DNA of 64,000 nt from Gordonia gummivorans (lineage in GTDB: Bacteria; Actinomycetota; Actinomycetes; Mycobacteriales; Mycobacteriaceae), in assembly GCF_022513585.1 (NCBI RefSeq), contig NZ_JAKWBF010000031.1, positions 1-64,000 of the forward strand, given 5' to 3'. This document shows positions 1 to 64,000 of this stretch, one piece after another. The notes beneath the pieces were generated by a model that had not been told where the DNA came from, did not search any database, and saw only the letters and a program-made list of their open reading frames with translations. The position numbers and the translations under genes were made by a program. Position 1 is the stretch's first letter; every line of letters begins with the position of its first letter.

Positions 1-66
1 CAGGCTCGCACCTCAGCCGGCGGGTGGCGGGGCTTCGAGGCTCGCAGGCTCGCACCTGAGCCGGCG
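1..66. repeat. dispersed GC-rich hairpin repeat (two right arms)
   Basis: Two copies of the arm CTCGCACCTSAGCCGGCG lie around CTTCGAGGCTCGCA. The same arm sequences recur near 3.8, 8.3, 22.3, 24.3, 34.6 and 57.2 kb, always between genes. Here the repeat lies just past the 3' end of the PPA1309 gene. The left part of the element is cut by the window edge. Confidence 0.75.
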
Positions 67-534
67 TTACGAGGCGTCCGGCTCGAACGTCGCGGCAAGC
101 GCTTCGACGAGGTCGACGGCGAGGTCGGGGTGGGTCAGCAACTCGTCGGACGCGGGTTCGGTGAGCAGTCGCATCATCGCGAGGCGCGGTCCGTCGCGCA
201 GCACGCCGACGGCGAGCCGGGCGGGCTGCTCGGCTTGTCGCGACGCCGCGTCGGCGGGCGGTGCGACGGTGATCTGGGTGGTCAGCACAGCGCCGGTGAC
301 CGCCTCCGGCCAGGCTGCGGTGGCCAGGAATTCGTCGAGGTCGTCGATCTCCTGCTGGACGGGGCTCAGTTCGGACGCGTCGTCGTCGGCGACGAGACCG
401 GGTTCCAATTCGGCCAGCACCGACGTCGGGACCAGCGCGAACACGGCCGGTTGCGCACCGAGCCCCGCGGTGTGGTCGATGACTTCTCGCATCGCCGAAC
501 CGAGTGCATCGGGGGAGAATCGTCGAGGTGTCAT
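67..534 (-). CDS. PPA1309 family protein
   Basis: A 155-residue acidic protein without signal peptide or membrane segment, rich in Ala, Leu, Glu and Asp. It resembles the actinobacterial PPA1309 family, which in many mycolata lies between a PDZ/Lon-like protease gene and a UPF0182 gene. That matches here, because a UPF0182 gene starts divergently 158 bp away. The biochemical function of the family is unknown. The start is taken at the ATG giving MTPRRFSPDALG; the reading frame is open further upstream, but the extra residues (GSLPTGCGGNDDG) look unlike protein. Family assignment comes from sequence style and context, so it is moderately sure. Confidence 0.75.
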   Translation of the reverse strand: MTPRRFSPDALGSAMREVIDHTAGLGAQPAVFALVPTSVLAELEPGLVADDDASELSPVQQEIDDLDEFLATAAWPEAVTGAVLTTQITVAPPADAASRQAEQPARLAVGVLRDGPRLAMMRLLTEPASDELLTHPDLAVDLVEALAATFEPDAS

Positions 535-692
535 GCCGTCATCATTCCCTCCACAGCCAGTTGGCAGGGAACCCACACGCGAATGTGATCGTTATGACGT
601 TTCGAGCGGTCAGTAGAGTGGGCGCAACGACACTCGGCGCGACCGGCCGGAAGATCCAGCCGACGTCATGTCCGGATTGAGAATTTTGGAGA

Positions 693-3683
693 GTGGGTCA
701 GGTGGGCGTTCGCGGGCCGGCAGGGATGCCGACACTGTCACGCAGGAGCAAGATCGCCATTGGGATCGGCGTCGGCATTCTGGTGCTGCTACTCGTCGGG
801 CCACGGTTGGTGTCGATCACCACCGACTGGCTCTGGTACAAGGACCTCGGCTACTCGCAGGTGTTCTCGACCATCGCCTGGACCCGCATCATCCTGTTCC
901 TGATCACCACGATCGTGGTCGGCGGTCTGATCTTCGGCGCGATAGCGGTGGCCTACCGATCCCGACCGGTGTTCGTGCCGACGAGCGGACCCGCCGATCC
1001 GCTGGCGCGCTATCGGACGGCGATCATGGCGCGGGTCCGCTGGTTCGGCATCGTGCCCGCGGTGATCATCGGCGCGCTCGCCGGGCTGGTGGCCCAGGGT
1101 TCGTGGGCGACGGTGCAGGTCTTCTTGCACGGCACGGACTTCGGTGTCCGCGATCCGCAGTTCGGTCTCGACATCGGCTTCTACGCTTTCGATCTGCCGT
1201 TCTACCGGTTTGTCCTGAATCTGCTGTTCGTGGTCGTGGTGATCGCATTCATCGCGAACCTGGTGACCCACTATCTGTTCGGCGGAATCCGGCTCGGTGG
1301 CGGCAGCGGAGCGCTGACCACGGCCGCGCGCATCCAGCTCGCCGTGCTGGCCGGAACCTTCTTGCTACTCAAGGCCGTTGCCTACTGGTTCGACCGGTAC
1401 TCTTTGCTGAGCAGCGACCGCAAGGCCGAGATCTTCCCAGGCGCCGGCTACACCGACATCAACGCGGTGCTGCCGTCGAAGCTGATCCTCATGTCCATCG
1501 CCATCATCTGTGCGGTGGCGTTCTTCGCCGGGGTTGTACTGCGTGACTTGCGTATTCCGGCGCTGGCGACGGTGCTGATGTTGTTCTCGGCGCTGCTGAT
1601 CGGCGTCGGGTGGCCGCTCGCGATGGAGCAGTTCTCGGTGAAGCCGAACGCCGCGCAGAAGGAATCCGAATACATCCAGCGCGCGCTCGACGGGACGCGT
1701 CAGGCCTACGGCATCGGCCAAGACAATGTCGAGTACCAGCGGGACTGGACCGCCCAACCGGCCACTGCGACAACGGTGAACGCAGACACCACGACACTGT
1801 CGAACATTCGTATCCTCGATCCGAATGTGGTGTCGCCGACGTTCCGTCAGCAGCAGCAGCGCCGCAACTTCTACGGTTTCCCGACTCAGCTTGCCGTCGA
1901 CCGGTACCGGGTCGACGGACAGTTGCGCGACTACGTCGTGTCGGTCCGTGAACTCGACCCCAGCCAGTACCAGGGCAACCAGACCAACTGGCTCAACAAG
2001 CACCTCGTATTCACCCACGGCGACGGATTTGTCGCAGCGCCGGCCAACCGTGTCCGCGAACCGGTGAACGACAACGACGACAACGACATCGACAGCGGCG
2101 GTGATCCGCTGTACTTCGTCACCGACACCACCAACGTCAACAACGCCGAGCATCAGCAGGACGCGCCGATCGTGGTGAAGCAGCCGAGGATCTACTTCGG
2201 CGAGTTGATCGCCAAGGTCGATCCCGACTACGCGATCGTCGGCTCCAACAATGGTCAGCCGCGCGAGTTCGACGGCGGCAGCGACGACGGCGCGCGTTAC
2301 ACCTACACGGGCACCGCCGGTGTGGGACTGGGCAATTGGTTCACCCGCGCGATGTATGCGGTGAAGTTCACCGAGCGCAACTTCATCCTGTCGAGCGAGA
2401 TCACCGACGCGTCGCGGATCATCTACAACCGCGACCCGCGGGACCGGGTGAAGAAGGTCGCGCCGTGGCTGACTGTCGACTCCAAGACATACCCGGCGGT
2501 GATGGCCGATGGCTCGATCAAGTGGATCGTCGACGGCTACACCACGCTCGACAACTACCCGTACTCGCAGCCGACGTCGTTGCAGAGTGCGACCGCCGAC
2601 GCCCAGGACCTCAATCCGGGACAGACGGGTCGCACCCAGGTCAACAAGACGATCGGGTATGTCCGCAACTCGGTGAAGGCGACCGTCGATGCCTACACCG
2701 GTGAAGTGACGCTGTACGAGTTCGACACCAAGGATCCGGTTCTGAGGACCTGGCGAAAGGTGTTCCCGGGCACGGTGAAGAGCCGCGCCGAGTTCGACCA
2801 GAACACATCGCTGCGCGAGCATGTGCGCTACCCCGAAGACATCTTCAAGATCCAGCGGTCGCTGCTGACGCAGTACCACGTCGATTCACCGCAGACCTTC
2901 TTCCAGGGCAACGACCGTTGGTCGGTTCCGCCGGACCCCACCAATTCCGATGCCGCACAACGCGGTCTGGACCAGCCGCCGTATTACTTCGTGGCCAGGG
3001 ACCCACGCACGCAGCAGGCGTCGTTCCAGTTGACCTCGGTGCTGAACCGTCTCGACCGGCCCATCCTGGGTGCATACGTGACCGTGTCGTCCGAGCCGGG
3101 AAGCTATGGGCAGATCACCGTCAAGGAACTGCCGGGCAACAACCAGCGGTCGGGTCCCGTGCAGGCGTTCAACCCGATGAAGGCCGACGGGCGTGTGGCG
3201 CAATCGCAGCGCGACCTCCAGGCCACCGCGACGGTGACCTTCGGTAACCTGCTGACACTTCCGGTGGGGGACAACGGGATTCTGTACGTGGTCCCGATGT
3301 ACGCGCAGGCGCAGGCGGCCGAGGCGTTCCCGCGCCTGTTCCGGGTAATCACCCGCTACGAGCCGGGTAATGGGCAGTCGAGCATCGGTTATGCGACGAC
3401 CACTGCGGAGGCGTTGCGACAGGTCGGCATCAACCCGGGTGCTGTCGGGATTCCCGAACCGGCACCGACCGACACCGACAACCAGCCACAGCCTCAACCG
3501 CAGCCGCAACCGCAGGGAGGGCAGCCGACTGCCGCCCAGCGGGATGCGGTCAAGGCCATGGACGAGGCATTGCAGAAGCTGACACAGGCGCAGACCAGTG
3601 GCGATTTCCAGGCCTATGGCGCGGCACTCGAACAGCTGAAACGTGCTGTCGCACAGTACGAGGCGGCTCAGCCGGCGGGTTGA
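693..3683 (+). CDS. UPF0182 family large membrane protein
   Basis: A 996-residue protein with about seven hydrophobic helices in the first 330 residues, followed by a large, probably extracytoplasmic domain. It matches the UPF0182/COG1615 family from memory of the mycobacterial member: conserved stretches include GDFGVRDPQFG-like, GAGYTDINAVLP, VKPNAAQKESEYI and GNLLTLPVG. An acidic DNDDNDID tract sits near residue 455. Close to the C-terminus, about residues 930-940, is a Pro-Gln repeat (PQPQPQPQPQ) followed by a charged helix. The GTG start is chosen because family members begin with a short basic segment before the first helix; the ATG at 729 is an alternative. Function of the family is unknown; a cell-envelope role is inference. 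Confidence 0.92.
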   Translation: MGQVGVRGPAGMPTLSRRSKIAIGIGVGILVLLLVGPRLVSITTDWLWYKDLGYSQVFSTIAWTRIILFLITTIVVGGLIFGAIAVAYRSRPVFVPTSGPADPLARYRTAIMARVRWFGIVPAVIIGALAGLVAQGSWATVQVFLHGTDFGVRDPQFGLDIGFYAFDLPFYRFVLNLLFVVVVIAFIANLVTHYLFGGIRLGGGSGALTTAARIQLAVLAGTFLLLKAVAYWFDRYSLLSSDRKAEIFPGAGYTDINAVLPSKLILMSIAIICAVAFFAGVVLRDLRIPALATVLMLFSALLIGVGWPLAMEQFSVKPNAAQKESEYIQRALDGTRQAYGIGQDNVEYQRDWTAQPATATTVNADTTTLSNIRILDPNVVSPTFRQQQQRRNFYGFPTQLAVDRYRVDGQLRDYVVSVRELDPSQYQGNQTNWLNKHLVFTHGDGFVAAPANRVREPVNDNDDNDIDSGGDPLYFVTDTTNVNNAEHQQDAPIVVKQPRIYFGELIAKVDPDYAIVGSNNGQPREFDGGSDDGARYTYTGTAGVGLGNWFTRAMYAVKFTERNFILSSEITDASRIIYNRDPRDRVKKVAPWLTVDSKTYPAVMADGSIKWIVDGYTTLDNYPYSQPTSLQSATADAQDLNPGQTGRTQVNKTIGYVRNSVKATVDAYTGEVTLYEFDTKDPVLRTWRKVFPGTVKSRAEFDQNTSLREHVRYPEDIFKIQRSLLTQYHVDSPQTFFQGNDRWSVPPDPTNSDAAQRGLDQPPYYFVARDPRTQQASFQLTSVLNRLDRPILGAYVTVSSEPGSYGQITVKELPGNNQRSGPVQAFNPMKADGRVAQSQRDLQATATVTFGNLLTLPVGDNGILYVVPMYAQAQAAEAFPRLFRVITRYEPGNGQSSIGYATTTAEALRQVGINPGAVGIPEPAPTDTDNQPQPQPQPQPQGGQPTAAQRDAVKAMDEALQKLTQAQTSGDFQAYGAALEQLKRAVAQYEAAQPAG

Positions 3684-3720
3684 TCAGGCGTAGCTAGTGC
3701 GAGGAAGCGCTTCTACCGAT

Positions 3721-3847
3721 GGCTGAGGTGCGAGCCCCCTACCGCTGGCTGAGGTGTGAGGAGCGCAAGCGACGAGCCTCGAAGCCCCTGGTGAGATGAC
3801 GATGTTGTCTCGCCAGCCCTTCGAGGCTCGCAAGTTCGCGCCTCAGG
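3721..3847. repeat. dispersed GC-rich hairpin repeat, nearly complete copy
   Basis: This is one of the fullest copies. A left arm (TGAGGTGTGAG ... GAGCCTCGAAG) is followed by a centre with GATGACGATGTTGTCTCGCC and a right arm (CTTCGAGGCTCGCAAG ... CGCCTCA). The arms can pair into a long imperfect hairpin. It lies between the ends of two convergent genes, where it could act as a bidirectional terminator or RNA-stability element (inference). Confidence 0.75.
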
Positions 3848-3904
3848 GAGCGGATGGGTCGCGCAGGGAGCGGAGGGCTGGGTCGCTCAGGGCGCGGCGG
3901 AAAC

Positions 3905-4192
3905 TCAGTCGCGGTACTCGTGCAAGTAGCGGTCGGTCTCGGCCGGGGTGTTGTCGGGTATCACCGGTGAGTGGTGGTAGCGGTGGATCAGCGACGTGAA
4001 GATCGTGACGGCGCCCGCGAACGCGGCGACCATCCCCAATCCGCACAGGATCGCCGGGCCGGTGTTGCCGGCCGCCATGGCGACCAGCCACAGTGCGGCG
4101 AGGGCGAACCCACCGAGGATGAGCAGGAACGCGACGATGCTCATCGGATGATTGCCGTGGCTCTCGTGCCGGTGCGGGTGATGCGTGGTCAT
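3905..4192 (-). CDS. small two-helix membrane protein, His-rich N-terminus
   Basis: A 95-residue protein. The N-terminus is rich in His (MTTHHPHRHESHGNHP). Two hydrophobic helices follow at roughly residues 17-39 and 45-66, then a polar tail HRYHHSPVIPDNTPAETDRYLHEYRD. I do not recognise a named family. The His clusters at both ends could bind metal, but that is only a guess. It is a single gene, convergent with the UPF0182 gene and separated from it by the hairpin repeat. A purine-rich GGAGGCACC stretch precedes the ATG, which supports the start. Confidence 0.7.
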   Translation of the reverse strand: MTTHHPHRHESHGNHPMSIVAFLLILGGFALAALWLVAMAAGNTGPAILCGLGMVAAFAGAVTIFTSLIHRYHHSPVIPDNTPAETDRYLHEYRD

Positions 4193-4378
4193 GGTGCCTC
4201 CTCGGGTGGTCGTCGGCGCGCCTATTGTACTCGAAATGTGACATCGGTCACAGGAGTATCACGCAGTCGGGTTGCTCGCATCTGTCGATGTTGCGGGGTC
4301 GGTTTCGCCGGCGATTGACGTCGAAGGGAGTCGGGGTGAGTCGCGTTTTCCCAGTTCAGGCGACATCTAGGTATCGAT

Positions 4379-4406
4379 TTGCACCGCAGGCGAACGTATG
4401 TGTAAC
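4379..4406 (+). promoter_or_regulatory. promoter of the initiator tRNA gene
   Basis: A -35 box TTGCAC (4379-4384) and a -10 box TGTAAC (4401-4406) are separated by 16 bp. Transcription would start about 8 nt before the tRNA, as expected for a stable-RNA gene. Box identity is by eye. Confidence 0.55.
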
Positions 4407-4420
4407 GTGGTGTTCACCAA

Positions 4421-4497
4421 CGCGGGGTGGAGCAGCTCGGTAGCTCGCTGGGCTCATAACCCAGAGGTCGCAGGTTCAAATCCTGTCCCCGCTACCA
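4421..4497 (+). tRNA. tRNA-fMet (CAU), initiator
   Basis: A 77-nt cloverleaf with anticodon CAT. Three G-C pairs at the base of the anticodon stem (GGG/CCC) and an unpaired first acceptor position (C1 opposite U72) mark it as the initiator. The 3' CCA is encoded. It is flanked by a promoter and a terminator, so it is a single-gene unit. Confidence 0.97.
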
Positions 4498-4504
4498 CGA
4501 TGAG

Positions 4505-4538
4505 AACCCCCGTCCGGCACATCCGGGCGGGGGTTTTC
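4505..4538 (+). terminator. rho-independent terminator of tRNA-fMet
   Basis: The stem CCCCCGTCCGG / CCGGGCGGGGG has a 5-nt loop and is followed by TTTTCTG. It begins 10 nt after the tRNA. Confidence 0.85.
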
Positions 4539-4596
4539 TGATTCTGTTGGCCCCGTTCCATCGATCGGGGGAGTCACCGACATCATCGGGAGTGCT

Positions 4597-4734
4597 GTGG
4601 CCGAGGCCGACGTCGACCGCACCCAGCCTTGGCTTGTGTTGCTTGCGGCAATTGGCACAGGAGTGACCGCCGCTGTCTATGCTGCCCTGCTGTGGAACGT
4701 CCGTACCAAGGCGTTCTTTGCTGCCGAGGGCTGA
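4597..4734 (+). pseudogene. possible remnant or small single-helix membrane peptide
   Basis: A 45-residue frame opens with GTG and ends in TGA. It reads VAEADVDRTQPWLVLLAAIG, then continues through a hydrophobic helix to the polar end NVRTKAFFAAEG. The composition looks like real protein, the C-terminal part of a one-helix membrane protein, but no good ribosome-binding site is visible. It starts directly beyond the tRNA-fMet terminator. It could be the tail of a gene destroyed by an insertion next to the tRNA, or a small intact gene. Support is weak. Confidence 0.3.
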
Positions 4735-4775
4735 GCTTGCCCAGTCGCGGTGGATCCGCGACTGTCCGACGGGAG

Positions 4776-5417
4776 TCAGAGGCTCAGGCGCACACCGATT
4801 CCCTCGATCAGCGCCTCCAGGCCCCAATCGAACGCCTCGGTTGGCAGGTCCGCGACCTCGTCACTCAAGGCGTACTGCAGCGGCTGCTCGTCCGGATCGA
4901 GCCGTGCGCGTCGATCGTCCGCGGTGAAGCGGTCATGCCCCGGGGTGGGGTGTCGGTGCTGTTCTTCCACGACGAAGCCACTCACGAAGACGTTGACCGT
5001 CTGCAATGCGCGCTGAGCGTCGACCGGTGACATCCCGGCCTCGACGAGAACCCGCACCGGCTCTTCGAGACTGCGCAGCGCTTCGTCGTCGACGAGGGTG
5101 GTGCCCGACACCAGCTTGGCGCCGTCGCGGAACGACAGCAGCGTGCGCCGGATGTGATGGGCGCTGGTGCGGAGCAGCACCCGCCAATCGGCTCGTGCCT
5201 CAGGTGATATCGGCTCGGCCAGCATTTCCGCGATGATGCGCGACGCCATCGAATCCTGCAGATCGGACATGTCGCGGAAGTGGTAGTAGAGCGCGCCGGC
5301 CCGAACGCCCAGGCGTGCGGCCAGGGCTCGCGCGGTGATGCCGTCCAAGCCGCTCTCGGCGAGCTGCTCGAACGCCGCGTCGACGATCGCTTCGCGGCTG
5401 AGGGTGGTGCGCGCCAT
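4776..5417 (-). CDS. TetR-family repressor (TetR_C type)
   Basis: A 213-residue regulator. An N-terminal helix-turn-helix (SREAIVDAAFEQLAESGLDG ... LGVRAGALYYHFRDMSDL, residues about 6-50) is followed by a ligand-binding domain resembling the tetracycline-repressor C-terminal domain. The ATG giving MARTTLSREA is chosen because residues upstream of it would run into the operator. The gene is divergent from an oxidoreductase gene. Two perfect copies of TGAACA-N-TGTTCA lie between them, which strongly suggests that this protein represses both. The ligand is unknown; a quinone or other electrophile that the neighbour reduces is inference. Confidence 0.93.
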   Translation of the reverse strand: MARTTLSREAIVDAAFEQLAESGLDGITARALAARLGVRAGALYYHFRDMSDLQDSMASRIIAEMLAEPISPEARADWRVLLRTSAHHIRRTLLSFRDGAKLVSGTTLVDDEALRSLEEPVRVLVEAGMSPVDAQRALQTVNVFVSGFVVEEQHRHPTPGHDRFTADDRRARLDPDEQPLQYALSDEVADLPTEAFDWGLEALIEGIGVRLSL

Positions 5418-5444
5418 TGCGTGTCCTTGAGCTCCCTTGACTTC

Positions 5445-5492
5445 TGAACAATGTTCAACAACACTAGCAGACGAGTATTTGAACACTGTTCA
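5445..5492. promoter_or_regulatory. two TetR operator palindromes
   Basis: Perfect inverted repeats TGAACAATGTTCA (5445-5457) and TGAACACTGTTCA (5480-5492) lie with centres 35 bp apart. They sit between divergent tetR and oxidoreductase genes. The second touches the AGGAG ribosome-binding site of the oxidoreductase gene. Confidence 0.85.
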
Positions 5493-5502
5493 GGAGCGAA
5501 TC

Positions 5503-6456
5503 ATGAAAGCTGCAGTCGTCACCGACTTCACCAAGCCACCCGCCTGCGCGGACTTTCCCGACCCCGCCGTGTCCGACGGACTCGTCGAGGTCGAGATGCT
5601 CGCCGCCGGAGTCCACCAGCTCGTCAGGTCTGTCGCGAGCGGCGCCCACTACTCGTCCGGCGACGAGTTGCCCTTCGTCGCCGGCGTCGATGGCGTTGGC
5701 ATCATCGACGGGCAACGCGTGTACACCGGAGGTTGTCCGGACCCGTACGGCACCATCGCCGAGCGCACCGTCGTCCCGCGCGGCTTCGGAATCCCGGTCC
5801 CGGACGTCCTGGCGACCGAGGTTGCTGCGGCCATCGTCAATCCCGCGATGTCGTCGTGGATGCCGCTCGTCACGTGTGGTGATGTCGTGAAGGGCGGCAC
5901 GGTCGCGGTGTTGGGCGCGACGGGAACGTCTGGGTCCCTCGCCGTCCGGATCGCGTTGCACTTCGGTGCCAAGCGCGTCATTGCCCTGGGCCGCAACGCT
6001 GATGTGCTTGCACGCGTTGCCGACGATCCGCGCGTGGTGGCGGTGTCGCTGATTCACGACGACCCTGCCGAGAGTCTCGCGGCGGCCTTCGCCGACGGCA
6101 TTGATGTGGTTCTCGACTATCTGTGGGGACCGGTGGCCGAGATGGCGCTTGGAGCCCTCCGGGCGCACAGCCTCACCGAAAGTCGTTCTCCCGTGCAGTA
6201 TCTCCAGATCGGGGCGGTCGCGGGCCGCGACATCGCGCTCGACGCGGCAATCCTACGTGCACGGCCGATCTCGATTCGCGGTTCCGGTGGTGGTTCCATC
6301 GATCCGATGCTGATGCTGCGGGAACTCCCGAGTATTCTGGATTATGCTGCAAGCGGCGAACTTTCGATCAACGTGCGGACGGCACCGCTGAGCGACGTAG
6401 CCGAAGCGTGGGTCGACGACCGGCCGGGCCGGCTTGTGATCACCATGGGTGGCTGA
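5503..6456 (+). CDS. MDR-superfamily quinone oxidoreductase-like protein
   Basis: A 317-residue protein of the medium-chain dehydrogenase/reductase superfamily. An N-terminal GroES-like domain (GVHQLVRSVASG, PFVAGVDGVGII) is followed by a Rossmann fold with the nucleotide-binding motif VAVLGATGTSGSLAVRIA around residues 135-155. The zinc-ligand cysteines of alcohol dehydrogenases are not evident, so a quinone or enone reductase type is more likely than an alcohol dehydrogenase. The ATG is supported by AGGAG 7 nt upstream. It is divergent from a TetR gene, and its promoter region carries both operators, so ligand-induced expression is likely. The true substrate cannot be read from the sequence. 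Confidence 0.88.
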   Translation: MKAAVVTDFTKPPACADFPDPAVSDGLVEVEMLAAGVHQLVRSVASGAHYSSGDELPFVAGVDGVGIIDGQRVYTGGCPDPYGTIAERTVVPRGFGIPVPDVLATEVAAAIVNPAMSSWMPLVTCGDVVKGGTVAVLGATGTSGSLAVRIALHFGAKRVIALGRNADVLARVADDPRVVAVSLIHDDPAESLAAAFADGIDVVLDYLWGPVAEMALGALRAHSLTESRSPVQYLQIGAVAGRDIALDAAILRARPISIRGSGGGSIDPMLMLRELPSILDYAASGELSINVRTAPLSDVAEAWVDDRPGRLVITMGG

Positions 6457-6549
6457 AAGCCTCCCGAGGAATTTTCGAAGGATCCTTGCGCGTGTCGGGT
6501 TGACCGCGTAACCTCGAACAGGTATTCGAATGGCGCTTGGGGGAGGTGC

Positions 6550-8271
6550 GTGGGGGTGGCGGAGATTTCGGGGGATTCTGGTTCTGGTTCTCGCGTGCCG
6601 GATGAGCGTCGTGCGAGTCCTGCGTTGTATGGGCCTGGCGCCGCGTGGAATTCGCGGTTGGTGGGGGTGCCGCGGGATTTCGACGAGTTGATGTCGGTGC
6701 GCGCGGAGACCGAGCATCCGGATTCTGATGGTGCGCCGTCGGGTCGGGATGATGTGGTCGATCTGTATCGGCAGTTGCATGGTTTGTTGGATCGCATCGA
6801 TGCGGTCGACACCACCGGTAATACGTCTGCGGAGGTCGTGGAGGTGGCCGGGGAGCATGAGCGTGCGGTGCGTCGGATGGCGTGGTCGGGTCATCGTCGG
6901 GTGATGGACGTCTCGGACCGGGACGCGTTCCGTTTGGTGGGTGATACGTCGGTGCACTCGTTTCTGACGACGCGTCTGCGGGTGACGCAGCCGCGGAAGC
7001 GGATAGCGGAGATGGCGGCGGTGGCCCGGCATTTCTCGGTGTATGGCGAACTGCTGCAACCGAAACGGCCGTATCTGGCCGAGGCGGTGGCGCAGGGTGC
7101 GGTGGGTGCCGATCATGTGCATGCGGTGTTGGACACCTTGGACAAGATCCCGGCGGCGATCCCTGCGGATGTGGTGGAGGCGGCGGAGCGGGACATGGTC
7201 GACTATGCGCGTGAGTTCACGCCGAAGGAGATCACTGCGTTGGGGACCCGGGTGTTGGCGCATCTGGATCCGGATGGCACGTTGACCGATGACTCCGATC
7301 GCGCGCGGCGGCGCGGGGTGTCGTTGGGGCGGCAGGATTCTCAGTTGATGTCGAAGCTGAGTGGACAGTTGGATCCGTTGACCCGGGCGATGTTCGACAC
7401 GGTGTTGACGGCGTGGGCGGTCAAGGGGATGAACAATCCGGCCGATGAGACGCCGTTGCAGGGGTCGAAAGACGATGTCAGTGCCGAAGAGTTGGCGGCG
7501 GCGGCCGAGCGGGATGACCGGTGCCCGGCGCAGCGCAATCACGATGCGTTTCGGGCGTTGTTGCGGGCGGCGTTGGATGGGAAGCTGTTGGGCAGCTCGG
7601 TGAATGGGTTGCCGCCGCATGTGATTGTGAAGATCACCGATGCCGAGTTGGCCGAGCGCGCGGGGTTTGGTCGGACGGCGACGGGTACGGATCTGCCGAT
7701 CGAGGACGTTATCGCGTTGGCCGCGGAGGCCCAGCTGCATTTGGCGGTGTTCTCGGAGGTGACGGGTCAGCCGTTGTATTTGGGGACGGCGCAACGGTTG
7801 GCGTCGCGGTCGCAGCGGTTCTTGTTGTTTGCCCATCATGATGGGTGCGCGTGTCCCGGGTGCAGTGTGCCGGCGGCGAAGGTGCAGATTCATCACGCGG
7901 ACAAGGACTGGGCCGATGGCGGGGTGACCGACATCGATACGTTGGGTCCGGCGTGTGGTCCACATAATCGGGTGGTGGGTCCGGAGCCGGGGCAGTACAC
8001 CACGCATGTGGTCAAGGAGGGTCCGGATGCCGGGCGTACGGCGTGGACGTTGAATCCGCAACCCGGTGCGCCTCCGAATCCGGCGCGGATCAACCGGGTG
8101 CACGATGTGCCGCAACAGGTCACGGCGTTGGTGCGCCGTAAGCATCGGTTGCGGCCACCCGGCCGGGACGACACCACCACACCCCCGATCGATATTCGGG
8201 AGAATCAACGCCAACGACGGTTGGTCACGGCGGGTTGGAGCGTGCGCCGGGTGCGGTTTCCGGTGGAGTAG
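6550..8271 (+). CDS. DUF222 / HNH endonuclease (13E12-type repeat protein)
   Basis: A 573-residue protein with the DUF222 region over about residues 70-330 and a C-terminal HNH nuclease domain. Visible nuclease residues are C433, C435, C438, the His pair H448-H449, and GPHN about 475. Proteins of this type occur in several to many copies per genome in mycobacteria, Gordonia and relatives; their role is not settled and they may be remnants of homing elements. The GTG start is preceded by GGGGGAG. Synonymous codon choice is unusual: many TTG, GGG, GGT and CGG codons instead of the C-ending codons of the neighbours. As a result the opposite strand is also open for about 650 codons. This suggests different ancestry or selection. 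Confidence 0.9.
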   Translation: MGVAEISGDSGSGSRVPDERRASPALYGPGAAWNSRLVGVPRDFDELMSVRAETEHPDSDGAPSGRDDVVDLYRQLHGLLDRIDAVDTTGNTSAEVVEVAGEHERAVRRMAWSGHRRVMDVSDRDAFRLVGDTSVHSFLTTRLRVTQPRKRIAEMAAVARHFSVYGELLQPKRPYLAEAVAQGAVGADHVHAVLDTLDKIPAAIPADVVEAAERDMVDYAREFTPKEITALGTRVLAHLDPDGTLTDDSDRARRRGVSLGRQDSQLMSKLSGQLDPLTRAMFDTVLTAWAVKGMNNPADETPLQGSKDDVSAEELAAAAERDDRCPAQRNHDAFRALLRAALDGKLLGSSVNGLPPHVIVKITDAELAERAGFGRTATGTDLPIEDVIALAAEAQLHLAVFSEVTGQPLYLGTAQRLASRSQRFLLFAHHDGCACPGCSVPAAKVQIHHADKDWADGGVTDIDTLGPACGPHNRVVGPEPGQYTTHVVKEGPDAGRTAWTLNPQPGAPPNPARINRVHDVPQQVTALVRRKHRLRPPGRDDTTTPPIDIRENQRQRRLVTAGWSVRRVRFPVE

Positions 8272-8287
8272 CGAGTGGTCAAGCGGC

Positions 8288-8340
8288 GATGTTGTCTCGC
8301 CAGGGGCTTCGAGGCTCGCAAGCTCGCACCTAGCCGGCGG
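8288..8340. repeat. dispersed GC-rich hairpin repeat (right half)
   Basis: The centre GATGTTGTCTCGCCAG is followed by the right arm CTTCGAGGCTCGCAAGCTCG. It lies between the convergent ends of the DUF222 gene and the substrate-binding-protein gene. Confidence 0.75.
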
Positions 8341-8352
8341 GACGTGCTCGCG

Positions 8353-9372
8353 TCAGGCGTGTGAGGGCTTGTACAGCCATTCGTTGAGGGAGTAGTCGGT
8401 CTTCAGGCTGCCTTGTGCGACTAGGAACGCCTTGGTGCCCTCGAGGAGTCGGACGCCGGCGGCCGGGAATGGTTCGGGGGCATAGCCTCCCGGGTTGGCG
8501 GCGGCGCGGATGTCGGCCGGGTTGGCCTTGGAGTTCTTGATCTCGAACGCGAGGTACTCGTCCCAGTGCGCCTTCGCGTAGATGACGGAGTCCGCGATCA
8601 GCTTTTGCCACGCTGCGCCGAAGTCGGGCTGCTTGGCGAGGAACGGGTTGGCCGCCACCGACACGCTCGTGCCGGCCAGCCCCGGATGGTTGGTGTAGAC
8701 CGAATCCACCAGGCGGTATCCCTTGCGCTGGAACGACTGCAAGGCGACCGACGGGATCACCCCGGGCAGAGCCGCGCCGGCGATCTCGCCGGTACTCAAC
8801 GGACCTTCCTGGTCGGCGGGATACAGATGGACCAGCTGAGCGGTGATGCCCTCCTGCTGCAGCGCACCCTGCAGGTACCGATCGATGTAGGAGCCCTTCG
8901 GGACGCCGATCTTCTTGCCGGCCAGATCCTTCAAGGACTTGATCGACGGATCTTTCACGACCACACCGGCGTCGTTGTTGAACTGTGTGATGGCCAGCAG
9001 TCGTGTGTCGAGGCCGCTGCCCTTGGCGACGAGTGCCGGTGTGTCCCCGTAGTTCCCGACGTCCAGGCGGCCGCCGAGCAGCGCCTGGTTGAGGTCGGGG
9101 CCGTTGGGGAAGCTGTACACCTCCACCGCGTCGACCCCGAGCGGCTTGAGCGCGTTGAGGAGTTCACCTCGGCTGTGGGCGAATCCGAGCGGCCCGGTCA
9201 GGACGTTGACCGAGCCGATGACACCGATCCGCAGCGTTCCGATCACGTCCCGTTGTGCGCTCGACGACTGGTCGGTGCAGCCGGCCAAGGAGAGGCCGAC
9301 GAGGGCAGCCAGTATCAGCCCGACCAGTGGCGTGCGGGCAAGGAACAGCGCGAAACGACGAAGGAGATGCAT
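8353..9372 (-). CDS. ABC substrate-binding lipoprotein (SsuA/TauA-like)
   Basis: A 339-residue lipoprotein. A basic N-terminus and hydrophobic helix end in the lipobox LAGC with C32 as the lipidated residue. The mature part resembles periplasmic-binding proteins for aliphatic sulfonates, nitrate or taurine (NMT1/SsuA type): LRIGVIGSVN, GRLDVGNYGDTPALVAKG, LAGKKIGVPKGSYIDRYL. It is the last gene of the operon, 39 bp after the ferredoxin, and would deliver substrate to the permease and ATPase encoded upstream. The presence of an LLM monooxygenase in the operon favours an organosulfur substrate; that is inference. Confidence 0.9.
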   Translation of the reverse strand: MHLLRRFALFLARTPLVGLILAALVGLSLAGCTDQSSSAQRDVIGTLRIGVIGSVNVLTGPLGFAHSRGELLNALKPLGVDAVEVYSFPNGPDLNQALLGGRLDVGNYGDTPALVAKGSGLDTRLLAITQFNNDAGVVVKDPSIKSLKDLAGKKIGVPKGSYIDRYLQGALQQEGITAQLVHLYPADQEGPLSTGEIAGAALPGVIPSVALQSFQRKGYRLVDSVYTNHPGLAGTSVSVAANPFLAKQPDFGAAWQKLIADSVIYAKAHWDEYLAFEIKNSKANPADIRAAANPGGYAPEPFPAAGVRLLEGTKAFLVAQGSLKTDYSLNEWLYKPSHA

Positions 9373-9411
9373 AAACAGGGTTCCTAAGCTTGGGAAGCGA
9401 ACAGAGGTAGG

Positions 9412-9765
9412 TCAGGGATGGCGCAGTCGTTCGGGTCGACGTGGGGGCGGATCACCATGCGGGATCTCCGGTCCGACGGCCACCAGACTGCCTGGCCTGC
9501 GGCCCTTGCCCCAGCCGAGGCGCTCACGATAGCTGCCGACCAGGTCTTCGGGAGCGGTGAATCCGTCACCGACGGGGGTGGATTCGGGACTCACATACAG
9601 TGCATCGGTGGGACAATAGGCCTCGCACATGAAGCAGGTCTGGCAATCCGACTGCCGCGCGATCACGGGCACCCCGTCGTCACCTCGGTCGAAGACGTTG
9701 GTCGGGCAGGCCACCACACATTTGTCGCAGGCGATGCACGCATCCGCGATCACGAGTTCGATCAT
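9412..9765 (-). CDS. 2[4Fe-4S] ferredoxin, AprB-like partner
   Basis: A 117-residue protein with two complete [4Fe-4S] motifs: C10-x2-C13-x2-C16-x3-C20-P and C41-x2-C44-x2-C47-x3-C51-P. A tail of about 65 residues (GFTAPEDLVGSYRERLGWGK and onward) is longer than in simple ferredoxins. The start ATG overlaps the stop of the flavoprotein gene by 4 bp. That fits a stable two-subunit complex like the AprA/AprB pair of adenylylsulfate reductase, in which the ferredoxin subunit passes electrons to FAD. The real electron donor and the substrate of the complex are not known. Confidence 0.9.
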   Translation of the reverse strand: MIELVIADACIACDKCVVACPTNVFDRGDDGVPVIARQSDCQTCFMCEAYCPTDALYVSPESTPVGDGFTAPEDLVGSYRERLGWGKGRRPGSLVAVGPEIPHGDPPPRRPERLRHP

Positions 9766-11381
9766 GCGACGAATGCCTCGATGACATCGTCGGCGCTGAC
9801 CCGCGGCAAAGGCCGACGCCGCTGGACCCACACCTCGTCCAACCCTCCGGTCAGCACGTGACCTCGTTGTGCGGGGTCCGGGTCGGGGAAGTCCTCGCGC
9901 TTGCTCATGCCGCGCGATTCGGTGCGCGCCAGCGCCGATGCGTAGATCCATCGGCCGGTGGCGGTGATGGCGGCCGCCTCCCGCGTCCGCAGTCGCACAG
10001 CGGGGTCCGACGAACCGAAGTCGTTGTCCGACAGTCGAGTCCACAGTTCTTCCAGACGCGCACGGGCGTCGGACATCCGCGCGCCGTGCCGAAGATAGTT
10101 CTTCTCGAACGGTACCAACTCGGCCTGTGCAGCACGAAGTGCTTCTTCGGGAACAAAGTCCCCAGACCGTCGCGCAAGTCCCGCGCGCCCAGCTCCGCAG
10201 AGGTCCTGCAACCTCGGGCGGACGCCGCGGTGGGATGAGCGCGCGGCCGACGACCCGGCGAACACTCCGGACGACATCGCCCAGGCCGAGTTGTGGCTGC
10301 CGCCGCCGGTGAATCCGCCACAGATACGTTCGCGGGTGGCCGCGTCGCCCGCGGCATACAGGCCGGGAATGCCGGTCCAGCAGCCGAAGTCGACGATGTC
10401 GAGCCCGCCGGTTCCGCGTACGGTTCCTTCGGCGAGCAGGTCCACCTCGAAGCGATCGGTGAACGGGTCGATGCCGCGTCGGTCGAACTGGAGGAAGAAA
10501 TTCGGCTGACCCAGGCGCATCTGCGCGGCGACCGTCTCGTCGGCCCGGTCGAGTTGCGCAAACACCGGTTCGTTCAACAGGGTTCGTGCGATGACCGACC
10601 GCCCCTTCATGGAGCCGGCGCCGTCGACCACCCGGCCGTCGGCGTGATAGAAGGTCGCGTATCCGTAGTAGGCGGTCTTGGTGACGGTCGAACCCTTGGG
10701 AACGATCGCGTACGCGTTCCCGAATTCCATTCCGGACAACTGTGCACCCACCTCGGCGGCCATCAGTAAGCCGTCGCCGGTGTTGTTGTTGGTGCCCAAC
10801 GCCCGTGACAGAAATGCGCATCCGCCTGTCGCGACGATGACCGCACCCGCCGTGATCCGGAAGTCGCGGCCGGTCTGTCGCTGGTGTCCGGCGGCACCTG
10901 CGACACGTCCGTCGCGATCGACGAGGAGTTCGAGAACGGGGGAGTGATCGAGGATGTGCACGCCCCGGCGCTGCACCCACGCCCGCATGCGTCGCATGTA
11001 CTCCGGTCCCTGCACGCCGGTCCGGATGGGTTCGGCGGTGCGGTCATCAACCGGGAAGGGATAGCGGCCCTCGGCGCCGAGGCGGTGCATGTTGGCGTAG
11101 GTCTGGTCGAGGACGCGATCCATCCAGTCGTGGTCGGCGAGATTGCCGCCCAGGCGTTCCCGCGATGCCTTCGCCTTGGCTCGCGCGTCGGTCTCCGGTG
11201 CCACGTACCAGACACCGGTACCGGCGGGTGCGGTCGCGCCCGAGGTACCGCAGTAGCCCTTGTCCGCGAGAACGACGTCGGCGTCATTGTCGCGCGCAGC
11301 GATCGCCGCCCACGTGGCGGCCGGTCCACCGCCGATGATCAGTACGTCGGTGGACAGGGTGAGGGTGTCGGGCTCGGTCAT
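9762..11381 (-). CDS. FAD-binding flavoprotein of the fumarate reductase/AprA superfamily
   Basis: A 539-residue flavoprotein. The Rossmann FAD motif DVLIIGGGPAATWAAIAA lies at residues 12-29, followed by KGYCGTSGATAPAGTG. A second FAD segment (GLYAAGDAATRE) lies near residue 345. The capping domain and C-terminal helical region are as in succinate/fumarate and adenylylsulfate reductases. Its 4-bp overlap with a 2[4Fe-4S] ferredoxin gene and its location inside an ABC-transporter/LLM-monooxygenase operon point to a sulfur-compound redox role, for example reducing or oxidising sulfite, a sulfonate or a sulfone product. This is inference; other family members reduce fumarate or steroids. Confidence 0.85.
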   Translation of the reverse strand: MTEPDTLTLSTDVLIIGGGPAATWAAIAARDNDADVVLADKGYCGTSGATAPAGTGVWYVAPETDARAKAKASRERLGGNLADHDWMDRVLDQTYANMHRLGAEGRYPFPVDDRTAEPIRTGVQGPEYMRRMRAWVQRRGVHILDHSPVLELLVDRDGRVAGAAGHQRQTGRDFRITAGAVIVATGGCAFLSRALGTNNNTGDGLLMAAEVGAQLSGMEFGNAYAIVPKGSTVTKTAYYGYATFYHADGRVVDGAGSMKGRSVIARTLLNEPVFAQLDRADETVAAQMRLGQPNFFLQFDRRGIDPFTDRFEVDLLAEGTVRGTGGLDIVDFGCWTGIPGLYAAGDAATRERICGGFTGGGSHNSAWAMSSGVFAGSSAARSSHRGVRPRLQDLCGAGRAGLARRSGDFVPEEALRAAQAELVPFEKNYLRHGARMSDARARLEELWTRLSDNDFGSSDPAVRLRTREAAAITATGRWIYASALARTESRGMSKREDFPDPDPAQRGHVLTGGLDEVWVQRRRPLPRVSADDVIEAFVA

Positions 11382-12148
11382 GTGGTCTCCTCGGCATCCG
11401 GCTGCGCGGACGCGGTAGTGGCGGGTGCGGGTGTCTGGACACCCAGTGCGGACAGCAATCGATAACGGAGAGCGACGAACTCGGGGTCGACGACGGATCG
11501 CGGACGAGGCAGGTCGATCACGACTTCCTCGGCAACGTGGTGGTCGCGCAGGACGAGGGCTCGGTCAGCGAGTAGAACGGCCTCCTCCACGTCGTGGGTG
11601 ACCAGCAGCGTCGCAGGCCGGTGGTGCTGCCACAGACGTTCGACGAGGCGCTGCGCGGTGCCCCGGGTCAGGGCGTCGAGCGCGCCGAACGGCTCATCGA
11701 GCAGCAGCAGACGCGGTTCTCGGACCAGTGCGCGGGCAAGCGCGACGCGTTGTGATTCTCCCCCCGACAACGTCGACGGCCACACGTCGGCCTTGTCCCG
11801 CAGACCGACCTCGGTGAGTGCCTCGAGAGCCCGGGACTTGGCGTCCCGGCCGCGCAACCCGAGAGCGACGTTGCGCCAGACCGGTTGCCAGGGCACCAGT
11901 CGGTGCTCCTGGAAGGCAATGGCTTTGGACGCCGGAGCGCTGATGGTCCCGGTGAACCCGTCGTCGAGTCCGCCGATGGCGCGCAGGAGGGTGCTCTTGC
12001 CGGATCCGCTGGCCCCGAGCAGTGCGACGAACTCGCCGGGTGCGATCGTGAGGTCCACTTCGCGTAGGATCTCCCGATCGCCAAAGCTGCGTCCGGCGTC
12101 ACGGACCTCGACCGCCCCGTCGGCGCCAAGGGTTGTCGACGTTGTCAT
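11378..12148 (-). CDS. ABC transporter ATPase (SsuB/TauB-like)
   Basis: A 256-residue ABC ATPase of the nitrate/sulfonate/taurine group. Walker A GASGSGKST is near residues 45-53, the signature LSGGESQRVALARAL at 127-141, Walker B RLLLLDEPFGALD at 146-158, and the switch His in LLVTHDVEEA. It overlaps the permease gene by ATGA at its start and the flavoprotein gene by 4 bp at its end. It would power uptake through the permease encoded just upstream. The C-terminal 20 residues are Pro/Ala-rich and vary in this family. Confidence 0.93.
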   Translation of the reverse strand: MTTSTTLGADGAVEVRDAGRSFGDREILREVDLTIAPGEFVALLGASGSGKSTLLRAIGGLDDGFTGTISAPASKAIAFQEHRLVPWQPVWRNVALGLRGRDAKSRALEALTEVGLRDKADVWPSTLSGGESQRVALARALVREPRLLLLDEPFGALDALTRGTAQRLVERLWQHHRPATLLVTHDVEEAVLLADRALVLRDHHVAEEVVIDLPRPRSVVDPEFVALRYRLLSALGVQTPAPATTASAQPDAEETT

Positions 12149-13038
12149 CAGGCCCCCTGGAATCCGTTGCGCCAGGACAGGAAACGGTGCTCGAGCAGTT
12201 TGACCGCCGTGTCGGTGAGTAGTCCGAGGACGGCGTAGATGACGAGCACGAGGAAGATCTGATCGGTGCGCAGGTACTCTTTCGCGTCGTTCATCACGAA
12301 ACCCAGACCGACCGTGGTGGTCTGCATCTCGGCGACGACCAGCACCAGCCAGCCGATCCCGAGCGCCTGTCGGAGCCCGACGAAGGTTTGCGGTAGGGCA
12401 CCGGGCAGCACGATGAAGCGCAGCATCTCGGCGCGCGTCAGATCGAGCGAGTGCGCTGCTTCGATGAGCTTGTGGTCGACGTTGCGGATGCCCGCGAACA
12501 CGTTGACATACATCGGGAAGATCGGTGCGACGATGATCAGCGCGATCTTGAACGTGTCGTCGATGCCGAACCAGATGATGAACACGGGTACCAGCGCGAC
12601 CGCGGGCATCATGCGCAGCACCTGGATCGGCGCGTTGACCAGGTCTTCGGCGATGCGGACGGTCCCGGCGGCGGCGCCGAGGACCACGCCGATGGTGATG
12701 CCGATGGCAAGTCCGATCGCGACGCGGCGCGTCGACGCGGCCAGGTGGTGCCACAGTTCGCCGGTGCGGATGAGATCGGCTCCGGCGTTGATCACCTCGG
12801 TGGGTGCCGGTGTGGTGGGGCCGAGCCAGCTGCGCGCGCCGAGTTGCCAGATGACCACCACCAGAACGAGTCCGACGGATTGCCGGAACACTCGGGCGGC
12901 GCGTCCGCTGGGCAGCAGGCGTCGGACCGGATGCGCGGTGCGTGCAGGTGACGTTGTCGGTGCGGTCGCGGGTTGTCGGGCCGAGCCGGAAGCCGCAGTG
13001 GGAGAAGCGGTGACACGTTTGTCCAGTTGCAGGGTCAC
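12148..13038 (-). CDS. ABC transporter permease (SsuC/TauC-like)
   Basis: A 296-residue permease with about six membrane helices after a 45-residue polar N-terminus. The BPD_transp_1 region contains an EAA-type loop (EAAHSLDLTRAEMLRFIVLPGALPQ) typical of sulfonate, nitrate and taurine importers. The start is a GTG that overlaps the LLM gene stop, and the stop overlaps the ATPase start. It forms the membrane channel of the importer. Confidence 0.92.
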   Translation of the reverse strand: MTLQLDKRVTASPTAASGSARQPATAPTTSPARTAHPVRRLLPSGRAARVFRQSVGLVLVVVIWQLGARSWLGPTTPAPTEVINAGADLIRTGELWHHLAASTRRVAIGLAIGITIGVVLGAAAGTVRIAEDLVNAPIQVLRMMPAVALVPVFIIWFGIDDTFKIALIIVAPIFPMYVNVFAGIRNVDHKLIEAAHSLDLTRAEMLRFIVLPGALPQTFVGLRQALGIGWLVLVVAEMQTTTVGLGFVMNDAKEYLRTDQIFLVLVIYAVLGLLTDTAVKLLEHRFLSWRNGFQGA

Positions 13039-14198
13039 GAGACGGGTCCGTCGCCCGCCGCAATCAGTTCTCCACGGTGACCGCTGGCGTCACGTTCGGC
13101 GATCAACGCGGCGACCCTCGGCAGCACATGTTCGGCGAACCGCCGCATCTCGGCCTCGACCGGTTGGAACTGCAGCATGAACAGTTCTATGCCCAGATCG
13201 TGGAACTCCACAACGCGCTGCGCCACTTGGTCATAACTACCAACGAGGCCAGCTGCGGTACCACCGTTGGTGCCGATGTGCGGGTACTTCTCGAAGGTGT
13301 GGAACATGACGGCCTTCGGGTCGGCATTGGCGACGAGGTCGGCGAGTTCGGGGGCGTCGACCTCGGCGAGGCGCCAGAAGTGGTCGAGTTCGGCCAGCGC
13401 CTCCGACTCGGTTTCGCGGGCGATGACGAAGGCGGACAGGCCGAAGTTCAGCGGGTCGCGGGTCCGCGGGCGTCGTCGGACGTCGGCGATCAGGTCGCGC
13501 ACCACCTCTGGTGGTTGACCGTTGATGAACCAGGCGTCGGCGCTCGACGCGGCGAGGTCGCGCGCCGGGGTGGACTCGCCACCCAGGTAGATGCGTGGCG
13601 CGTGCGCCGGATCGGCGGGCCGCAGTATGTAGTCGTCGATGTGGAAGTTCTTGCCTTGATGCCGAACTCGCTCACCGGCCACGAGGCGGGACACGATCGA
13701 CAGCCATTCGCCCCCGTAGTCGTAGCGCAGGTCGTGTTCAGGAAACTCGAGGCCGGCGCGTTCCAACTCTGGCTTGTACCAGGCGTTCACCAGGTTGATC
13801 GCGAACCTGCCGCCGGAGATCTCGGCGATCTGCGTGGCCAGTTTGGCCAAGTACACGGGATGGAACAGGTACGGCTTGATCGCGGCGATGATCTCGATAC
13901 GCTCGGTGACCGCGGCCAGCGCAGCTGCGCCCGTCCACGCTTCGAGATGTGCGTACTCGTCGCCGTTCGGGTTGAGGTTGTGTTGGGCGACCAGAGTCGA
14001 ATCGAAGCCGAGTTGTTCGGCGGCAAGTACGTAGCGGCGGTTGAGGTCCCACGACGCATCGAAGGGGTCGTCGGGATAGTGGCGACTGGCGAAGGGGCCC
14101 CACACAGGGGCCCAGACACCGAATCGCGGTCGCGGGACGTCCGCAGGCCACTGGAAATGTGGTGGTCCGACGGGTGTGGAGTGGGCTGAGTCGGTCAC
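13035..14198 (-). CDS. LLM-class FMN-dependent monooxygenase (SsuD/SfnG-like)
   Basis: A 387-residue luciferase-like monooxygenase. Features seen: WAPVWGPFASR near the start, TLVAQHNLNPNGDEY, the conserved SGGRFAINLVNAWYKPE stretch, GEWLSIVSRLVAGERVRHQGKNF, and IYLGGESTPARDLAA. These match the alkanesulfonate/dimethylsulfone monooxygenase branch. Such enzymes use FMNH2 and oxygen to split C-S bonds and release sulfite. No dedicated flavin reductase gene is seen in the operon. The GTG at 14198 is chosen because a GGGGAC stretch precedes it and the family's conserved region begins soon after. It is the first gene of a six-gene minus-strand operon. Confidence 0.9.
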   Translation of the reverse strand: MTDSAHSTPVGPPHFQWPADVPRPRFGVWAPVWGPFASRHYPDDPFDASWDLNRRYVLAAEQLGFDSTLVAQHNLNPNGDEYAHLEAWTGAAALAAVTERIEIIAAIKPYLFHPVYLAKLATQIAEISGGRFAINLVNAWYKPELERAGLEFPEHDLRYDYGGEWLSIVSRLVAGERVRHQGKNFHIDDYILRPADPAHAPRIYLGGESTPARDLAASSADAWFINGQPPEVVRDLIADVRRRPRTRDPLNFGLSAFVIARETESEALAELDHFWRLAEVDAPELADLVANADPKAVMFHTFEKYPHIGTNGGTAAGLVGSYDQVAQRVVEFHDLGIELFMLQFQPVEAEMRRFAEHVLPRVAALIAERDASGHRGELIAAGDGPVS

Positions 14199-14281
14199 GT
14201 CCCCATTGAACGCGGGAACCGGCGTAGGTATGCGGGTTAGATTCGGACGGGTTTCAACAACCCTCGAACCCGCGCTCGGTG

Positions 14282-15292
14282 TCAGGTGGGATGGGCGTCG
14301 GCCAACCATCGGTCGATGTCGAGTAACACCTCGTCTTGTCGGTCCACGGGTAAGAAGCTGGCCCGCACCGAGTTTCGGGCGAGGTCGGCCAGCGTGGCGT
14401 CGTCGAGGTCGAAGGCGGCCGCGACCAGGACGTAGTTGTCCTCGGCGTAGCCGCCGAAGTAGGCCGGGTCATCGGAGTTGATCGTGACGTGTAACCCGGC
14501 CGCCAGGAGTTCGGGCAGTGGGTGACGCGCGAGCTCGTCGACGGACTGCAAGGCGACGTTCGACAGCGGGCAGACGGTGAGCGGAATGTGCGCAGCGACG
14601 AGCCGCGCAACCATTTCGGGGTCGTCGAGGCTGCGGATGCCGTGGTCGATGCGTTCGGCGCCCAGGTCGTCGAGGGCCTGCCGGATCGATTCGGGGCCGC
14701 CCTCCTCGCCGGCGTGTGCGACGCGGCGCAGGCCCAGCGCGGCGGCACGGGCGAACACCTCGGTGAACAGCGATGCCGGGTTGCCGAGTTCTGCGGAATC
14801 CAGACCGACGCCGATGATCGGGGCGTCGATGGCGGTCAGGGATTCGAGCGTCTCCAGAGCTTCCCGGACCGGCCGGTCGCGCAGAAAGCAGGCGATGAGG
14901 TCGGCGGTGAATCCGCAGTCGGACCGTGCTCGGGCAAATCCGTCGACCAATCCGTCGACGACGGTGTCGAGTGCGACGCCACGAATGAGATGCGCCTGCG
15001 GATCGAAGAAGGCCTCGGCATGCACCACGCCACCTGCATGGGCGCGGACGGCGTATTCGTATGCGAGACGGGAAAAGTCGTGGTTGGTCCGCAGAACGTC
15101 GAGGTTGTCGTAGTAGATGTCGAGAAAGGATTGGAGGTTCGTGAACACGTAGCGTCGGCGTAGTTCGTCCGCGTTCGCGTAGGGAAGGTCGACGCCCGAC
15201 GACTCGGCGAGCTTCATCACCAACTCGGGTTCGAGCGTGCCCTCGATATGGACGTGCAATTCCACCTTGGGCAGGTCCGTGATCCGTCGCAT
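14282..15292 (-). CDS. adenosine/adenine deaminase family protein
   Basis: A 336-residue metal-dependent deaminase. Zinc ligands H13 and H15 sit in ELHVHIEGTL, the third in VAHAGEEGG, and a late acidic pair lies in INSDDPAYFGGY. The form SDDPAYFGGY, rather than SDDPxMF, is typical of the adenine deaminase (Aah1/Ade) branch, so adenine may be the true substrate. The start ATG lies 2 bp after the response-regulator stop, so it is co-transcribed with the two-component system. The link between purine salvage and that sensor is unknown. Confidence 0.87.
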   Translation of the reverse strand: MRRITDLPKVELHVHIEGTLEPELVMKLAESSGVDLPYANADELRRRYVFTNLQSFLDIYYDNLDVLRTNHDFSRLAYEYAVRAHAGGVVHAEAFFDPQAHLIRGVALDTVVDGLVDGFARARSDCGFTADLIACFLRDRPVREALETLESLTAIDAPIIGVGLDSAELGNPASLFTEVFARAAALGLRRVAHAGEEGGPESIRQALDDLGAERIDHGIRSLDDPEMVARLVAAHIPLTVCPLSNVALQSVDELARHPLPELLAAGLHVTINSDDPAYFGGYAEDNYVLVAAAFDLDDATLADLARNSVRASFLPVDRQDEVLLDIDRWLADAHPT

Positions 15293-15294
15293 GT

Positions 15295-15981
15295 CTAGTC
15301 GTACTCGGGGAGCACCAGCGAGTGGTCGAAGGCGTACACGATGGCGGCGGCCCGGTCGCGCAGATCGAGTTTGGTGAAGATGTGGTTGATGTGGCTCTTC
15401 ACCGTCACCTCGGAGATGCACAGTTCCGCGCCGATCTCGGCGTTGGTGCGGCCCCGCGCGACGAGGCGCAAGACGTCGGTTTCCCGGTCGGTGAGTTCAC
15501 TGGGCCGGGTGATCTGTTCGTGCCCGCTGCCCCGATAACCGTGCAACACACGGCTCGTGACTGCCGGATCGAGGAACGCGCCGTCACGGACGACGGCGTG
15601 CACCGCCCAGATCAACGACTCCGCGGGCGAATCCTTGAGGATGAATCCGGCTGCCCCGGCGCGTAGTGCGCCGGACAGCAGTTTGTCGTCGTCGAAGGTT
15701 GTGAGCACCAGGACCGGCGGTGGATTGTTGAGGGCGCGGACCATGGTCGTCGCGGTGATCCCGTCGACGTTGCGCATTCGCAGATCCATCACCACGATGT
15801 CGGGGCTGTGTTCGGCGACGGCCGCGAGAACCTCTGAGCCGTCGGCACATTCGCCGACGATCTCGAAGCCGTCCTTGGCTCGCAGGATTCGACGCAGACC
15901 GGTCCGGATCAGTTCTTGATCGTCGACGAGGAGCACACGGATGACGGGCACCGCCGGCTCGCCGATCGCGGTGGTGCTCAC
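15295..15981 (-). CDS. NarL/LuxR-family response regulator
   Basis: A 228-residue regulator. The receiver domain has the acidic pair D20-D21 and phospho-acceptor D66 in DIVVMDLRM, followed by TTFDDD and the lysine of FILKDSP. A LuxR-type helix-turn-helix is C-terminal (LTDRETDVLRLVARGRTNAE ... HINHIFTKLDLRDRAAAI). The GTG start overlaps the histidine-kinase stop by 4 bp. It would be phosphorylated by that kinase. Possible targets are its own operon and the divergent stress-protein gene, where an inverted repeat is present. Confidence 0.94.
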   Translation of the reverse strand: MSTTAIGEPAVPVIRVLLVDDQELIRTGLRRILRAKDGFEIVGECADGSEVLAAVAEHSPDIVVMDLRMRNVDGITATTMVRALNNPPPVLVLTTFDDDKLLSGALRAGAAGFILKDSPAESLIWAVHAVVRDGAFLDPAVTSRVLHGYRGSGHEQITRPSELTDRETDVLRLVARGRTNAEIGAELCISEVTVKSHINHIFTKLDLRDRAAAIVYAFDHSLVLPEYD

Positions 15982-17132
15982 GCTGGGACCTCGTCGGCGC
16001 CGACCCGGGTGGGCAGTGCGGCGCGCACCGACCAGAGGTCGCCGGTCCGGGACGCCTCGAGGGTCCCGCCGAGAAGATGTGCGCGCTGCATCATTCCGGT
16101 GATGCCCTTTCCGTCGCGTGAGGGTCGTGGTTCGGCAGAGCAGGGGCTGTGTACTTGCACCACGGTGTCCTCACCGACGGCGAGAACGATCGAAGCGCGT
16201 TGCGCAGCCGAATGTTTCACCACGTTCGCGAGCGACTCCTGCGTGATGCGGTATACGGCAGCGCCCACCGGCGCCGAGAGTCGGCCGACGTCCCCGACCG
16301 TTCGGAAGTTGACCTGCAGACCGGCTTTGCGGTAGTCGGCCACCAGCCGTTCGAGATCTTCGGCGCCGGGGGTCGGCGTGACGGATGCCTCGTCGGTACC
16401 GAGCAGGTGCACGATGTTGCGGATCTCGGCCATGGCCTGACGTCCTTGTCGTTCTGCGTCCTGGAGTGCGTCGACGGCGTCGTCGATGTCGCGGTCCTGT
16501 TCGAGCGCCCGACGGGCCCCGGTCACGTTGAGCATCGTGATCGACAGCGAGTGCGCGATGATGTCGTGGATCTCACGGGCGATGCGGCGTCGTTCTTCAC
16601 CGGCTGCGTTGTCGGCGCGGGCGCGCAGTTCACGGGCCCGGTTGTCGGCGAGGCGTTGCTGGATCAGGATCATGTAGCCGAGTAGCCATCCGATGGCCAC
16701 CGATGAGATGTAGTAGGCGGGCGCCTGTAATCCTCCGAAGGCGGCGAACCCGGTGATGACGGCGATGGAGGCCGCCGCGACGGTCAGCCCGGTGCGCAGC
16801 GACTGCATTGCGGCCGAGATCGCGGTGACGATGGCCAACTGCATCGGCGCGGCATCGGTGGGCACCGGGTCCATGAGAAAACAGGACGTGCCGACCAGCA
16901 TCAGGACACAAGCGCCGGTCTTGGCGGCGACGGTGAAGTCGAGAACCAGGGTGGTGAGTGCGCAGCCCAGCGCCGCGAGTGTCCACCACGGAGCGTCGAA
17001 CGGAAATCGTTGTGCCGTGGCGGTGATGGTCAGGACGACGCTCGCAGCCAGGATCACGACCGGATACAGCGGCGGATAGTCGCCACCGACCAGTTCGAGG
17101 CGACGCCGCAGTTCTCGTGTGAGGCCCGTCAC
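15978..17132 (-). CDS. sensor histidine kinase (HisKA_3 type)
   Basis: A 384-residue kinase. Five or six membrane helices fill the first 160 residues with little extracellular sequence, so the signal is probably sensed in or at the membrane. The dimerisation/phosphotransfer region has H189 in AREIHDIIAHSLS, followed by a HATPase_c domain with an N-box near ITQESLANVVKHS and a G-box in RDGKGITGMM. This is the kinase type that pairs with NarL-family regulators, and its partner is the next gene, overlapping by 4 bp. The signal is unknown. Confidence 0.93.
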   Translation of the reverse strand: MTGLTRELRRRLELVGGDYPPLYPVVILAASVVLTITATAQRFPFDAPWWTLAALGCALTTLVLDFTVAAKTGACVLMLVGTSCFLMDPVPTDAAPMQLAIVTAISAAMQSLRTGLTVAAASIAVITGFAAFGGLQAPAYYISSVAIGWLLGYMILIQQRLADNRARELRARADNAAGEERRRIAREIHDIIAHSLSITMLNVTGARRALEQDRDIDDAVDALQDAERQGRQAMAEIRNIVHLLGTDEASVTPTPGAEDLERLVADYRKAGLQVNFRTVGDVGRLSAPVGAAVYRITQESLANVVKHSAAQRASIVLAVGEDTVVQVHSPCSAEPRPSRDGKGITGMMQRAHLLGGTLEASRTGDLWSVRAALPTRVGADEVPA

Positions 17133-17188
17133 CAGTCCAGAATAGGCCGCTGATTACCGGATTCATCAATCCGACGATGGACTGTCAT

Positions 17189-17206
17189 GTCCACCCCAGG
17201 GTGGAC
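17189..17206. promoter_or_regulatory. inverted repeat between kinase and stress-protein genes
   Basis: The perfect inverted repeat GTCCACCC-CA-GGGTGGAC lies in the 163-bp divergent region. It is a candidate binding site for the response regulator encoded nearby; this is inference. Confidence 0.5.
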
Positions 17207-17295
17207 TCGGCTTCCGTCTCCGGCATGGAGATTCGCCCGCGTGCCCTCCATACCGTTGTGAGGGTAGGGAATCCACACCGCTCAAGGGGCATCTC

Positions 17296-17871
17296 ATGAC
17301 ACTTCACATCTTCGATCGGTTCGACCGCTGGGAGCCGTTCTCGACCTGGTTTCCACCGCCCGACCGAGGGCCGATCGTGATCGGCTGCAACAACTCCGAC
17401 GCATCGGAACGCGCGCTGCGGATGGTCTGCGCCCGATTCTCCGGCGCCGACGTCGTGGTGGTGACCGCCACGACGGGGCGTCATCGTGTCGGTCGTCCCA
17501 ACGCCTGGAATGACGCGCTGAAGGCCGACGCGTATCAACTCACCGACGAGGCCATCACCACCGAGCATCTGCGGCATGCGCGTGAGGTGGCGCAGCGTGC
17601 CGGAGCGCGATCGGTGACGGTGGTCAGCGAGGTCGGTGATCCGCTGACCGTCCTGAGTCGCGTCGCCGACCGATTCGACGCCTCCGCGGTGGTGGTCGGC
17701 ATGGTTGGACGTCCGAGTCCGCTCGCTCGCGCGCTGCGTCGCCGGTTGGCGGATCGGATCGAGTTCGTCGTCACCGACGGAACCACGCATCTGCGACCGC
17801 GACGTCGGACCGCTCAGAGCACGCCCATGCGGCCGGCGACGGTGCCACAGGTGGGGTTGGCGCCGTCCTGA
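17296..17871 (+). CDS. universal-stress-protein-like protein
   Basis: A 191-residue protein with a Usp-like fold: IVIGCNNSDASERALRMVCA near residues 27-46, a variable middle, then a C-terminal core with DASAVVVGMVGRPSPLARALR. The classical ATP-binding motif G-2x-G-9x-G(S/T) is only partly kept, so ATP binding is uncertain. A good AAGGGG ribosome-binding site lies upstream. It is divergent from a histidine kinase gene, with an inverted repeat between them. No DosR-type box was seen. Confidence 0.75.
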   Translation: MTLHIFDRFDRWEPFSTWFPPPDRGPIVIGCNNSDASERALRMVCARFSGADVVVVTATTGRHRVGRPNAWNDALKADAYQLTDEAITTEHLRHAREVAQRAGARSVTVVSEVGDPLTVLSRVADRFDASAVVVGMVGRPSPLARALRRRLADRIEFVVTDGTTHLRPRRRTAQSTPMRPATVPQVGLAPS

Positions 17872-17900
17872 CGCGTGCCGCTGGTTCAATTCGTCGGCTT

Positions 17901-18806
17901 CTACTCGGTGGGGCCCGGATTCAGTGCCCTCACCAATGAGTGGTTGATGTCGTCCGCCGGCGCGAGCGGGAGTGTGTGGTGGCTCCCCGAGGCCAGTGTC
18001 ATCACAGTGGCATCCTCGACCGTCGCGGTGATCCGCTGGGCCACCGTGGTCGGGTCGTGGATCTTGCTGTGCGGAGCCAGTATTGCGGTCATTCCGAACC
18101 CGTTCAGGGTGGCGAGGGCCCGGGCGTCGGGTCGTCGGGGGACGACTGGCCGGGTCGTGGGGAACGCTGCGGCCATGCATGCGACCGTGAGCCAGTCCTG
18201 ATCGAGATCGACCGGGTCCACACCCGACGATCGGCATTCCCACTCGAGAAATCGCCGTTGGCGTTCGGGAGACGGGCGCACGAGCACGGGGAGCGCACGA
18301 AGCAGGTATGTCGGTTTCATTCCGGTGAAACACGAACTCGGATCGAGCAATACGAGACCACCGACACGATCGCGATGGTGGCTCAGTGCGAACGCGAGGG
18401 CGATCATCGCCCCGTAGGAGTGGCCAACGAAGCGCGCGTCGCCGACGCCGAGTTCATCGAGCACATCGGCAAGCCATGTCAGCAGTTCGGAGGTGTCACG
18501 CGGCCGGCCGCTGCCTGGCCGGCTGCGCCCCGCGTCGCCGATCACGTCGAGCGCCACGACACGGTGCGTAGCCGAGAGCGCTGCGACGTTGTGGGTGTAC
18601 GCGGTTGACGTAGCTCCGCCGCCGGGCAGCAGGACGACCGGAGGTGCGTGCTCATGACCGCAGACGTTTGCGCGGGTGACCCCGTGTGCTGTCTCGACGT
18701 CGACTGCCCGGTGGGCGGGCCAGCGAGCCAGGAGCGCGTCGTAGGCCACGAAGAACTCGTGTCCGGCTGCTGTTTGGGAGAACTCGCTGATCGCGCGCTG
18801 TGACAT
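17901..18806 (-). CDS. alpha/beta hydrolase
   Basis: A 301-residue alpha/beta-hydrolase. Seen: oxyanion strand VVLLPGGGATSTAY, nucleophile S130 in FVGHSYGAMIAL, and a late His in GSHHTLPLAPAD. The substrate is unknown. It is divergent from a MarR-type gene, and a 25-bp near-perfect palindrome lies in the gap, so substrate or product induction through MarR is likely. The ATG is chosen because it opens the conserved part; the frame remains open upstream through the operator. Confidence 0.88.
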   Translation of the reverse strand: MSQRAISEFSQTAAGHEFFVAYDALLARWPAHRAVDVETAHGVTRANVCGHEHAPPVVLLPGGGATSTAYTHNVAALSATHRVVALDVIGDAGRSRPGSGRPRDTSELLTWLADVLDELGVGDARFVGHSYGAMIALAFALSHHRDRVGGLVLLDPSSCFTGMKPTYLLRALPVLVRPSPERQRRFLEWECRSSGVDPVDLDQDWLTVACMAAAFPTTRPVVPRRPDARALATLNGFGMTAILAPHSKIHDPTTVAQRITATVEDATVMTLASGSHHTLPLAPADDINHSLVRALNPGPTE

Positions 18807-18816
18807 CAAATTCCCT

Positions 18817-18841
18817 CGTTTGTCGAGACAGTCGATAAACG
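18817..18841. promoter_or_regulatory. MarR operator palindrome
   Basis: CGTTTGTCGA, a 5-nt spacer, then TCGATAAACG: 10-bp arms with one mismatch. It lies between the divergent hydrolase and marR starts. Confidence 0.75.
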
Positions 18842-18882
18842 AGAGGTTAGACGATCGAGGGGGAAAGTGGGAGGCTCGACGG

Positions 18883-19356
18883 GTGGGCGCGCACGTGGAT
18901 GAACCGCGAGACGACGAGCAATTGGAGATGGTCCACCAACTCCGACGACTGGTGGTGGCACTCGAGCACTTCGGATCGGGATTCGCCACGATGCACGGGA
19001 TGAACTCGACCGACGTCCGAGCGCTCATCGGACTGTTGGATCGCGAGCGCGCGGGCGAACCCGCAAGCCCAGGCTGGCTGGGCACCCATCTCGGGCTCAA
19101 CAGTGCGTCGACGACCGCCTTGGTCGACCGGTTGGAACGAGCGCAGCTGGTGGTCCGGGAACGGGGGGATGCCGACCGGCGACGAGTGACGATCGTCGTC
19201 ACCGACCACGCCCGAACCCTCGGCTGGGCGTTCTTCGGCCCACTCATCGATGGGGTGGTCGGCGTGACCGCCGGTTTCTCCGGCGTCGAGCTCGACACCG
19301 TCCGGCGATTTCTCGACGCAGTCACACACGCGGTCGGGGATGCGCGTCATATGTGA
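18883..19356 (+). CDS. MarR-family transcriptional regulator
   Basis: A 157-residue winged-helix regulator. The recognition region LGTHLGLNSASTTALVDRLE and the wing RERGDADRRRVTIVVTDHA lie around residues 65-110. The GTG start at 18883 is chosen because GGGAGG lies 8 nt before it and because a more upstream TTG start would put the palindrome inside the gene. It probably controls the divergent hydrolase gene and itself. The ligand is unknown. Confidence 0.88.
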   Translation: MGAHVDEPRDDEQLEMVHQLRRLVVALEHFGSGFATMHGMNSTDVRALIGLLDRERAGEPASPGWLGTHLGLNSASTTALVDRLERAQLVVRERGDADRRRVTIVVTDHARTLGWAFFGPLIDGVVGVTAGFSGVELDTVRRFLDAVTHAVGDARHM

Positions 19357-19391
19357 ACGGGCGCATCGCAGTGCGGACTACGGTGGAAACC

Positions 19392-19643
19392 ATGGCCGAC
19401 ACCGACAAGTCCATCCACTCCCACATCACCGATCTGATCGCCGAGGAGCACGACCTGCGGGGCAAACTCTCGCGCGGTGAGGTGTCTCGCGAGGACGAGA
19501 ACGCGCGGCTGGCCGCGATCGAGGTCTCGCTGGACCAGTGCTGGGACCTGCTGCGACAGCGTCAGGCCAAGCGCGACGCGGGACAGAACCCGGACGACGC
19601 GGGCGTTCGGCCGGCCGATGTGGTCGAGAAGTATCGCAACTGA
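19392..19643 (+). CDS. DUF2630 family protein
   Basis: An 83-residue charged helical protein: SIHSHITDLIAEEHDLRGKL, then QCWDLLRQRQAKRDAGQNPD and the end VRPADVVEKYRN. This pattern is the DUF2630 family of actinobacteria, of unknown function. The ATG at 19392 opens the conserved part. It follows the marR gene by 35 bp and may share its transcript. No gene was found in the next 189 bp. Confidence 0.82.
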   Translation: MADTDKSIHSHITDLIAEEHDLRGKLSRGEVSREDENARLAAIEVSLDQCWDLLRQRQAKRDAGQNPDDAGVRPADVVEKYRN

Positions 19644-19832
19644 GTCGGCGGGATCGATCCCGAGCTCCACGCTTCCGCTGACCCGAAACCGGTGAGCGCG
19701 AACCTTCTCCAACCGCTCGTCGCAGCCGGTCGACCGGTGAACGCACAGCCCGCTAAGCAACGCCGTGGCAACGATCACATCGCTACCCTCGAAGCGGCAC
19801 AAGACACGGTTACGCGGTGAGAGGGACGGGCA

Positions 19833-21713
19833 ATGGGTCGATATGCGGAGGCGTTCTCGCAGGCCAAGGACGATCGGGAGAGCTTCTGGCTCGACGCGGC
19901 GAAGGGTGTCGACTGGGAGGTCGCACCGACGCGGGCACTCGACGACTCGGCGCCGCCGATCTACCGATGGTTCCCGGACGGCACGCTGAACACCTGCCAC
20001 AACGCGCTCGACCGTCACGTCGCCGCCGGAAAAGGTGATCGGACGGCCCTCATCTGGGACTCGGCAATGGTGGGTGAGGTCCGGCACTACACCTACGCGG
20101 CGCTGCTCGATGAGGTGTCACGGTTCGCGGGCGTTCTCGCCGGCCGCGGGGTGGGCGCAGGCGACCGCGTCGTCATCTACATGCCGATGATCCCCGAGGC
20201 CGCGATCGCCATGCTCGCCTGCGCCCGGATCGGTGCGGTGCACTCGGTGGTGTTCGGTGGATTCGCGGCACCCGAGCTCGCCACCCGCATCGACGACGCC
20301 GCGCCAGTCGCGATCGTCACCGCCTCCGGTGGTCTCGAACCGGGGCGGACGGTCGAGTACCTGCCGATGGTGGCGCGTGCGCTGGAGTTGTCGACGACGC
20401 CGCCGTCAACGGTGATCGTCAAGGACCGTCCCGAGATCGGCGGTGCGGCAGCCGATTACGACGGGTGGCTGGACTGGGAGGAATTGACGTCGGCCGCCGA
20501 GCCGGTCGCGCCGGTGCCGGTTGCGGCCACCGATCCGCTCTACATCCTCTACACGTCCGGCACCACCGGAAAGCCCAAGGGTGTGGTGCGCGACAACGGT
20601 GGTCATGCCGTGGCACTCACGTGGTCGATGAGCAACATCTACGGAATAGAACCCGGAGATGTGTGGTGGACGGCCTCGGACGTGGGGTGGGTGGTCGGAC
20701 ATTCCTATATCGTCTACGGCCCCCTGTTGGCCGGCGCGACGTCGGTGATGTACGAGGGCAAGCCGGTCGGCACGCCCGACGCCGGCGCATTCTGGCGAGT
20801 CATTGCCCAGCACAAGGCAAATGCGTTGTTCACTGCACCGACGGCCATCCGCGCAATCCGCAAGGCGGATCCGGATGCGGCGGAACTCGCCAAGTACGAC
20901 ACGTCCTCGCTGCGCGCCTTGTTCGCGGCGGGCGAGCGACTCGACCCGGACACCTTCGAATGGGCGGGTGAGGTGCTCGGAGTGCCGGTCATCGACCACT
21001 GGTGGCAGACCGAGACCGGCTGGGCCATCGCCGCGAATCTCCGTGGGCTGGAACCGATGCCGCTCAAGGCGGGCTCCCCGACGGTGCCGGTTCCCGGGTA
21101 CGACGTCGGGATCGTGGATGCCGAGGGCAACGCGCTCGGCGCCGACGAGGAAGGCAACATCGTCATCAAGCTTCCCCTGCCGCCCGGCACGCTCGCCGGA
21201 CTGTGGCAGGACGAAGAGCGTTATCGCGGTTCGTATCTCAACACCTTCCCGGGGTACTACGTGACCGGTGACACCGGCTATGTGGACGCAGACGGGTACG
21301 TGTTCGTACTGGGCCGCTCCGACGACGTGATCAACGTTGCGGGACACCGGTTGTCCACCGGCAGTATCGAAGCGGTGGTGGCGTCGCATCCGGCGGTGGC
21401 CGAGTGCGCGGTGATCGGCATCCACGACGACCTGAAGGGCCAGCGCCCGAGCGGTTATGTGGTGCTCAAGGCAGGTGTCGAGATCGAACCCGACGTCCTG
21501 CGCGGCGAACTCGTCGCCATGGTGCGCGAGCAGATCGGTGCGGTCGCGACGTTCCGCGACGTCACCGTGGTTCCCGCCCTGCCGAAGACCCGGTCGGGCA
21601 AGATCCTGCGAAAGACCATGCGGCAGATCGCCGACAACGAGGAGTACACCGTGCCGTCGACCATCGAGGACCCGGACGTGCTGGCCGATCTGGCGAAGCA
21701 GATCGGCGGGTGA
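19833..21713 (+). CDS. prpE: propionyl-CoA synthetase-type acyl-CoA ligase
   Basis: A 626-residue AMP-forming ligase. P-loop-like motif YILYTSGTTGKPKGV is near residue 235-250, WWTASDVGWVVGHSYIVYGP follows, then WWQTETGW and the acylation lysine in KTRSGKILRKTM near residue 592. Length and the phrase SDVGWVVGHSYIVYGPL fit propionyl-CoA synthetase PrpE rather than the longer acetyl-CoA synthetase. It makes propionyl-CoA from propionate, ATP and CoA in the cytosol. It is followed by a membrane-protein gene whose GTG lies 1 bp after its stop region, so the two are one transcript. Acetate or acrylate activity is also possible. Confidence 0.88.
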   Translation: MGRYAEAFSQAKDDRESFWLDAAKGVDWEVAPTRALDDSAPPIYRWFPDGTLNTCHNALDRHVAAGKGDRTALIWDSAMVGEVRHYTYAALLDEVSRFAGVLAGRGVGAGDRVVIYMPMIPEAAIAMLACARIGAVHSVVFGGFAAPELATRIDDAAPVAIVTASGGLEPGRTVEYLPMVARALELSTTPPSTVIVKDRPEIGGAAADYDGWLDWEELTSAAEPVAPVPVAATDPLYILYTSGTTGKPKGVVRDNGGHAVALTWSMSNIYGIEPGDVWWTASDVGWVVGHSYIVYGPLLAGATSVMYEGKPVGTPDAGAFWRVIAQHKANALFTAPTAIRAIRKADPDAAELAKYDTSSLRALFAAGERLDPDTFEWAGEVLGVPVIDHWWQTETGWAIAANLRGLEPMPLKAGSPTVPVPGYDVGIVDAEGNALGADEEGNIVIKLPLPPGTLAGLWQDEERYRGSYLNTFPGYYVTGDTGYVDADGYVFVLGRSDDVINVAGHRLSTGSIEAVVASHPAVAECAVIGIHDDLKGQRPSGYVVLKAGVEIEPDVLRGELVAMVREQIGAVATFRDVTVVPALPKTRSGKILRKTMRQIADNEEYTVPSTIEDPDVLADLAKQIGG

Positions 21714-21714
21714 G

Positions 21715-22218
21715 GTGGCGCCGACGACCGGGTCGGCCTTCGACCGCTCGCTGCGACTGTCCATCCGGCTGATCCCTTTTGTCGGGATCGCCGGCACCAT
21801 CATCTCGACCGTCGTCGATGTGCTCACTCCCGGTGGCCATTTCGGTGACGATCTGCTGGCCAACTCGATCCTCTGGATGATCGGCGTGCAGGGCTGGATG
21901 ACGGGCTGCGGACACATGTTCTTCGGCGAGCCGATCGCCGAATCCATCGGGTGGCCCGCCAAGACGCCGTGGCAGTGGGAGGTGGGACTCGCCAGTCTCG
22001 CGACCGGTGTGCTCGGCGTGATGGCGTCGGGTTTCGGCAAGGAGTTCTGGCTGGCCACCATCATCGCGTTCGCGGTGTTCTATCTGGGTGCAGCTGTCGG
22101 TCACGTGCGCGAGATGGTGGTGAATCGCAATTTCGCGCCGGGCAACGCCGGGCCGATCTTCTTCTTCGACGTCATCGTCCCGATCTATCTGATCGTCCTG
22201 TACGTGGTGGTCGTGTGA
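21715..22218 (+). CDS. DUF6790-like four-helix membrane protein
   Basis: A 167-residue membrane protein with four or five helices and conserved-looking polar residues: GWMTGCGHMFFGEPIAESIGWP, WEVGLASLATGVLG, VGHVREMVVNRNFAPGNAGP. This resembles a DUF6790-type family of unknown function; the name is from memory. The GTG at 21715 lies directly after the prpE stop, so translation is coupled. Its stop TGA at 22216 is also the first three bases of a non-coding repeat element. Confidence 0.75.
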   Translation: MAPTTGSAFDRSLRLSIRLIPFVGIAGTIISTVVDVLTPGGHFGDDLLANSILWMIGVQGWMTGCGHMFFGEPIAESIGWPAKTPWQWEVGLASLATGVLGVMASGFGKEFWLATIIAFAVFYLGAAVGHVREMVVNRNFAPGNAGPIFFFDVIVPIYLIVLYVVVV

Positions 22219-22280
22219 CTCGACGAGTGTGGTGACCAATCCGGCTGAGCTGGGGAAATGCGTCACCCCCAATACGCTCC

Positions 22281-22326
22281 CTGAGGCGCCAGCCGAGCCT
22301 CGAAGGGCGGGTGAGATGACGATGTC
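22281..22326. repeat. fragment of dispersed GC-rich hairpin repeat
   Basis: CTGAGGCGCCAGCCGAGCCT and CGAAGG are followed by GTGAGATGACGATGT, matching the left arm and centre of the family copy near 3.8 kb. It is nested inside the non-coding element. Confidence 0.6.
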
Positions 22327-22477
22327 AGCGTGCCACCGGGCCACTAAAAGTAGGGGAAGGTTCTTCCCCTACTTTCTGCCCCTGCTTGTTGAGTCGTCCG
22401 CGAGTAATTTCGCGGGGAGGACTCCAGGGGTAGGGGAAGAGTTTCTTCCCCTAGTTTTTGTGCGACCAAGCAGCCAA

Positions 22478-22523
22478 CGTTGTAGCAGAAGGTGCCGTGT
22501 ATGGGGCACTCTCTGCTACAACG
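22478..22523. repeat. long imperfect hairpin inside element copy 1
   Basis: CGTTGTAGCAG pairs perfectly with CTGCTACAACG. The stem continues inward with GGTGCC/GGGCAC-type pairs to an 8-nt loop, for about 18 paired positions in total. The loop has no T-tract, so it is not a typical terminator. Confidence 0.75.
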
Positions 22524-22777
22524 CTTTCCAATGACCCATTGGGGTGTCCGCCTTCGCGCGCCGGCGGACACTTCCCGCGGCCACGATCGCCGACTACGTC
22601 GCGGGTCAGTCGCTGACTCGACGAGTACTGGTCGTGTCGACCAGGGGCTGCGAGCAGATGTTCAGAAGCAGTGCGGGAGGTAGGACGACGGCACTCTTCC
22701 CACCTCCCGCACTCCATGGCCAGGGCCGCAGCGGTGAGGATCGGGACATCCACGCCTCCTCCCTGCTACCGTTGTCC

Positions 22778-22843
22778 ACGGTGATGGATCTCCACCGGGA
22801 GTGTGATTGCTCCGAACCGCCGACACGGCTGATGGCTCCTGTC
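22778..22843 (+). promoter_or_regulatory. fluoride riboswitch (crcB motif) aptamer
   Basis: The sequence follows the crcB-RNA pattern: P1 GGTG ... CACC enclosing ATGGATCTC, an optional small hairpin (GGGAG ... GCTCC), then GAACCGCC-GACAC-GGC and the highly conserved 3' part TGATGGCTCCTG. It sits directly before two fluoride-channel genes, which is where this riboswitch is expected. The loop-to-3' pseudoknot looks short (GGA with TCC), so the call rests mainly on the conserved 3' block and context. Confidence 0.78.
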
Positions 22844-22860
22844 CGAAATGACGGATAGGA
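22837..22860 (+). promoter_or_regulatory. expression-platform hairpin that hides the crcB ribosome-binding site
   Basis: TCCTGTCCG (22837-22845) pairs over nine positions, one of them G-U, with CGGATAGGA (22852-22860) around a 6-nt loop. The AGGA at the 3' end is the ribosome-binding site of the first crcB gene, 7 nt before its ATG. The 5' arm overlaps the conserved aptamer 3' end, so the two structures compete. The expected logic is that fluoride frees the ribosome-binding site. Confidence 0.7.
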
Positions 22861-22867
22861 CTGACGC

Positions 22868-23347
22868 ATGGCCGATCACGCAGCCGACTCGCACCCCGAA
22901 CTGCCACTCGATCCGGACAGTTCGCGCCCGCTTCATCTGCAGTGGCGGGCGATCGCACTCGTGTTTCTCGGTGGAATCGCCGGCACCGGATTGCGCTACC
23001 TGACCGAACACCTGTTTCCCGCATACGGCACGGACTGGCCATGGGCGACGTTCGGTGTCAACTTGAGTGGCGCGTTCATTCTCGGGGCGTTGCTTGAGGT
23101 GCTTGCCCTGGCAGGGCCCGACGACGGGTGGCGCCGCACCATTCGGGTGCTGGTCGGCACAGGTTTTTGCGGCTCGTACACCACCTATAGCTCGTTCGCT
23201 CTCGAGACGACGCAACTCGGTCACCATGGCGCGGTCGGGCTGGGAATCGCTTATGCGGCATCGAGCGTGGTGCTCGGGGTTGTGTGTGCATGGGCGGGAA
23301 TCGTTGTCGCCGGCCAACTCCTGCGCGGGCGAGGAGCGGTGTCGTGA
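22868..23347 (+). CDS. crcB: fluoride ion channel CrcB/Fluc, subunit 1
   Basis: A 159-residue membrane protein with four helices after a 40-residue polar N-terminus. Fluc hallmarks: GGIAGTGLRYL, the pore asparagine in FGVNLSGAF, and LVGTGFCGSYTTYSSFALET. It exports fluoride through a dimeric channel. Many actinobacteria encode two homologues that form a heterodimer, as here. The start ATG is preceded by AGGA inside the riboswitch hairpin. Its stop overlaps the start of the second subunit. Confidence 0.95.
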   Translation: MADHAADSHPELPLDPDSSRPLHLQWRAIALVFLGGIAGTGLRYLTEHLFPAYGTDWPWATFGVNLSGAFILGALLEVLALAGPDDGWRRTIRVLVGTGFCGSYTTYSSFALETTQLGHHGAVGLGIAYAASSVVLGVVCAWAGIVVAGQLLRGRGAVS

Positions 23348-23712
23348 CGGTTGCGCTGATCCTGCTGGCCGGCGCGGTGGGTTCGGTGGCACGGTTCGTG
23401 GTCGACGGCGCCGTGAAACAGTGGCGTCCGACGACGTTCCCCTGGGCGACGCTCGTCATCAACGTGACCGGTTCGCTGCTGCTCGGTGTTCTCGCCGGAC
23501 TGGTGATCTACCACGCCGCACCGTCGGACCTGCAGGCGATCCTCGGCACCGGATTCTGTGGCGGCTACACGACGTTCAGCACCGCGTCGGTCGAGACGAC
23601 GCGGCTCGCGCAACGCCGCGACGGCATGAGGGCATTGGCGAATGCGCTGGCGTCGGTGGTCGCATCGGTGGCCGCCTGCGCGGCCGGACTCGCCCTGGCG
23701 TGGGCGCTGTAG
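23344..23712 (+). CDS. crcB: fluoride ion channel CrcB/Fluc, subunit 2
   Basis: A 122-residue four-helix protein with GAVGSVARFVVDG, LVINVTGSLLLG and LGTGFCGGYTTFSTASVET, the same signatures as subunit 1. The GTG start overlaps the stop of the first subunit as GTGA, and the GAGGAG before it lies in the end of that gene. This is a coupled pair expected to fold as an antiparallel heterodimer in the membrane. Confidence 0.95.
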   Translation: MTVALILLAGAVGSVARFVVDGAVKQWRPTTFPWATLVINVTGSLLLGVLAGLVIYHAAPSDLQAILGTGFCGGYTTFSTASVETTRLAQRRDGMRALANALASVVASVAACAAGLALAWAL

Positions 23713-23723
23713 AGGAGTCAGAC

Positions 23724-24239
23724 ATGGCAGACGACAACACCTTCGGCCAATACGACGACAACGGTCCACTGCGCAGACACCGGCGCGGCCCCACCCCGGC
23801 CAAGCGCGCGCAGGCCGCATTGGTGATCGGGTGGAACCGCCAGCCCGACAGCGTTGCCGCCGTTCGATTCGCGGTGATGCTCGCCGACCGGCTCGACGTG
23901 CACATCCACCTCGTGCACATCGTCGACCTCGATGACGAGCCGCTCGACCCGGACGCGCCCGATTGGAGTGAGCAGTTCGCCGCGACCGCCGACGAGAATG
24001 CGCTGGAGGCCCGACGGCTGCTCGACGCCGTGCCGGCGTCGTGGACCTATCACAGCGGCCATGGATCGGCTCCCGACCTGCTCATCACGGTGGCCGACCG
24101 ATACTCGGCGCTGATGGTGGTGGTCGGGAACCCGCGTGGCGGGCTGATGTCGCACCTGGATGCGCTGCTGGGACAGTCCGTGGCGCACCGGGTGATCGGA
24201 CAACGCAAGGTGCCGGTGCTGTTGGTGCCTGCGGGCTGA
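23724..24239 (+). CDS. UspA-type universal stress protein
   Basis: A 171-residue single-domain protein: polar N-terminus, ALVIGWNRQPDSVAAVRFAV, VHIHLVHIVDLDDEP, then the ATP-loop-like VVVGNPRGGLMSHLDALLGQ followed by SVAHRVIGQRKVPVLLVP. The G-2x-G-9x-S pattern of ATP-binding Usp proteins is recognisable. GAGGAG precedes the ATG, and the gene follows the second channel gene by 11 bp. It is therefore probably under the same fluoride control, an unusual partner whose role in fluoride stress is unknown. Confidence 0.88.
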   Translation: MADDNTFGQYDDNGPLRRHRRGPTPAKRAQAALVIGWNRQPDSVAAVRFAVMLADRLDVHIHLVHIVDLDDEPLDPDAPDWSEQFAATADENALEARRLLDAVPASWTYHSGHGSAPDLLITVADRYSALMVVVGNPRGGLMSHLDALLGQSVAHRVIGQRKVPVLLVPAG

Positions 24240-24248
24240 GAACTTCAG

Positions 24249-24278
24249 CTCGCCAACGGCTTCGAGGCTCGCACCCAG
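24249..24278. repeat. fragment of dispersed GC-rich hairpin repeat
   Basis: CTCGCCAACGG is followed by CTTCGAGGCTCGCACC, the right arm of the family, just after the uspA stop. Confidence 0.6.
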
Positions 24279-24290
24279 CGGGGAGAAAGG

Positions 24291-24327
24291 GAAGTGGCAT
24301 GCCGGCCCTCTTCCGGCATGCCACTTC
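24291..24327. terminator. bidirectional hairpin terminator
   Basis: A perfect 15-bp stem (GAAGTGGCATGCCGG and its complement) with a 7-nt loop lies between convergent uspA and acyl-CoA dehydrogenase genes. There is no strong T-tract, but position and stem strength suggest termination on both strands. Confidence 0.75.
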
Positions 24328-24341
24328 TGCTCTGGCTCAGC

Positions 24342-25565
24342 TCACTTCAGCTCGGCGCTGCTCTTGTTGAGCACACGGCGGGCGATTATCAGCTGCTGGA
24401 TCTGCTGGGTGCCCTCGAAGATGTCGAGGATCTTGGAGTCGCGGGCCCACTTCTCCACCAGGAGACGTTCCGAGAAGCCCACGGTTCCGGTCAATTCGAC
24501 TGTCTTGTTGGTGATGTCGGTGCCGGTTCGGCCGGCCTTGGCCTTGGCCATCGACGCCTCGAGCGAGTTCGGCTGCTTGTTGTCGGCCATCCAGCAGGCG
24601 CGCATGGTGAGCAGATACGCTGCCTCCCAGTCGGATTCCATGCGGATGAACTCGGCGGCGGCGGCATGCTGGTCGGCGGCGGGGCGGTCGTAGTCGATCT
24701 CGATGCCGGCGTCCTCGAGGATGCGCCGCAGCTCTTCCAGAGCGGCACGCGCGACGCCCACGGCCATGCCCGCGACCAGCGGACGGGTGTTGTCGAAGGT
24801 CTGCATGACCCCGCCGAAGCCCTTCTTGGTGTCGACTTCGGGCGATCCCAGCAGGTTCTCCTTGGGGATGCGGCAGTTCTCGAACCGGATGACCGCGGTG
24901 TCGGAGACGCGGATGCCGAGCTTGTGCTCGAGCCGGACGACCTCGACCCCGGGATGCTCACGCGGCACGACGAAACTCTTGATGGCCGCACGGCCCAGGC
25001 TTTTGTCCACGGTCGCCCACACGACGATGTGCGTGGCGCGCGACCCCGCGGTGACGAAGATCTTCTCACCGTTGAGGACGTACTCGTCGCCGTCGAGCCG
25101 GGCCGTTGTGGTGACGGCCGCGGAGTCGGAGCCGAAGCTCGGTTCGGTGATGGCCATCGCGGCCCACACCTTGCCGAAGCGTTCGAGTTGCTCGTCGGTG
25201 GCGACCGCGGCGATCGCCGAGTTGCCCAGCCCCTGGTAGGGGATCGACAGCATGAGGCCGACGTCGCCCCACGAGGTTTCCATCACATTGACGACGGACT
25301 GCATGTTGCCGCCGTTGACGACAGTGCCCTCGGGTTTGGGCTTCGCTGTCTTCTCGCGGCTGCGGCCGGCGTCGGCACCGGCACCGGCCTGGCCGGTCTC
25401 GGACAGACCGTCGTACAGGCTGGCCAGAGTGTCGAGCTCCACCGGGTAGGCGTGCTCACGCAGGTCGTACTTGCGTGAGATCGGCCGGAAGATCTCGGCG
25501 GCGGCCTGATGGGCCTGGTCGATGGTGACGCCCAGCTTCTTGGGCAGTTCCAGATTGATGCTCAT
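24342..25565 (-). CDS. acyl-CoA dehydrogenase B
   Basis: A 407-residue flavoprotein of the acyl-CoA dehydrogenase family. FAD/substrate motifs AMAITEPSFGSDSAAVTTTA and KIFVTAGSRATH lie around residues 135-175. The C-terminal IFEGTQQIQQLIIARRVL contains the likely catalytic glutamate E384. It introduces an alpha,beta double bond into an acyl-CoA, passing electrons to ETF. It follows acyl-CoA dehydrogenase A by 28 bp, and the two may act together, possibly as a heteromer like the actinobacterial steroid-side-chain FadEs. The substrate is unknown. Confidence 0.92.
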   Translation of the reverse strand: MSINLELPKKLGVTIDQAHQAAAEIFRPISRKYDLREHAYPVELDTLASLYDGLSETGQAGAGADAGRSREKTAKPKPEGTVVNGGNMQSVVNVMETSWGDVGLMLSIPYQGLGNSAIAAVATDEQLERFGKVWAAMAITEPSFGSDSAAVTTTARLDGDEYVLNGEKIFVTAGSRATHIVVWATVDKSLGRAAIKSFVVPREHPGVEVVRLEHKLGIRVSDTAVIRFENCRIPKENLLGSPEVDTKKGFGGVMQTFDNTRPLVAGMAVGVARAALEELRRILEDAGIEIDYDRPAADQHAAAAEFIRMESDWEAAYLLTMRACWMADNKQPNSLEASMAKAKAGRTGTDITNKTVELTGTVGFSERLLVEKWARDSKILDIFEGTQQIQQLIIARRVLNKSSAELK

Positions 25566-25593
25566 TGCGATGCTCCTGAAGTCCGGTAGGTCG

Positions 25594-26958
25594 TCAGAGG
25601 ACGACGATGCCTTCGCCGATGCCCGCGCCACGCAGGTCGCGGTACCAGCGCTCGACCGGATGCTCCTTGGTGAAACCGTGGCCACCGAGCAACTGCACGC
25701 CGTCGAGGCCGATCTGCAGGCCCTTGTCGATGGTCAACTTGCGGGCCAGTGCGGCCTCGCGAGCAAACGACAGTCCCTGTTCGGCACGAGCCGCGCCACG
25801 CAGGGTGACAAGGCGGATCGAGTCGACCTCGGTCGCGATTGTGGCGACCATGAAGGCCACGGCCTGACGGTTGGAGATCGGCTCGCCGAAGGCCTCACGC
25901 TCGTTGACGTAGGGAATCACGTAGTCGAGGACGGCCTTGGCGGTGCCGGCAGCCAGCGCCGACCAGCCCAGACGCGAGAGCCGAACGACGTCGCGGTAGG
26001 CAGCAGCAGAGGACTCGCCCTCACCGATGAGAGCCGACGTCGGGACGGCGACATCCTGCAGGAGCAGACGGCCCATGCCTGCGGCACGCACGCCCATACC
26101 CGGATCGGCTTCGACGATCAGACCCTTCGAGTCGGATTCGACGATGAACAGCGCGGGCTTGCCCTCGAGTTGGGCGCCGACGATGAACAACTCCGACGAC
26201 CCGGCTGCCGGGACGAACGACTTCACACCATTGAGGCGGTAACCGCTGGGCACACGAGTTGCCTTGGTGGACAGGTTGAATGCGTCGAACAGTGGCTTCG
26301 GCTCGGCAATGACGACCGCGGACTGCGGGACGTTCTCGCCGGCGAAGTCGGGCAGGTAGGTGCGCTGCTGGTCGTCGCTTCCGAAGTTGGTGAGGGTGGT
26401 GGCCACGCCGCTCGGTGCGAGCAGCGGGATGGCCAGGCCCATGTCGCCGTACGCCATGGCCTCGGCGACCAGCGCGTTGGTCACGACGCCGCGTTCGGTG
26501 GCTGCGCCCTCGAGTTCCTCGGGCACGTTGATCATGGTGATGCCGAGTTCGGCCGATCGCTTGAGGATCTCCTCGGGTGCGGTCGCGGCGGCGTCGGCGT
26601 CGTAGGCGGCGGGACGCAGGATCTCGGTGGCGAACTCGCGCACCGTCTCCGCGATCATCTGCTGCTCGTCGTCGGGCGTGAGGTTGAAGTAGTCCTTGGG
26701 GGTGCTGGTGAGGCGCTTGGCCTTACCGGATCCGCCCTGGGCGGCCTTGAACGCACGGTTGGCGGCGCCGAGGGTCTGGAAGCCGGTCTTGGTGGCCTGG
26801 TAGGCGATGCGGTTGATCGGCTCGCGGATCTGGTACTTCTCGGCGAACTCCGAGCCGGTGACGGTGGTCAGTACGCGCATGGCGGTGCCGATGAAGTTGC
26901 GCGGGTGCTTGGTCTTTCCGACGGCGGAGGTGTCGCGCGGTTCGGTGTGGCTAGTCAT
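25594..26958 (-). CDS. acyl-CoA dehydrogenase A, C-terminally short
   Basis: A 454-residue acyl-CoA dehydrogenase family protein with an N-terminal extension of about 90 residues (PRNFIGTAMRVLTTVTG ... KDYFNLTPDDEQQMIAETVR). FAD-region sequence AVVIAEPKPLFDAF and FVPAAGSSELFIVGA differs from the usual EPxxGSD form. The chain ends GIGEGIVVL, only five residues after the glutamate that aligns with the catalytic position, so the usual C-terminal helix is missing. It may be a partner or structural subunit of dehydrogenase B. It is the first gene of the pair, and a strong compound palindrome lies upstream. Confidence 0.88.
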   Translation of the reverse strand: MTSHTEPRDTSAVGKTKHPRNFIGTAMRVLTTVTGSEFAEKYQIREPINRIAYQATKTGFQTLGAANRAFKAAQGGSGKAKRLTSTPKDYFNLTPDDEQQMIAETVREFATEILRPAAYDADAAATAPEEILKRSAELGITMINVPEELEGAATERGVVTNALVAEAMAYGDMGLAIPLLAPSGVATTLTNFGSDDQQRTYLPDFAGENVPQSAVVIAEPKPLFDAFNLSTKATRVPSGYRLNGVKSFVPAAGSSELFIVGAQLEGKPALFIVESDSKGLIVEADPGMGVRAAGMGRLLLQDVAVPTSALIGEGESSAAAYRDVVRLSRLGWSALAAGTAKAVLDYVIPYVNEREAFGEPISNRQAVAFMVATIATEVDSIRLVTLRGAARAEQGLSFAREAALARKLTIDKGLQIGLDGVQLLGGHGFTKEHPVERWYRDLRGAGIGEGIVVL

Positions 26959-27016
26959 GTTCACCAGCTGTTCTCGGGGAGGATCCCGGTTGGCGTGAGG
27001 GTTTGATCGCACCGAT

Positions 27017-27058
27017 CTTACTCGGTAGTAAGTACGTACCTTACTACTCGGTAAGTAG
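27017..27058. promoter_or_regulatory. compound palindromic operator upstream of the dehydrogenases
   Basis: Two TACTCGGTA cores are seen: CTTACTCGGTAGTAAG (27017-27032, 6-bp arms) and CTTACTACTCGGTAAGTAG (27040-27058). Between them GTAGTAAG and CTTACTAC (27025-27047) form another inverted repeat. This is typical of two bound TetR-type dimers. It stands out as AT-rich in GC-rich DNA. No regulator gene is adjacent. Confidence 0.8.
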
Positions 27059-27134
27059 CTTGTCACGTTCTTCTTGGATGCCTGTCACACGGTTGATCGA
27101 TGACGACGGGCACCGGCCTGGCTACGCTGGTCGG

Positions 27135-27635
27135 GTGACGTCCGAACCACGCGCCGACCAGGGTCTTCAGGATGCCGCGGTGGCCACCGCCGAGCCGGGT
27201 CGCGCCTTGTCCAGTGTGAGCCTGGCCGGAGCAGCCACCGTCGCTGGGGTCGGGATCGCCGGGATCGCGGTCGCATGCGCGTGGTCGCCCGCGGGCGCGT
27301 CGTCGGGTCCCGAGGTGTGCCCGTTCCGCCGGCTCACCGGACTCCCATGTCCCGGCTGCGGGCTGACCCGCAGCTGGGTGTCGTTGATGCACGGTGACGT
27401 GTCGAACGCATTCTCGTTCAATCTGTTCGGCCCGCTGCTGCTCGTGTTGACGGCGGTGGCCGTCGTGATCGCGCTCTGGTCGCTGGTGTTGCGCGATGGT
27501 GCGCCACTCGATCGGACCCGGTCGTGGTTGAGCGTCCGCGTGGTCGTGGGCTTTGTTGCGGTCTGGCTCGGCTACGGGGTGTTCCGTGCCGTCGACACCG
27601 CGGCCGGATGGGGAATCTTCCCGATCATCACGTGA
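27135..27635 (+). CDS. DUF2752 membrane protein
   Basis: A 166-residue protein with a hydrophobic N-terminal helix, the DUF2752 signature CPFRRLTGLPCPGCGLTRS (residues 62-80), then two or three further helices. Members of this family have unknown function. The Cys-rich motif lies at a membrane edge and could bind metal or act in thiol chemistry. The GTG is chosen since the sequence before it reads across the operator. It is divergent from the acyl-CoA dehydrogenase operon. Confidence 0.87.
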   Translation: MTSEPRADQGLQDAAVATAEPGRALSSVSLAGAATVAGVGIAGIAVACAWSPAGASSGPEVCPFRRLTGLPCPGCGLTRSWVSLMHGDVSNAFSFNLFGPLLLVLTAVAVVIALWSLVLRDGAPLDRTRSWLSVRVVVGFVAVWLGYGVFRAVDTAAGWGIFPIIT

Positions 27636-27666
27636 CACCACCGGGAGTCGGGAGCACAGTGGTGGC

Positions 27667-28326
27667 ATGCAGATCACTCATTTCGGCCATTCCTGCCTGC
27701 TCGTCGAACTCGACGGAACCCGAGTGCTCTTCGACCCGGGCAACTTCTCTCACGGCTTCGAGGGCATCACCGGGCTCGACGCGATCCTGATCACCCACCA
27801 GCATCCCGACCATTGCGACGTCGCACGGCTGCCCGACCTCGTCGCAGCCAATCCCGACGCTGCCCGCTTCGCCGATCCGCAGACCACGGCTCAGCTCAAC
27901 GGCGACGACGTCGCCGGCGAATGGACGGCGGCGCACAGTGGTACGAGCGTGCAGGTCGGGAGCGTCACGGCGCGCGTCACCGGCGGCCGGCACGCCGTCA
28001 TCCATCCGGAGATCCCGGTGATCGACAACGTCGCTTACATCCTGGGCACCGATGCCGAACCGGCGAAGTTCATGCACCCCGGTGACTCCTTCTACATCCC
28101 CTTCGAGAAGATCGACGTCCTCGCGCTGCCCGCTGCCGCGCCATGGATGAAGCTCAGCGAGTCCGTCGACTACCTTCGGGGGGTTGCGCCGCGCGTCGCG
28201 GTGCCGATCCACCAGGCCGTCCAATCCGAGGCCGGCATCGCCGTGCACAACTCTCGATTGCAGGAGATGCGGAACCCGGCCACCGACTTCCGGGTGCTCG
28301 ACGCGGAGAACGGCGTCGACCTCTGA
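27667..28326 (+). CDS. metallo-beta-lactamase-fold hydrolase
   Basis: A 219-residue protein of the UlaG/Zn-dependent hydrolase-like MBL branch. MQITHFGHSCLLVELDGTRV at the start is followed by the metal motif HQHPDH (H44, H46, D48, H49), GGRHAVIHPEIP and HPGDSF, and a late VPIHQAV. It probably binds two metals; the substrate is unknown. It starts 31 bp after the DUF2752 stop. Its TGA stop forms the first bases of a non-coding repeat element. Confidence 0.9.
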   Translation: MQITHFGHSCLLVELDGTRVLFDPGNFSHGFEGITGLDAILITHQHPDHCDVARLPDLVAANPDAARFADPQTTAQLNGDDVAGEWTAAHSGTSVQVGSVTARVTGGRHAVIHPEIPVIDNVAYILGTDAEPAKFMHPGDSFYIPFEKIDVLALPAAAPWMKLSESVDYLRGVAPRVAVPIHQAVQSEAGIAVHNSRLQEMRNPATDFRVLDAENGVDL

Positions 28327-28465
28327 TCCGAAGAGTACTGCCTTCGGCCTCCTGAACTGCGGAAATCTGTACCTGGGAGCCCAGTCAAATGCAGAGTGCA
28401 CGTGGTCTGGCTGGGGCGTACAGAGATCCGACGCAGTCGGCGGGTGGGTCGCTGACTCGGAGAGT
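28324..28465. repeat. non-coding element, copy 2 (short)
   Basis: A 142-bp interval between TGATCCGAAGAGT (28324) and TGACTCGGAGAGT (28453). It contains CTGAACTGCGGAAATC at 28352, matching the internal block of the copies at 22.2 and 36.9 kb. The bases following the left motif, TGCCTTCGGCCTCCTGAACTG, recur almost unchanged at 37.37 kb. It starts on the stop codon of the MBL gene. No gene is visible in it. Confidence 0.65.
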
Positions 28466-28475
28466 CGGGTGTTGC

Positions 28476-28874
28476 TCACGCGGGCGGTGCGAAGAACTCC
28501 AACGCGATGTTGTCGGGATCGCGGAAGGAGATCCCGGAGCCGTAGTGCGCGTGCTTGACGCCACTGTGGGAGATTCCCTGCGCATCCAGGCGCGCGATCC
28601 AACCGTCGAGATCGGCCTGCGAGCAGGCGAACGCGATGTGATCGAGACCGGTGCGACTCTCGTCAAAGCCGTCCGCCGAACCCGGGCGAGTGTGGGTGTG
28701 CAGGCCAAAGAGCATGCCGTCGCCCAGTGCGAAGACGGTGTGGTGGAAGTCGCCCGACTCCTCGTCCTCGTCGAGGACCGGGTCGGCGTCGAAGAGTTGG
28801 GCGTACCACTTGGTGCTGGCCGAGAGGTCTGAGACGGTGATGGCCACATGGGCGAGGCCGGGAAATGTTGCCAT
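28476..28874 (-). CDS. VOC/glyoxalase-superfamily protein
   Basis: A 132-residue protein with two beta-alpha-beta-beta-beta units: LAHVAITVSDLSASTKWYAQLF and GLDHIAFACSQADLDGWIARL. Metal-ligand candidates are H9, H65-like FGLHTH and the C-terminal E in DPDNIALEFFAPP. VOC proteins include glyoxalases, dioxygenases and resistance proteins, so the reaction cannot be named. It stands alone on the minus strand between the repeat element and the phosphatase gene. Confidence 0.88.
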   Translation of the reverse strand: MATFPGLAHVAITVSDLSASTKWYAQLFDADPVLDEDEESGDFHHTVFALGDGMLFGLHTHTRPGSADGFDESRTGLDHIAFACSQADLDGWIARLDAQGISHSGVKHAHYGSGISFRDPDNIALEFFAPPA

Positions 28875-29000
28875 GGTCGGACTCCCTTGTCCGTGGGGGT
28901 ACTGACCCATCAGACGCTAGGTCCGCCATGACGACGGCGTGTTGACATCGACGCGGGACTGTCCGTCCGGCCAGGCCGATATGGCCAGACGGCGTGGTGG

Positions 29001-29801
29001 TCAGGCGCCGTGCAATGCCGCCAGCGTTGCGTCGTGCAGCAGGCCATTGGTTGCGACCGCGCTCCCGCCCGCGGGACCGGGTGTGCCGTCGAGTGCGGTG
29101 AAACTCCCGCCGGCCTCGCGGACCAGCACGTCGAGGGGCGCGAGATCCCACAGGGACACCTCGGGTTCGGCTGCGATGTCGACCGCACCTTCGGCGACCA
29201 GACAGTAGTTGAAGAAGTCGCCGTACCCGCGAACGCGCCACACCTGGTCGGTGAAGGCGATGAACTGATCGCGGATGCCGCGGTCCGCCCAGCCCGACAG
29301 GCTGGAGAACGCGAGGCTCGCCGACGCTACGTCATCGACACCCGATACCTGGATGCGACGCGGCTCGTCGTCGCCGAACGCGGCAAAGGCGCCGAGTCCG
29401 GTTGCCGCCCACCATCGTCGACGCAGCGCCGGGGCCGAGACAACCCCGACCACGGGCTCGCCGTCGACGAGCAGCGCGATCAGGGTGGCCCACACCGGAA
29501 CTCCGCGCACAAAGTTCTTGGTGCCGTCGATCGGGTCGATCACCCACTGCCGGCCGGTCAGCTCGCGTTCGCCGCCGAACTCCTCGCCGAGCACCGAGTC
29601 GCCCGGGCGCTGCGACGAAATGCGTTCGCGCAGAAGCGTTTCGCACGTGAGGTCGGCGTCGGAGACCGGAGTGAGGTCGGGTTTGGCATCCACGCGGAGG
29701 TCGATCGCGCCGAATCGCCGCAACGTGAGCTCGTCGGCCGATGCGGCCAGCGACAGCGCGAGGTCGAGGTCATCGGAGATGCGCGGGGAAGCGGGGGACA
29801 C
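29001..29801 (-). CDS. hisN: inositol-monophosphatase-family phosphatase, HisN-like
   Basis: A 266-residue magnesium-dependent phosphatase. The metal motif GEEFGG lies near residue 72, [15 protein letters not shown] near 86-100, and [15 protein letters not shown] near 218-232. The sequence closely follows the actinobacterial histidinol-phosphatase HisN, which removes phosphate from L-histidinol phosphate in histidine synthesis. Other his genes are not nearby, which is common in actinobacteria. The GTG start is supported by the family N-terminus. Activity on inositol phosphates cannot be excluded. Confidence 0.85.
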
Positions 29802-29863
29802 CCGGGTAGCTTAGTTCCCCGCCTCGGCGCCGTCGCAAATGTCGGATCGGTACGCTGGCTGCC

Positions 29864-30259
29864 ATGTGGCTCGCGGTGGCGTTCAGTTTCCTGTTGGCGG
29901 CACTCGTGGTGGTGATGATCGTGCAATGGCAGCGGGGTCGTAACCCGCGGCCGCTGACGCCAGGCCAGGCCGCGAACTATGTGCAGGGCACCTTCACGAT
30001 CACCGGCGTCAGCGATCGGCCCGACGAGGGCGACAAAAACGGCGAACGGTTCGCCACGATATCGGGCACCATCGTCGGACCCGAGACCAATCCCACCGAG
30101 GTGTACGGCACTCTCGTGCTCGGAACCACCGATCGGTGGCCCGCGATCGGCGACGACATTTCCGTTCTCTACAAGCCGCACAAGGCTGCGACGTCGTGGC
30201 GCTTCGGTGATCTGGGGCAGGCGGGTCCGCCGCCGGGCGGTTCCTCCTTCGGCGATTGA
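29864..30259 (+). CDS. small membrane-anchored protein, DUF3592-like
   Basis: A 131-residue protein with one N-terminal helix (residues 2-22) and a soluble domain: YVQGTFTITGVSDRPDEGDK, ATISGTIVGPETNP, PAIGDDISVLYKP and a Gly/Pro-rich end. The beta-rich domain resembles DUF3592 proteins; this is tentative. It lies between hisN (divergent) and prfB, 35 bp before the latter. Confidence 0.72.
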   Translation: MWLAVAFSFLLAALVVVMIVQWQRGRNPRPLTPGQAANYVQGTFTITGVSDRPDEGDKNGERFATISGTIVGPETNPTEVYGTLVLGTTDRWPAIGDDISVLYKPHKAATSWRFGDLGQAGPPPGGSSFGD

Positions 30260-30294
30260 ACGGCCCGGGAATCCGGTCGGTATCCTGGTAAACC

Positions 30295-31410
30295 GTGCAT
30301 CCCGACGTAACCGCAGATCTCGAATCCCTCGACGCCACCTTGACGACGGTCGAGAAAGTCCTCGACCTCGACGAGCTGCGTCGCCGGATCGACGAGCTCG
30401 AGATGCAGGCCTCCGACCCCGACCTCTGGAACGACCAGGAGCACGCGCAGAAGGTGACCAGCGAGTTGTCGCATGCGCAGTCGGAGTTCCGGAAGGTATC
30501 TGAACTGCGGCAACGTCTCGACGATCTGCCCGTTCTGTACGAGCTCGCCGACGCCGAGGAGGGCGACGACCGCACCGCCGCGCTGGCTGACGCCGACAAC
30601 GACCGCACCACCCTGCGCACCGACATCGAGGCGATGGAGGTCAAGACCATGCTGGCCGGCGAGTACGACTCGCGTGACGCGCTGGTCAACATCCGCTCGG
30701 GCGCGGGTGGTGTCGACGCCGCCGACTGGGCACAGATGCTGATGCGCATGTACGTGCGCTGGGCCGAACAGCACGGGTACGGGGTCGAGGTCTACGACAC
30801 CTCCTACGCCGAGGAGGCCGGTCTCAAGAGTGCGACGTTCGCCGTGAAAGCCCCCTACATGTACGGCACGTTGTCGGTGGAGCAGGGCACCCATCGGCTC
30901 GTCCGAATCAGCCCGTTCGACAACCAGAGCCGCCGCCAGACGTCGTTCGCCGAGGTCGAGGTGTTGCCGGTGGTCGAGACCACCGACCACATCGACGTCG
31001 ACGAGAACGACGTGAAGGTCGACGTGTACCGGTCGTCGGGGCCCGGTGGTCAGTCGGTCAACACCACCGACTCGGCGGTGCGGCTCACGCACATCCCGAC
31101 CGGGATCGTGGTCACCTGCCAGAACGAGAAGAGCCAGTTGCAGAACAAGGCGTCGGCGATGCGGGTGCTGCAGGCCAAGCTGCTCGAACGGAAACGACTG
31201 GAAGAGCGCGCCGAGCTCGATGCGCTCAAGGGAGACGGCGGATCGAGTTGGGGCAACCAGATGCGCTCGTACGTGCTGCACCCGTATCAGATGGTGAAGG
31301 ATCTGCGCACCGGCGTCGAAGACAACAACCCGTCGGCAGTGCTCGACGGTGAGCTGGACAAGTTCATCGAAGCCGGCATCCGATGGCGGATGGCCGATGC
31401 AGAGGCCTGA
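30295..31410 (+). CDS. prfB: peptide chain release factor 2
   Basis: A 371-residue class-I release factor. The stop-codon recognition motif SPF lies near residues 206-208, and the catalytic GGQ at 251-253 in [23 protein letters not shown], not PxT, identifies RF2, which reads UGA and UAA. The start is GTG, giving [10 protein letters not shown]. No in-frame stop or CTTTGA-type frameshift site is present near codon 25, so there is no autoregulatory frameshift as in E. coli. It begins the conserved translation/division cluster that runs through ftsEX to smpB. Confidence 0.98.
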
Positions 31411-32350
31411 GCTGAACATCGCAATTCTCGGCCCGGAGTCCGAGTCCATCATCGGCCGCTTCTACGTGTGGCTGGTCACCGACGGGCTCGAAATCCTGCT
31501 GTGGATTCTCGCTGCGGCAATCGTGATCCGCTTCATACGGTGGAATGCCGACCGCTACGGCGCGCGCGTCGAGGACGAGTTCCAGGACAGTGACCAGATC
31601 GTTCGGACCGAGCGCACCAAGCACATGCGTGCGGTCGTTCAGGTAGTCAGCTGGGTGTTCATCGTGATCGTGGCGCTCATCTGCGGTGTGCACATCATGG
31701 GCGTCTTCAACATCCCGATCACCGGACTGGTCGGGCCGGGCGCGGTGCTCGGTGCGGCGCTCGGTTTCGGCGCGCAACGCGTGGTCCAGGATCTTCTCGC
31801 CGGATTCTTCGTGGTCACCGAGAAGCAATACGGCTACGGCGACGTCGTCAGCCTGATGGTCACGGGCGGGGGATTCGCCGACGGCACCGTCGAGGACGTC
31901 ACACTGCGCGTGACAAAACTGCGCACCAGCGACGGCGAGATGGTCACGGTTCCGAACGGCCAGATCATCAAGGCAACCAACCTGTCCAAGGATTGGGCAC
32001 GCGCGGTGGTGGACGTCCCGATCCCGGCCGAGGCCGACATCGGTCGTGTCAACGACATTCTCGAAGAGGTCGGGCAGGAGTTCTTCGACGATCCTCGGAT
32101 GCACCGCCTCATGCTCGACGCGCCGACTCCGCTCGGGGTCATCGACCTCGAGCTCGAGGCGATCACGGTGCGGATGGTGGCCCGGACCCTCCCGGGCAAG
32201 CAGTTCGAGATCGCCCGCGCGCTGCGCATCCTCATCGTGCGGAGATTGGCGGCCGAAGGCATCACCGTCGCGCTCGGCCGCGAAGTGCAAGCTCAGTCCG
32301 CGCCCCCGGCCACTCTCCAGCCGAGCGGAGGTGACCGCGGCGATGACTGA
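31397..32350 (+). CDS. MscS-family mechanosensitive channel
   Basis: A 317-residue protein with three or four membrane helices. The pore helix and following beta domain are typical of Msc[29 protein letters not shown], then YGYGDVV and [27 protein letters not shown]. It should open under membrane tension to release solutes. The ATG overlaps the end of prfB by 14 bp. The order prfB, this gene, small membrane protein, ftsE, ftsX, smpB matches the mycobacterial Rv3105c-Rv3100c region as I recall it. Confidence 0.93.
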
Positions 32351-32840
32351 GAAAGACCCGGCCAGCGGAACCGATCCCGAAGACAAGGGCAAATCCGGTC
32401 CAACCACCACGGGGTCGTTGCGGGCCCAGCGCGCCCAAAGCAGTTCCGGATGGTTTCGCAAGCGCGACTGGGGTCATATCCGCGGGACCCGAGTGCGGAC
32501 GAGCACCGCAGTGCTGGTGATCGCCTTCATCGCGCTGTTGTGGGTGTACGGGTACACCTCGCAGCGCTACGGCGTGGTGGATCAGACGACGCAGGCACCG
32601 GCACCGCGCACCACCCAGCAGACCTACGAGACCACGCGTAGTTCGACGCCGAGTTCGTCGTCGGCCTCGAGCACCTCGGTGAGCGCTACGGTGGGCGCGT
32701 CGGAGAGCAGTTCGGATTCCAACGCGCCCGCACCCGCACCCGGGGTGACCACAACCACGACGTCGATCCCCGGAATCCCCTTCCAGATCCCGGTTCCAGG
32801 ACTGAACGGCACGACTCAGACCACGTCACCGGCCCGCTGA
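32343..32840 (+). CDS. membrane-anchored Ser/Thr/Pro-rich protein
   Basis: A 165-residue protein with a polar N-terminal 50 residues, one helix ([20 protein letters not shown]), then a low-complexity outside tail rich in Ser, Thr, Ala and Pro ([20 protein letters not shown] and onward) ending near [11 protein letters not shown]. It has the place and shape of the proline-rich protein that precedes ftsE in mycobacteria. The function is unknown; a link to the FtsEX complex is suggested by position only. It overlaps the mscS stop by 8 bp. Confidence 0.8.
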
Positions 32841-32864
32841 AACGCAGTTGAAACGCCCCGGGCA

Positions 32865-32885
32865 GCCTGAGCGGAGCTCTCAGGC
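32865..32885 (+). other. small hairpin before ftsE
   Basis: GCCTGAG and CTCAGGC pair around a 7-nt loop in the 67-bp gap before ftsE. No T-tract follows, so it may be an attenuator or simply a structured leader. Confidence 0.45.
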
Positions 32886-32907
32886 GTCGTGGTTACACTG
32901 GCTTCTC

Positions 32908-33594
32908 GTGATCACGCTGGAGAACGTCACGATGCAGTACAAGGCCTCCAGTCGGCCGGCTCTCAAGGACTTGAGCCTGGAGGTCGACAAGGGGGAGTTC
33001 GCCTTCCTCATCGGGCCGTCGGGTTCGGGCAAGTCGACATTCTTCCGACTGCTGCTCAAGGAGGACAAGCCCACCTCGGGCGAGATCCACCTGGGCGAAT
33101 TCCACGTGAACCGCCTGCGCGGTCGGATGGTGCCCAAACTGCGCCAATCCATCGGATGCGTCTTCCAGGACTTCCGGTTGCTGCAGCAGAAGACGGTCGC
33201 CGAGAACGTCGCCTTCGCCCTCGAGGTGATCGGGCGGCCGCAGTCGACGATCAAGCGCGTGGTGCCCGAGGTCCTGGAGTATGTCGGCCTCGAGGGCAAA
33301 CACGACCGCATGCCCAACGAACTGTCGGGTGGTGAGATGCAGCGTGTCGCCATCGCGCGCGCCATCGTCAACCGGCCGCTGGTTCTGCTGGCCGATGAGC
33401 CGACCGGCAACCTCGACCCCGAGACCAGCGAGGAGATCGTCGACGTCCTCGACCGCGTGAACCGACGCGGGACGACCGTGGTGATGGCCACGCACGACCG
33501 CCACATCGTCGACGCGATGCGTCGGCGGGTGCTCGAATTCGACAACGGGCGATTGGTCCGCAACGACCCGCAGGGTGTGTACGGCATCGGCTGA
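32908..33594 (+). CDS. ftsE: cell-division ABC ATPase FtsE
   Basis: A 228-residue ATPase. Walker [10 protein letters not shown] is near residue 36, the Q-loop is in [10 protein letters not shown], the signature [15 protein letters not shown] near 140, and Walker [15 protein letters not shown] follows. FtsE with FtsX couples ATP use to activation of peptidoglycan hydrolases at the septum. The GTG start giving [11 protein letters not shown] is the conserved FtsE N-terminus; upstream in-frame residues are not conserved. It is followed by ftsX after 60 bp. Confidence 0.97.
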
Positions 33595-33654
33595 CCCAGC
33601 CGCGTAGTAGACCGCCGCACAGACACCACCGACCAGAAGGACATCTCAGCGAGC

Positions 33655-34563
33655 ATGCGAGCCAACTTCATCATCAGCGAGGTCTTGAACGGGTTGCGTC
33701 GCAACCTCACGATGACCATCGCGATGATCTTGACGACCGCAATCACCCTCGGCATGTTCGGCGGTGGTCTGCTGGTGATCCAGATGGCCGACAAGAGCCA
33801 GAAGATCTTCCTCGACCGCGTCGAAATGGAGTTCTACCTCAACGACGCCGTCACCGACCGTGACCCGCTCTGCCAGCAGGCGCCATGCGCGACGCTGCGT
33901 ACCGACCTCGAGAAGGAATCCGGCGTGAGCGCCGTGACCTACGTCGATCGCGAGGACGCCTACAAGCGGGCCAAGGAGATCTTCAAGAACAACCCCGACC
34001 TCGCCGACAACATCCGCGAGGGCACGCTGCAGGCCTCCATGCGAGTGCGCGTCACCGACCCGGACAACTTCAACACGATCGCCGAGAAGTATCGGGCCCG
34101 CACCGACCTGGGCGTCGAATCGTTCCGCGACGACCGAAAACTCGTCGAACGAATATTCAACGTGCTCGACGGCGCGCGCAACGCTACCTTCGCCATCGCC
34201 GCAGTCCTGGCCATCGCGGCGATCCTCCTGATCATCAACACCGTCCAGATCGCCGCGTACACGAGACGGACCGAGGTGTCGATCATGCGTCTGGTCGGCG
34301 CGACCCGGTGGTACACGCAGCTGCCGTTCCTGCTCGAGGCGGTGGTCGCGGCGCTGATCGGTGCCCTGCTCGCGATCGGCGGCCTGTTCGCGGCGAAGAG
34401 ATTCTTCTTCGACAACGCGCTACGAGATCTGTACGGTGTGAGCTTCTTGTCGCGCATCGAGAACACCGACGTTCTCTTCGTCGCCCCGTGGTTGTTGCTG
34501 GGGGGAATTGTGTTGGCAAGCGTGACGTCATATGTGACGCTGCGTGTCTACGTTCGCGAGTAA
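33655..34563 (+). CDS. ftsX: cell-division membrane protein FtsX
   Basis: A 302-residue protein with four helices. The first (TMTIAMILTTAITLGMFGGG) is followed by a large extracellular loop with C78- and C83-like cysteines in DPLCQQAPCATL, which may form a disulfide as in mycobacterial FtsX. Three C-terminal helices come next, with the conserved EVSIMRLVGATRWYTQLPFLLEA stretch. It partners FtsE and signals to a cell-wall hydrolase outside. AGGACATCTC precedes the ATG. Confidence 0.96.
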   Translation: MRANFIISEVLNGLRRNLTMTIAMILTTAITLGMFGGGLLVIQMADKSQKIFLDRVEMEFYLNDAVTDRDPLCQQAPCATLRTDLEKESGVSAVTYVDREDAYKRAKEIFKNNPDLADNIREGTLQASMRVRVTDPDNFNTIAEKYRARTDLGVESFRDDRKLVERIFNVLDGARNATFAIAAVLAIAAILLIINTVQIAAYTRRTEVSIMRLVGATRWYTQLPFLLEAVVAALIGALLAIGGLFAAKRFFFDNALRDLYGVSFLSRIENTDVLFVAPWLLLGGIVLASVTSYVTLRVYVRE

Positions 34564-34580
34564 GACCGACCTTCCGCTTC

Positions 34581-34610
34581 CTGAGGTGCGAAGCGAAGCG
34601 AGCCTCGAAG
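34581..34610. repeat. short copy of dispersed GC-rich hairpin repeat
   Basis: CTGAGGTGCGAAGCGAAGCG followed by AGCCTCGAAG, the left arm of the family with a variant centre, lies between ftsX and smpB. Confidence 0.7.
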
Positions 34611-34644
34611 GAGCGGCGACAGAACCACAAGAGAGGAGAGCGAC

Positions 34645-35118
34645 GTGCCCAAGGAAAAGGGCCGCGCGGCGATTGCCACCAATCGCAAGGCGCGACACGA
34701 CTACTCGATTCTCGATGTGTACGAAGCCGGAATCGCGCTGGTCGGTACCGAGGTGAAGAGCCTGCGTGCCGGCAAGGCCTCGCTGGTGGACGCCTTCGCG
34801 ACCATCGACGACGGCGAGATCTGGCTGCACGCGCTGCACATCCCGGAGTACACCAACGGGTCGTGGACCAACCACCCTGTGCGTCGCAAGCGCAAACTGC
34901 TGCTGCATCGTCGTGAGATCGACACCTTGATCGGCAAGATCCGGGACGGGAACCTGACGCTGGTGCCGTTGTCGATGTACTTCAGCGACGGTCGGGTGAA
35001 GGTCGAGCTCGCATTGGCCCGCGGTAAGCAGGCCCACGACAAACGTCAGGACATCGCGAAGCGCACCGCGCAGCGCGAGGTCGAACGGGAAATTGGCCGT
35101 CGGGTCAAGGGGATGTGA
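34645..35118 (+). CDS. smpB: tmRNA-binding protein SmpB
   Basis: A 157-residue protein with the SmpB core: [75 protein letters not shown] and a basic tail. It carries tmRNA into stalled ribosomes. The GTG start has GAGAGGAG 8-9 nt before it. Its partner ssrA lies 1.3 kb downstream, separated by a glycoside hydrolase gene. Its stop overlaps that hydrolase's GTG start by 4 bp. Confidence 0.98.
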
Positions 35119-36368
35119 TCGTCCGCCGGCTGGTCGGGGTGATCGGTGCAGCAGTTCTGGCATTGGCCGTCGCAGGCTGTGGCGACGAGCCGGGCCGGCT
35201 GGGTGGCGATCCACCGGCGATTTCGGGTCTGCCAACGACGCCGCCGATGGGCTGGAACAGCTGGAACACCTTCGGTTGCGGTGTCACCGAGGCCGACGTC
35301 CGCGCCCAGGCCGACGCACTGGTCTCGACCGGTCTGCGCGATGCCGGCTACCGCTATGTGGTGATCGACGACTGTTGGTCGGCAACCGCCCGCGACGCGC
35401 AGGGACGCCTGGTCGCCGACCCGGATCGGTTCCCGTCCGGCATGGCCGCCATGGGTACCTATCTGCATGGGCGGGGTCTCAAGTTCGGGGTCTATTCGGG
35501 TGCGTCGGAGCAGACCTGCACGCAGCTGCTCGGCAACCGGGCAGGGTCGACGGGGAGTCTCGGCCATGAACAGACCGATGCGCAGACGTTCGCCGGATGG
35601 GGCGTGGACTACCTGAAATACGACTGGTGCTCGACCGACGCCGACCACGACAAGCAGGTGACCGCATTCACCGCGATGCGCGACGCGCTGCGCTCGACCA
35701 ACCGCCCGATCGTCTACAACATCAATCCCAACAGCGGTCTGACCGGGGGAGTCGTGCCGGGAGCCCAGTACGACTGGGGCGGGGTCGCGACCATGACGCG
35801 ACTGTCGAACAACGTGGTCGGCGCGTGGCAGACCTCGGCAGGACCAGCAGGTCAGCAGGGCATCGTCGACGAGATCGACGCGGCGGTACCGCTGACCGGT
35901 CGCGTCGGGCAGGGTGCTTTTCTCGACCCCGACGCACTCGTCGTCGGATCGTCGGGGCTGACGCCGGCTATGGGTCGTACCCAGATGGCCATGTGGTCGA
36001 TGTTGGCCGCGCCCCTGATCGCGAGCAACGACCTCACCACGATGAGCCCCGATACCCTGAGCACCCTGCGCAACGCTGCGGTGATCGCAGTCGATCAGGA
36101 CAAGGTGGTCGGCGCAGGCTCACCGGTGAACGACGATCCGGAGATATGGAAGCGGGCGGTCGACGGTGGCGCGGTGGTGTCACTGACGAATCGCCAGAAT
36201 CATCCGCGGGCGATGTCGGTTCGGCTTTCGACCCTCGGACTGCCTGCGGGTGAACACTTGGTCAATCTGTGGACCGGGCAGCAGGTGCCGGTGCGCGATG
36301 GCTGGGTGTCGGTGCTGGTCGCGGCACGCGACACCATGCTCCTGAGCGCTGTTCGAGCACCGGAATGA
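35115..36368 (+). CDS. GH27 family alpha-galactosidase-like lipoprotein
   Basis: A 417-residue secreted lipoprotein. The signal sequence ends in lipobox LAVAGC with C22. The catalytic domain begins [16 protein letters not shown] and has VVIDDCWS. The likely nucleophile D170 lies in YLKYDWC, and the acid/base is in [10 protein letters not shown] (residues 269-278). A beta-sandwich C-terminal domain ends the chain. GH27 enzymes cleave alpha-galactosides or related sugars. The gene's GTG overlaps the smpB stop, so an exported glycosidase is translationally coupled to a ribosome-rescue factor. The substrate may be a cell-wall or environmental polysaccharide. Confidence 0.88.
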
Positions 36369-36369
36369 A

Positions 36370-36398
36370 TTGGCTTGCACACGTTGTTAGACTTAAGT
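36370..36398 (+). promoter_or_regulatory. possible ssrA promoter
   Basis: TTGGCT (36370-36375), a 17-bp spacer and TTAAGT (36393-36398) lie about 30 bp before the mature tmRNA 5' end. An alternative -10 is TAGACT at 36388. The call is weak by eye. Confidence 0.35.
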
Positions 36399-36427
36399 GC
36401 TCATCGAAACTCGATGGGTGCTATCTC

Positions 36428-36798
36428 GGGGCTGATCGGTTTCGACTACGTGCGTCGAGGTAGGGGAAGCGTGTCGGTGCAGGCTGGAGACCACCGTGAG
36501 CGTCGCAGCAACCAATTAAGCGCCGATTCCAATCAGCGCGACTACGCCCTCGCTGCCTGATCAGCGACGGCTAGTCTGTCGGCCCGGATTGAGTTCCCGA
36601 ATCCGGATGCCGGCATCATCTCAGGGGACTCACCGTGTTCGCCGGTCGCGGGCGGACGCGGGACAGCAAACAGCGACTGGGATCGTCATCTCGGCTTGTT
36701 CGTGTGACCGAGAGATCCAAGTAGAGACATAGCGGACTGCACACGGAGAAGCCCTACCAACACGACGGAGGACCCGGGTTCAATTCCCGGCAGCTCCA
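36428..36798 (+). ncRNA. ssrA: tmRNA
   Basis: The 5' end GGGGCTGATCGGTTTCGACT pairs with the 3' end CAGCTCC-A to give a tRNA-like acceptor stem; the T arm is GGGTTCAATTCCC. The tag reading frame starts at GCC (36522) and ends at TGA (36558-36560), encoding ADSNQRDYALAA. The final YALAA is the usual protease signal. The CCA end is not encoded: the sequence after the discriminator A is CGA. About 371 nt. It works with SmpB encoded upstream to rescue stalled ribosomes. Confidence 0.95.
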
Positions 36799-36801
36799 CG
36801 A

Positions 36802-36839
36802 AAAAGTCCCTGACCTGAAACACTGGGTCAGGGACTTTT
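36802..36839 (+). terminator. rho-independent terminator of ssrA
   Basis: A 14-bp perfect stem (AAAAGTCCCTGACC and its complement) with a 10-nt loop ends in TTTT. It starts 4 nt after the tmRNA. Confidence 0.92.
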
Positions 36840-37078
36840 CATGTACACGGCGCAGTTCCATTCCTGACTCGAAGAGTTGGTGACCGACCCCGCTGACCTG
36901 CGGAAATGTCGCGGTATCTTACCCGCAAAATCTCGGGGAAGAGTTTCTTCCCCTACTTTTTGTGGCGGATCGCGCCCGACGACATGGGATCGATCCCCAC
37001 CGCTGGCACCCATGGCAGCCACGTGGTCGGCCGGCCCCTCCGCTCGACGACGACACTCTGTGTCCTGTTGGAGAATCT

Positions 37079-37094
37079 GTGTGCTGCAGCACAC
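37079..37094. repeat. 16-bp perfect palindrome in element copy 3
   Basis: GTGTGCTGCAGCACAC. The flanks GTTGGAGAA on the left resemble those of the larger palindrome at 37211, so the two are diverged copies. Confidence 0.8.
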
Positions 37095-37210
37095 GGTTGA
37101 GACTCGGCACAGGGTGTGGTCTGAGGCCACCCATGGCACATCACCCCGGGGCGGCCTCGGCTTCGGTCTGGCCACGTCCCGCGTCGTCCTGCGAGAACTC
37201 GAGTTGAGTT

Positions 37211-37244
37211 GGAGAACGCGAGTGCTGCAGCACTCGCGTTCTCC
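37211..37244. repeat. 34-bp perfect palindrome in element copy 3
   Basis: GGAGAACGCGAGTGCTG is followed immediately by its exact reverse complement, with no spacer. It could form a cruciform or act as a strong protein-binding site. Confidence 0.95.
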
Positions 37245-37367
37245 TATTCGGCTCCGGTTGTCGCGGGTGCCGGCCGCGCGGAGGCTCCGGGCCGCATGGG
37301 CGGCCCCGTTCTTCCGGGCTCCACGATCGCCGACGACGTCGGCGGGTGGGGCGCTGATCCGAAGAGT

Positions 37368-37718
37368 ATTGCGTTCGGCCTCCTGAACTGGGTTATGCAA
37401 GGGCTTCACCCAGCCTGCAAATTTAGGGTCCGAGGACCGCTGCGACAGGGACCTCGTTTCTGGTCAGAGACCTTCGGAACTGCCGACGGTCCCTGACCAC
37501 AAGTGAGGTCTCTGTGATGGTTGGCCGCGACGGCCGCTTCGCACCCCCGGAGGCGTCGTCGGCGTGTCGCGATGTCAGAAACCGCGTGTCTGGTCAGAAA
37601 CCCGAGGCGCACCAGCGGTTCTGGCCACACCTGCGGTTTCTGGCGACAAGTGCGGTTTCTGCGAGCAGCATGTCAACGGCACCAGAGATTATCGCCATCC
37701 CGCGTACCATCGACGCAG
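37368..37718. other. non-coding stretch with degenerate repeats before the dipeptidase gene
   Basis: It begins with TGCGTTCGGCCTCCTGAACTG, as in element copy 2. CSCGTNTCTGGTCAGARACC occurs twice (37452-37472 and 37582-37602), GCGGTTTCTG twice more near 37634-37652, and GGTCAGAGACC faces GGTCCCTGACC as an imperfect inverted repeat (about 37462-37498). No gene with convincing start or composition is seen; the dipeptidase promoter should lie at its right end. Confidence 0.6.
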
Positions 37719-38669
37719 ATGACACTCCTCTGGGACCAGCACGCCTGTCTGCCACTGCGGCCCGACGCCGACGTCGGAGTACTGAACAGGTTCCGCCACG
37801 GCAGTGGGACGTACGTTTCGATCAATGTCGGCTACTCGCCGCAGAGCCTCGCAGATTCGTTGGCGCTCGCCGACGCATTCCGCGCATCGATCGCGGCACT
37901 CGACGATGCCGAGATGGTGGCGACCACAACGGAGATCGAGGCAGTCACCGGCGCAGGCGGGCTTGCCGTCGCCTTCGATCTGGAGGACAGCGGCTCGCTC
38001 GACGGTGATCTCGACAACGTGCGCACGTTCTACGATCGCGGCGTCCGCACCATGCTGCCTACCTACAACCACGCCAACGCCGCCGGGTGTGGGTGTCTCG
38101 ACACTGAGGACACGGGCCTGACCGCGTGGGGGAGACAACTGGTCGCGGAGATGAACGCCGTCGGGATGGTGCCCGACGGCTCGCACTGCAGCGCGCGTAC
38201 TGGTCTCGACATGTGTGAGATCTCCACCGCCCCGGTCATCTACAGCCATTCGTGCATGCGAGCGCTGTGGGAGCATCCGCGCAACATCACCGACGACCAG
38301 GCCCGAGCGTCTGCTCAGACGGGAGGGGTCGTCGGAATCACGGGCGTCGGAATCTTCCTGGGCCCCAACACCCCGACGCTCGAGGCGATGACCCGCCACC
38401 TGGAGTACGCCGTCGAACTCCTTGGCATCGAGCATGTCGGTGTCAGCACCGACCACTCCTTCGACCAAGAGGACTTCTACGCCGAGATCGCGGCCAACCC
38501 GGAAGCATTCGACGAGTCGTACACCCGGTGGGGTCCCATCCAGTGGATGCCACCCGAAACCTTTGTGACGTTGGGAACCCATCTCGCACAACGTGGTTGG
38601 TCGGACGCGGACATCAGAGCTGTCCTTGGTGGAAACTTCCTGCGCGTCGCCCGCGAGTCCTGGCGCTGA
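37719..38669 (+). CDS. membrane-dipeptidase (M19) family protein
   Basis: A 316-residue TIM-barrel metallopeptidase of the M19/renal dipeptidase family. Seen: LWDQHACLPL at the start, VAFDLEDSGSLDGDLDNV, LPTYNHANAAGCGCLD, a metal-ligand His in PDGSHCS and another in VIYSHSCMR, then GVSTDHSFDQEDFY and an end with LGGNFLRV. The usual HxD metal motif near the N-terminus is HxC here (H8, C10), a variant I recall from a subgroup of this family. The substrate may be a dipeptide or a D-amino-acid derivative. The ATG is chosen at the conserved start; no strong ribosome-binding site is seen. Confidence 0.85.
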   Translation: MTLLWDQHACLPLRPDADVGVLNRFRHGSGTYVSINVGYSPQSLADSLALADAFRASIAALDDAEMVATTTEIEAVTGAGGLAVAFDLEDSGSLDGDLDNVRTFYDRGVRTMLPTYNHANAAGCGCLDTEDTGLTAWGRQLVAEMNAVGMVPDGSHCSARTGLDMCEISTAPVIYSHSCMRALWEHPRNITDDQARASAQTGGVVGITGVGIFLGPNTPTLEAMTRHLEYAVELLGIEHVGVSTDHSFDQEDFYAEIAANPEAFDESYTRWGPIQWMPPETFVTLGTHLAQRGWSDADIRAVLGGNFLRVARESWR

Positions 38670-38680
38670 CCTCAGTGCGC

Positions 38681-39856
38681 TCAGGCGATCCGTATTCCCC
38701 TGGGCAGCTTGTGAATCGGAACGCGCAACCGACGCGCCGCGACGATGAGACCGATTCCGCCGATGGCAATGGTGATGGCAAGCCCGATATACCAGCTGTC
38801 GCCGATGCGTGACATCTCGTGCTCGTTGGAGCGGTACCAGTACGACTGCGAGTTGGCGCGGTCATTGTTGTAGTACCCCTCGCCGCAACGACGGTCGGCG
38901 ATGAAAGGGCCGGCGCGGCTGGTGGAGAGTGCTGCGGCCAGGGACAACGCGGCCGACGGATCTGGCGTGTCTGTGTCGGAGGAAGCGAGTCGTTGCCTGT
39001 ACGAATCGGGATAGTCGTGTGCGGCGACGACGTCGGCCACGAGGAGGAACGGATTGGGTGCGAGCAGCCACCAGGTTCGCTCGGTGTGGTGAAACTCTTC
39101 GTTCTTGGTGCGCACCGCACATGTCCACTCGTAGTGCGCGTTGGCATTCGAGGGTGTCGAGATCAACGTTTCGTCAGGTCGTTTCACTTCGTGCCGCTGC
39201 GCAGTCGAGGGAAAGAGGAGTCCGAAGATCGCCGGCAGGCCGAGAATGAGAAAGAAGACGATGCTCTGGGTGAGCACTGCCGAGCCGGCCGGCCGTGCGG
39301 TCACAGCGGACAGACCAAGGCCGATTCCGCAGTAACAGGCGAACAGTACGGAGACGACGACTGCACCCAGGATGCCCGGCCAGATGCCGTACGGTGCGGC
39401 GATGATCGCCCAGACCAGGTAGGGCAGCGCGAGAACCATGAGCGTCATCGACGACGCCCAATTGCCGATCAGTTTGCCAAAGGCCAACTGCCAGTGGGTG
39501 ATCGTGGTGTCCTGAACCACGGCCAAGGTGGCGTCCTTGCGGTCGCCGTTGATCGACGTCGCCGACAGGGTCGGTGCCAGAACGATTCCGCAGAACAACA
39601 GAATCGACATCAGGATCACGTAGAAATTGGTGGCCCAGATCTTGTAGGTCTCTTCGAAGACGCCGACGGTCAGGTAGAGCGACCCGAACACCACAACCGA
39701 GACGAACACGAACAACGCTCCGAGAGTCACCTTCCATCGAGTGGTGCGGAGGCGTTGGCGGAGTTCGAGACCGATCACGACGAGGACGATGCCCAGCCAG
39801 GCACCAAACCGATTGCGGCCGGTGTGACGATGCTGTCTTTCTGTGGTGAGGGTCAT
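38681..39856 (-). CDS. ABC-2 type exporter permease
   Basis: A 391-residue membrane protein with about seven helices. The N-terminal helix is followed by a long loop. The region VLAPTLSATSINGDRKDATLAVVQDTTITHWQLAFGKLIGNW is typical of ABC-2 permeases of the NatB/CcmB-like type. A large soluble loop with several Cys (WTCAVRTKNEE, DRRCGEGYYNND) lies between the last helices, likely outside. Its ATG overlaps the ATPase stop by 4 bp. The exported substrate is unknown. Confidence 0.87.
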   Translation of the reverse strand: MTLTTERQHRHTGRNRFGAWLGIVLVVIGLELRQRLRTTRWKVTLGALFVFVSVVVFGSLYLTVGVFEETYKIWATNFYVILMSILLFCGIVLAPTLSATSINGDRKDATLAVVQDTTITHWQLAFGKLIGNWASSMTLMVLALPYLVWAIIAAPYGIWPGILGAVVVSVLFACYCGIGLGLSAVTARPAGSAVLTQSIVFFLILGLPAIFGLLFPSTAQRHEVKRPDETLISTPSNANAHYEWTCAVRTKNEEFHHTERTWWLLAPNPFLLVADVVAAHDYPDSYRQRLASSDTDTPDPSAALSLAAALSTSRAGPFIADRRCGEGYYNNDRANSQSYWYRSNEHEMSRIGDSWYIGLAITIAIGGIGLIVAARRLRVPIHKLPRGIRIA

Positions 39857-40692
39857 CGGCGCTCCGGGTCGAGGGCGAGGTAGGCATCTTCCAATTCCGT
39901 GCTCACGCGGGAGAACTCGGCAACGCGCACGCCTTGAGAGACCAGTTGGGTCAGGTACGCGGCGGCGCCATCATCGTCTTGGAACGCCACAGTCAACGCC
40001 TCGGCAGGCGGCTGCCCGGGTTCGCGAATTCGCCACGAGTGATTTGTCGCCGCGGCAGATGTGCGGGTTCGGCCTTCCGTCATCATCACGACGTCGTCGA
40101 CCATCTCGGACAGCTCGGACAGGATGTGTGACGACACCAGCACGGTGCATCCGCCGTCGGCAAGCTCTCGGAGCTGGTCACGCAGATCGAGTCGCGACCG
40201 AGGATCCATCCCGGACGCGGGTTCGTCGAGGAGGAGGATTCGAGGCCGGTTCACCAGTGCGCGGGCGAATCCGAGCCGCTGCTTCTGGCCGCGGGACAGT
40301 ACATGTGCTGGTTTGCCGGCGAACTCGGACAGGTGAACCATCGCAAGCAATTCGTCTGCCCGGCTCTTCGCGTCGCGGGCGGTCTGGCCGTACAGCCGGG
40401 CGAACGTGGTGAGTATTTCCTTGGCGGTCAGGGCATCCCAGGTACCGAACACATCCGGCATCCAGCCGGTCACCTGCCGCGCTCGATCTGGTCCGACTGG
40501 TTCGTCGTCGAGCAGAATTTGGCCGGTGTCGGGAGCGAGCAGACCCGCGAGCATGAGTAGAAGTGTTGTTTTACCTGCGCCATTGGGGCCGACGAGTCCG
40601 TGGATCACTCCGCTGCGCAGTGCGATATCCGCATGCTCGACGGCGAAGTGACCCCGGAACGATCGCGAGAGCCCGGTCGCGATGAGAGACAT
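39853..40692 (-). CDS. ABC exporter ATPase
   Basis: A 279-residue ATPase. Walker A GPNGAGKTT is near residue 35, the signature LSRGQKQRLGFARAL (Arg in place of the usual Gly after LS) near 133, and Walker B RILLLDEPASGMD follows. The C-terminal domain ends EDAYLALDPERR, typical of drug or lipid exporters of the CcmA/NatA type. It is encoded directly before its permease. A TetR gene ends 55 bp upstream on the same strand and may be co-transcribed. Confidence 0.92.
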   Translation of the reverse strand: MSLIATGLSRSFRGHFAVEHADIALRSGVIHGLVGPNGAGKTTLLLMLAGLLAPDTGQILLDDEPVGPDRARQVTGWMPDVFGTWDALTAKEILTTFARLYGQTARDAKSRADELLAMVHLSEFAGKPAHVLSRGQKQRLGFARALVNRPRILLLDEPASGMDPRSRLDLRDQLRELADGGCTVLVSSHILSELSEMVDDVVMMTEGRTRTSAAATNHSWRIREPGQPPAEALTVAFQDDDGAAAYLTQLVSQGVRVAEFSRVSTELEDAYLALDPERR

Positions 40693-40747
40693 GGGATGAA
40701 GTTACCGAATCAAATGCGAGTTTCGCTAAAGTGGACTGTGGTCTTCG

Positions 40748-41347
40748 TCACCGGCCGTTGTACATCGCCCGACGGAAGATCTCGGCGACGGTGGCGATGG
40801 CCACCTCGTCGTCGTGGGTGTCGACGCCCGGGTCGCCCCCGGCCGCATACCAGGTCCAGCAGAACGACTCCATCATCGACACGATCGCCGACGCGAACAC
40901 GCCGTGATCGAGATCGACTGGCACGCCCTGTTTCTCGACCGATCGAACCACCTTGAGGACCGCACCGATACCATCGGCCCGACGCTGCCGCCACCACTGG
41001 GCGAACTGTTCGTCGGTCATGGAGAGCTGGAAGACGCCGATCATCTCCGGCAGATACTTCCGGTACATCTCGAAGTACACGCGCACTGCGGCTTCGACAT
41101 TCGCCCGCGGATCGGAGGTGAGTCGCTCGCGTGTGCCCTCCAGCACGTCTTCGTTGAATGTCTGGAGCAGCGCTTCGAGGAGCTGCTGTTTGTTCTCGTA
41201 GTAGTTGTAGAACGATCCCGCCGAGCGTCCCGCGACCGAGGCGATGTCGGAGATCTTCGCGTTGAGAAAACCCTTCTCCGCGAACACCTGTCGTGCGGCC
41301 TGATGAAAGGCGGCCTCGGTACGACGGCCCTTGGGTGTGGCAACCAT
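40748..41347 (-). CDS. TetR-family regulator
   Basis: A 199-residue regulator. The helix-turn-helix is at residues 8-55 (AAFHQAARQVFAEKGFLNAK ... AGRSAGSFYNYYENKQQL), with a C-terminal ligand domain containing a Trp-rich stretch (FAQWWRQRRADG, ESFCWTWYAAGG). The ATG directly abuts the stop of the CoA-transferase gene, so the two are co-transcribed. The likely operator is the AT-rich inverted repeat upstream of the mce operon at 42645-42672; acyl-CoA or steroid-CoA ligands are plausible but not shown. Confidence 0.92.
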   Translation of the reverse strand: MVATPKGRRTEAAFHQAARQVFAEKGFLNAKISDIASVAGRSAGSFYNYYENKQQLLEALLQTFNEDVLEGTRERLTSDPRANVEAAVRVYFEMYRKYLPEMIGVFQLSMTDEQFAQWWRQRRADGIGAVLKVVRSVEKQGVPVDLDHGVFASAIVSMMESFCWTWYAAGGDPGVDTHDDEVAIATVAEIFRRAMYNGR

Positions 41348-42580
41348 TCAGATGACCCCTGTCCGCTGTAAATCGGCGATTTCGTTGTCGGACAAGCCAA
41401 GTAACTCGCCGTAGACCGAGGCGTTGTCGGAGCCGGGCTCGGGCGGTCCGGCCGAGCGGATGCCGCCGGGCGTCTCGCTGAACTGGGGCACCACACCGGG
41501 TCCGAGGACCGTGCGCCCGACCCGGGTGTCGTAGTGCTCGGCAATCATGCCGCGCGCCTGCAGATGTGGGTCGTTGACGACGTCGGCAACCGTATTCACA
41601 GGACCGACCACCACGCCCGCGGCCTGCAGCGTGTCGGTGAGTTCGACCGTCGTCAGCTGCGACGACCACTCGCCGATCAGGGCATCGAGTTCGTCCTGGT
41701 TGCGACCCCGCGCGGCGTGGTCGGCGAACCGTTCGTCGGTGGCGAGCTCGGGTGTCCCCATCGCCGCGCAGAGCCGCGCGAACACCGTGTCCTGGTTGGC
41801 GGCGATGATCACATGCGTGCCGTCCTTGGTGGGGTAGAGGTTGCTCGGTGCGATGCCGTCGAGCCGGGTACCCGACGGTCCGCGCACCACACCGCCCATG
41901 TCGTAGTCGGCGATGGCCGACTCCTGCACGGCGACACAGGATTCCAGCAGACTCGTGTCGACCACCTGCCCCTTGCCGGTCACGGTCCGCCGATACAAGG
42001 CGGCAAGTGCGCCCTGCGCGGCGAACATGCCGGCCAGGGTGTCGCCCAGAGACAGCGCAAGTCGCGGCGGCAGCTGACCGGGATAACCGTTGAGGTGCCG
42101 TAAGCCGCTCGCCGCCTCGGCGACCGACGCATAGCCGGCGCGGGTCGCGTCGGGTCCGTACTGGCCGTAACCGGATACCCGGACGACGACGATGCCCGGG
42201 TTGCGTTCGGACAGGACGTCGGGTCCGATGCCGAGCCGCTCGAGGGTGCCGGGGCGGAAGTTCTCGACGATGATGTCGGCGCGGTCGGCGAGCCGCAGAA
42301 ACAACTCGCGGCCGGCGTCGCTGCGCAGATCGAGTGTGACCGCTCGCTTGTTGCGGCCATGCACGGTCCAGTAGAAGCGGTGGCCGTCCACCTCGGCCTG
42401 ACCCCAGGTGCGGATCGGATCGGGCCGACCCGGGGGCTCGATCTTGATGACGTCGGCGCCCATGTCGCCGAGGAGCCGGGCCGCATGTGGGCCCGCGATG
42501 AGAGTGCCGAGTTCGAGCACGGTGATCCCGTCGAGAGGGCCCGTGGGCGCGTCGTGCGCCGTCGGCGTTGATTCGACCAT
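41348..42580 (-). CDS. CaiB/BaiF family CoA-transferase
   Basis: A 410-residue family III CoA-transferase. It opens with DGITVLELGTLIAGPHAARLLGDMGADVIKIE, has RNKRAVTLDLRSDAG, and carries the likely catalytic aspartate D180 in LSLGDTLAGMFA. These enzymes move CoA between carboxylic acids; members of this branch also include alpha-methylacyl-CoA racemase. It is divergent from the mce operon and coupled to a TetR gene, so it probably acts on a lipid or steroid acid imported by that system (inference). Confidence 0.92.
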   Translation of the reverse strand: MVESTPTAHDAPTGPLDGITVLELGTLIAGPHAARLLGDMGADVIKIEPPGRPDPIRTWGQAEVDGHRFYWTVHGRNKRAVTLDLRSDAGRELFLRLADRADIIVENFRPGTLERLGIGPDVLSERNPGIVVVRVSGYGQYGPDATRAGYASVAEAASGLRHLNGYPGQLPPRLALSLGDTLAGMFAAQGALAALYRRTVTGKGQVVDTSLLESCVAVQESAIADYDMGGVVRGPSGTRLDGIAPSNLYPTKDGTHVIIAANQDTVFARLCAAMGTPELATDERFADHAARGRNQDELDALIGEWSSQLTTVELTDTLQAAGVVVGPVNTVADVVNDPHLQARGMIAEHYDTRVGRTVLGPGVVPQFSETPGGIRSAGPPEPGSDNASVYGELLGLSDNEIADLQRTGVI

Positions 42581-42644
42581 TGGTTCAGTCTGTACGAAAA
42601 CAGGCGCTCAGGGCCACTCCGACGGGAAATTGCTGAAAATGAAC

Positions 42645-42672
42645 ACAGTTTTGGTTTTTCATGCAAAACTGT
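42645..42672. promoter_or_regulatory. inverted-repeat operator upstream of the mce operon
   Basis: ACAGTTTTG and CAAAACTGT are perfect 9-bp arms around a 10-nt spacer. They lie 20 bp before the yrbE start and 65 bp from the divergent CoA-transferase start. This is a markedly AT-rich site and a likely TetR target controlling both directions. Confidence 0.72.
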
Positions 42673-42691
42673 CGTGCGGAGGGGAACCAAG

Positions 42692-43516
42692 GTGGCTTTC
42701 AGGATTCTCGAGCAAGCGTCGCGGGGACGGCCGGTGCAGATGGTGCGGTCGTCCGTCGCGACGCTCGGACGACTTCTCGACCTGGTGACCGTGTCGCTCG
42801 GCTGGGGTGCGCGGGACATCGCCACGCGGCGATTCCCCTGGTCGGAGGCGTATCGCCAGACGACGTTCTTTGCCGGTGTCGCCGCGTTGCCTGCAGCTCT
42901 TGTCGCCATCCCGTTCGGGGTGATCATCTCGGTCCAGGTCGGCAGCCTCACCGCACAGATCGGCGCGTCGTCGATGGCCGGCGCGGCCGGTGCACTCGGG
43001 GTTTTGCGGCAGGGAGCGCCGATCGCGACCGCGCTGCTGATGGGCGGTGCCGTGGGTTCCGCGGTGGCGGCCGACCTCGGCGCACGCACCGTCCGCGACG
43101 AGATCGACGCCCTGCGAACCATGGGCATGGATCCGGCGCGCAGGGTGATCGCCCCACGCCTGCTCGCGGTCATGGTGGTGGCACCGCTCATCTGCATCGA
43201 GATCATCTTCGTCGGTGTGTCGACCGGCTACTTCGTGAACGTGGCGTTCCAGGGTGGCGCCGCGGGCAGCTACATCGGCTCCTTCGGCGAATTTGCCGGA
43301 CTGACCGATCTGTGGGCGGCGCTGGCGAAGGCCGAGATCTTCGGCATCGTCGTGGTCGCGATTGCCTGTCAGCGTGGTTTAAAGGCCAAGGGCGGGCCAC
43401 GCGGGGTGGCCGACGCGGTCAACGCGGCCGTCGTCCTGTCCGTGGTGGCCAGCTTTGTGCTCAACCTGATTGCCACGCAGATTCTTTCGATGTTCGTAGA
43501 GAACCGGATCGGGTGA
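42692..43516 (+). CDS. yrbEA: Mce permease, YrbEA
   Basis: A 274-residue MlaE/YrbE-type permease with five or six helices. TFFAGVAALPAALVAIPFGVIISVQVG and the conserved EIDALRTMGMDPARRVIAPR stretch identify the family. It forms, with YrbEB, the inner-membrane channel of a Mce lipid importer; the ATPase MceG is not encoded here, as usual. The GTG at 42692 has GGAGGGG 8 nt before it, better than the GTG at 42674, which lies upstream of that site. Confidence 0.95.
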   Translation: MAFRILEQASRGRPVQMVRSSVATLGRLLDLVTVSLGWGARDIATRRFPWSEAYRQTTFFAGVAALPAALVAIPFGVIISVQVGSLTAQIGASSMAGAAGALGVLRQGAPIATALLMGGAVGSAVAADLGARTVRDEIDALRTMGMDPARRVIAPRLLAVMVVAPLICIEIIFVGVSTGYFVNVAFQGGAAGSYIGSFGEFAGLTDLWAALAKAEIFGIVVVAIACQRGLKAKGGPRGVADAVNAAVVLSVVASFVLNLIATQILSMFVENRIG

Positions 43517-43541
43517 GGCGATGAATCGGGTGAGGCGATGA
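43508..43541 (+). repeat. 17-bp perfect tandem duplication across the yrbEA/yrbEB junction
   Basis: ATCGGGTGAGGCGATGA occurs twice in direct succession. Each copy has a GTGAGG ribosome-site-like stretch and an ATGA. The first copy contains the yrbEA stop; the second supplies the yrbEB start. The first ATG opens only a six-codon frame (MNRVRR). Confidence 0.95.
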
Positions 43542-44404
43542 CGGGTCTGGACCTCTATCTTAACGCGCATCCCCGCGCCCGCCGGCTGGCCGACGCGGCA
43601 AGTCTGCCCGGCCGGTTGCTCGCGATGCTCGGCCATCAGTTGCGGTTCGCCGCTCAGGTGATCGGAGCGGTTCCACATACGTTGCGCCACTACCGAAATC
43701 AGACACTCGCGGTGTTGGGCGACATGATGTGGGGCAGCGGGACGGTGATCGTCGGCGGCGGTACGGTCGCGGTGCTCGTGGTGCTGGGCGCATCGGTCGG
43801 TGGCTCGATCGGCGTGGAGGCCTTCGGATCTCTCGACATGTTCGGGATGGGACCGCTCACCGGATTCCTCTCGGCCTATGCGACGACGCGCGAGATCGCA
43901 CCGATCGTCGCCGCCATCGGTTTCGCCGCGCAGGCCGGTTGTCGAATGACCGCCGAGATCGGCGCGATGCGCATCTCCGAGGAGATCGACGCCCTCGAAG
44001 CCCAAGCGGTGACGCCCATTCCGTTCGTGGTGACCACCCGTGCTATTGCCGGGGTGGTCACCATCATCCCGCTGTTCCTGATCACGCTGGTGCTGGCGTA
44101 CCTCACGAGCGCCTGGGTGGTGACCGGATTCCACGGCCAATCGTCGGGCACCTACGAGCACTATTTCAACGCCTTCCTGAGGCCGATCGACGTCTTCTAC
44201 GCGGTCATCAAGGTGGTCGTCTTCATCGTCGCGGTGGTCCTCGTGCATGGCTATCAGGGCTTCTACGCGCGTGGCGGGCCCGAAGGCGTGGGCGCGGCGA
44301 CCGGACGCGCCATCAAGTTCAGCTTCATCCTGATCGTGGTCCTCGACATGCTGCTCACCCTGGTGTTCTGGGGCACCGACGTCGGATTCAGGTTCTCCGG
44401 ATGA
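43538..44404 (+). CDS. yrbEB: Mce permease, YrbEB
   Basis: A 288-residue permease of the same family. GAVPHTLRHYRNQTLAVLGDMMWGSG, the conserved IAPIVAAIGFAAQAGCRMTAEIGAMRISEEIDALEAQA stretch, and six helices are seen. It forms a heterodimer with YrbEA. The start lies in the second copy of a 17-bp duplication; its stop overlaps the mceA start by 4 bp. Confidence 0.95.
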   Translation: MTGLDLYLNAHPRARRLADAASLPGRLLAMLGHQLRFAAQVIGAVPHTLRHYRNQTLAVLGDMMWGSGTVIVGGGTVAVLVVLGASVGGSIGVEAFGSLDMFGMGPLTGFLSAYATTREIAPIVAAIGFAAQAGCRMTAEIGAMRISEEIDALEAQAVTPIPFVVTTRAIAGVVTIIPLFLITLVLAYLTSAWVVTGFHGQSSGTYEHYFNAFLRPIDVFYAVIKVVVFIVAVVLVHGYQGFYARGGPEGVGAATGRAIKFSFILIVVLDMLLTLVFWGTDVGFRFSG

Positions 44405-45435
44405 TCGGCCCGCCCGTCGATCACTCCGGCCGTGGCCTCAGCACCGGCCGACATGCGGTGTGGGGTCTCGCGATGGTCGCGATCGTCGCGATCGTGACCA
44501 TCCCGATCGCGCTGTATGCGCAGCGCGCGTTCGACGATGACGTCGAGATCACCCTCACCTCAGCGAAAGTGGCCGACAGTCTCACGGCCGGGGCCGACGT
44601 CAAGTACCGGGGACTGCTGGTGGGGCGTGTCGACGACGTCGAGGTGACCGACGATGGACAGCAGCGCATGACCGTCGCACTCGACGCCGATCAGGCGCGG
44701 GGGATCGACGGACAACTCACGGCACGATTTGTGCCCTCGAACATCTTCGGCGTGGTCGGTGTGGAGTTGACGCCGGTCGCTCCGGGGCCGGCCGTGCGCG
44801 CCGGTGACGTCGTCGCCGTCGACGCGGATTCCGCTGGGGTGTCGGCGATTGCGGTGCTCCGCGACATCGGTTCCATCACCACGACACTCACGGGCAACGA
44901 CGTGAATGCGATGATCAACCGCCTCGATCAGGTGGTGGACCAGTTGTCTCCCTTGATATCCGGCGGCTTCGAACTGTTCGTTCTGGCCAAACAACATCAG
45001 CGGATGCCGTTCGCCGATGTGCTGCGTATCTCCGCGGACACCCTGCACGGTGCCGACCGTCTCGCCGAACCTTTCGTCGACCTGTTCACCACGCTCGTGG
45101 AGAAGACCGAGATGTATGCCGATCCGGTTCAAACCGCCAAGGTGACCGGTGCGCTCACCGGCCTGGTGCAGACCTTCATCACCCTCGGGCAGGTAGTCGG
45201 GCACAACCCGCGTGAACTCGCCACCGTCCTCGACGCGTCGTTGACTCTCGGTGCGCCCCTGGGCTACACCCTCTCCACCGTGCCGGCGTCGGCCGCCGAC
45301 ATTCACGAGCTGATCGGCCGGCTCGAGCGCGCGTTCCCCAAGGACAGCGGAGCGGTTCGTCTCCGGGTCTGGGCCACGCTCGCATCGCTCCCGCAGATCA
45401 CCTCCGTGCTCGCCGGAATGGGCGGTACCCGATGA
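44401..45435 (+). CDS. mceA: Mce protein A
   Basis: A 344-residue secreted or anchored protein. One N-terminal helix is followed by the MCE domain (VEITLTSAKVADSLTAGADVKYRGLLVGRVDDVEV) and a helical domain (residues about 150-340). Mce proteins A to F form the extracytoplasmic tunnel that passes lipids to YrbE. ATGA overlaps join it to yrbEB and mceB. Confidence 0.94.
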   Translation: MIGPPVDHSGRGLSTGRHAVWGLAMVAIVAIVTIPIALYAQRAFDDDVEITLTSAKVADSLTAGADVKYRGLLVGRVDDVEVTDDGQQRMTVALDADQARGIDGQLTARFVPSNIFGVVGVELTPVAPGPAVRAGDVVAVDADSAGVSAIAVLRDIGSITTTLTGNDVNAMINRLDQVVDQLSPLISGGFELFVLAKQHQRMPFADVLRISADTLHGADRLAEPFVDLFTTLVEKTEMYADPVQTAKVTGALTGLVQTFITLGQVVGHNPRELATVLDASLTLGAPLGYTLSTVPASAADIHELIGRLERAFPKDSGAVRLRVWATLASLPQITSVLAGMGGTR

Positions 45436-46463
45436 ATCGAGTGAGTGCCTGGGCAACAGCGGGTTTCGTGGTCTTCGTGGTTGCCATGCTGGTGGCCGGG
45501 TGGGTGATCGTCGAGGCCCTGAACCCATCGGTGTCCGGTGACCAGCAGACCTACACAGCGCAGTTCACCGACGTCTCCGGACTTTCCGTCGGCAACGACG
45601 TGCGCGAACGGGGTGTGCGGGTCGGCAAGGTCGAGTCCATCGAACTGACCGGCACCGACGGTCGCAGTAGTGGGGGAATGACTGCGCAGGTACGATTCTC
45701 GGTGACGACGACCAGTCATGTGTACGCCAACACCCAGGTTGCCATTCGCTACCTCAACCTGGTCGGGCAACGCTACATCGACCTGACCACCGACGGCGCC
45801 GGACAGGGGACGACGCCACCGTCGGAGGTCATCCCCGTCGCGCGCACGGTCGGTTCGTTCGACATCACCGAGATGTTCAACGGTCTGCGACCGCTGTTCG
45901 GCACGCTTCAACCCGAACAGCTGAACTCGTTGATGACCAACATCCTTGCCGTCGTCGAAGGCCGCGGTCCCGACGTCGGGTCCGTTCTCGAACAGCTGCG
46001 ACAACTCACCGGCGTGGTCGCCGACCGCTCCGCCATGATCGCGACCATCATCACCCAGCTCGGCCGCGTGGCCGCCGAGATCCGGTACAAGTCACCGAGG
46101 TTGAACGATCTGATCGCGCGGATGGGTGACGCCTTCGGGGTGTTGGCGGCGTCCGCGGACAAGACGCAGGTTTCGATGCGGCTCGCGGCTCGCAGCCTGG
46201 GTCCGGTGCGACAGTTACTCGGCCAACTCGAGGGCGCCTACTACGGCAACTATGCCGACGTCGACCGTCTGCTGCGCGCGTGGGTACCGGGGGTCAACTC
46301 GGCGACCGCGTTGCTCGCGCAGGTGCCGTCACTCATCGACGCGCTCGACGGGTCACTGCGCGTCGCAGCGCAGAAGAAGCTGACGTGCTCACAGGGCGAG
46401 GCGATTCCGTCGCCGATGACCAAGGTGCTGTTGGCCGGCGTGCCGGTGGTGATGTGCCGATGA
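45432..46463 (+). CDS. mceB: Mce protein B
   Basis: A 343-residue protein with one N-terminal helix and an MCE domain (YTAQFTDVSGLSVGNDVRERGVRVGKVESIEL). IRYLNLVGQRYIDL is a hallmark of MceB, as is the cysteine near the C-terminus (KKLTCSQGEAIP). ATGA overlaps lie at both ends. Confidence 0.94.
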   Translation: MNRVSAWATAGFVVFVVAMLVAGWVIVEALNPSVSGDQQTYTAQFTDVSGLSVGNDVRERGVRVGKVESIELTGTDGRSSGGMTAQVRFSVTTTSHVYANTQVAIRYLNLVGQRYIDLTTDGAGQGTTPPSEVIPVARTVGSFDITEMFNGLRPLFGTLQPEQLNSLMTNILAVVEGRGPDVGSVLEQLRQLTGVVADRSAMIATIITQLGRVAAEIRYKSPRLNDLIARMGDAFGVLAASADKTQVSMRLAARSLGPVRQLLGQLEGAYYGNYADVDRLLRAWVPGVNSATALLAQVPSLIDALDGSLRVAAQKKLTCSQGEAIPSPMTKVLLAGVPVVMCR

Positions 46464-47500
46464 CCCAGCAGGTGCGACGCGACGAACGATCGGTCGAGCG
46501 CAGACAGGTGCGGATCGGTCTCATCGGGATAGTGGTGGCCATCGCGCTGGCCGTGGTCTGCGGGGTGATCTATCTGGATCCTTTCGGGCATCGCGAGATT
46601 GCGGTGCGACTGGAGACCAGCGGCGGACTGCGCATCGGCGACGAGGTGCGGATCGCCGGTGTGACCGTGGGCGAGGTGTCAAAGGTGACGCTGCATCCCG
46701 ACCGAGTTGACGTCACGATGCGCATCGACGACGACCTCGCGATCGGCGACCAGAGTGCCGCCGACGTCCGACTGCTCACCGCCATCGGCGGCCACTATGT
46801 GGCCCTGCGCCCGGCGGGTCGTAACCCGCTGGGCAGCAATCCGATACCGGTAGATCGGACAACCGTTCCCTACACCCTTGCCGACGTCATCGCCGACTCC
46901 GGACAGGTCGTCGACCGCGTGGACGGGGTGACCATCTCGCAGACCCTGGACAAGGTGACCGCGGCGCTCGACGGTCAGCCCAGCGCGATCCGCGAGATCA
47001 TCGCCGACATGCGGAAGCTGACGACCTCGATCGGCGATCGGGGCCGCGACCTCGACGCCGCCGTCGCCCTGACGGACGAGTACATGGCCGGGCTCAACAG
47101 CGGGCGGGCGCGCCTGGTCGAGATGTTGCGCCTCATCGGCTTCGTCGGAGCCAAGGCGTACCAGGTGAAAGCCGAAGGCGTGGAGACGGTCCGATCGATC
47201 GGCGCCCTGTTCGCGTTCATCGGAAAGCCGGTCGATGCATTCACCGGAACCATCGAGCCGCCGCTGCAACAGGTGCTCGGGATGGTGCGGACGCTGCAGC
47301 AGCAGCCGGGCCGAATCGACGAGCTGCTGGCCAAGTTGAAGACCGTGGTCTCCGATGTCGCTGTCGCACTCGGCCTTCCGGGACGCGCAGCAGGCGTGGA
47401 CATGTCGGCGGTGGTGGTCGAGGTGCCCGGCGTCACGGTGACGCCGCAAAGCCTGGCCCGTGGCGGACTCTGCGTCCCCAGCGCGGGACGGAGGTGCTGA
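46460..47500 (+). CDS. mceC: Mce protein C
   Basis: A 346-residue protein. The polar N-terminus VRRDERSVERRQ is followed by a helix, then the MCE domain (VRLETSGGLRIGDEVRIAGVTVGEVSKV) and a helical region. The end CVPSAGRRC carries two Cys. It overlaps mceB by 4 bp and is followed by mceD after 4 bp. Confidence 0.94.
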   Translation: MTQQVRRDERSVERRQVRIGLIGIVVAIALAVVCGVIYLDPFGHREIAVRLETSGGLRIGDEVRIAGVTVGEVSKVTLHPDRVDVTMRIDDDLAIGDQSAADVRLLTAIGGHYVALRPAGRNPLGSNPIPVDRTTVPYTLADVIADSGQVVDRVDGVTISQTLDKVTAALDGQPSAIREIIADMRKLTTSIGDRGRDLDAAVALTDEYMAGLNSGRARLVEMLRLIGFVGAKAYQVKAEGVETVRSIGALFAFIGKPVDAFTGTIEPPLQQVLGMVRTLQQQPGRIDELLAKLKTVVSDVAVALGLPGRAAGVDMSAVVVEVPGVTVTPQSLARGGLCVPSAGRRC

Positions 47501-47504
47501 GGAA

Positions 47505-48608
47505 GTGACACGACTCTTACGGCCGAGGATCCTGTTGAGCGCACTCGTGGCGATCGCACTCGTGGTGTCGGTGACGGCGATGTTCCTCGGCGACGAAACC
47601 GACGGTCGCAGCGGCTGCGCCCAGATGGCCGATGCCATCGGGCTGTATCCCGGCAACGACGTGACCATGCGCGGCGTTCGGGTGGGCGAGGTCACGTCGA
47701 TCGCACCGTCGCAGGGCCATGTCGAAGTGCGATTCGATCTCGACGACGGTGTCGAGCTGCCCGCCGACGTGTCCGCGGTGACGACGTCGGACTCCATTGT
47801 CACCGACCGGCATCTGGAATTTCCGTCGGGTCGCGTCACCGGTCCGGCGTGGGATCTGAGCCAGTGCATCCCCCTGGATCGGACGCACACACCGAAGAGC
47901 GTCAGCGAGGCGTACGCCGCCTTCGACAAACTGTCTCGGGAGGTGACCGCGGCCGCGTCGACGTCGGGGCGCGGGCGTGACATCGTGCGTGACGCGATGA
48001 ACCGGGTGAACGAGTCGCTGCGCGGGACCGGTCCGGACTTCAACAATGCCGTCCGGGGACTTGCTGCGGCGCTGGGTGATCCGGCACTGCGCGACGCACA
48101 ACTCCGGTCCCTGCTGACCAACGTCGGCGAACTCACCGGATTCTTCGTCGAGCGTTGGCCTGCTTTGCAACTGGGACTGACCAAGCTCGGCGAGTTCGCA
48201 GTGACCTTCGACGAATGGTTCTCCGTGCTGAACCCGGCGGTGGTCGACACAACCAAGCTGACACCGTCACTGCTGCGTCTCATTCGCACCTACTCGCCAG
48301 ACGTGTTCAAGGTGCTCGACGTGCTCGTCCCGTTGCTCGACCGCGTACCGGTCGAGACCATCGTGGGCATCCTGCGCAAGCTGCCGCCGGTGTCGGCAGG
48401 GTTGCAGCGCATTCTCGCTCAGGGTGCCAAGGCCGGTGGCGTGACGGTCGCGCCCCCGCGGGTTCGGGTTGCCGCGTCGTCGCCCGTGGTGTGCCGCACG
48501 GTCAATGCCGCGATGCCGGGAGCGTGTCGTCCGGTCGCCGGACGCACCGACACCGTCGATCTCGCGCTCGTCGCAATGGTGCTCGGTACGGCGCGGGGAG
48601 GGCGGTGA
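47505..48608 (+). CDS. mceD: Mce protein D
   Basis: A 367-residue protein with an N-terminal helix and the MCE domain (GCAQMADAIGLYPGNDVTMRGVRVGEVTSIA), then a helical region. The C-terminal part has VVCRTVNAAMPGACRPV. The start is GTG with GAGG upstream. The domain contains a Cys at the very start, unlike mceA-C. Confidence 0.93.
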   Translation: MTRLLRPRILLSALVAIALVVSVTAMFLGDETDGRSGCAQMADAIGLYPGNDVTMRGVRVGEVTSIAPSQGHVEVRFDLDDGVELPADVSAVTTSDSIVTDRHLEFPSGRVTGPAWDLSQCIPLDRTHTPKSVSEAYAAFDKLSREVTAAASTSGRGRDIVRDAMNRVNESLRGTGPDFNNAVRGLAAALGDPALRDAQLRSLLTNVGELTGFFVERWPALQLGLTKLGEFAVTFDEWFSVLNPAVVDTTKLTPSLLRLIRTYSPDVFKVLDVLVPLLDRVPVETIVGILRKLPPVSAGLQRILAQGAKAGGVTVAPPRVRVAASSPVVCRTVNAAMPGACRPVAGRTDTVDLALVAMVLGTARGGR

Positions 48609-48610
48609 AG

Positions 48611-49660
48611 ATGAACGTTCGGAATCGACGACTCGTGCTCACTCTGATTGCGGCAGTGGTGGTGATGGTGTCCGGCTGCTCGATGCAGCCGACCGATCTG
48701 CCGCTGCCCGGAACGCGGGTGGACGGCGCGAGCCGAACCCTGTCGGTCGAATTCGCCTCTGTCCTCAATCTTCCGGCGCGCAGCAAGGTTCTGCTGAACG
48801 GCACTCGGGTGGGCGTGCTCCGCGAGGTGCGGTTGGGGACACGCGACGGACGTCGTGTCGCCATCGCCATGCTCGACGTCGAGGAGGCCGTTGCGATCCC
48901 AGTCGGGAGCACCGCCGAGTTGCGGCAGGCCACTCTGCTCGGTGACTTCTACATCGCGCTGACTCCGCCGCAATCACGTGCGGGTTCCGACCTGCCCGAC
49001 GGCGGCGTGATCGATCTCGCGCACAGTTCGGTCGCGCCCCAGGTCGAGGAATTGCTCGGCGGCGTCGCCGCGCTCGCCAACGGCGGGACGGTCGCCACAC
49101 TGCAACGATTGATCACCAACGCCAACAACGCATTCCCGGCCGATGTGACCGACCGCGACACCGGAATCGAGGTGCTGCGCGCACTTATCGCGCGCAGCAC
49201 ATCAGAGAGCGCGTCGATCCGGCAGATCATCGCGTCGGTGGCCGAGATCTCGCGCACTCTCGACGCCAACGCCGCTGCCCTCGGATTCTCCTTCGAATTC
49301 GGGCCGCGCCGCGTGAGTGGCGCGGTGTCGGCCTTCCTCGGACTGTCCAATGTCTTGAATGCCCTGGGCCCCAACGTGGTCCCGATCGGCGACCTGGTGG
49401 TGCCGCGATACGCAACGCTGCAAGGCCTGATAGCTGTGGTCAATCCGTTGGTGGACACCGCGGTACGCCTCGATTCGGGTGCGCCGTCGGACATCGCACG
49501 GGTCGACGCCCTGCTGCGGGATCGGATCGTTCCCTGGCTGCGAAGTCCGTCGGTCGACGTCGTCGACGTGACCACCGCCGACGGTCGGGGAACCGGTCCG
49601 TCGACCGTGGACACCTCGACCGTCGCGGCGGTGTTGCGGATGATCGGAGCCGTAAAATGA
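48611..49660 (+). CDS. mceE: Mce protein E, lipoprotein
   Basis: A 349-residue lipoprotein. The signal peptide ends in the lipobox VSGC with C23, as expected for MceE/LprK. The MCE domain (SRTLSVEFASVLNLPARSKVLLNGTRVGVLREV) follows. The ATG at 48611 is chosen over a GTG at 48605 because GGGAGG lies 8 nt before the ATG and only 2 nt before the GTG. It overlaps mceF by 4 bp. Confidence 0.94.
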   Translation: MNVRNRRLVLTLIAAVVVMVSGCSMQPTDLPLPGTRVDGASRTLSVEFASVLNLPARSKVLLNGTRVGVLREVRLGTRDGRRVAIAMLDVEEAVAIPVGSTAELRQATLLGDFYIALTPPQSRAGSDLPDGGVIDLAHSSVAPQVEELLGGVAALANGGTVATLQRLITNANNAFPADVTDRDTGIEVLRALIARSTSESASIRQIIASVAEISRTLDANAAALGFSFEFGPRRVSGAVSAFLGLSNVLNALGPNVVPIGDLVVPRYATLQGLIAVVNPLVDTAVRLDSGAPSDIARVDALLRDRIVPWLRSPSVDVVDVTTADGRGTGPSTVDTSTVAAVLRMIGAVK

Positions 49661-50616
49661 AGCAGTCTCGCGCCATTGGTGGCCTCGTGCTGCTTGTCAT
49701 TGTGTCGATCCTGCTGACGATCTATCTCTCGGTCGGTGTGCTGCGGGTGAACCCGCTGGCGGAGAAGGATTCTGTGATCGTCGAGCTCGCGCAGTCCGGT
49801 GGGCTGCAGACGAATTCGGCGGTTCTGTACAACGGGATCGAGGTCGGCAAGGTGACGTCGATCGACACCGATGGCACCCGTCTGCGCGCCCACCTGAGCA
49901 TCGACGCAAATGCCGACATCCCGGCCGGCGCATCCATTCGGGTGGCGAACCTGTCGATGGTCGGCGAACAGTACGTCGAGTTCTCGTCGACCGATGCGGA
50001 CGGACCTTACATCTCGGACGGAGATGTGCTGAGCGACAACGTCGATCCCGGTATCGGGGTGGCCGACATGCTGGCACACATGCGGGGTCTGACCGGGCAG
50101 TTCGACCCGGAGACGCTGGAAGAGCTGGCCCGCACCATCACGTCGGGGTGGCAGGGCCGGGATGCCGACCTGGCCCGCATCGGCGACTTCGCCGAGCGCA
50201 CCGCCCGCACCGTCACCACCTATCGGACCGAGTTCTCCGGGGTGTTCGACCATGTGCAACAACTTCTCTTGCGCTCACGGGCCGATCGGATCGGGCCGGT
50301 GTTGCGCGAGACCGCGCCGAAGCTTGCGCACATGAACGTGCCGTTCGCGACGCTGTGGAGCCTGCTGCCGGGTCTGGCGACCGCCACCGAGGGCGCGGTG
50401 GGCTGGTATGACGTGATCATCCCGTTCACCAAGAAGATCGGCGAGTACCTCGCGGCCACCATGCCCGACGCGGCCGCCATCATCGGCGTCCTGCAACCCA
50501 CCCTGACGGCGGTCGCGCCCGCGGCGCGCGTGAATCTGGCGGCGGTTGCCGCAGCGGGCCTGCAGGTGGTCGACGAGAACGGCGTGCTCCGGATACGGGT
50601 GGTGCCGCCACGATGA
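49657..50616 (+). CDS. mceF: Mce protein F
   Basis: A 319-residue protein. The N-terminal helix is followed by the MCE domain (VIVELAQSGGLQTNSAVLYNGIEVGKVTSI), MVGEQYVEF and a helical region. It is the sixth Mce protein, completing the A-F set. ATGA overlaps lie at both ends. Confidence 0.94.
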   Translation: MKQSRAIGGLVLLVIVSILLTIYLSVGVLRVNPLAEKDSVIVELAQSGGLQTNSAVLYNGIEVGKVTSIDTDGTRLRAHLSIDANADIPAGASIRVANLSMVGEQYVEFSSTDADGPYISDGDVLSDNVDPGIGVADMLAHMRGLTGQFDPETLEELARTITSGWQGRDADLARIGDFAERTARTVTTYRTEFSGVFDHVQQLLLRSRADRIGPVLRETAPKLAHMNVPFATLWSLLPGLATATEGAVGWYDVIIPFTKKIGEYLAATMPDAAAIIGVLQPTLTAVAPAARVNLAAVAAAGLQVVDENGVLRIRVVPPR

Positions 50617-51398
50617 ACCCCGATCGCACCGAAGACACAAGCTCATCAAGAGAATCCTCCGACCCGGGAGAACCCATGAAAGACAACGACACCGAAGTGA
50701 CGCAGGACAACGACCCCGGCGCCGTCGAGGTAGCCGACAGCGACACTGCCATCCCCGACGCCGTTGAAACCGAGACCGAAGCAGCCGCTACCGAAGCGCC
50801 CGTAACCGAAGCGGCGGTGTCCAAGGCGAAGTCGAAGCCGTCCGATGCCGGCACCACGGGCAGCTCGAGTGTTGTCAGCACCCTGCGGTCGCCACGTGTC
50901 ATCCGGTGGGCCGCGGCCGTGGTGATCGTCGGGCTGCTGGTCGTCACCGGAGTATCGCTCTGGCAGATGCGATCGCTGCAAACCCAGCTCGATGCCGAAC
51001 GATCGCAGAATGCCGACGCACTGCATGCTCAGCAGGTGGCCGCGGACTATGCGGTGGCTGCCGCTCACATCGATTACCGCAACTTCGACCCCTGGTTCGC
51101 CAGCCTGCGCCGCGGCGTCAACGACCGCCTCGCCGGGCAGTTCTCGAGCAGCGAACCGGCGTTGCGCGACCTGCTCGGACAGTTGCAGTGGACGTCGACG
51201 GGGTCGCTCGTGGGCAGCGACATCACCGCGCAGCACGACGGCAAGTACGAGGTTCAGGTGTTCGTGGACGTCACGACGAGCAACGTACAGTCGCCTCAAG
51301 GGGTCAAGACCACCGCGCTGTACCCGATCACCATCGAGAAGAACGGCTGGCGGATCAGCGACATCAGCGGGGGAGTGGCACCGATACCGGGCAAGTGA
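50613..51398 (+). CDS. Mce-associated membrane protein (Mas)
   Basis: A 261-residue protein with a long acidic, low-complexity N-terminus (about 90 residues, rich in Glu, Ala, Asp and Thr), one helix (RWAAAVVIVGLLVVTGVSLW), then an extracytoplasmic domain (DPWFASLRRGVNDRLAGQF ... YPITIEKNGWRISDIS). This arrangement is that of Mce-associated proteins that stabilise the transporter. An internal ATG (MKDNDTEV) after GGGAGAAC is an alternative start. Confidence 0.88.
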   Translation: MNPDRTEDTSSSRESSDPGEPMKDNDTEVTQDNDPGAVEVADSDTAIPDAVETETEAAATEAPVTEAAVSKAKSKPSDAGTTGSSSVVSTLRSPRVIRWAAAVVIVGLLVVTGVSLWQMRSLQTQLDAERSQNADALHAQQVAADYAVAAAHIDYRNFDPWFASLRRGVNDRLAGQFSSSEPALRDLLGQLQWTSTGSLVGSDITAQHDGKYEVQVFVDVTTSNVQSPQGVKTTALYPITIEKNGWRISDISGGVAPIPGK

Positions 51399-51410
51399 GC
51401 AGGAGAAGCG

Positions 51411-53177
51411 ATGCCGGACAACAGCGGAGGGCAGAGTATCGGGCTGCGAGACATGGTGTGCGGGATCGCCTCGTTGTGCGGCGACATCCCGACGATGCTG
51501 CGAGCGCTGCCGTCGGCGATTCCGCAACTGCCGACGGCAAAGATGTCCATCGGCAAGCGATTCGCGCAGAACGCCCACAAGTTCGCCGACCGCGACTTCC
51601 TTCGTTTCGAAGGCAGATCGATCGCCTACCGGGAAGCCAACGAGCACGCCAACAGAATCGCTGATCTCCTCACACGCCAGGGGATCTCGCGCGGCGACGT
51701 GGTCGCCGTGCTCTCCCGCAACCATCCCGACGTCGTCATCACGATGCTGGCCATCGTCAAGATCGGCGCGATCGCCGGAATGCTGAACTTCCATCAGCGC
51801 GGCCAGGTGCTCGAACACAGTCTCGGGCTCATCGACGCGAAGATTGTTGTCTACCAGGATGATCTGTTCGAAGCGCTGGAGTCGGTGTCCAATACCGCGC
51901 GGCCGCCGATCGAGATGGAATTCGCCGATCTGCATCGTCGGGCCACAGGCTGCTCGTCGAAGAATCCGGCGGTGACCGACACGATATCGGCCGACGACAC
52001 CGCCTTCTACATCTTCACCTCCGGGACCACCGGATATCCCAAGGCCAGCAAGATGAGTCACTATCGTTGGCTCGCCGCGATGGGTGGCATCGGCGGATTC
52101 GGCATCCGGCTTCGATCAGATGACGTCATGTACACGGCGCTGCCGTTCTATCACAACAACGCGCTGACGGTCTCGGTGTCCTCAGTCCTGGTGGCGGGTG
52201 CCTGTCTGGCGGTCGGCCGAGAATTCTCGGCGTCGCGATTCTTCGACGAGATGATCGAGAACGATGCGACCGCGTTCTGCTACATCGGCGAACTCTGTCG
52301 ATACCTTCTTGCGCAGCCACCGAGACCGACCGATCGCGCGCATCGGGTGCGCCTGGCGGTCGGCAACGGGTTGCGCCCCGACATCTGGGACGAGTTCACC
52401 GAGCGCTTCGGCATCGACCGGGTCGTGGAGTTCTACTCGGCGAGCGAAGCCAACATCGGTTTCATCAACATCTTCGGACTGTCCAGGACGGCCGGCTTCT
52501 CGCCGATGAAGTACGCGATCGTCGAGTACGACGAGGAGACCGGCGAACCGCTGCGCGGCCCGGACGGACGGGTGATCCCGGTGGGACGGCACGGTACCGG
52601 CCTGCTGATCGCGGAGATCAACAAACTCATCCCGTTCGACGGCTACACCGATCCGGACGCGTCGCGCAGAAAGGTGATCACCGATGCGCGCAAGAAGGGT
52701 GACAGCTGGTTCAACAGCGGGGATATCGTTCGCGACCAAGGCTTTTGGCACATCGAGTTCATCGACCGGATCGGTGACACCTTTCGGTGGAAGGGGGAGA
52801 ACGTGGCGACGACCGAGGTGGAAGCCGTCATCGATGCTCAGCCGGAGGTCGACGAGGCGGTTGTCTTCGGGGTGCCGATACCCGATGCCGACGGCAAGGC
52901 CGGCATGGTTGCCGTCAGCCTCAAGGCCGACGCAGAATTCGATCCCGACGGTTTCGCCGAGCGCGTGCGCGCGAACTTGCCCGGCTACGCGGTGCCGCTG
53001 TTCGTCCGGATCGTCGACCATCTCGAACACACGTCGACGTTCAAGCGCACACGGACCGAGCTACGTCGCGAGGCGTACTCCGAAGTCGAGGACGATCCGC
53101 TGTACGTGCTGCGGGGCGATACCTACGTCGAATTCGACGGTGTGGTGCAAGCGCGACAAAGCGTTCAGCCACGTTGA
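51411..53177 (+). CDS. long-chain acyl-CoA synthetase, FadD6/FATP-like
   Basis: A 588-residue AMP-forming ligase. AMP motif YIFTSGTTGYPKASK is near residue 200, then YTALPFYHNNALTVSVSS, EFYSASEANIGFINIFGL, and the C-terminal KWKGENVATTEVEAVI-like region. These are features of the FATP/very-long-chain branch like mycobacterial FadD6. It activates fatty acids or lipid acids to CoA esters, fitting vectorial import by the mce proteins encoded just upstream (12 bp gap). Its end overlaps the convergent hydrolase gene by 13 bp. Confidence 0.93.
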   Translation: MPDNSGGQSIGLRDMVCGIASLCGDIPTMLRALPSAIPQLPTAKMSIGKRFAQNAHKFADRDFLRFEGRSIAYREANEHANRIADLLTRQGISRGDVVAVLSRNHPDVVITMLAIVKIGAIAGMLNFHQRGQVLEHSLGLIDAKIVVYQDDLFEALESVSNTARPPIEMEFADLHRRATGCSSKNPAVTDTISADDTAFYIFTSGTTGYPKASKMSHYRWLAAMGGIGGFGIRLRSDDVMYTALPFYHNNALTVSVSSVLVAGACLAVGREFSASRFFDEMIENDATAFCYIGELCRYLLAQPPRPTDRAHRVRLAVGNGLRPDIWDEFTERFGIDRVVEFYSASEANIGFINIFGLSRTAGFSPMKYAIVEYDEETGEPLRGPDGRVIPVGRHGTGLLIAEINKLIPFDGYTDPDASRRKVITDARKKGDSWFNSGDIVRDQGFWHIEFIDRIGDTFRWKGENVATTEVEAVIDAQPEVDEAVVFGVPIPDADGKAGMVAVSLKADAEFDPDGFAERVRANLPGYAVPLFVRIVDHLEHTSTFKRTRTELRREAYSEVEDDPLYVLRGDTYVEFDGVVQARQSVQPR

Positions 53178-53767
53178 TCCGACAGTGCCTGCCGGACGAA
53201 CGCGAGAGCGGCGCCCTGCCACAACAGGATGTGGTCGAGCATCGAGTGGCCCCCACCGGGCACGGGGACGAACTCGGCGCGAAATCCCTGCGCCCGCAGT
53301 TCCTCGATGCCCTTGCGGGTGCGGCGTGCGAACGTGCGCTCGTCGGCGTCGCCGTGCACGGCGACCACGCGGGCACCCGGGTTGATGAACCGCCAATCGG
53401 CGTACTGCCACCACGGGGCCAGTCCGAGCACCCCGACGACGCGTCGATCCTCGGCAAGACCGGCGGCGACGCGGCCGCCCATCGAATGGCCGATCACGAC
53501 CACCGGCACTCCGGGGTGTTGACGGCACATGTCCTCGAGCGCCGCCCGGGCGTAGAGCATCGGACTGGCCTGGTCGCCGTTCCAGCCGTAGACGCGGTAG
53601 CGCAGCTGGCGGACTGCGACGGCCCGGCCGAAGCGCGCACGGATCGACCAGGTGAACGGGTACATCCGCAGGGCCGAACTCTGCCATGGGCTGAATGGGC
53701 GGTAGCTGCGATCGGTCCCACCCGGTGCCACCAGGACGATCAGCCGGGGATTGCTCGGCGACTTCAT
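53165..53767 (-). CDS. small alpha/beta hydrolase
   Basis: A 200-residue hydrolase. [15 protein letters not shown] and the nucleophile S95 in [16 protein letters not shown] are visible, with GDAD and the final His in [15 protein letters not shown]. The protein is short for the fold, with hardly any cap domain. The substrate is unknown. The ATG at 53767 opens the conserved part. It is divergent from pgm and convergent, with 13 bp overlap, with the acyl-CoA synthetase gene. Confidence 0.87.
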
Positions 53768-53829
53768 CAACACGATCAACACGCTATCGTTGCTGCGCGC
53801 AGGCGTGTCATGGTGGCAGAATTCGAACC

Positions 53830-55473
<1,644 letters not shown>

Positions 55474-55479
55474 GCTGGG

Positions 55480-56208
55480 TCAGCCGGCGCCCGGCACCCC
55501 GATGAGCCAGCCGACGAGATAGGTTGCGCCCGCGGCTATGGCGCCAAAGGCCAACTGTCGCAGGGCGCCTCGCAACATGGGATGTCGGGTCACGTAGGCG
55601 GCGAGGCCGCCCGCCACGAGGAGTCCGGCAGCGCCGACGAGCAGACCGGCGGTCAACGACGAGAAGCCCAGCAGGTAGGGGATCAGCGGGATCACCGCGC
55701 CGATCGAGAACATCAGGAACGACGAGACCGCGGCTACCCATGGGGACGGCTGTTCGACGGGATCGACGCCGAGCTCCTGGGTGATGTGGAAGTCGACCGC
55801 CCGCTCGGTGTCCTGATGGATCTCGGTGGCGGCGGCCGTCGCGGTCTCCTCGGTCATGCCCATTCCGACGAACTCGTCGATCAGTTCGTCGAGCTCTGCT
55901 TTGGGGTGGCGGGTGAACTCGTCACGTTCGACGCGCACTTCGGCGTCGACCTGCTCGTTCTGCGTCGACACCGAGGTGAATTCGCCGAGCGCCATGGAAA
56001 ACGCGCCGGCGACGAGCCCAGCGACGCCGGAGAGCACGATGGTGTGCGCGTCGGCGCCGGCTCCACCGACACCGGCGACCAGACTGATGTTGGTGACCAG
56101 GCCGTCCATCGCGCCGAAGGTGGCTGCGCGCACCCGACCGCCGGCCACGTTGGCGTGGACGTGGCCGACCTCTTCGGGGCCGGACTCCTCGGCAGGCGGG
56201 TCACTCAC
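55480..56208 (-). CDS. VIT1/CCC1 family iron/manganese transporter
   Basis: A 242-residue membrane protein. Conserved N-terminal VRAATFGAMDGLVTNISLVAG and GAFSMALGEFTSVSTQNEQ precede a cytoplasmic metal-binding region rich in Glu (DAEVRVERDEFTRHPKAELDELI), then three C-terminal helices. Family members move ferrous iron or manganese out of the cytosol. The start is GTG, as the upstream frame does not look like protein. It is convergent with pgm, 6 bp apart, and divergent from a DsbA-like gene. Confidence 0.92.
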   Translation of the reverse strand: MSDPPAEESGPEEVGHVHANVAGGRVRAATFGAMDGLVTNISLVAGVGGAGADAHTIVLSGVAGLVAGAFSMALGEFTSVSTQNEQVDAEVRVERDEFTRHPKAELDELIDEFVGMGMTEETATAAATEIHQDTERAVDFHITQELGVDPVEQPSPWVAAVSSFLMFSIGAVIPLIPYLLGFSSLTAGLLVGAAGLLVAGGLAAYVTRHPMLRGALRQLAFGAIAAGATYLVGWLIGVPGAG

Positions 56209-56289
56209 GGTGTGATCGTAATCAACCAGCCGATTCTTATCTTTGGACCGATAGAGTCGAGTGCAGGAAATCCGAGAGAAAGAAGCGTC

Positions 56290-57036
56290 GTGAACGACAA
56301 GCGCAAGTCCGGGGCGTCGGTGCCGAAGACCACGAAGTCGAAGTATCAGCCGAGTGCGAACTCCAGCCGCATGACCTACATCCTCGGCGGGTTGGCCATT
56401 CTGGTGGTGGCTGCGCTGGTGATCGGCGGGATCTTCTGGAGCCAGCGCGACAAGGGCAGCGCCGACGACTCGGCACTCAGCGCGAACGCGACCATGATCG
56501 CCGGGCCGGGCACCGCGCCGACGATCGACCTCTTCGAAGACCCGCTGTGCCCGATCTGCGGGCAGTTCGAGAAGCAGTACGGCCAGCAGATCAACGCCGC
56601 GATCACCGGCAACAAGATCCGGGTGCGGTTCCACACGCTCGACTTCCTGAACCAGAAGTCGGCCTCGGGTGACTACTCGGTGCGTGCCGCGGGCGCCCTG
56701 ACCTGCGTCGCCGCCGAGGGCAACACGGACGTGTACCTCAAGTTCCATTCGGCGCTGTTCAGCAACCAACCCCAGGAGGGCGGCAGCTCCGACCTGACCA
56801 ACGCCGATCTCGCCCGCATCGCCGGTGAACAGGGCGCATCACCCGCGACCACCAAGTGCATCGCCGATGGCGCCAAGGTCGGCGAAGCGGGCGACAAGGC
56901 GACCGCGTCGTTCGAGGAACTGCAGAAGGTCCTCGGCGACCAAGCGGGCACCCCGACGGTCCTGCACAACGGCGAGGCCGTCGACATCAGCAACACCAAC
57001 TGGCTCAACGACATCATCGGATCGGACAACAGCTGA
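56290..57036 (+). CDS. membrane-anchored DsbA-like thioredoxin-fold protein
   Basis: A 248-residue protein. The polar N-terminus and one helix (YILGGLAILVVAALVIGGIFW) anchor it; the outside domain carries the active-site motif CPIC (C87, C90) in DLFEDPLCPICGQF. A second pair, C140-like in ALTCVAAEG and TKCIADG, may form another disulfide. The cis-Pro loop is GTPTVLHNG. This is the actinobacterial DsbA-like family (thioredoxin_4) for oxidative folding outside the membrane. The start is GTG. Confidence 0.9.
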   Translation: MNDKRKSGASVPKTTKSKYQPSANSSRMTYILGGLAILVVAALVIGGIFWSQRDKGSADDSALSANATMIAGPGTAPTIDLFEDPLCPICGQFEKQYGQQINAAITGNKIRVRFHTLDFLNQKSASGDYSVRAAGALTCVAAEGNTDVYLKFHSALFSNQPQEGGSSDLTNADLARIAGEQGASPATTKCIADGAKVGEAGDKATASFEELQKVLGDQAGTPTVLHNGEAVDISNTNWLNDIIGSDNS

Positions 57037-57080
57037 TCCTCCCCTCCCTGCGTCACCGATCCTGAGTTGAGCCACCACCA

Positions 57081-57276
57081 CCGATCCCTGAGGTGCGAGG
57101 AGCGCCAGCGATGAGCCTTCCTGCCGATCCCTGAGGTGCGAGGAGCGCTAGCGACGAGCCTTCCTGCCGATCCCTGAGGTGCGAGGAGCGCTAGCGACGA
57201 GCCTCGAAGGGCTGGCGAGACAACAATGTCCTCTCACCAGCGGCTTCGAGGCTCGCAGGATCGCACCCCAGCCGGT
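57081..57276. repeat. tandem 43-bp array of the dispersed hairpin repeat, plus right arm
   Basis: Three head-to-tail 43-bp units start at 57081, 57124 and 57167, each CCGATCCCTGAGGTGCGAGG then AGCGCYAGCGAYGAGCC. The third is followed by the family centre (GGCTGGCGAGACAACAATGT) and right arm (CTTCGAGGCTCGCAGGATCG) near 57243-57268, so unit three plus right arm forms the full hairpin. It lies after the DsbA-like gene, before the UBP zinc-finger gene. Confidence 0.85.
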
Positions 57277-57318
57277 GGTAGTGGTCCATCCCGGTGCTCG
57301 GGAGACTAGCGTGGAGTC

Positions 57319-57672
57319 ATGAGCGATCCGGTCGAGCAGATCAACGCCGACGTCCAACCGAGTGGGCCGGGCTGTCAGGAATGTGAGCAGTCCGGAGGGT
57401 GGTGGGTCCATCTTCGACGCTGCGCCGCCTGCGGCCACGTCGGTTGCTGCGACACCTCGCCGTCGCAGCACGCGACCGCACACGTCGAGAGCACCGGCCA
57501 TCAGATCGTCCAGAGTTACGAACCCGGTGAGGACTGGTTCTACGACTACGGAAGCGGCGACTTCGCCCTCGGACCCAATCTCGCAGCCCCCACCGAACAT
57601 CCCGCGGACCAGACCGTCCCGGGTCCACGCGACCGGGTGCCAGCGAATTGGGACCAGCTGATCCACCGCTGA
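57319..57672 (+). CDS. UBP-type zinc-finger protein
   Basis: A 117-residue protein with a ZnF-UBP domain: C19-x2-C22, C35-x2-C38, C43-C44, and His residues in QHATAHVESTGHQIV (about H51-H61), followed by YEPGEDWFYDYGSGDFAL. In eukaryotes this domain binds ubiquitin tails; in bacteria its ligand is unknown. It is a single gene between the hairpin-repeat array and tRNA-Ala. Confidence 0.92.
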   Translation: MSDPVEQINADVQPSGPGCQECEQSGGWWVHLRRCAACGHVGCCDTSPSQHATAHVESTGHQIVQSYEPGEDWFYDYGSGDFALGPNLAAPTEHPADQTVPGPRDRVPANWDQLIHR

Positions 57673-57699
57673 CCGCGGTACCGGCCGCACATCGGGGAT

Positions 57700-57727
57700 T
57701 TGGTCGCCCACGCCCCGATGGTGTAAT
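57700..57727 (+). promoter_or_regulatory. possible promoter of tRNA-Ala
   Basis: TTGGTC (57700-57705), a 16-bp spacer and TGTAAT (57722-57727) lie about 60 bp before the tRNA. The call is by eye. Confidence 0.4.
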
Positions 57728-57788
57728 TTCGCCAGTGCCCTTCTTGAGGGCAGAGCACCGGTTGCGGCCGGTCTCGACAACCGCATAC

Positions 57789-57861
57789 GGGGCTATGGCG
57801 CAGCTGGTAGCGCACCACACTGGCAGTGTGGGGGTCAGGGGTTCGAGTCCCCTTAGCTCCA
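57789..57861 (+). tRNA. tRNA-Ala (GGC)
   Basis: A 73-nt cloverleaf: acceptor GGGGCTA/TAGCTCC, anticodon loop CTGGCAG with anticodon GGC, T arm AGGGG-TTCGAGT-CCCCT. The CCA end is not encoded, unlike the tRNA-fMet in this window. Confidence 0.96.
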
Positions 57862-57866
57862 CTCGA

Positions 57867-57899
57867 AAGGCCAGGTCAGAGTGTTTCTGATCTGGCCTT
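57867..57899 (+). terminator. hairpin terminator after tRNA-Ala
   Basis: AAGGCCAGGTCAGA pairs with TCTGATCTGGCCTT over 14 positions with a 5-nt loop, then TTCATCG. It starts 6 nt after the tRNA. Confidence 0.85.
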
Positions 57900-58069
57900 C
57901 ATCGTTTTCGGGCCCGGGCTGCACGTGAGCAGGCGTCTTCAACACGCTGCCGAACCTCCGGGCTCGGCAGCGTGGCTCCGGCTCCATCGCGGTCCAACTG
58001 GATGCACAACCTAAGCTCTGTCAGGAGTGCGGGTCATGGTGGTCCCGTGTAGAAGCTGAAGGGCCATTG

Positions 58070-59179
58070 ATGATGCGCAGCGGAGTGTCGCCGACCTTGA
58101 CGACTCGCCTCAAGAGTCTCGGGATCAGCGCGTGGTCGGCACTCGGGGTCATCGCATTGGTGGTCGTGATCGCGCTCGCCGTTGGTGCGGTGAGTGGCAT
58201 CTTGGTGCCGTTGGTGATCGCAGTCATCCTCGGTGTGGTGCTCGAGCCGTTGGTTGATCGGCTCGAGAAATGGCGAGTGCCGCCGGTGCCGGCGGCCGTC
58301 GTGACGTTGCTGCTCGCCGTCGCCGTGCTGGCGGGCACCATCGCGATCGTGGTGGTGGGTTTCATCGATCAATGGTCAGAGATCGCTCGCCAGCTCACCG
58401 CGGGCTGGAATTCGCTGGTCAGTTGGGTGCAGTCGCTAGACATCAACGATGAGTGGCTGGAGCCGATCCGCTCAGCGATCGAAGACGCGGCCCAGAACGT
58501 CGGACAGGGTGTCTTCGGCGCGGTGTCGAGTACGTTCTACGGGGCGATCTCACTGGTCATGGGCACCTTCTTCAGCTTCTTCTTTCTGTTCTTCGTGCTG
58601 CGCGACGGCCATCGGTTCGCCGCGTGGTTGGCCCGTAACACGCGGTTGGAGGCCGACTCCGTCGCCGAAGTCGTCGAGATCTCTCGTGAATCGATTCGCG
58701 GATACTTCCGGGGCACTGCGATTACGGCGCTACTGACCGCGCCGATCTTTCTGATTCCGCTGTTCATACTCCGGATTCCGCTGGTCATTCCGATCCTGAT
58801 CCTCTATTTCCTCCTGTCGTTTGTTCCGTTCGTCGGCGCGTGGATCACGGGTGCGTTCGTCGTCTTGATCGCGTTCGGAACCGGCGGGGCCTCGGCGGCC
58901 GCGATCATGGCAGTCACCTTCCTGATCTCCAATGGGACGATTCAGAGCGCAGTCAGTTCTTGGGCGCTCGGCTCGTCGCTGCGGCTACACCCGATCTGGG
59001 TGTTGCTGGCGACCATGATCGGCGGCACCATTGCCGGTCTCATCGGAATGGTGCTGGGAGCGCCGATGCTGGCGGTGGTGCTGAAATCGATTGAGGCAAT
59101 GCGGCGCCGACGGACGGAGGATGGTCAATCGGCTGCTGAATCGGACCAGGGTCCCGCACTCGCCAACAAGAGTTGCTGA
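58070..59179 (+). CDS. AI-2E family permease
   Basis: A 369-residue membrane protein with eight helices in the pattern of the AI-2E/PerM transporter family: paired N-terminal helices, a soluble segment, then FFSFFFLFFVLRDGHRF, a run LLTAPIFLIPLFILRIPLVIPILILYFLLSFVPFVGAW, and the C-terminal GGTIAGLIGMVLGAPMLAV. Family members export various small molecules; few have known substrates. The ATG at 58070 lies 6 nt after AAGGG; a TTG at 58067 and an ATG at 58073 are alternatives. Confidence 0.9.
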   Translation: MMRSGVSPTLTTRLKSLGISAWSALGVIALVVVIALAVGAVSGILVPLVIAVILGVVLEPLVDRLEKWRVPPVPAAVVTLLLAVAVLAGTIAIVVVGFIDQWSEIARQLTAGWNSLVSWVQSLDINDEWLEPIRSAIEDAAQNVGQGVFGAVSSTFYGAISLVMGTFFSFFFLFFVLRDGHRFAAWLARNTRLEADSVAEVVEISRESIRGYFRGTAITALLTAPIFLIPLFILRIPLVIPILILYFLLSFVPFVGAWITGAFVVLIAFGTGGASAAAIMAVTFLISNGTIQSAVSSWALGSSLRLHPIWVLLATMIGGTIAGLIGMVLGAPMLAVVLKSIEAMRRRRTEDGQSAAESDQGPALANKSC

Positions 59180-59190
59180 GGGGTCGCCGG

Positions 59191-60126
59191 TCACGCCGTC
59201 GTTGTGTCGACAGATGAGCGCGCGACGAGGCGGACACGGTGGGCTTGGCGGATTGCGTCGACGCTGAGCAGCAGCAGTGCCACCCACACGATCCCGAAGC
59301 CGACCCATCGGCCCGGGCTGAGGTGCTCACCGAGGATGGCGACGCCACAGATGAGCTGCAGGATTGGGGTGATGAACTGCAGGAGACCCACTGATACCAA
59401 CGGGATTCGGCTGGCGGCCGCGGCGAAGAGGAGCAGCGGGATGGCTGTCACCACGCCGGCGCTCATCAACAGCGCGGTGTGTCCCCAGCCCTCGGTGGTG
59501 AAGGTGTCCTCACCCTGCATCGCGAGCACGAGCAGCATCACCGCCGCGGGTGGAGTGAGGAACAGGGTCTCAGTCGTCAGGCTCTGCAACGCCGTCAGCT
59601 TGCCGCCGATCCGGTTCTTGATCAACCCGTAGGTTCCAAAGCTCAGGGCGAGACTCACAGCGATCCACGGAATCTGGCCATCGTCGATGGCGAGGTACAC
59701 GCATGCGATTCCGCCGACCCCGACGGCGGTCGTCTGCAGCGGTCGCAATCGCTCCCGCAGCACGAGCACCCCGAGAGCGACGGTGAACAGCGGGTTCAGA
59801 AAGTAGCCGAGGGACGCCTGGGTGACGTGACCGGTGACAACGGCCTGCACATAGATGACCCAGTTGGCGGCGATGGCGACGCCGGCCGCCGCGGTCGCCG
59901 CCATGCGTCGAGGATGGTGGAGCAGGTCACGCACGAATCCGAACTGACGAAGCACCGCGAGCAGCACCAGGCAACAGACCAGGGTCCACACAATCCGATT
60001 GCCCAGAATCTCCCAGGCGCCGGCCGGTATCAGCAGGTGAAAGTACAGCGGGAACAATCCCCAGATCGTGTAAGCGCCGACCCCGTAGACGGTGCCCTGT
60101 GTCGCCTGCGGATACGGGTTGGGCAT
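59191..60126 (-). CDS. rarD: RarD/EamA-type permease
   Basis: A 311-residue protein with ten predicted helices. VYGVGAYTIWGLFPLYFHLL, NRIVWTL, and the second-half LLQFITPILQLICGVAILGE match RarD of the EamA drug/metabolite transporter superfamily. Substrates are unknown; a chloramphenicol-sensitivity name exists in E. coli. The ATG at 60126 and a GTG just before it (60129) are equally possible starts. It is convergent with the AI-2E permease gene, 11 bp apart. Confidence 0.9.
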   Translation of the reverse strand: MPNPYPQATQGTVYGVGAYTIWGLFPLYFHLLIPAGAWEILGNRIVWTLVCCLVLLAVLRQFGFVRDLLHHPRRMAATAAAGVAIAANWVIYVQAVVTGHVTQASLGYFLNPLFTVALGVLVLRERLRPLQTTAVGVGGIACVYLAIDDGQIPWIAVSLALSFGTYGLIKNRIGGKLTALQSLTTETLFLTPPAAVMLLVLAMQGEDTFTTEGWGHTALLMSAGVVTAIPLLLFAAAASRIPLVSVGLLQFITPILQLICGVAILGEHLSPGRWVGFGIVWVALLLLSVDAIRQAHRVRLVARSSVDTTTA

Positions 60127-60220
60127 CACCGCATGAGCTTAGTGGGTGTTGTCCTGCACAAGTGGTGCTCATGGTTCCGTCCACTGTCGGCTCGTTCGCC
60201 CGGGTGCGACGATGGTCTGC

Positions 60221-61882
60221 ATGACCGCAACCCTCGTCGCCAAGAATGTCTCCGGCGGCTACGCGCACCGTGTGCTGTTCGACCACCTCGATCTGACAGT
60301 TGCGCCCGGCGATGTCGTCGGTGTGGTCGGGGCCAACGGGGCGGGGAAGTCGACACTGCTGCGAGTGCTGGCGGGCGAACTCGCCCCGTTGGAGGGGTCG
60401 GTCACGCGGTCCCCGGCAGATGGGTTCGTCGGTTGGTTGCCGCAAGAACATGAACGCGTGCCCGGCGAGACCGTCGGCCAGTACGTCGCGCGGCGGACAG
60501 GTTGTGCGGCAGCGACTTCGGCGATGGATGCCGCGGCGGCGGCACTCGCCGAAGACCCCGCGCCGGGTGGCGAGGATCCTGCCGACGTCTACGCTGCGGC
60601 ACTCGACCACTGGATGGCGACCGGCGCCGCCGACCTCGAGGACAGGCTGCCGGGAGTGCTCGCGGACCTGGGGCTCGACGTCGGGTCGGTGGCGCCTGAG
60701 TCGGCTCTGATGTCCGGTCTGTCGGGCGGGCAGGCCGCCCGCGTCGGCCTCGCCGCGCTGCTGTGTTCGCGGTTCGACATCGTCTTGCTCGACGAGCCGA
60801 CCAACGATCTCGACCTCGACGGGCTGACGCGTCTGGAGGACCTGGTGCGCGGCATGCGCGGCGGCGTGGTGCTCGTCAGCCATGATCGAGAGTTCTTGGC
60901 GCGCAGCGTGACCCGGATCATCGAACTCGACCTGGCGCAACACACCAACACCGTGTTCGGCGGCGGATACGAGAGCTACCTCGAAGAGCGTGAGGTCGCG
61001 CGTCGGCATCGTCGCGAAGAATACGAGGAGTTCGCCGAACGGAAAGCGGATTTGGTGGCGAGGGCGCGGACTCAACGTGAGTGGTCGAGCCAGGGGGTGC
61101 GCAACGCCATGCGCAAGGCCCCGGACAACGACAGGATCCGACGCCGCGCCGCGACCGAGTCGAGTGAGAAGCAGGCGCAGAAGGTTCGCCAGATGGAAAG
61201 TCGGATCTCACGACTCGAGGAAGTTGCCGAACCCCGCAAGGAATGGGTTCTCGAATTCACCATCGGTGCCGCACCCCGCTCGAGCTCGGTGGTCGCCACG
61301 CTCAACAATGCTGTTGTGCGACAGGGAGATTTCACTTTGGGTCCGGTGTCGTTGCAGGTCGACGCGGGTGACCGGATCGGGATCACGGGTCCCAACGGTG
61401 CTGGGAAGTCGACGCTGCTCAAGCTGCTTCTCGGACGACTCTCGCCGGACGAGGGGACCGCGCAACTCGGTGCCAACGTCGCGATTGGCGAGATCGACCA
61501 GGCGCGTGGACAATTCACCGGATCTGCACCGCTGACCGAACGGTTCGGCGCGCTGGTTCCGGACTTCACGCCCGCCGAGGTTCGCACGCTGCTGGCGAAG
61601 TTCGGGTTGCGTGCCGACCACGTGGAGCGTCCGGTCGGGGAGTTGTCTCCGGGCGAGCGGACGCGGGCGGCGCTTGCGCTGTTGCAGGCCCGGGGTACCA
61701 ACGTCCTCGTCCTCGACGAGCCGACCAATCACCTCGATCTCCCCGCCATCGAGCAACTCGAATCCGCGTTGGATTCCTACGACGGCATCCTCCTGTTGGT
61801 CACCCATGATCGGCGGATGCTGGCCAAGGTGCGGACCAACCGCGCGTGGCAGATCGACAATGGTCGCGTAGTCGAGCACTGA
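60221..61882 (+). CDS. ABC-F family ATPase
   Basis: A 553-residue protein with two ABC domains and no membrane segment. First: Walker A GANGAGKST, signature LSGGQAARVGLAALL, Walker B IVLLDEPTNDLD. Then a charged linker helix pair (residues about 245-340, HRREEYEEFAERKADLVARA ...). Second: Walker A GPNGAGKST, signature LSPGERTRAALALL, Walker B VLVLDEPTNHLD. ABC-F proteins act on the ribosome, some protecting it from antibiotics. Second-domain LSPGE and the linker length resemble antibiotic-resistance actinobacterial members, but the role cannot be fixed. The ATG at 60221 is chosen; one at 60212 is possible. Confidence 0.92.
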   Translation: MTATLVAKNVSGGYAHRVLFDHLDLTVAPGDVVGVVGANGAGKSTLLRVLAGELAPLEGSVTRSPADGFVGWLPQEHERVPGETVGQYVARRTGCAAATSAMDAAAAALAEDPAPGGEDPADVYAAALDHWMATGAADLEDRLPGVLADLGLDVGSVAPESALMSGLSGGQAARVGLAALLCSRFDIVLLDEPTNDLDLDGLTRLEDLVRGMRGGVVLVSHDREFLARSVTRIIELDLAQHTNTVFGGGYESYLEEREVARRHRREEYEEFAERKADLVARARTQREWSSQGVRNAMRKAPDNDRIRRRAATESSEKQAQKVRQMESRISRLEEVAEPRKEWVLEFTIGAAPRSSSVVATLNNAVVRQGDFTLGPVSLQVDAGDRIGITGPNGAGKSTLLKLLLGRLSPDEGTAQLGANVAIGEIDQARGQFTGSAPLTERFGALVPDFTPAEVRTLLAKFGLRADHVERPVGELSPGERTRAALALLQARGTNVLVLDEPTNHLDLPAIEQLESALDSYDGILLLVTHDRRMLAKVRTNRAWQIDNGRVVEH

Positions 61883-62008
61883 GCGCGACAGCGGCCATCG
61901 CCAACTCGGCCTCGGGGTCAACCCCTACTTCGGCGGTCAGGTATTGGGGGAGGTTCTCAGACTTCCACCCGATGTGTCCGGGGTGCCGGGCGCGACACGA
62001 TCGAAGCC

Positions 62009-62941
62009 ATGATCACAGTCGAGAACCTCACCAAACGATATGGCGATTATGTCGCGGTCGACGACGTCTCGTTCGAGTGCAAGCCGGGCGTCGTGACCGC
62101 CTTCCTCGGACCCAACGGCGCCGGCAAATCCACCACGATGCGCATCATGGTCGGCCTCACGCCGCCGACGTCGGGCTCGGTCCGTATCGGCGACCGTCCG
62201 TACCGCGAGATCCCGAATCCCGCGACCCAGGTCGGGGTGCTGCTCGACGCGTCGGCGCAGCACGCCGGTCGCACGGGCCGGGAGATCCTGCGGCTGACCG
62301 CCATGACGCTGGGGATGCCCGACAGCCGCGTCGGCGAGATGCTCGACCTCGTCAGCCTGACCCCCGACGAGGCGAACCGGCGCGTCCGCAACTACTCACT
62401 CGGCATGCGTCAGCGACTTGGCATCGCCAACGCGCTGATCGGTGACCCGCATATTCTCATCCTCGACGAGCCGGCCAACGGCCTCGACCCCGCGGGTATC
62501 CACTGGATGCGAAGTCTATTGCGCGACTATGCGAATCGCGGCGGAACGGTGCTGCTGTCATCCCATCTGCTGCACGAGATCGAGATCGTCGCGGACGAGA
62601 TCCTGGTTGTCGGACAGGGGCGCATCGTGGCTCAGGGCACGAAAGACGAGCTCCTCGCCGGCACGGGGACACGCGTGCGCTCGCTCGACGACGATGCCCT
62701 GGGGCGCGCGTTGTCGCTGTCCGGGATCGCCGCGCGTCCGGTGTCCGACGGTGGCTTCACCGCCGACGCCGCACCTGAGGACATCGGCAGAATTGCCCTG
62801 CAGCAACAGATTCCGCTCGTCGAGCTGCGCGTCGGCGACGGGGCGCGGTTGGAAGAGATGTTCCTCCAACTGACCCAGCAAACTCAACGAGAATCCGTTC
62901 CGGCGTTCGGTGCCGGCGCACTGCAAGGAGCACACTCATGA
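62009..62941 (+). CDS. ABC exporter ATPase
   Basis: A 310-residue ATPase. ITVENLTKRYGDYVAVDDVSF opens it; Walker A GPNGAGKSTT is near residue 35, the signature NYSLGMRQRLGIANAL near 128, and Walker B ILILDEPANGLD follows. This is the drug/bacitracin-export type (CcmA/BcrA). The stop overlaps the permease ATG by 4 bp. The 126-bp gap upstream separates it from the ABC-F gene. Confidence 0.94.
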   Translation: MITVENLTKRYGDYVAVDDVSFECKPGVVTAFLGPNGAGKSTTMRIMVGLTPPTSGSVRIGDRPYREIPNPATQVGVLLDASAQHAGRTGREILRLTAMTLGMPDSRVGEMLDLVSLTPDEANRRVRNYSLGMRQRLGIANALIGDPHILILDEPANGLDPAGIHWMRSLLRDYANRGGTVLLSSHLLHEIEIVADEILVVGQGRIVAQGTKDELLAGTGTRVRSLDDDALGRALSLSGIAARPVSDGGFTADAAPEDIGRIALQQQIPLVELRVGDGARLEEMFLQLTQQTQRESVPAFGAGALQGAHS

Positions 62942-63741
62942 CCATCACTCTGCTGCGACCGTCGGTAACGACCAACGAACGCGACGACGCACCGATCCCG
63001 CTGCACCGACTGACCCGCGTCGAACTCCGCAAACTGGTCGACACTCGAGCCGGCTTCTGGCTGGCCGCCTCCGTCGGGGTCATCTCGGCCATCGTGGTGA
63101 TCGCGATGCTGATCGCCAACCGCAGCAATCTCGGTCAGCTGAATTTCTTGGAGTTCTTCGCCATGATGAACATCCCCATTTCGACCATCCTGCCGGTGAT
63201 GGCGATCCTGCTCGTCACCAGTGAGTGGAGTCAGCGAAACGCGTTGAGCACCTTCACCATGGAGCCTCGACGCGAACGAATCGTGCTGGCGAAACTGGGA
63301 GTGGCGCTCGTGGCCGGTGTCGCTGCGGTCGGACTGTCGCTGCTTTTCGCCGCGGTCGCCAACGTCGTCGCCGGCCTGATCTACGGCGACCCGGCAGGCT
63401 CGTGGGAGTTCACCGCCGCCGCACTGGTCAACTCGTTCACGATGCAGATGATCTGGCTGCTCGTCGGATTCGGCTTCGCCGCATTGATCCTCAACACGCC
63501 CGGTGCAATCGTTGCCTACTTCGCACTGCCGACCGTGCTGTCGTTGCTCTCGGAACTGGTGCCGTGGTTCAAGACTCACCTGGCCGGGTGGATCGACCTG
63601 ACCACCACGACTGTGCCGCTCCAATCCGGTGACTGGGGCACCGGGGAACAGTGGACGAGGCTGATTGTCTCGACAGCCATCTGGATCACCATCCCCTTGG
63701 TACTGGGGGTTATCCGGGTGCTGCGCACCGAGGTCAAGTAG
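62938..63741 (+). CDS. ABC-2 type exporter permease
   Basis: A 267-residue membrane protein with six helices after a 40-residue polar N-terminus (LTRVELRKLVDTRAGFWLAA). The stretch EWSQRNALSTFTMEPRRERIVLAKL is typical of BcrB/ABC-2 permeases. It pairs with the ATPase encoded directly before it. The substrate is unknown. Confidence 0.9.
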   Translation: MTITLLRPSVTTNERDDAPIPLHRLTRVELRKLVDTRAGFWLAASVGVISAIVVIAMLIANRSNLGQLNFLEFFAMMNIPISTILPVMAILLVTSEWSQRNALSTFTMEPRRERIVLAKLGVALVAGVAAVGLSLLFAAVANVVAGLIYGDPAGSWEFTAAALVNSFTMQMIWLLVGFGFAALILNTPGAIVAYFALPTVLSLLSELVPWFKTHLAGWIDLTTTTVPLQSGDWGTGEQWTRLIVSTAIWITIPLVLGVIRVLRTEVK

Positions 63742-63805
63742 CGGTCGTCGGTGGTGCCGGCCGCCCGCCGCGGTCACGCGGGCCTTGTCTGCAGTCCCCT
63801 ATGTA

Positions 63806-63823
63806 AGTAAGGTCACCCTTACT
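63806..63823. promoter_or_regulatory. inverted repeat upstream of the last gene
   Basis: AGTAAGG-TCAC-CCTTACT, 7-bp perfect arms, lies 17 bp before the ATG at 63841. It resembles a repressor operator. It does not match the iron-regulator consensus well enough to name it. Confidence 0.55.
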
Positions 63824-63840
63824 AGTCGAGGGAGGATCTC

Positions 63841-64000
63841 ATGCCGGTGATGTCAGGGATCGAGCGCCGATTCTGCGCGAGCGCGGCGTGGCAGTACGCC
63901 GGGAAAGCGGTCGATTCACTGCTCGACCGGGGAACGCTTCGCCGAAGCGGTGCCGGGCGTCGTCGTCGGCAGGCCCATCGAGGGGTTGCGCGTCGATCGT
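63841..64000 (+). CDS. partial gene at window end, unclear reading frame
   Basis: The ATG has AGGGAGGA 5 nt before it. The frame reads MPVMSGIERRFCASAAWQ and onward, a start that resembles some actinobacterial SAM-dependent methyltransferases. After about 30 codons the composition becomes Arg-rich and looks wrong (RRSGAGRRRRQ). From 63932 the next frame reads ERFAEAVPGVVVGRPIEGLR, which looks like real protein. Either the gene carries a frameshift or the true frame differs from the ATG frame. The rest lies beyond the window. Confidence 0.4.
   Translation, partial: MPVMSGIERRFCASAAWQYAGKAVDSLLDRGTLRRSGAGRRRRQAHRGVARRS

Follow-up and report, generated by a model that had tools for sequence, protein, structure and literature searches.

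Gene-less mobile units dispersed in one Gordonia species are probable derivatives of an IS110-family insertion sequence

Three intergenic intervals in a 64-kb stretch of Gordonia gummivorans DNA (the whole stretch analyzed, hereafter the window) are part of a dispersed family of gene-less mobile units, which has at least 150 copies in one Gordonia species. In our best explanation, which we regard as probable, these units are non-autonomous derivatives of an IS110-family insertion sequence (IS), the recombinase and guide RNA of which mobilise them in trans.

The intervals of 411, 142 and 503 bp delimited in the earlier note were recovered as units on the forward strand with small corrections. 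Unit 1 (22216..22626, 411 bp) is matched by the left-end profile at 22216-22264 (E 4e-9) and by the right-end profile at 22568-22626 (E 9e-13), the latter segment including the CTGA junction and a degenerate hairpin. Unit 2 (28324..28465, 142 bp) has its left match at 28324-28369 (E 6e-12) and its right match at 28428-28465 (E 4e-6), where the left part of the hairpin is missing. Unit 3 (36865..37367, 503 bp), with matches at 36865-36909 (E 2e-11) and 37309-37367 (E 2e-15), is located in the spacer 3' of the tmRNA gene (36428-36799). The block previously noticed near the left end of all three intervals, and the one near the right end of the two longer intervals, were confirmed. In addition, a decayed unit 4 (37355..37480, end approximate; forward strand) was identified by its left match at 37355-37392 (E 3e-9). 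It starts inside the right motif of unit 3 at 37355 and is joined to the right end of that unit, while the profile detected no right end for unit 4 itself. Units 1 and 2 are each absent from nine of nine named Gordonia.

Within the units, modules were assigned on the forward strand from sequence, position and fold. Unit 1 contains the palindrome GTAGGGGAAGGTTCTTCCCCTAC (22350..22372) and, at 22431..22459, the terminator-like hairpin TAGGGGAAGAGTTTCTTCCCCTA with a T tract after it. The longer units share this type of module, as had been proposed, since unit 3 has the hairpin GGGGAAGAGTTTCTTCCCC with its own T tract (36935..36961); it also carries a 34-bp perfect palindrome GGAGAACGCGAGTGCTGCAGCACTCGCGTTCTCC (37211..37244), the core of which is present in 8 of 79 units. 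Across the family, fixed ends surround a variable interior with exchangeable hairpin modules and no gene, in agreement with the suggestion that internal parts were gained or lost and that the intervals lack a transposase. The units are 86-687 bp long and are arranged singly or head-to-tail. Rfam matches in the window at the gathering score are limited to one tmRNA, two tRNAs and one fluoride riboswitch, all of which lie outside the units.

Chance similarity is ruled against by the genome-wide counts. The 13-bp motif that bounds the intervals has 100 exact copies in the whole Gordonia genome, compared with 0 for the reversed pattern and 0-10 copies per genome in 100 relatives; when two mismatches were allowed in the 64-kb window alone, the 15 matches found versus 18.5 expected were not above chance. 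The left-end model gave at least 150 matches in this genome and the right-end model at least 77, the latter scoring 61-99 bits versus no more than 35 bits in 58 other Gordonia. For 54 of the 77 right ends listed, a listed left end lies 177-698 bp upstream; for 7 the nearest is 17-81 kb away, and for 16 the list contains none. No autonomous copy flanked by both ends was seen, and 0 of the 77 listed right ends had a left end at a distance of 0.7-17 kb. In other Gordonia, the 13-mer was read at one site in each of nine genomes and at ten sites in the genome G038; there is no unit at the nine single sites or at four of the ten, and the remaining six represent one IS end. The best foreign match to the right-end model, a region in the Gordonia genome G014, lacks the 13-mer. 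Searches of phages and plasmids, and of IMG/VR, gave no match to the family.

The earlier note described the 13-bp motif as a palindrome present at both ends of each interval. The motif was found at all these ends, with one mismatch on the right side of unit 2 (28453-28465, TGACTCGGAGAGT). Its palindromic nature holds for 31 of the 100 genomic copies, which have the form TGACTCGA(A/C)GAGT, and fails for 56 copies of the form TGATCCGA(A/C/G)GAGT. In most cases, the right-end motif is made up of the CTGA junction plus what comes after it, either the left end of the next unit or a similar flank. When 66 outer left flanks were compared, CTGA alone was conserved, and the insertion point is directly after it. 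We looked for empty sites in relatives, as had been advised, and found orthologous sites in other Gordonia to be empty at four places. An array on contig C17 is inserted exactly between CGCTCCCTGA and GGTGC, and the uninterrupted target sequence CTCCCTGAGGTGC has seven occurrences in the genome DNA examined. A joined-flank search yielded no clear paralogous empty site, its matches being mostly arrays that match themselves.

No terminal inverted repeats were seen, and the left and right ends differ from each other. There was also no sign of target duplication: the YY bases of the left and right motifs are equal in 23 of 62 cases versus 22.7 expected, and thus vary independently, so the 13-mer was rejected as a candidate target duplication. 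At the V base, the two motifs agree in 38 of 62 cases versus 31.8 expected (p 0.006), which the IS110 model leaves unexplained.

The link to IS110 comes from two contig ends of this genome (G000), C16 and C65, at which the 46-bp left end lies directly 3' of the end of an IS110-family transposase gene. The first 46 bases of unit 1 are identical to this IS110 end at 40 positions. An 87-residue transposase fragment aligns with the final part of the NCBIfam model NF033542 (IS110 family RNA-guided transposase; E 7.5e-6), the 25.3 bits of this C-terminal fragment standing against a cut-off of 140 set for full-length proteins; no catalytic residues were seen in it. Searched with tblastn against plasmids, the fragment retrieved 67 records annotated as IS110 transposase, with the best match (47.6% over 84 residues, E 1e-16) in the ISArsp3 family; it had no meaningful match in Pfam, and a 43-residue fragment from C16 had none in family profile searches. 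Judged by sequence, the left end of the units (in the orientation of the earlier note) is the IS end downstream of the IS110 transposase gene, and this gene is the probable mover of the units. By extension, the right end (a hairpin, then GGGTGGGTCGCTGA) would be the other end of the IS.

An alternative reading of the same junctions is that IS110 merely inserted into or beside an older repeat family and took its end, the repeats having been spread by a lost recombinase at a site like CTGAYYCGA in integron-cassette-like arrays. The head-to-tail arrays and one-end hairpin do recall cassette arrays, both IS copies (C16 and C65) adjoin a unit right end, and the match between the IS and the units covers the left end. 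We nevertheless consider this improbable, because the two copies in G000, which are 97% identical over 209 bp, have equal spacing from the transposase gene to the end, and the terminus recurs at six places in G038 as part of an independent IS. Six contig ends of G038 carry one identical 123-base sequence that starts with TGATCCGAAGAGTTCGGTGA and is preceded by GGTCCC in five cases and by GATCCC in one. Its first 20 bases are the same as in at least nine left ends of G000, and no unit was found within the 90 bases examined upstream of the six termini. Furthermore, the stretch after the transposase gene resembles the unit end, by eye, in three of four related plasmid IS110s; the unit-end profiles gave nothing significant at these four loci (best E 0.24).

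The structure of the right end bears on another alternative. Here a hairpin that covaries across the family is located 10 nt before the terminal CTGA, as represented in unit 3 by GCCGACGACGTCGGC (37329..37343, forward strand; assigned by position and covariation). Together with a start right after a short target and the lack of terminal inverted repeats, this layout is like that of single-strand (HUH) transposons, from which the units could derive through an IS200/IS605, IS91 or Helitron-like element moved by a Y1 or Y2 enzyme. In particular it resembles Helraiser, which, in the available text of PMC4778049, carries its hairpin at a distance of 11 nt from the 3' end, starts with TC after A, terminates in CTAG and gives rise to head-to-tail circles. 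Such an origin has little probability in our view, since it is an IS110 gene that the left end of the units adjoins, and no hairpin or other structure was predicted at the left end, so that the subterminal hairpins at both ends typical of IS200/IS605 are not found. Moreover, the Y1 transposase domain (PF01797) had 0 matches in this genome, with 5 of 14 control genomes positive. The 0 matches of the Y2 domain (PF04986) in this genome are uninformative, as the control genomes likewise gave 0.

For mobilization by IS110, we propose that the recombinase of an autonomous IS, guided by the bridge/seek RNA of that IS, would excise a unit as a circle of abutted ends, with GTCGCTGA joined to YYCGAVGAGT. 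The circle would then be inserted after CTGA, with a preference for sites where YYCG comes next and with no duplication of the target. Since the end of a unit is itself similar to this target, new units would land against old ones and form head-to-tail arrays; the arrays, which are not themselves circles, show the junction expected from abutted ends. Copies inside genes would be lost, whereas spacers and stop codons would be places where copies are kept. The interior modules would be cargo, comprising terminator hairpins, other palindromes and a segment similar to a repeat that is dispersed across the genus. According to the accessible parts of the respective reports, IS110 elements have neither terminal inverted repeats nor target duplications (PMC8450116), a 22-bp donor suffices for IS621 when the RNA is supplied in trans (PMC11208160), and cargo placed between the ends of ISEc11 is mobile when transposase and RNA act in trans (PMC11187229).

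The units often lie at the ends of host genes. The TGA at 22216-22218 of unit 1 is the stop codon of an upstream 253-aa ORF, that at 28324-28326 of unit 2 terminates a 257-aa ORF, and overall 24 of 66 outer left ends are located at stop codons. A terminator-like site is present in unit orientation in 53 of 79 units and in the opposite orientation in 26 of 79, compared with 0-3 in five mononucleotide shuffles and 0 of 231 windows of flanking DNA. These numbers could indicate domesticated 3'-end elements, kept because they provide host genes with terminators or mRNA 3' ends, with dispersal being secondary. We find this very unlikely, given that 26 of 79 units have no terminator-like site and that the arrays and the confinement to a single species suggest a parasite. 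The share of stop codons is also not clearly enriched. In a first tally, coding-like stops accounted for 33 of 85 left ends versus 3.0% of all TGA, and a second had 24 of 63 versus 11.5%, both against control segments rich in unit DNA and with incomplete ORF calls. When the window served as the control instead, stop codons made up 28% of non-disruptive CTGA sites, against which 24 of 63 gives p 0.07-0.09; since this excess over the neutral expectation is not significant, stop-codon targeting was dropped as a mechanism. Of the two options in the earlier note, a non-autonomous mobile element is borne out by the dispersed copies and empty orthologous sites, whereas a conserved host RNA is unsupported despite the many terminator-like hairpins.

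Bridge-RNA recombination, which permits programmable insertion of DNA, comes from IS110 elements. In the laboratory, DNA with the ends alone moves when protein and RNA are given in trans, and the family suggests a large-scale natural case, in which more than 100 natural insertion places make donor ends, target rules and mismatch tolerance readable. It would also be a case of RNA-guided mobile DNA giving host genes stop codons and possibly terminators. Tentatively, we envisage that one IS110 guide RNA may have spread more than 100 gene-less units as natural, species-wide, trans-mobilised mini-donors, with self-seeding arrays and cargo kept in the population as host-gene terminators, and that some modules may hold guide RNAs of their own; guide-like stretches inside units were not clearly enriched. 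A search of mainly open-access literature revealed neither a comparable family in Gordonia nor a miniature family derived from IS110, and the IS110 mentions in the available portions of PMC9769881, PMC11578231, PMC3189936, PMC3718332, PMC3852290 and PMC8450116 do not concern miniature IS110s.

Among known systems, bacterial MITEs are similar in being short, gene-less and many-copy and in having one end in common with an IS of the same genome; a MITE in the strict sense, however, is defined by terminal inverted repeats and a target duplication, and no sign of either was seen in the units. BOX elements of Streptococcus pneumoniae, as described in the available text of PMC3049150, are repeats of 67-637 bp built as composites of modules, and they frequently provide the gene upstream with its stop codon. 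Compared by description only, the units are likewise modular, composite and able to supply an upstream stop codon, but their ends and modules differ from boxA, boxB and boxC. With Helitron, IS91 and IS200-IS605 elements the units share a hairpin near one end, a short one-sided target and the lack of terminal inverted repeats; however, no Y1 enzyme was found in the genome, and the unit left end belongs to IS110. The MIRU repeats of mycobacteria, which belong to the same bacterial order, are intergenic and sit at TGA-containing gene junctions, but differ from the units in size and tandem structure. IS110 elements (IS621, ISPpu9; nearest annotated, the ISArsp3 family) differ from the units, which are gene-less, 86-687 bp long, present in at least 150 copies, arranged in arrays, and variable and terminator-rich inside. 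What the units have in common with IS110 is a transposase fragment of that family joined to their left end, no terminal inverted repeats or target duplication seen, a single insertion orientation after a short sequence, and insertion into dispersed repeats.

The earlier note had described three gene-less intervals (22216-22626, 28324-28465 and 36865-37367) that are bounded by a common 13-mer and share inner motifs. This description agrees with the window sequence, and a decayed fourth unit starts at 37355. The genome-wide search proposed there for the 13-mer end motif found 100 exact copies in the G. gummivorans genome (5.3 Mb in 111 contigs), compared with 0 for the reversed control; in 58 other Gordonia genomes and those of 42 additional relatives, the count is 0-10 per genome. 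We built left-end and right-end profiles from 96 segments totaling 452 kb (60 fetched stretches merged with earlier loci), in which 119 left-end and 89 right-end matches were identified at E<1e-3. On the whole genome, the left-end model gave at least 150 matches and the right-end model at least 77, the latter scoring 61-99 bits, and the left and right matches listed form 132 clusters. Weak right-end matches were observed in 46 of the 58 other Gordonia at E<=0.01, with a top score of 35.2 bits, the E-values of this model being rough; the place with the best foreign score, in the Gordonia genome G014, contains no 13-mer. Under stricter filters, E<=1e-6 was reached by G. gummivorans only among 397 genomes of the order. 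A 752-base DNA query had matches of appreciable length in this genome only, those in 21 others of 201 genomes being at most about 90 bases long. The nearest congeners have 86% identity to it in smpB, and the named loci with relatives of the gene preceding unit 1 are from Gordonia in nine of nine cases.

The left end of a unit is composed of TGAYYCGAVGAGT, about 20 bp, and CTGAMCTGSGGAAAT, and the right end of CTTCCCGCCTCCACGATC, a hairpin, and GGGTGGGTCGCTGA. The 79 left-to-right units are 86-687 bp long (exactly 341 bp in 13 of them), and their interiors are mosaics, with a GGGGAAG..CTTCCCC hairpin in 55 units and each of the other modules in 4-19. In the best-defined subfamily, which comprises 21 copies, pairwise identities range from 0.71 to 0.96 (median 0.88); it includes one form of the CTGAGGTGC..CTCGAAGGG repeat, which by eye is present in other Gordonia too. 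The dispersed repeat GCTCCCTGAGGTGCGAGG..CTCGAAGGG was seen in several Gordonia (loci L067 and L156) and in one unit subfamily of G. gummivorans. Units are arranged singly or head-to-tail, in which case the CTGA of a right end is immediately followed by the YYCGAVGAGT of the next unit. The right-end hairpin is maintained by compensatory change: 96.0% of cells are paired, and 57 double changes were counted versus 21.0 in shuffled alignments, a value reached by 0 of 500 shuffles. The double changes are confined to two of seven pairs, and the stem does not exceed shuffles by the number of varying pairs or of pair types. Structure prediction gave none for the left end. Behind three right ends (C46:183013-183062, C22:82530-82581, and C32:21127-21177) there is a shared sequence, CATTTGCCC(T/C)GGTCACGACGCCACC, similar to a left-end module in inverted orientation. 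Two units at contig ends (C57:198678-198981 and C46:242478-242610) are broken by one and the same sequence of other kind (GTCGGAATT..), which is probably another insertion sequence; the longer of the two runs on into AATTTGTCAACCTG..GAGACAGG. Contigs L284 and L286 of another Gordonia genome, G038, terminate in a sequence like it.

Empty sites, which the earlier note had suggested looking for, were found at window units 1 and 2, where the unit is absent in nine of nine named Gordonia (by eye, in the printed stretches). For a gene in contig C13 and for polA, with the loci of 30 of 59 matching genomes examined in each case, the site is empty in 29 of 29 relatives shown, and the same TGA is present in 22 and in all of them, respectively. 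In 66 outer left flanks, conservation is limited to CTGA (C 59, T 65, G 64, A 66), with T, G, and A partly fixed by the end anchoring and C independent of it. YYCG comes directly after CTGA in 21 of 31 lone right ends (kept from 39 after prior removal of 8 with left-like sequence behind) versus 246 of 3,364 CTGA in fetched DNA. The array in contig C17 has an exact site, flanked by CGCTCCCTGA and GGTGC; uninterrupted CTCCCTGAGGTGC occurs seven times in fetched DNA. Target duplication is not indicated, since the YY of the left and right motifs of a unit are independent (equal in 23 of 62, expected 22.7). The V base agrees in 38 of 62 versus 31.8 expected (p 0.006), an excess for which the proposed mechanism does not account. 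At 28324-28336 and family-wide, YY is nearly always TC or CT, independently at both unit ends. Two loci read in other Gordonia contain CTCCCTGATCCGAASGAAC, a possible natural target of the units. CTCCCTGATCCGAA(C/G)GAAC, which is similar to the junction sequence of the units, is found after genes in two other Gordonia (L067, L155) with no unit present.

The upstream gene receives its stop codon from the unit at window units 1 and 2, and from the outer left end in 24 of 66 cases. In the window, taken as control, stop codons make up 24 of 85-87 harmless CTGA sites, and against it the excess at left ends is not clear (24/63, p 0.07-0.09). A CTGA target combined with loss of gene-breaking insertions is enough for this placement. 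A terminator-like hairpin with a T tract occurs in unit orientation in 53 of 79 units and in the opposite one in 26, compared with 0-3 in five shuffles and 0 of 231 in flanking DNA. A unit at a stop codon has the orientation of the gene and therefore would be predicted to terminate its transcript. Right after unit 1, a fluoride riboswitch (Rfam RF01734, 43.1 bits) at 22771-22848 precedes two ORFs, which we take to be crcB-like from their family and the Rfam name.

No Y1 transposase was found in the G. gummivorans genome; Y2 had no match there, but none in control genomes either. Among the matches listed, no left and right ends are paired 0.7-17 kb apart. The lead to the probable mover was provided by two unit-type left ends at contig ends. 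In both C16 and C65, such an end lies on the opposite strand directly after the 3' end of a gene with a product ending NVAYIE(H/R)GPDYYQRRNPERTMRNAVRALESLGLDVTITPR; the copies have 97% identity over 209 bp, and at the extreme end of the C65 copy the reading frame differs. The C65 fragment (87 residues) aligns with the C-terminal positions of the NCBIfam model NF033542 for IS110 family RNA-guided transposases (E 7.5e-6; score 25.3 bits, the full-length cut-off being 140), and Pfam gave nothing meaningful for it. A tblastn search with this fragment matched 67 plasmid records, none of which reaches 60% identity; ISArsp3-family transposases scored best (47.6% over 84 residues, E 1e-16). Window unit 1 and the insertion sequence (IS) end of C16/C65 are identical at 40 of the first 46 bases. 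In three of four related plasmid loci, the transposase stop is followed by TCACC(T)AATTTTC, which by eye resembles TCACCTAACTCTTCG of G. gummivorans; unit-end profiles gave nothing significant on these four loci. Six contig ends of G038 carry one identical 123-base sequence starting TGATCCGAAGAGTTCGGTGA, preceded by GGTCCC in five and GATCCC in one, with intact TCCCTGAGGAGCG repeats just upstream of the IS end in three. Besides the terminus, it has 78% identity over 37 bp to the G. gummivorans IS end (E 2.6e-4), and its other strand is readable by eye as ending IEPRDVA, versus TITPREVA in G. gummivorans. Beside this IS, GGTCCCTGAGGAGCG has a role similar to that of the dispersed GCTCCCTGAGGTGCGAGG..CTCGAAGGG repeat.

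Read in IS orientation, insertion is at TCAG, with TCGRRTCAG as the preferred target; this comprises seven bases and AG on one side and little on the other. An AG direct repeat is reported for the IS110 element ISPpu9 in PMC8450116. For IS621, PMC11208160 describes target guides of nine bases (left) and four (right) with the core in both, a 22-bp donor that suffices with RNA given in trans, and a circle carrying a promoter that spans the joined ends. For ISEc11, of IS1111 type, cargo between the ends moves with transposase and RNA in trans, and the target has no extra bases, according to PMC11187229. By analogy with this biochemistry, we infer that a gene-less unit with both ends would be a sufficient substrate; because its own end resembles the target, new units would arise beside old ones, giving head-to-tail arrays. 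Guide-like stretches are not clearly enriched within units.

Based on the partner gene and target behaviour, the units are most likely non-autonomous IS110 derivatives moved in trans. A strict MITE and an IS200/IS605 derivative were both rejected. Our literature search of open-licence papers found neither a published IS110-type miniature family nor a published Gordonia repeat of this type. Among known repeats, MIRU is a comparison family for the units, and BOX elements, as presented in PMC3049150, are the closest to them in style.
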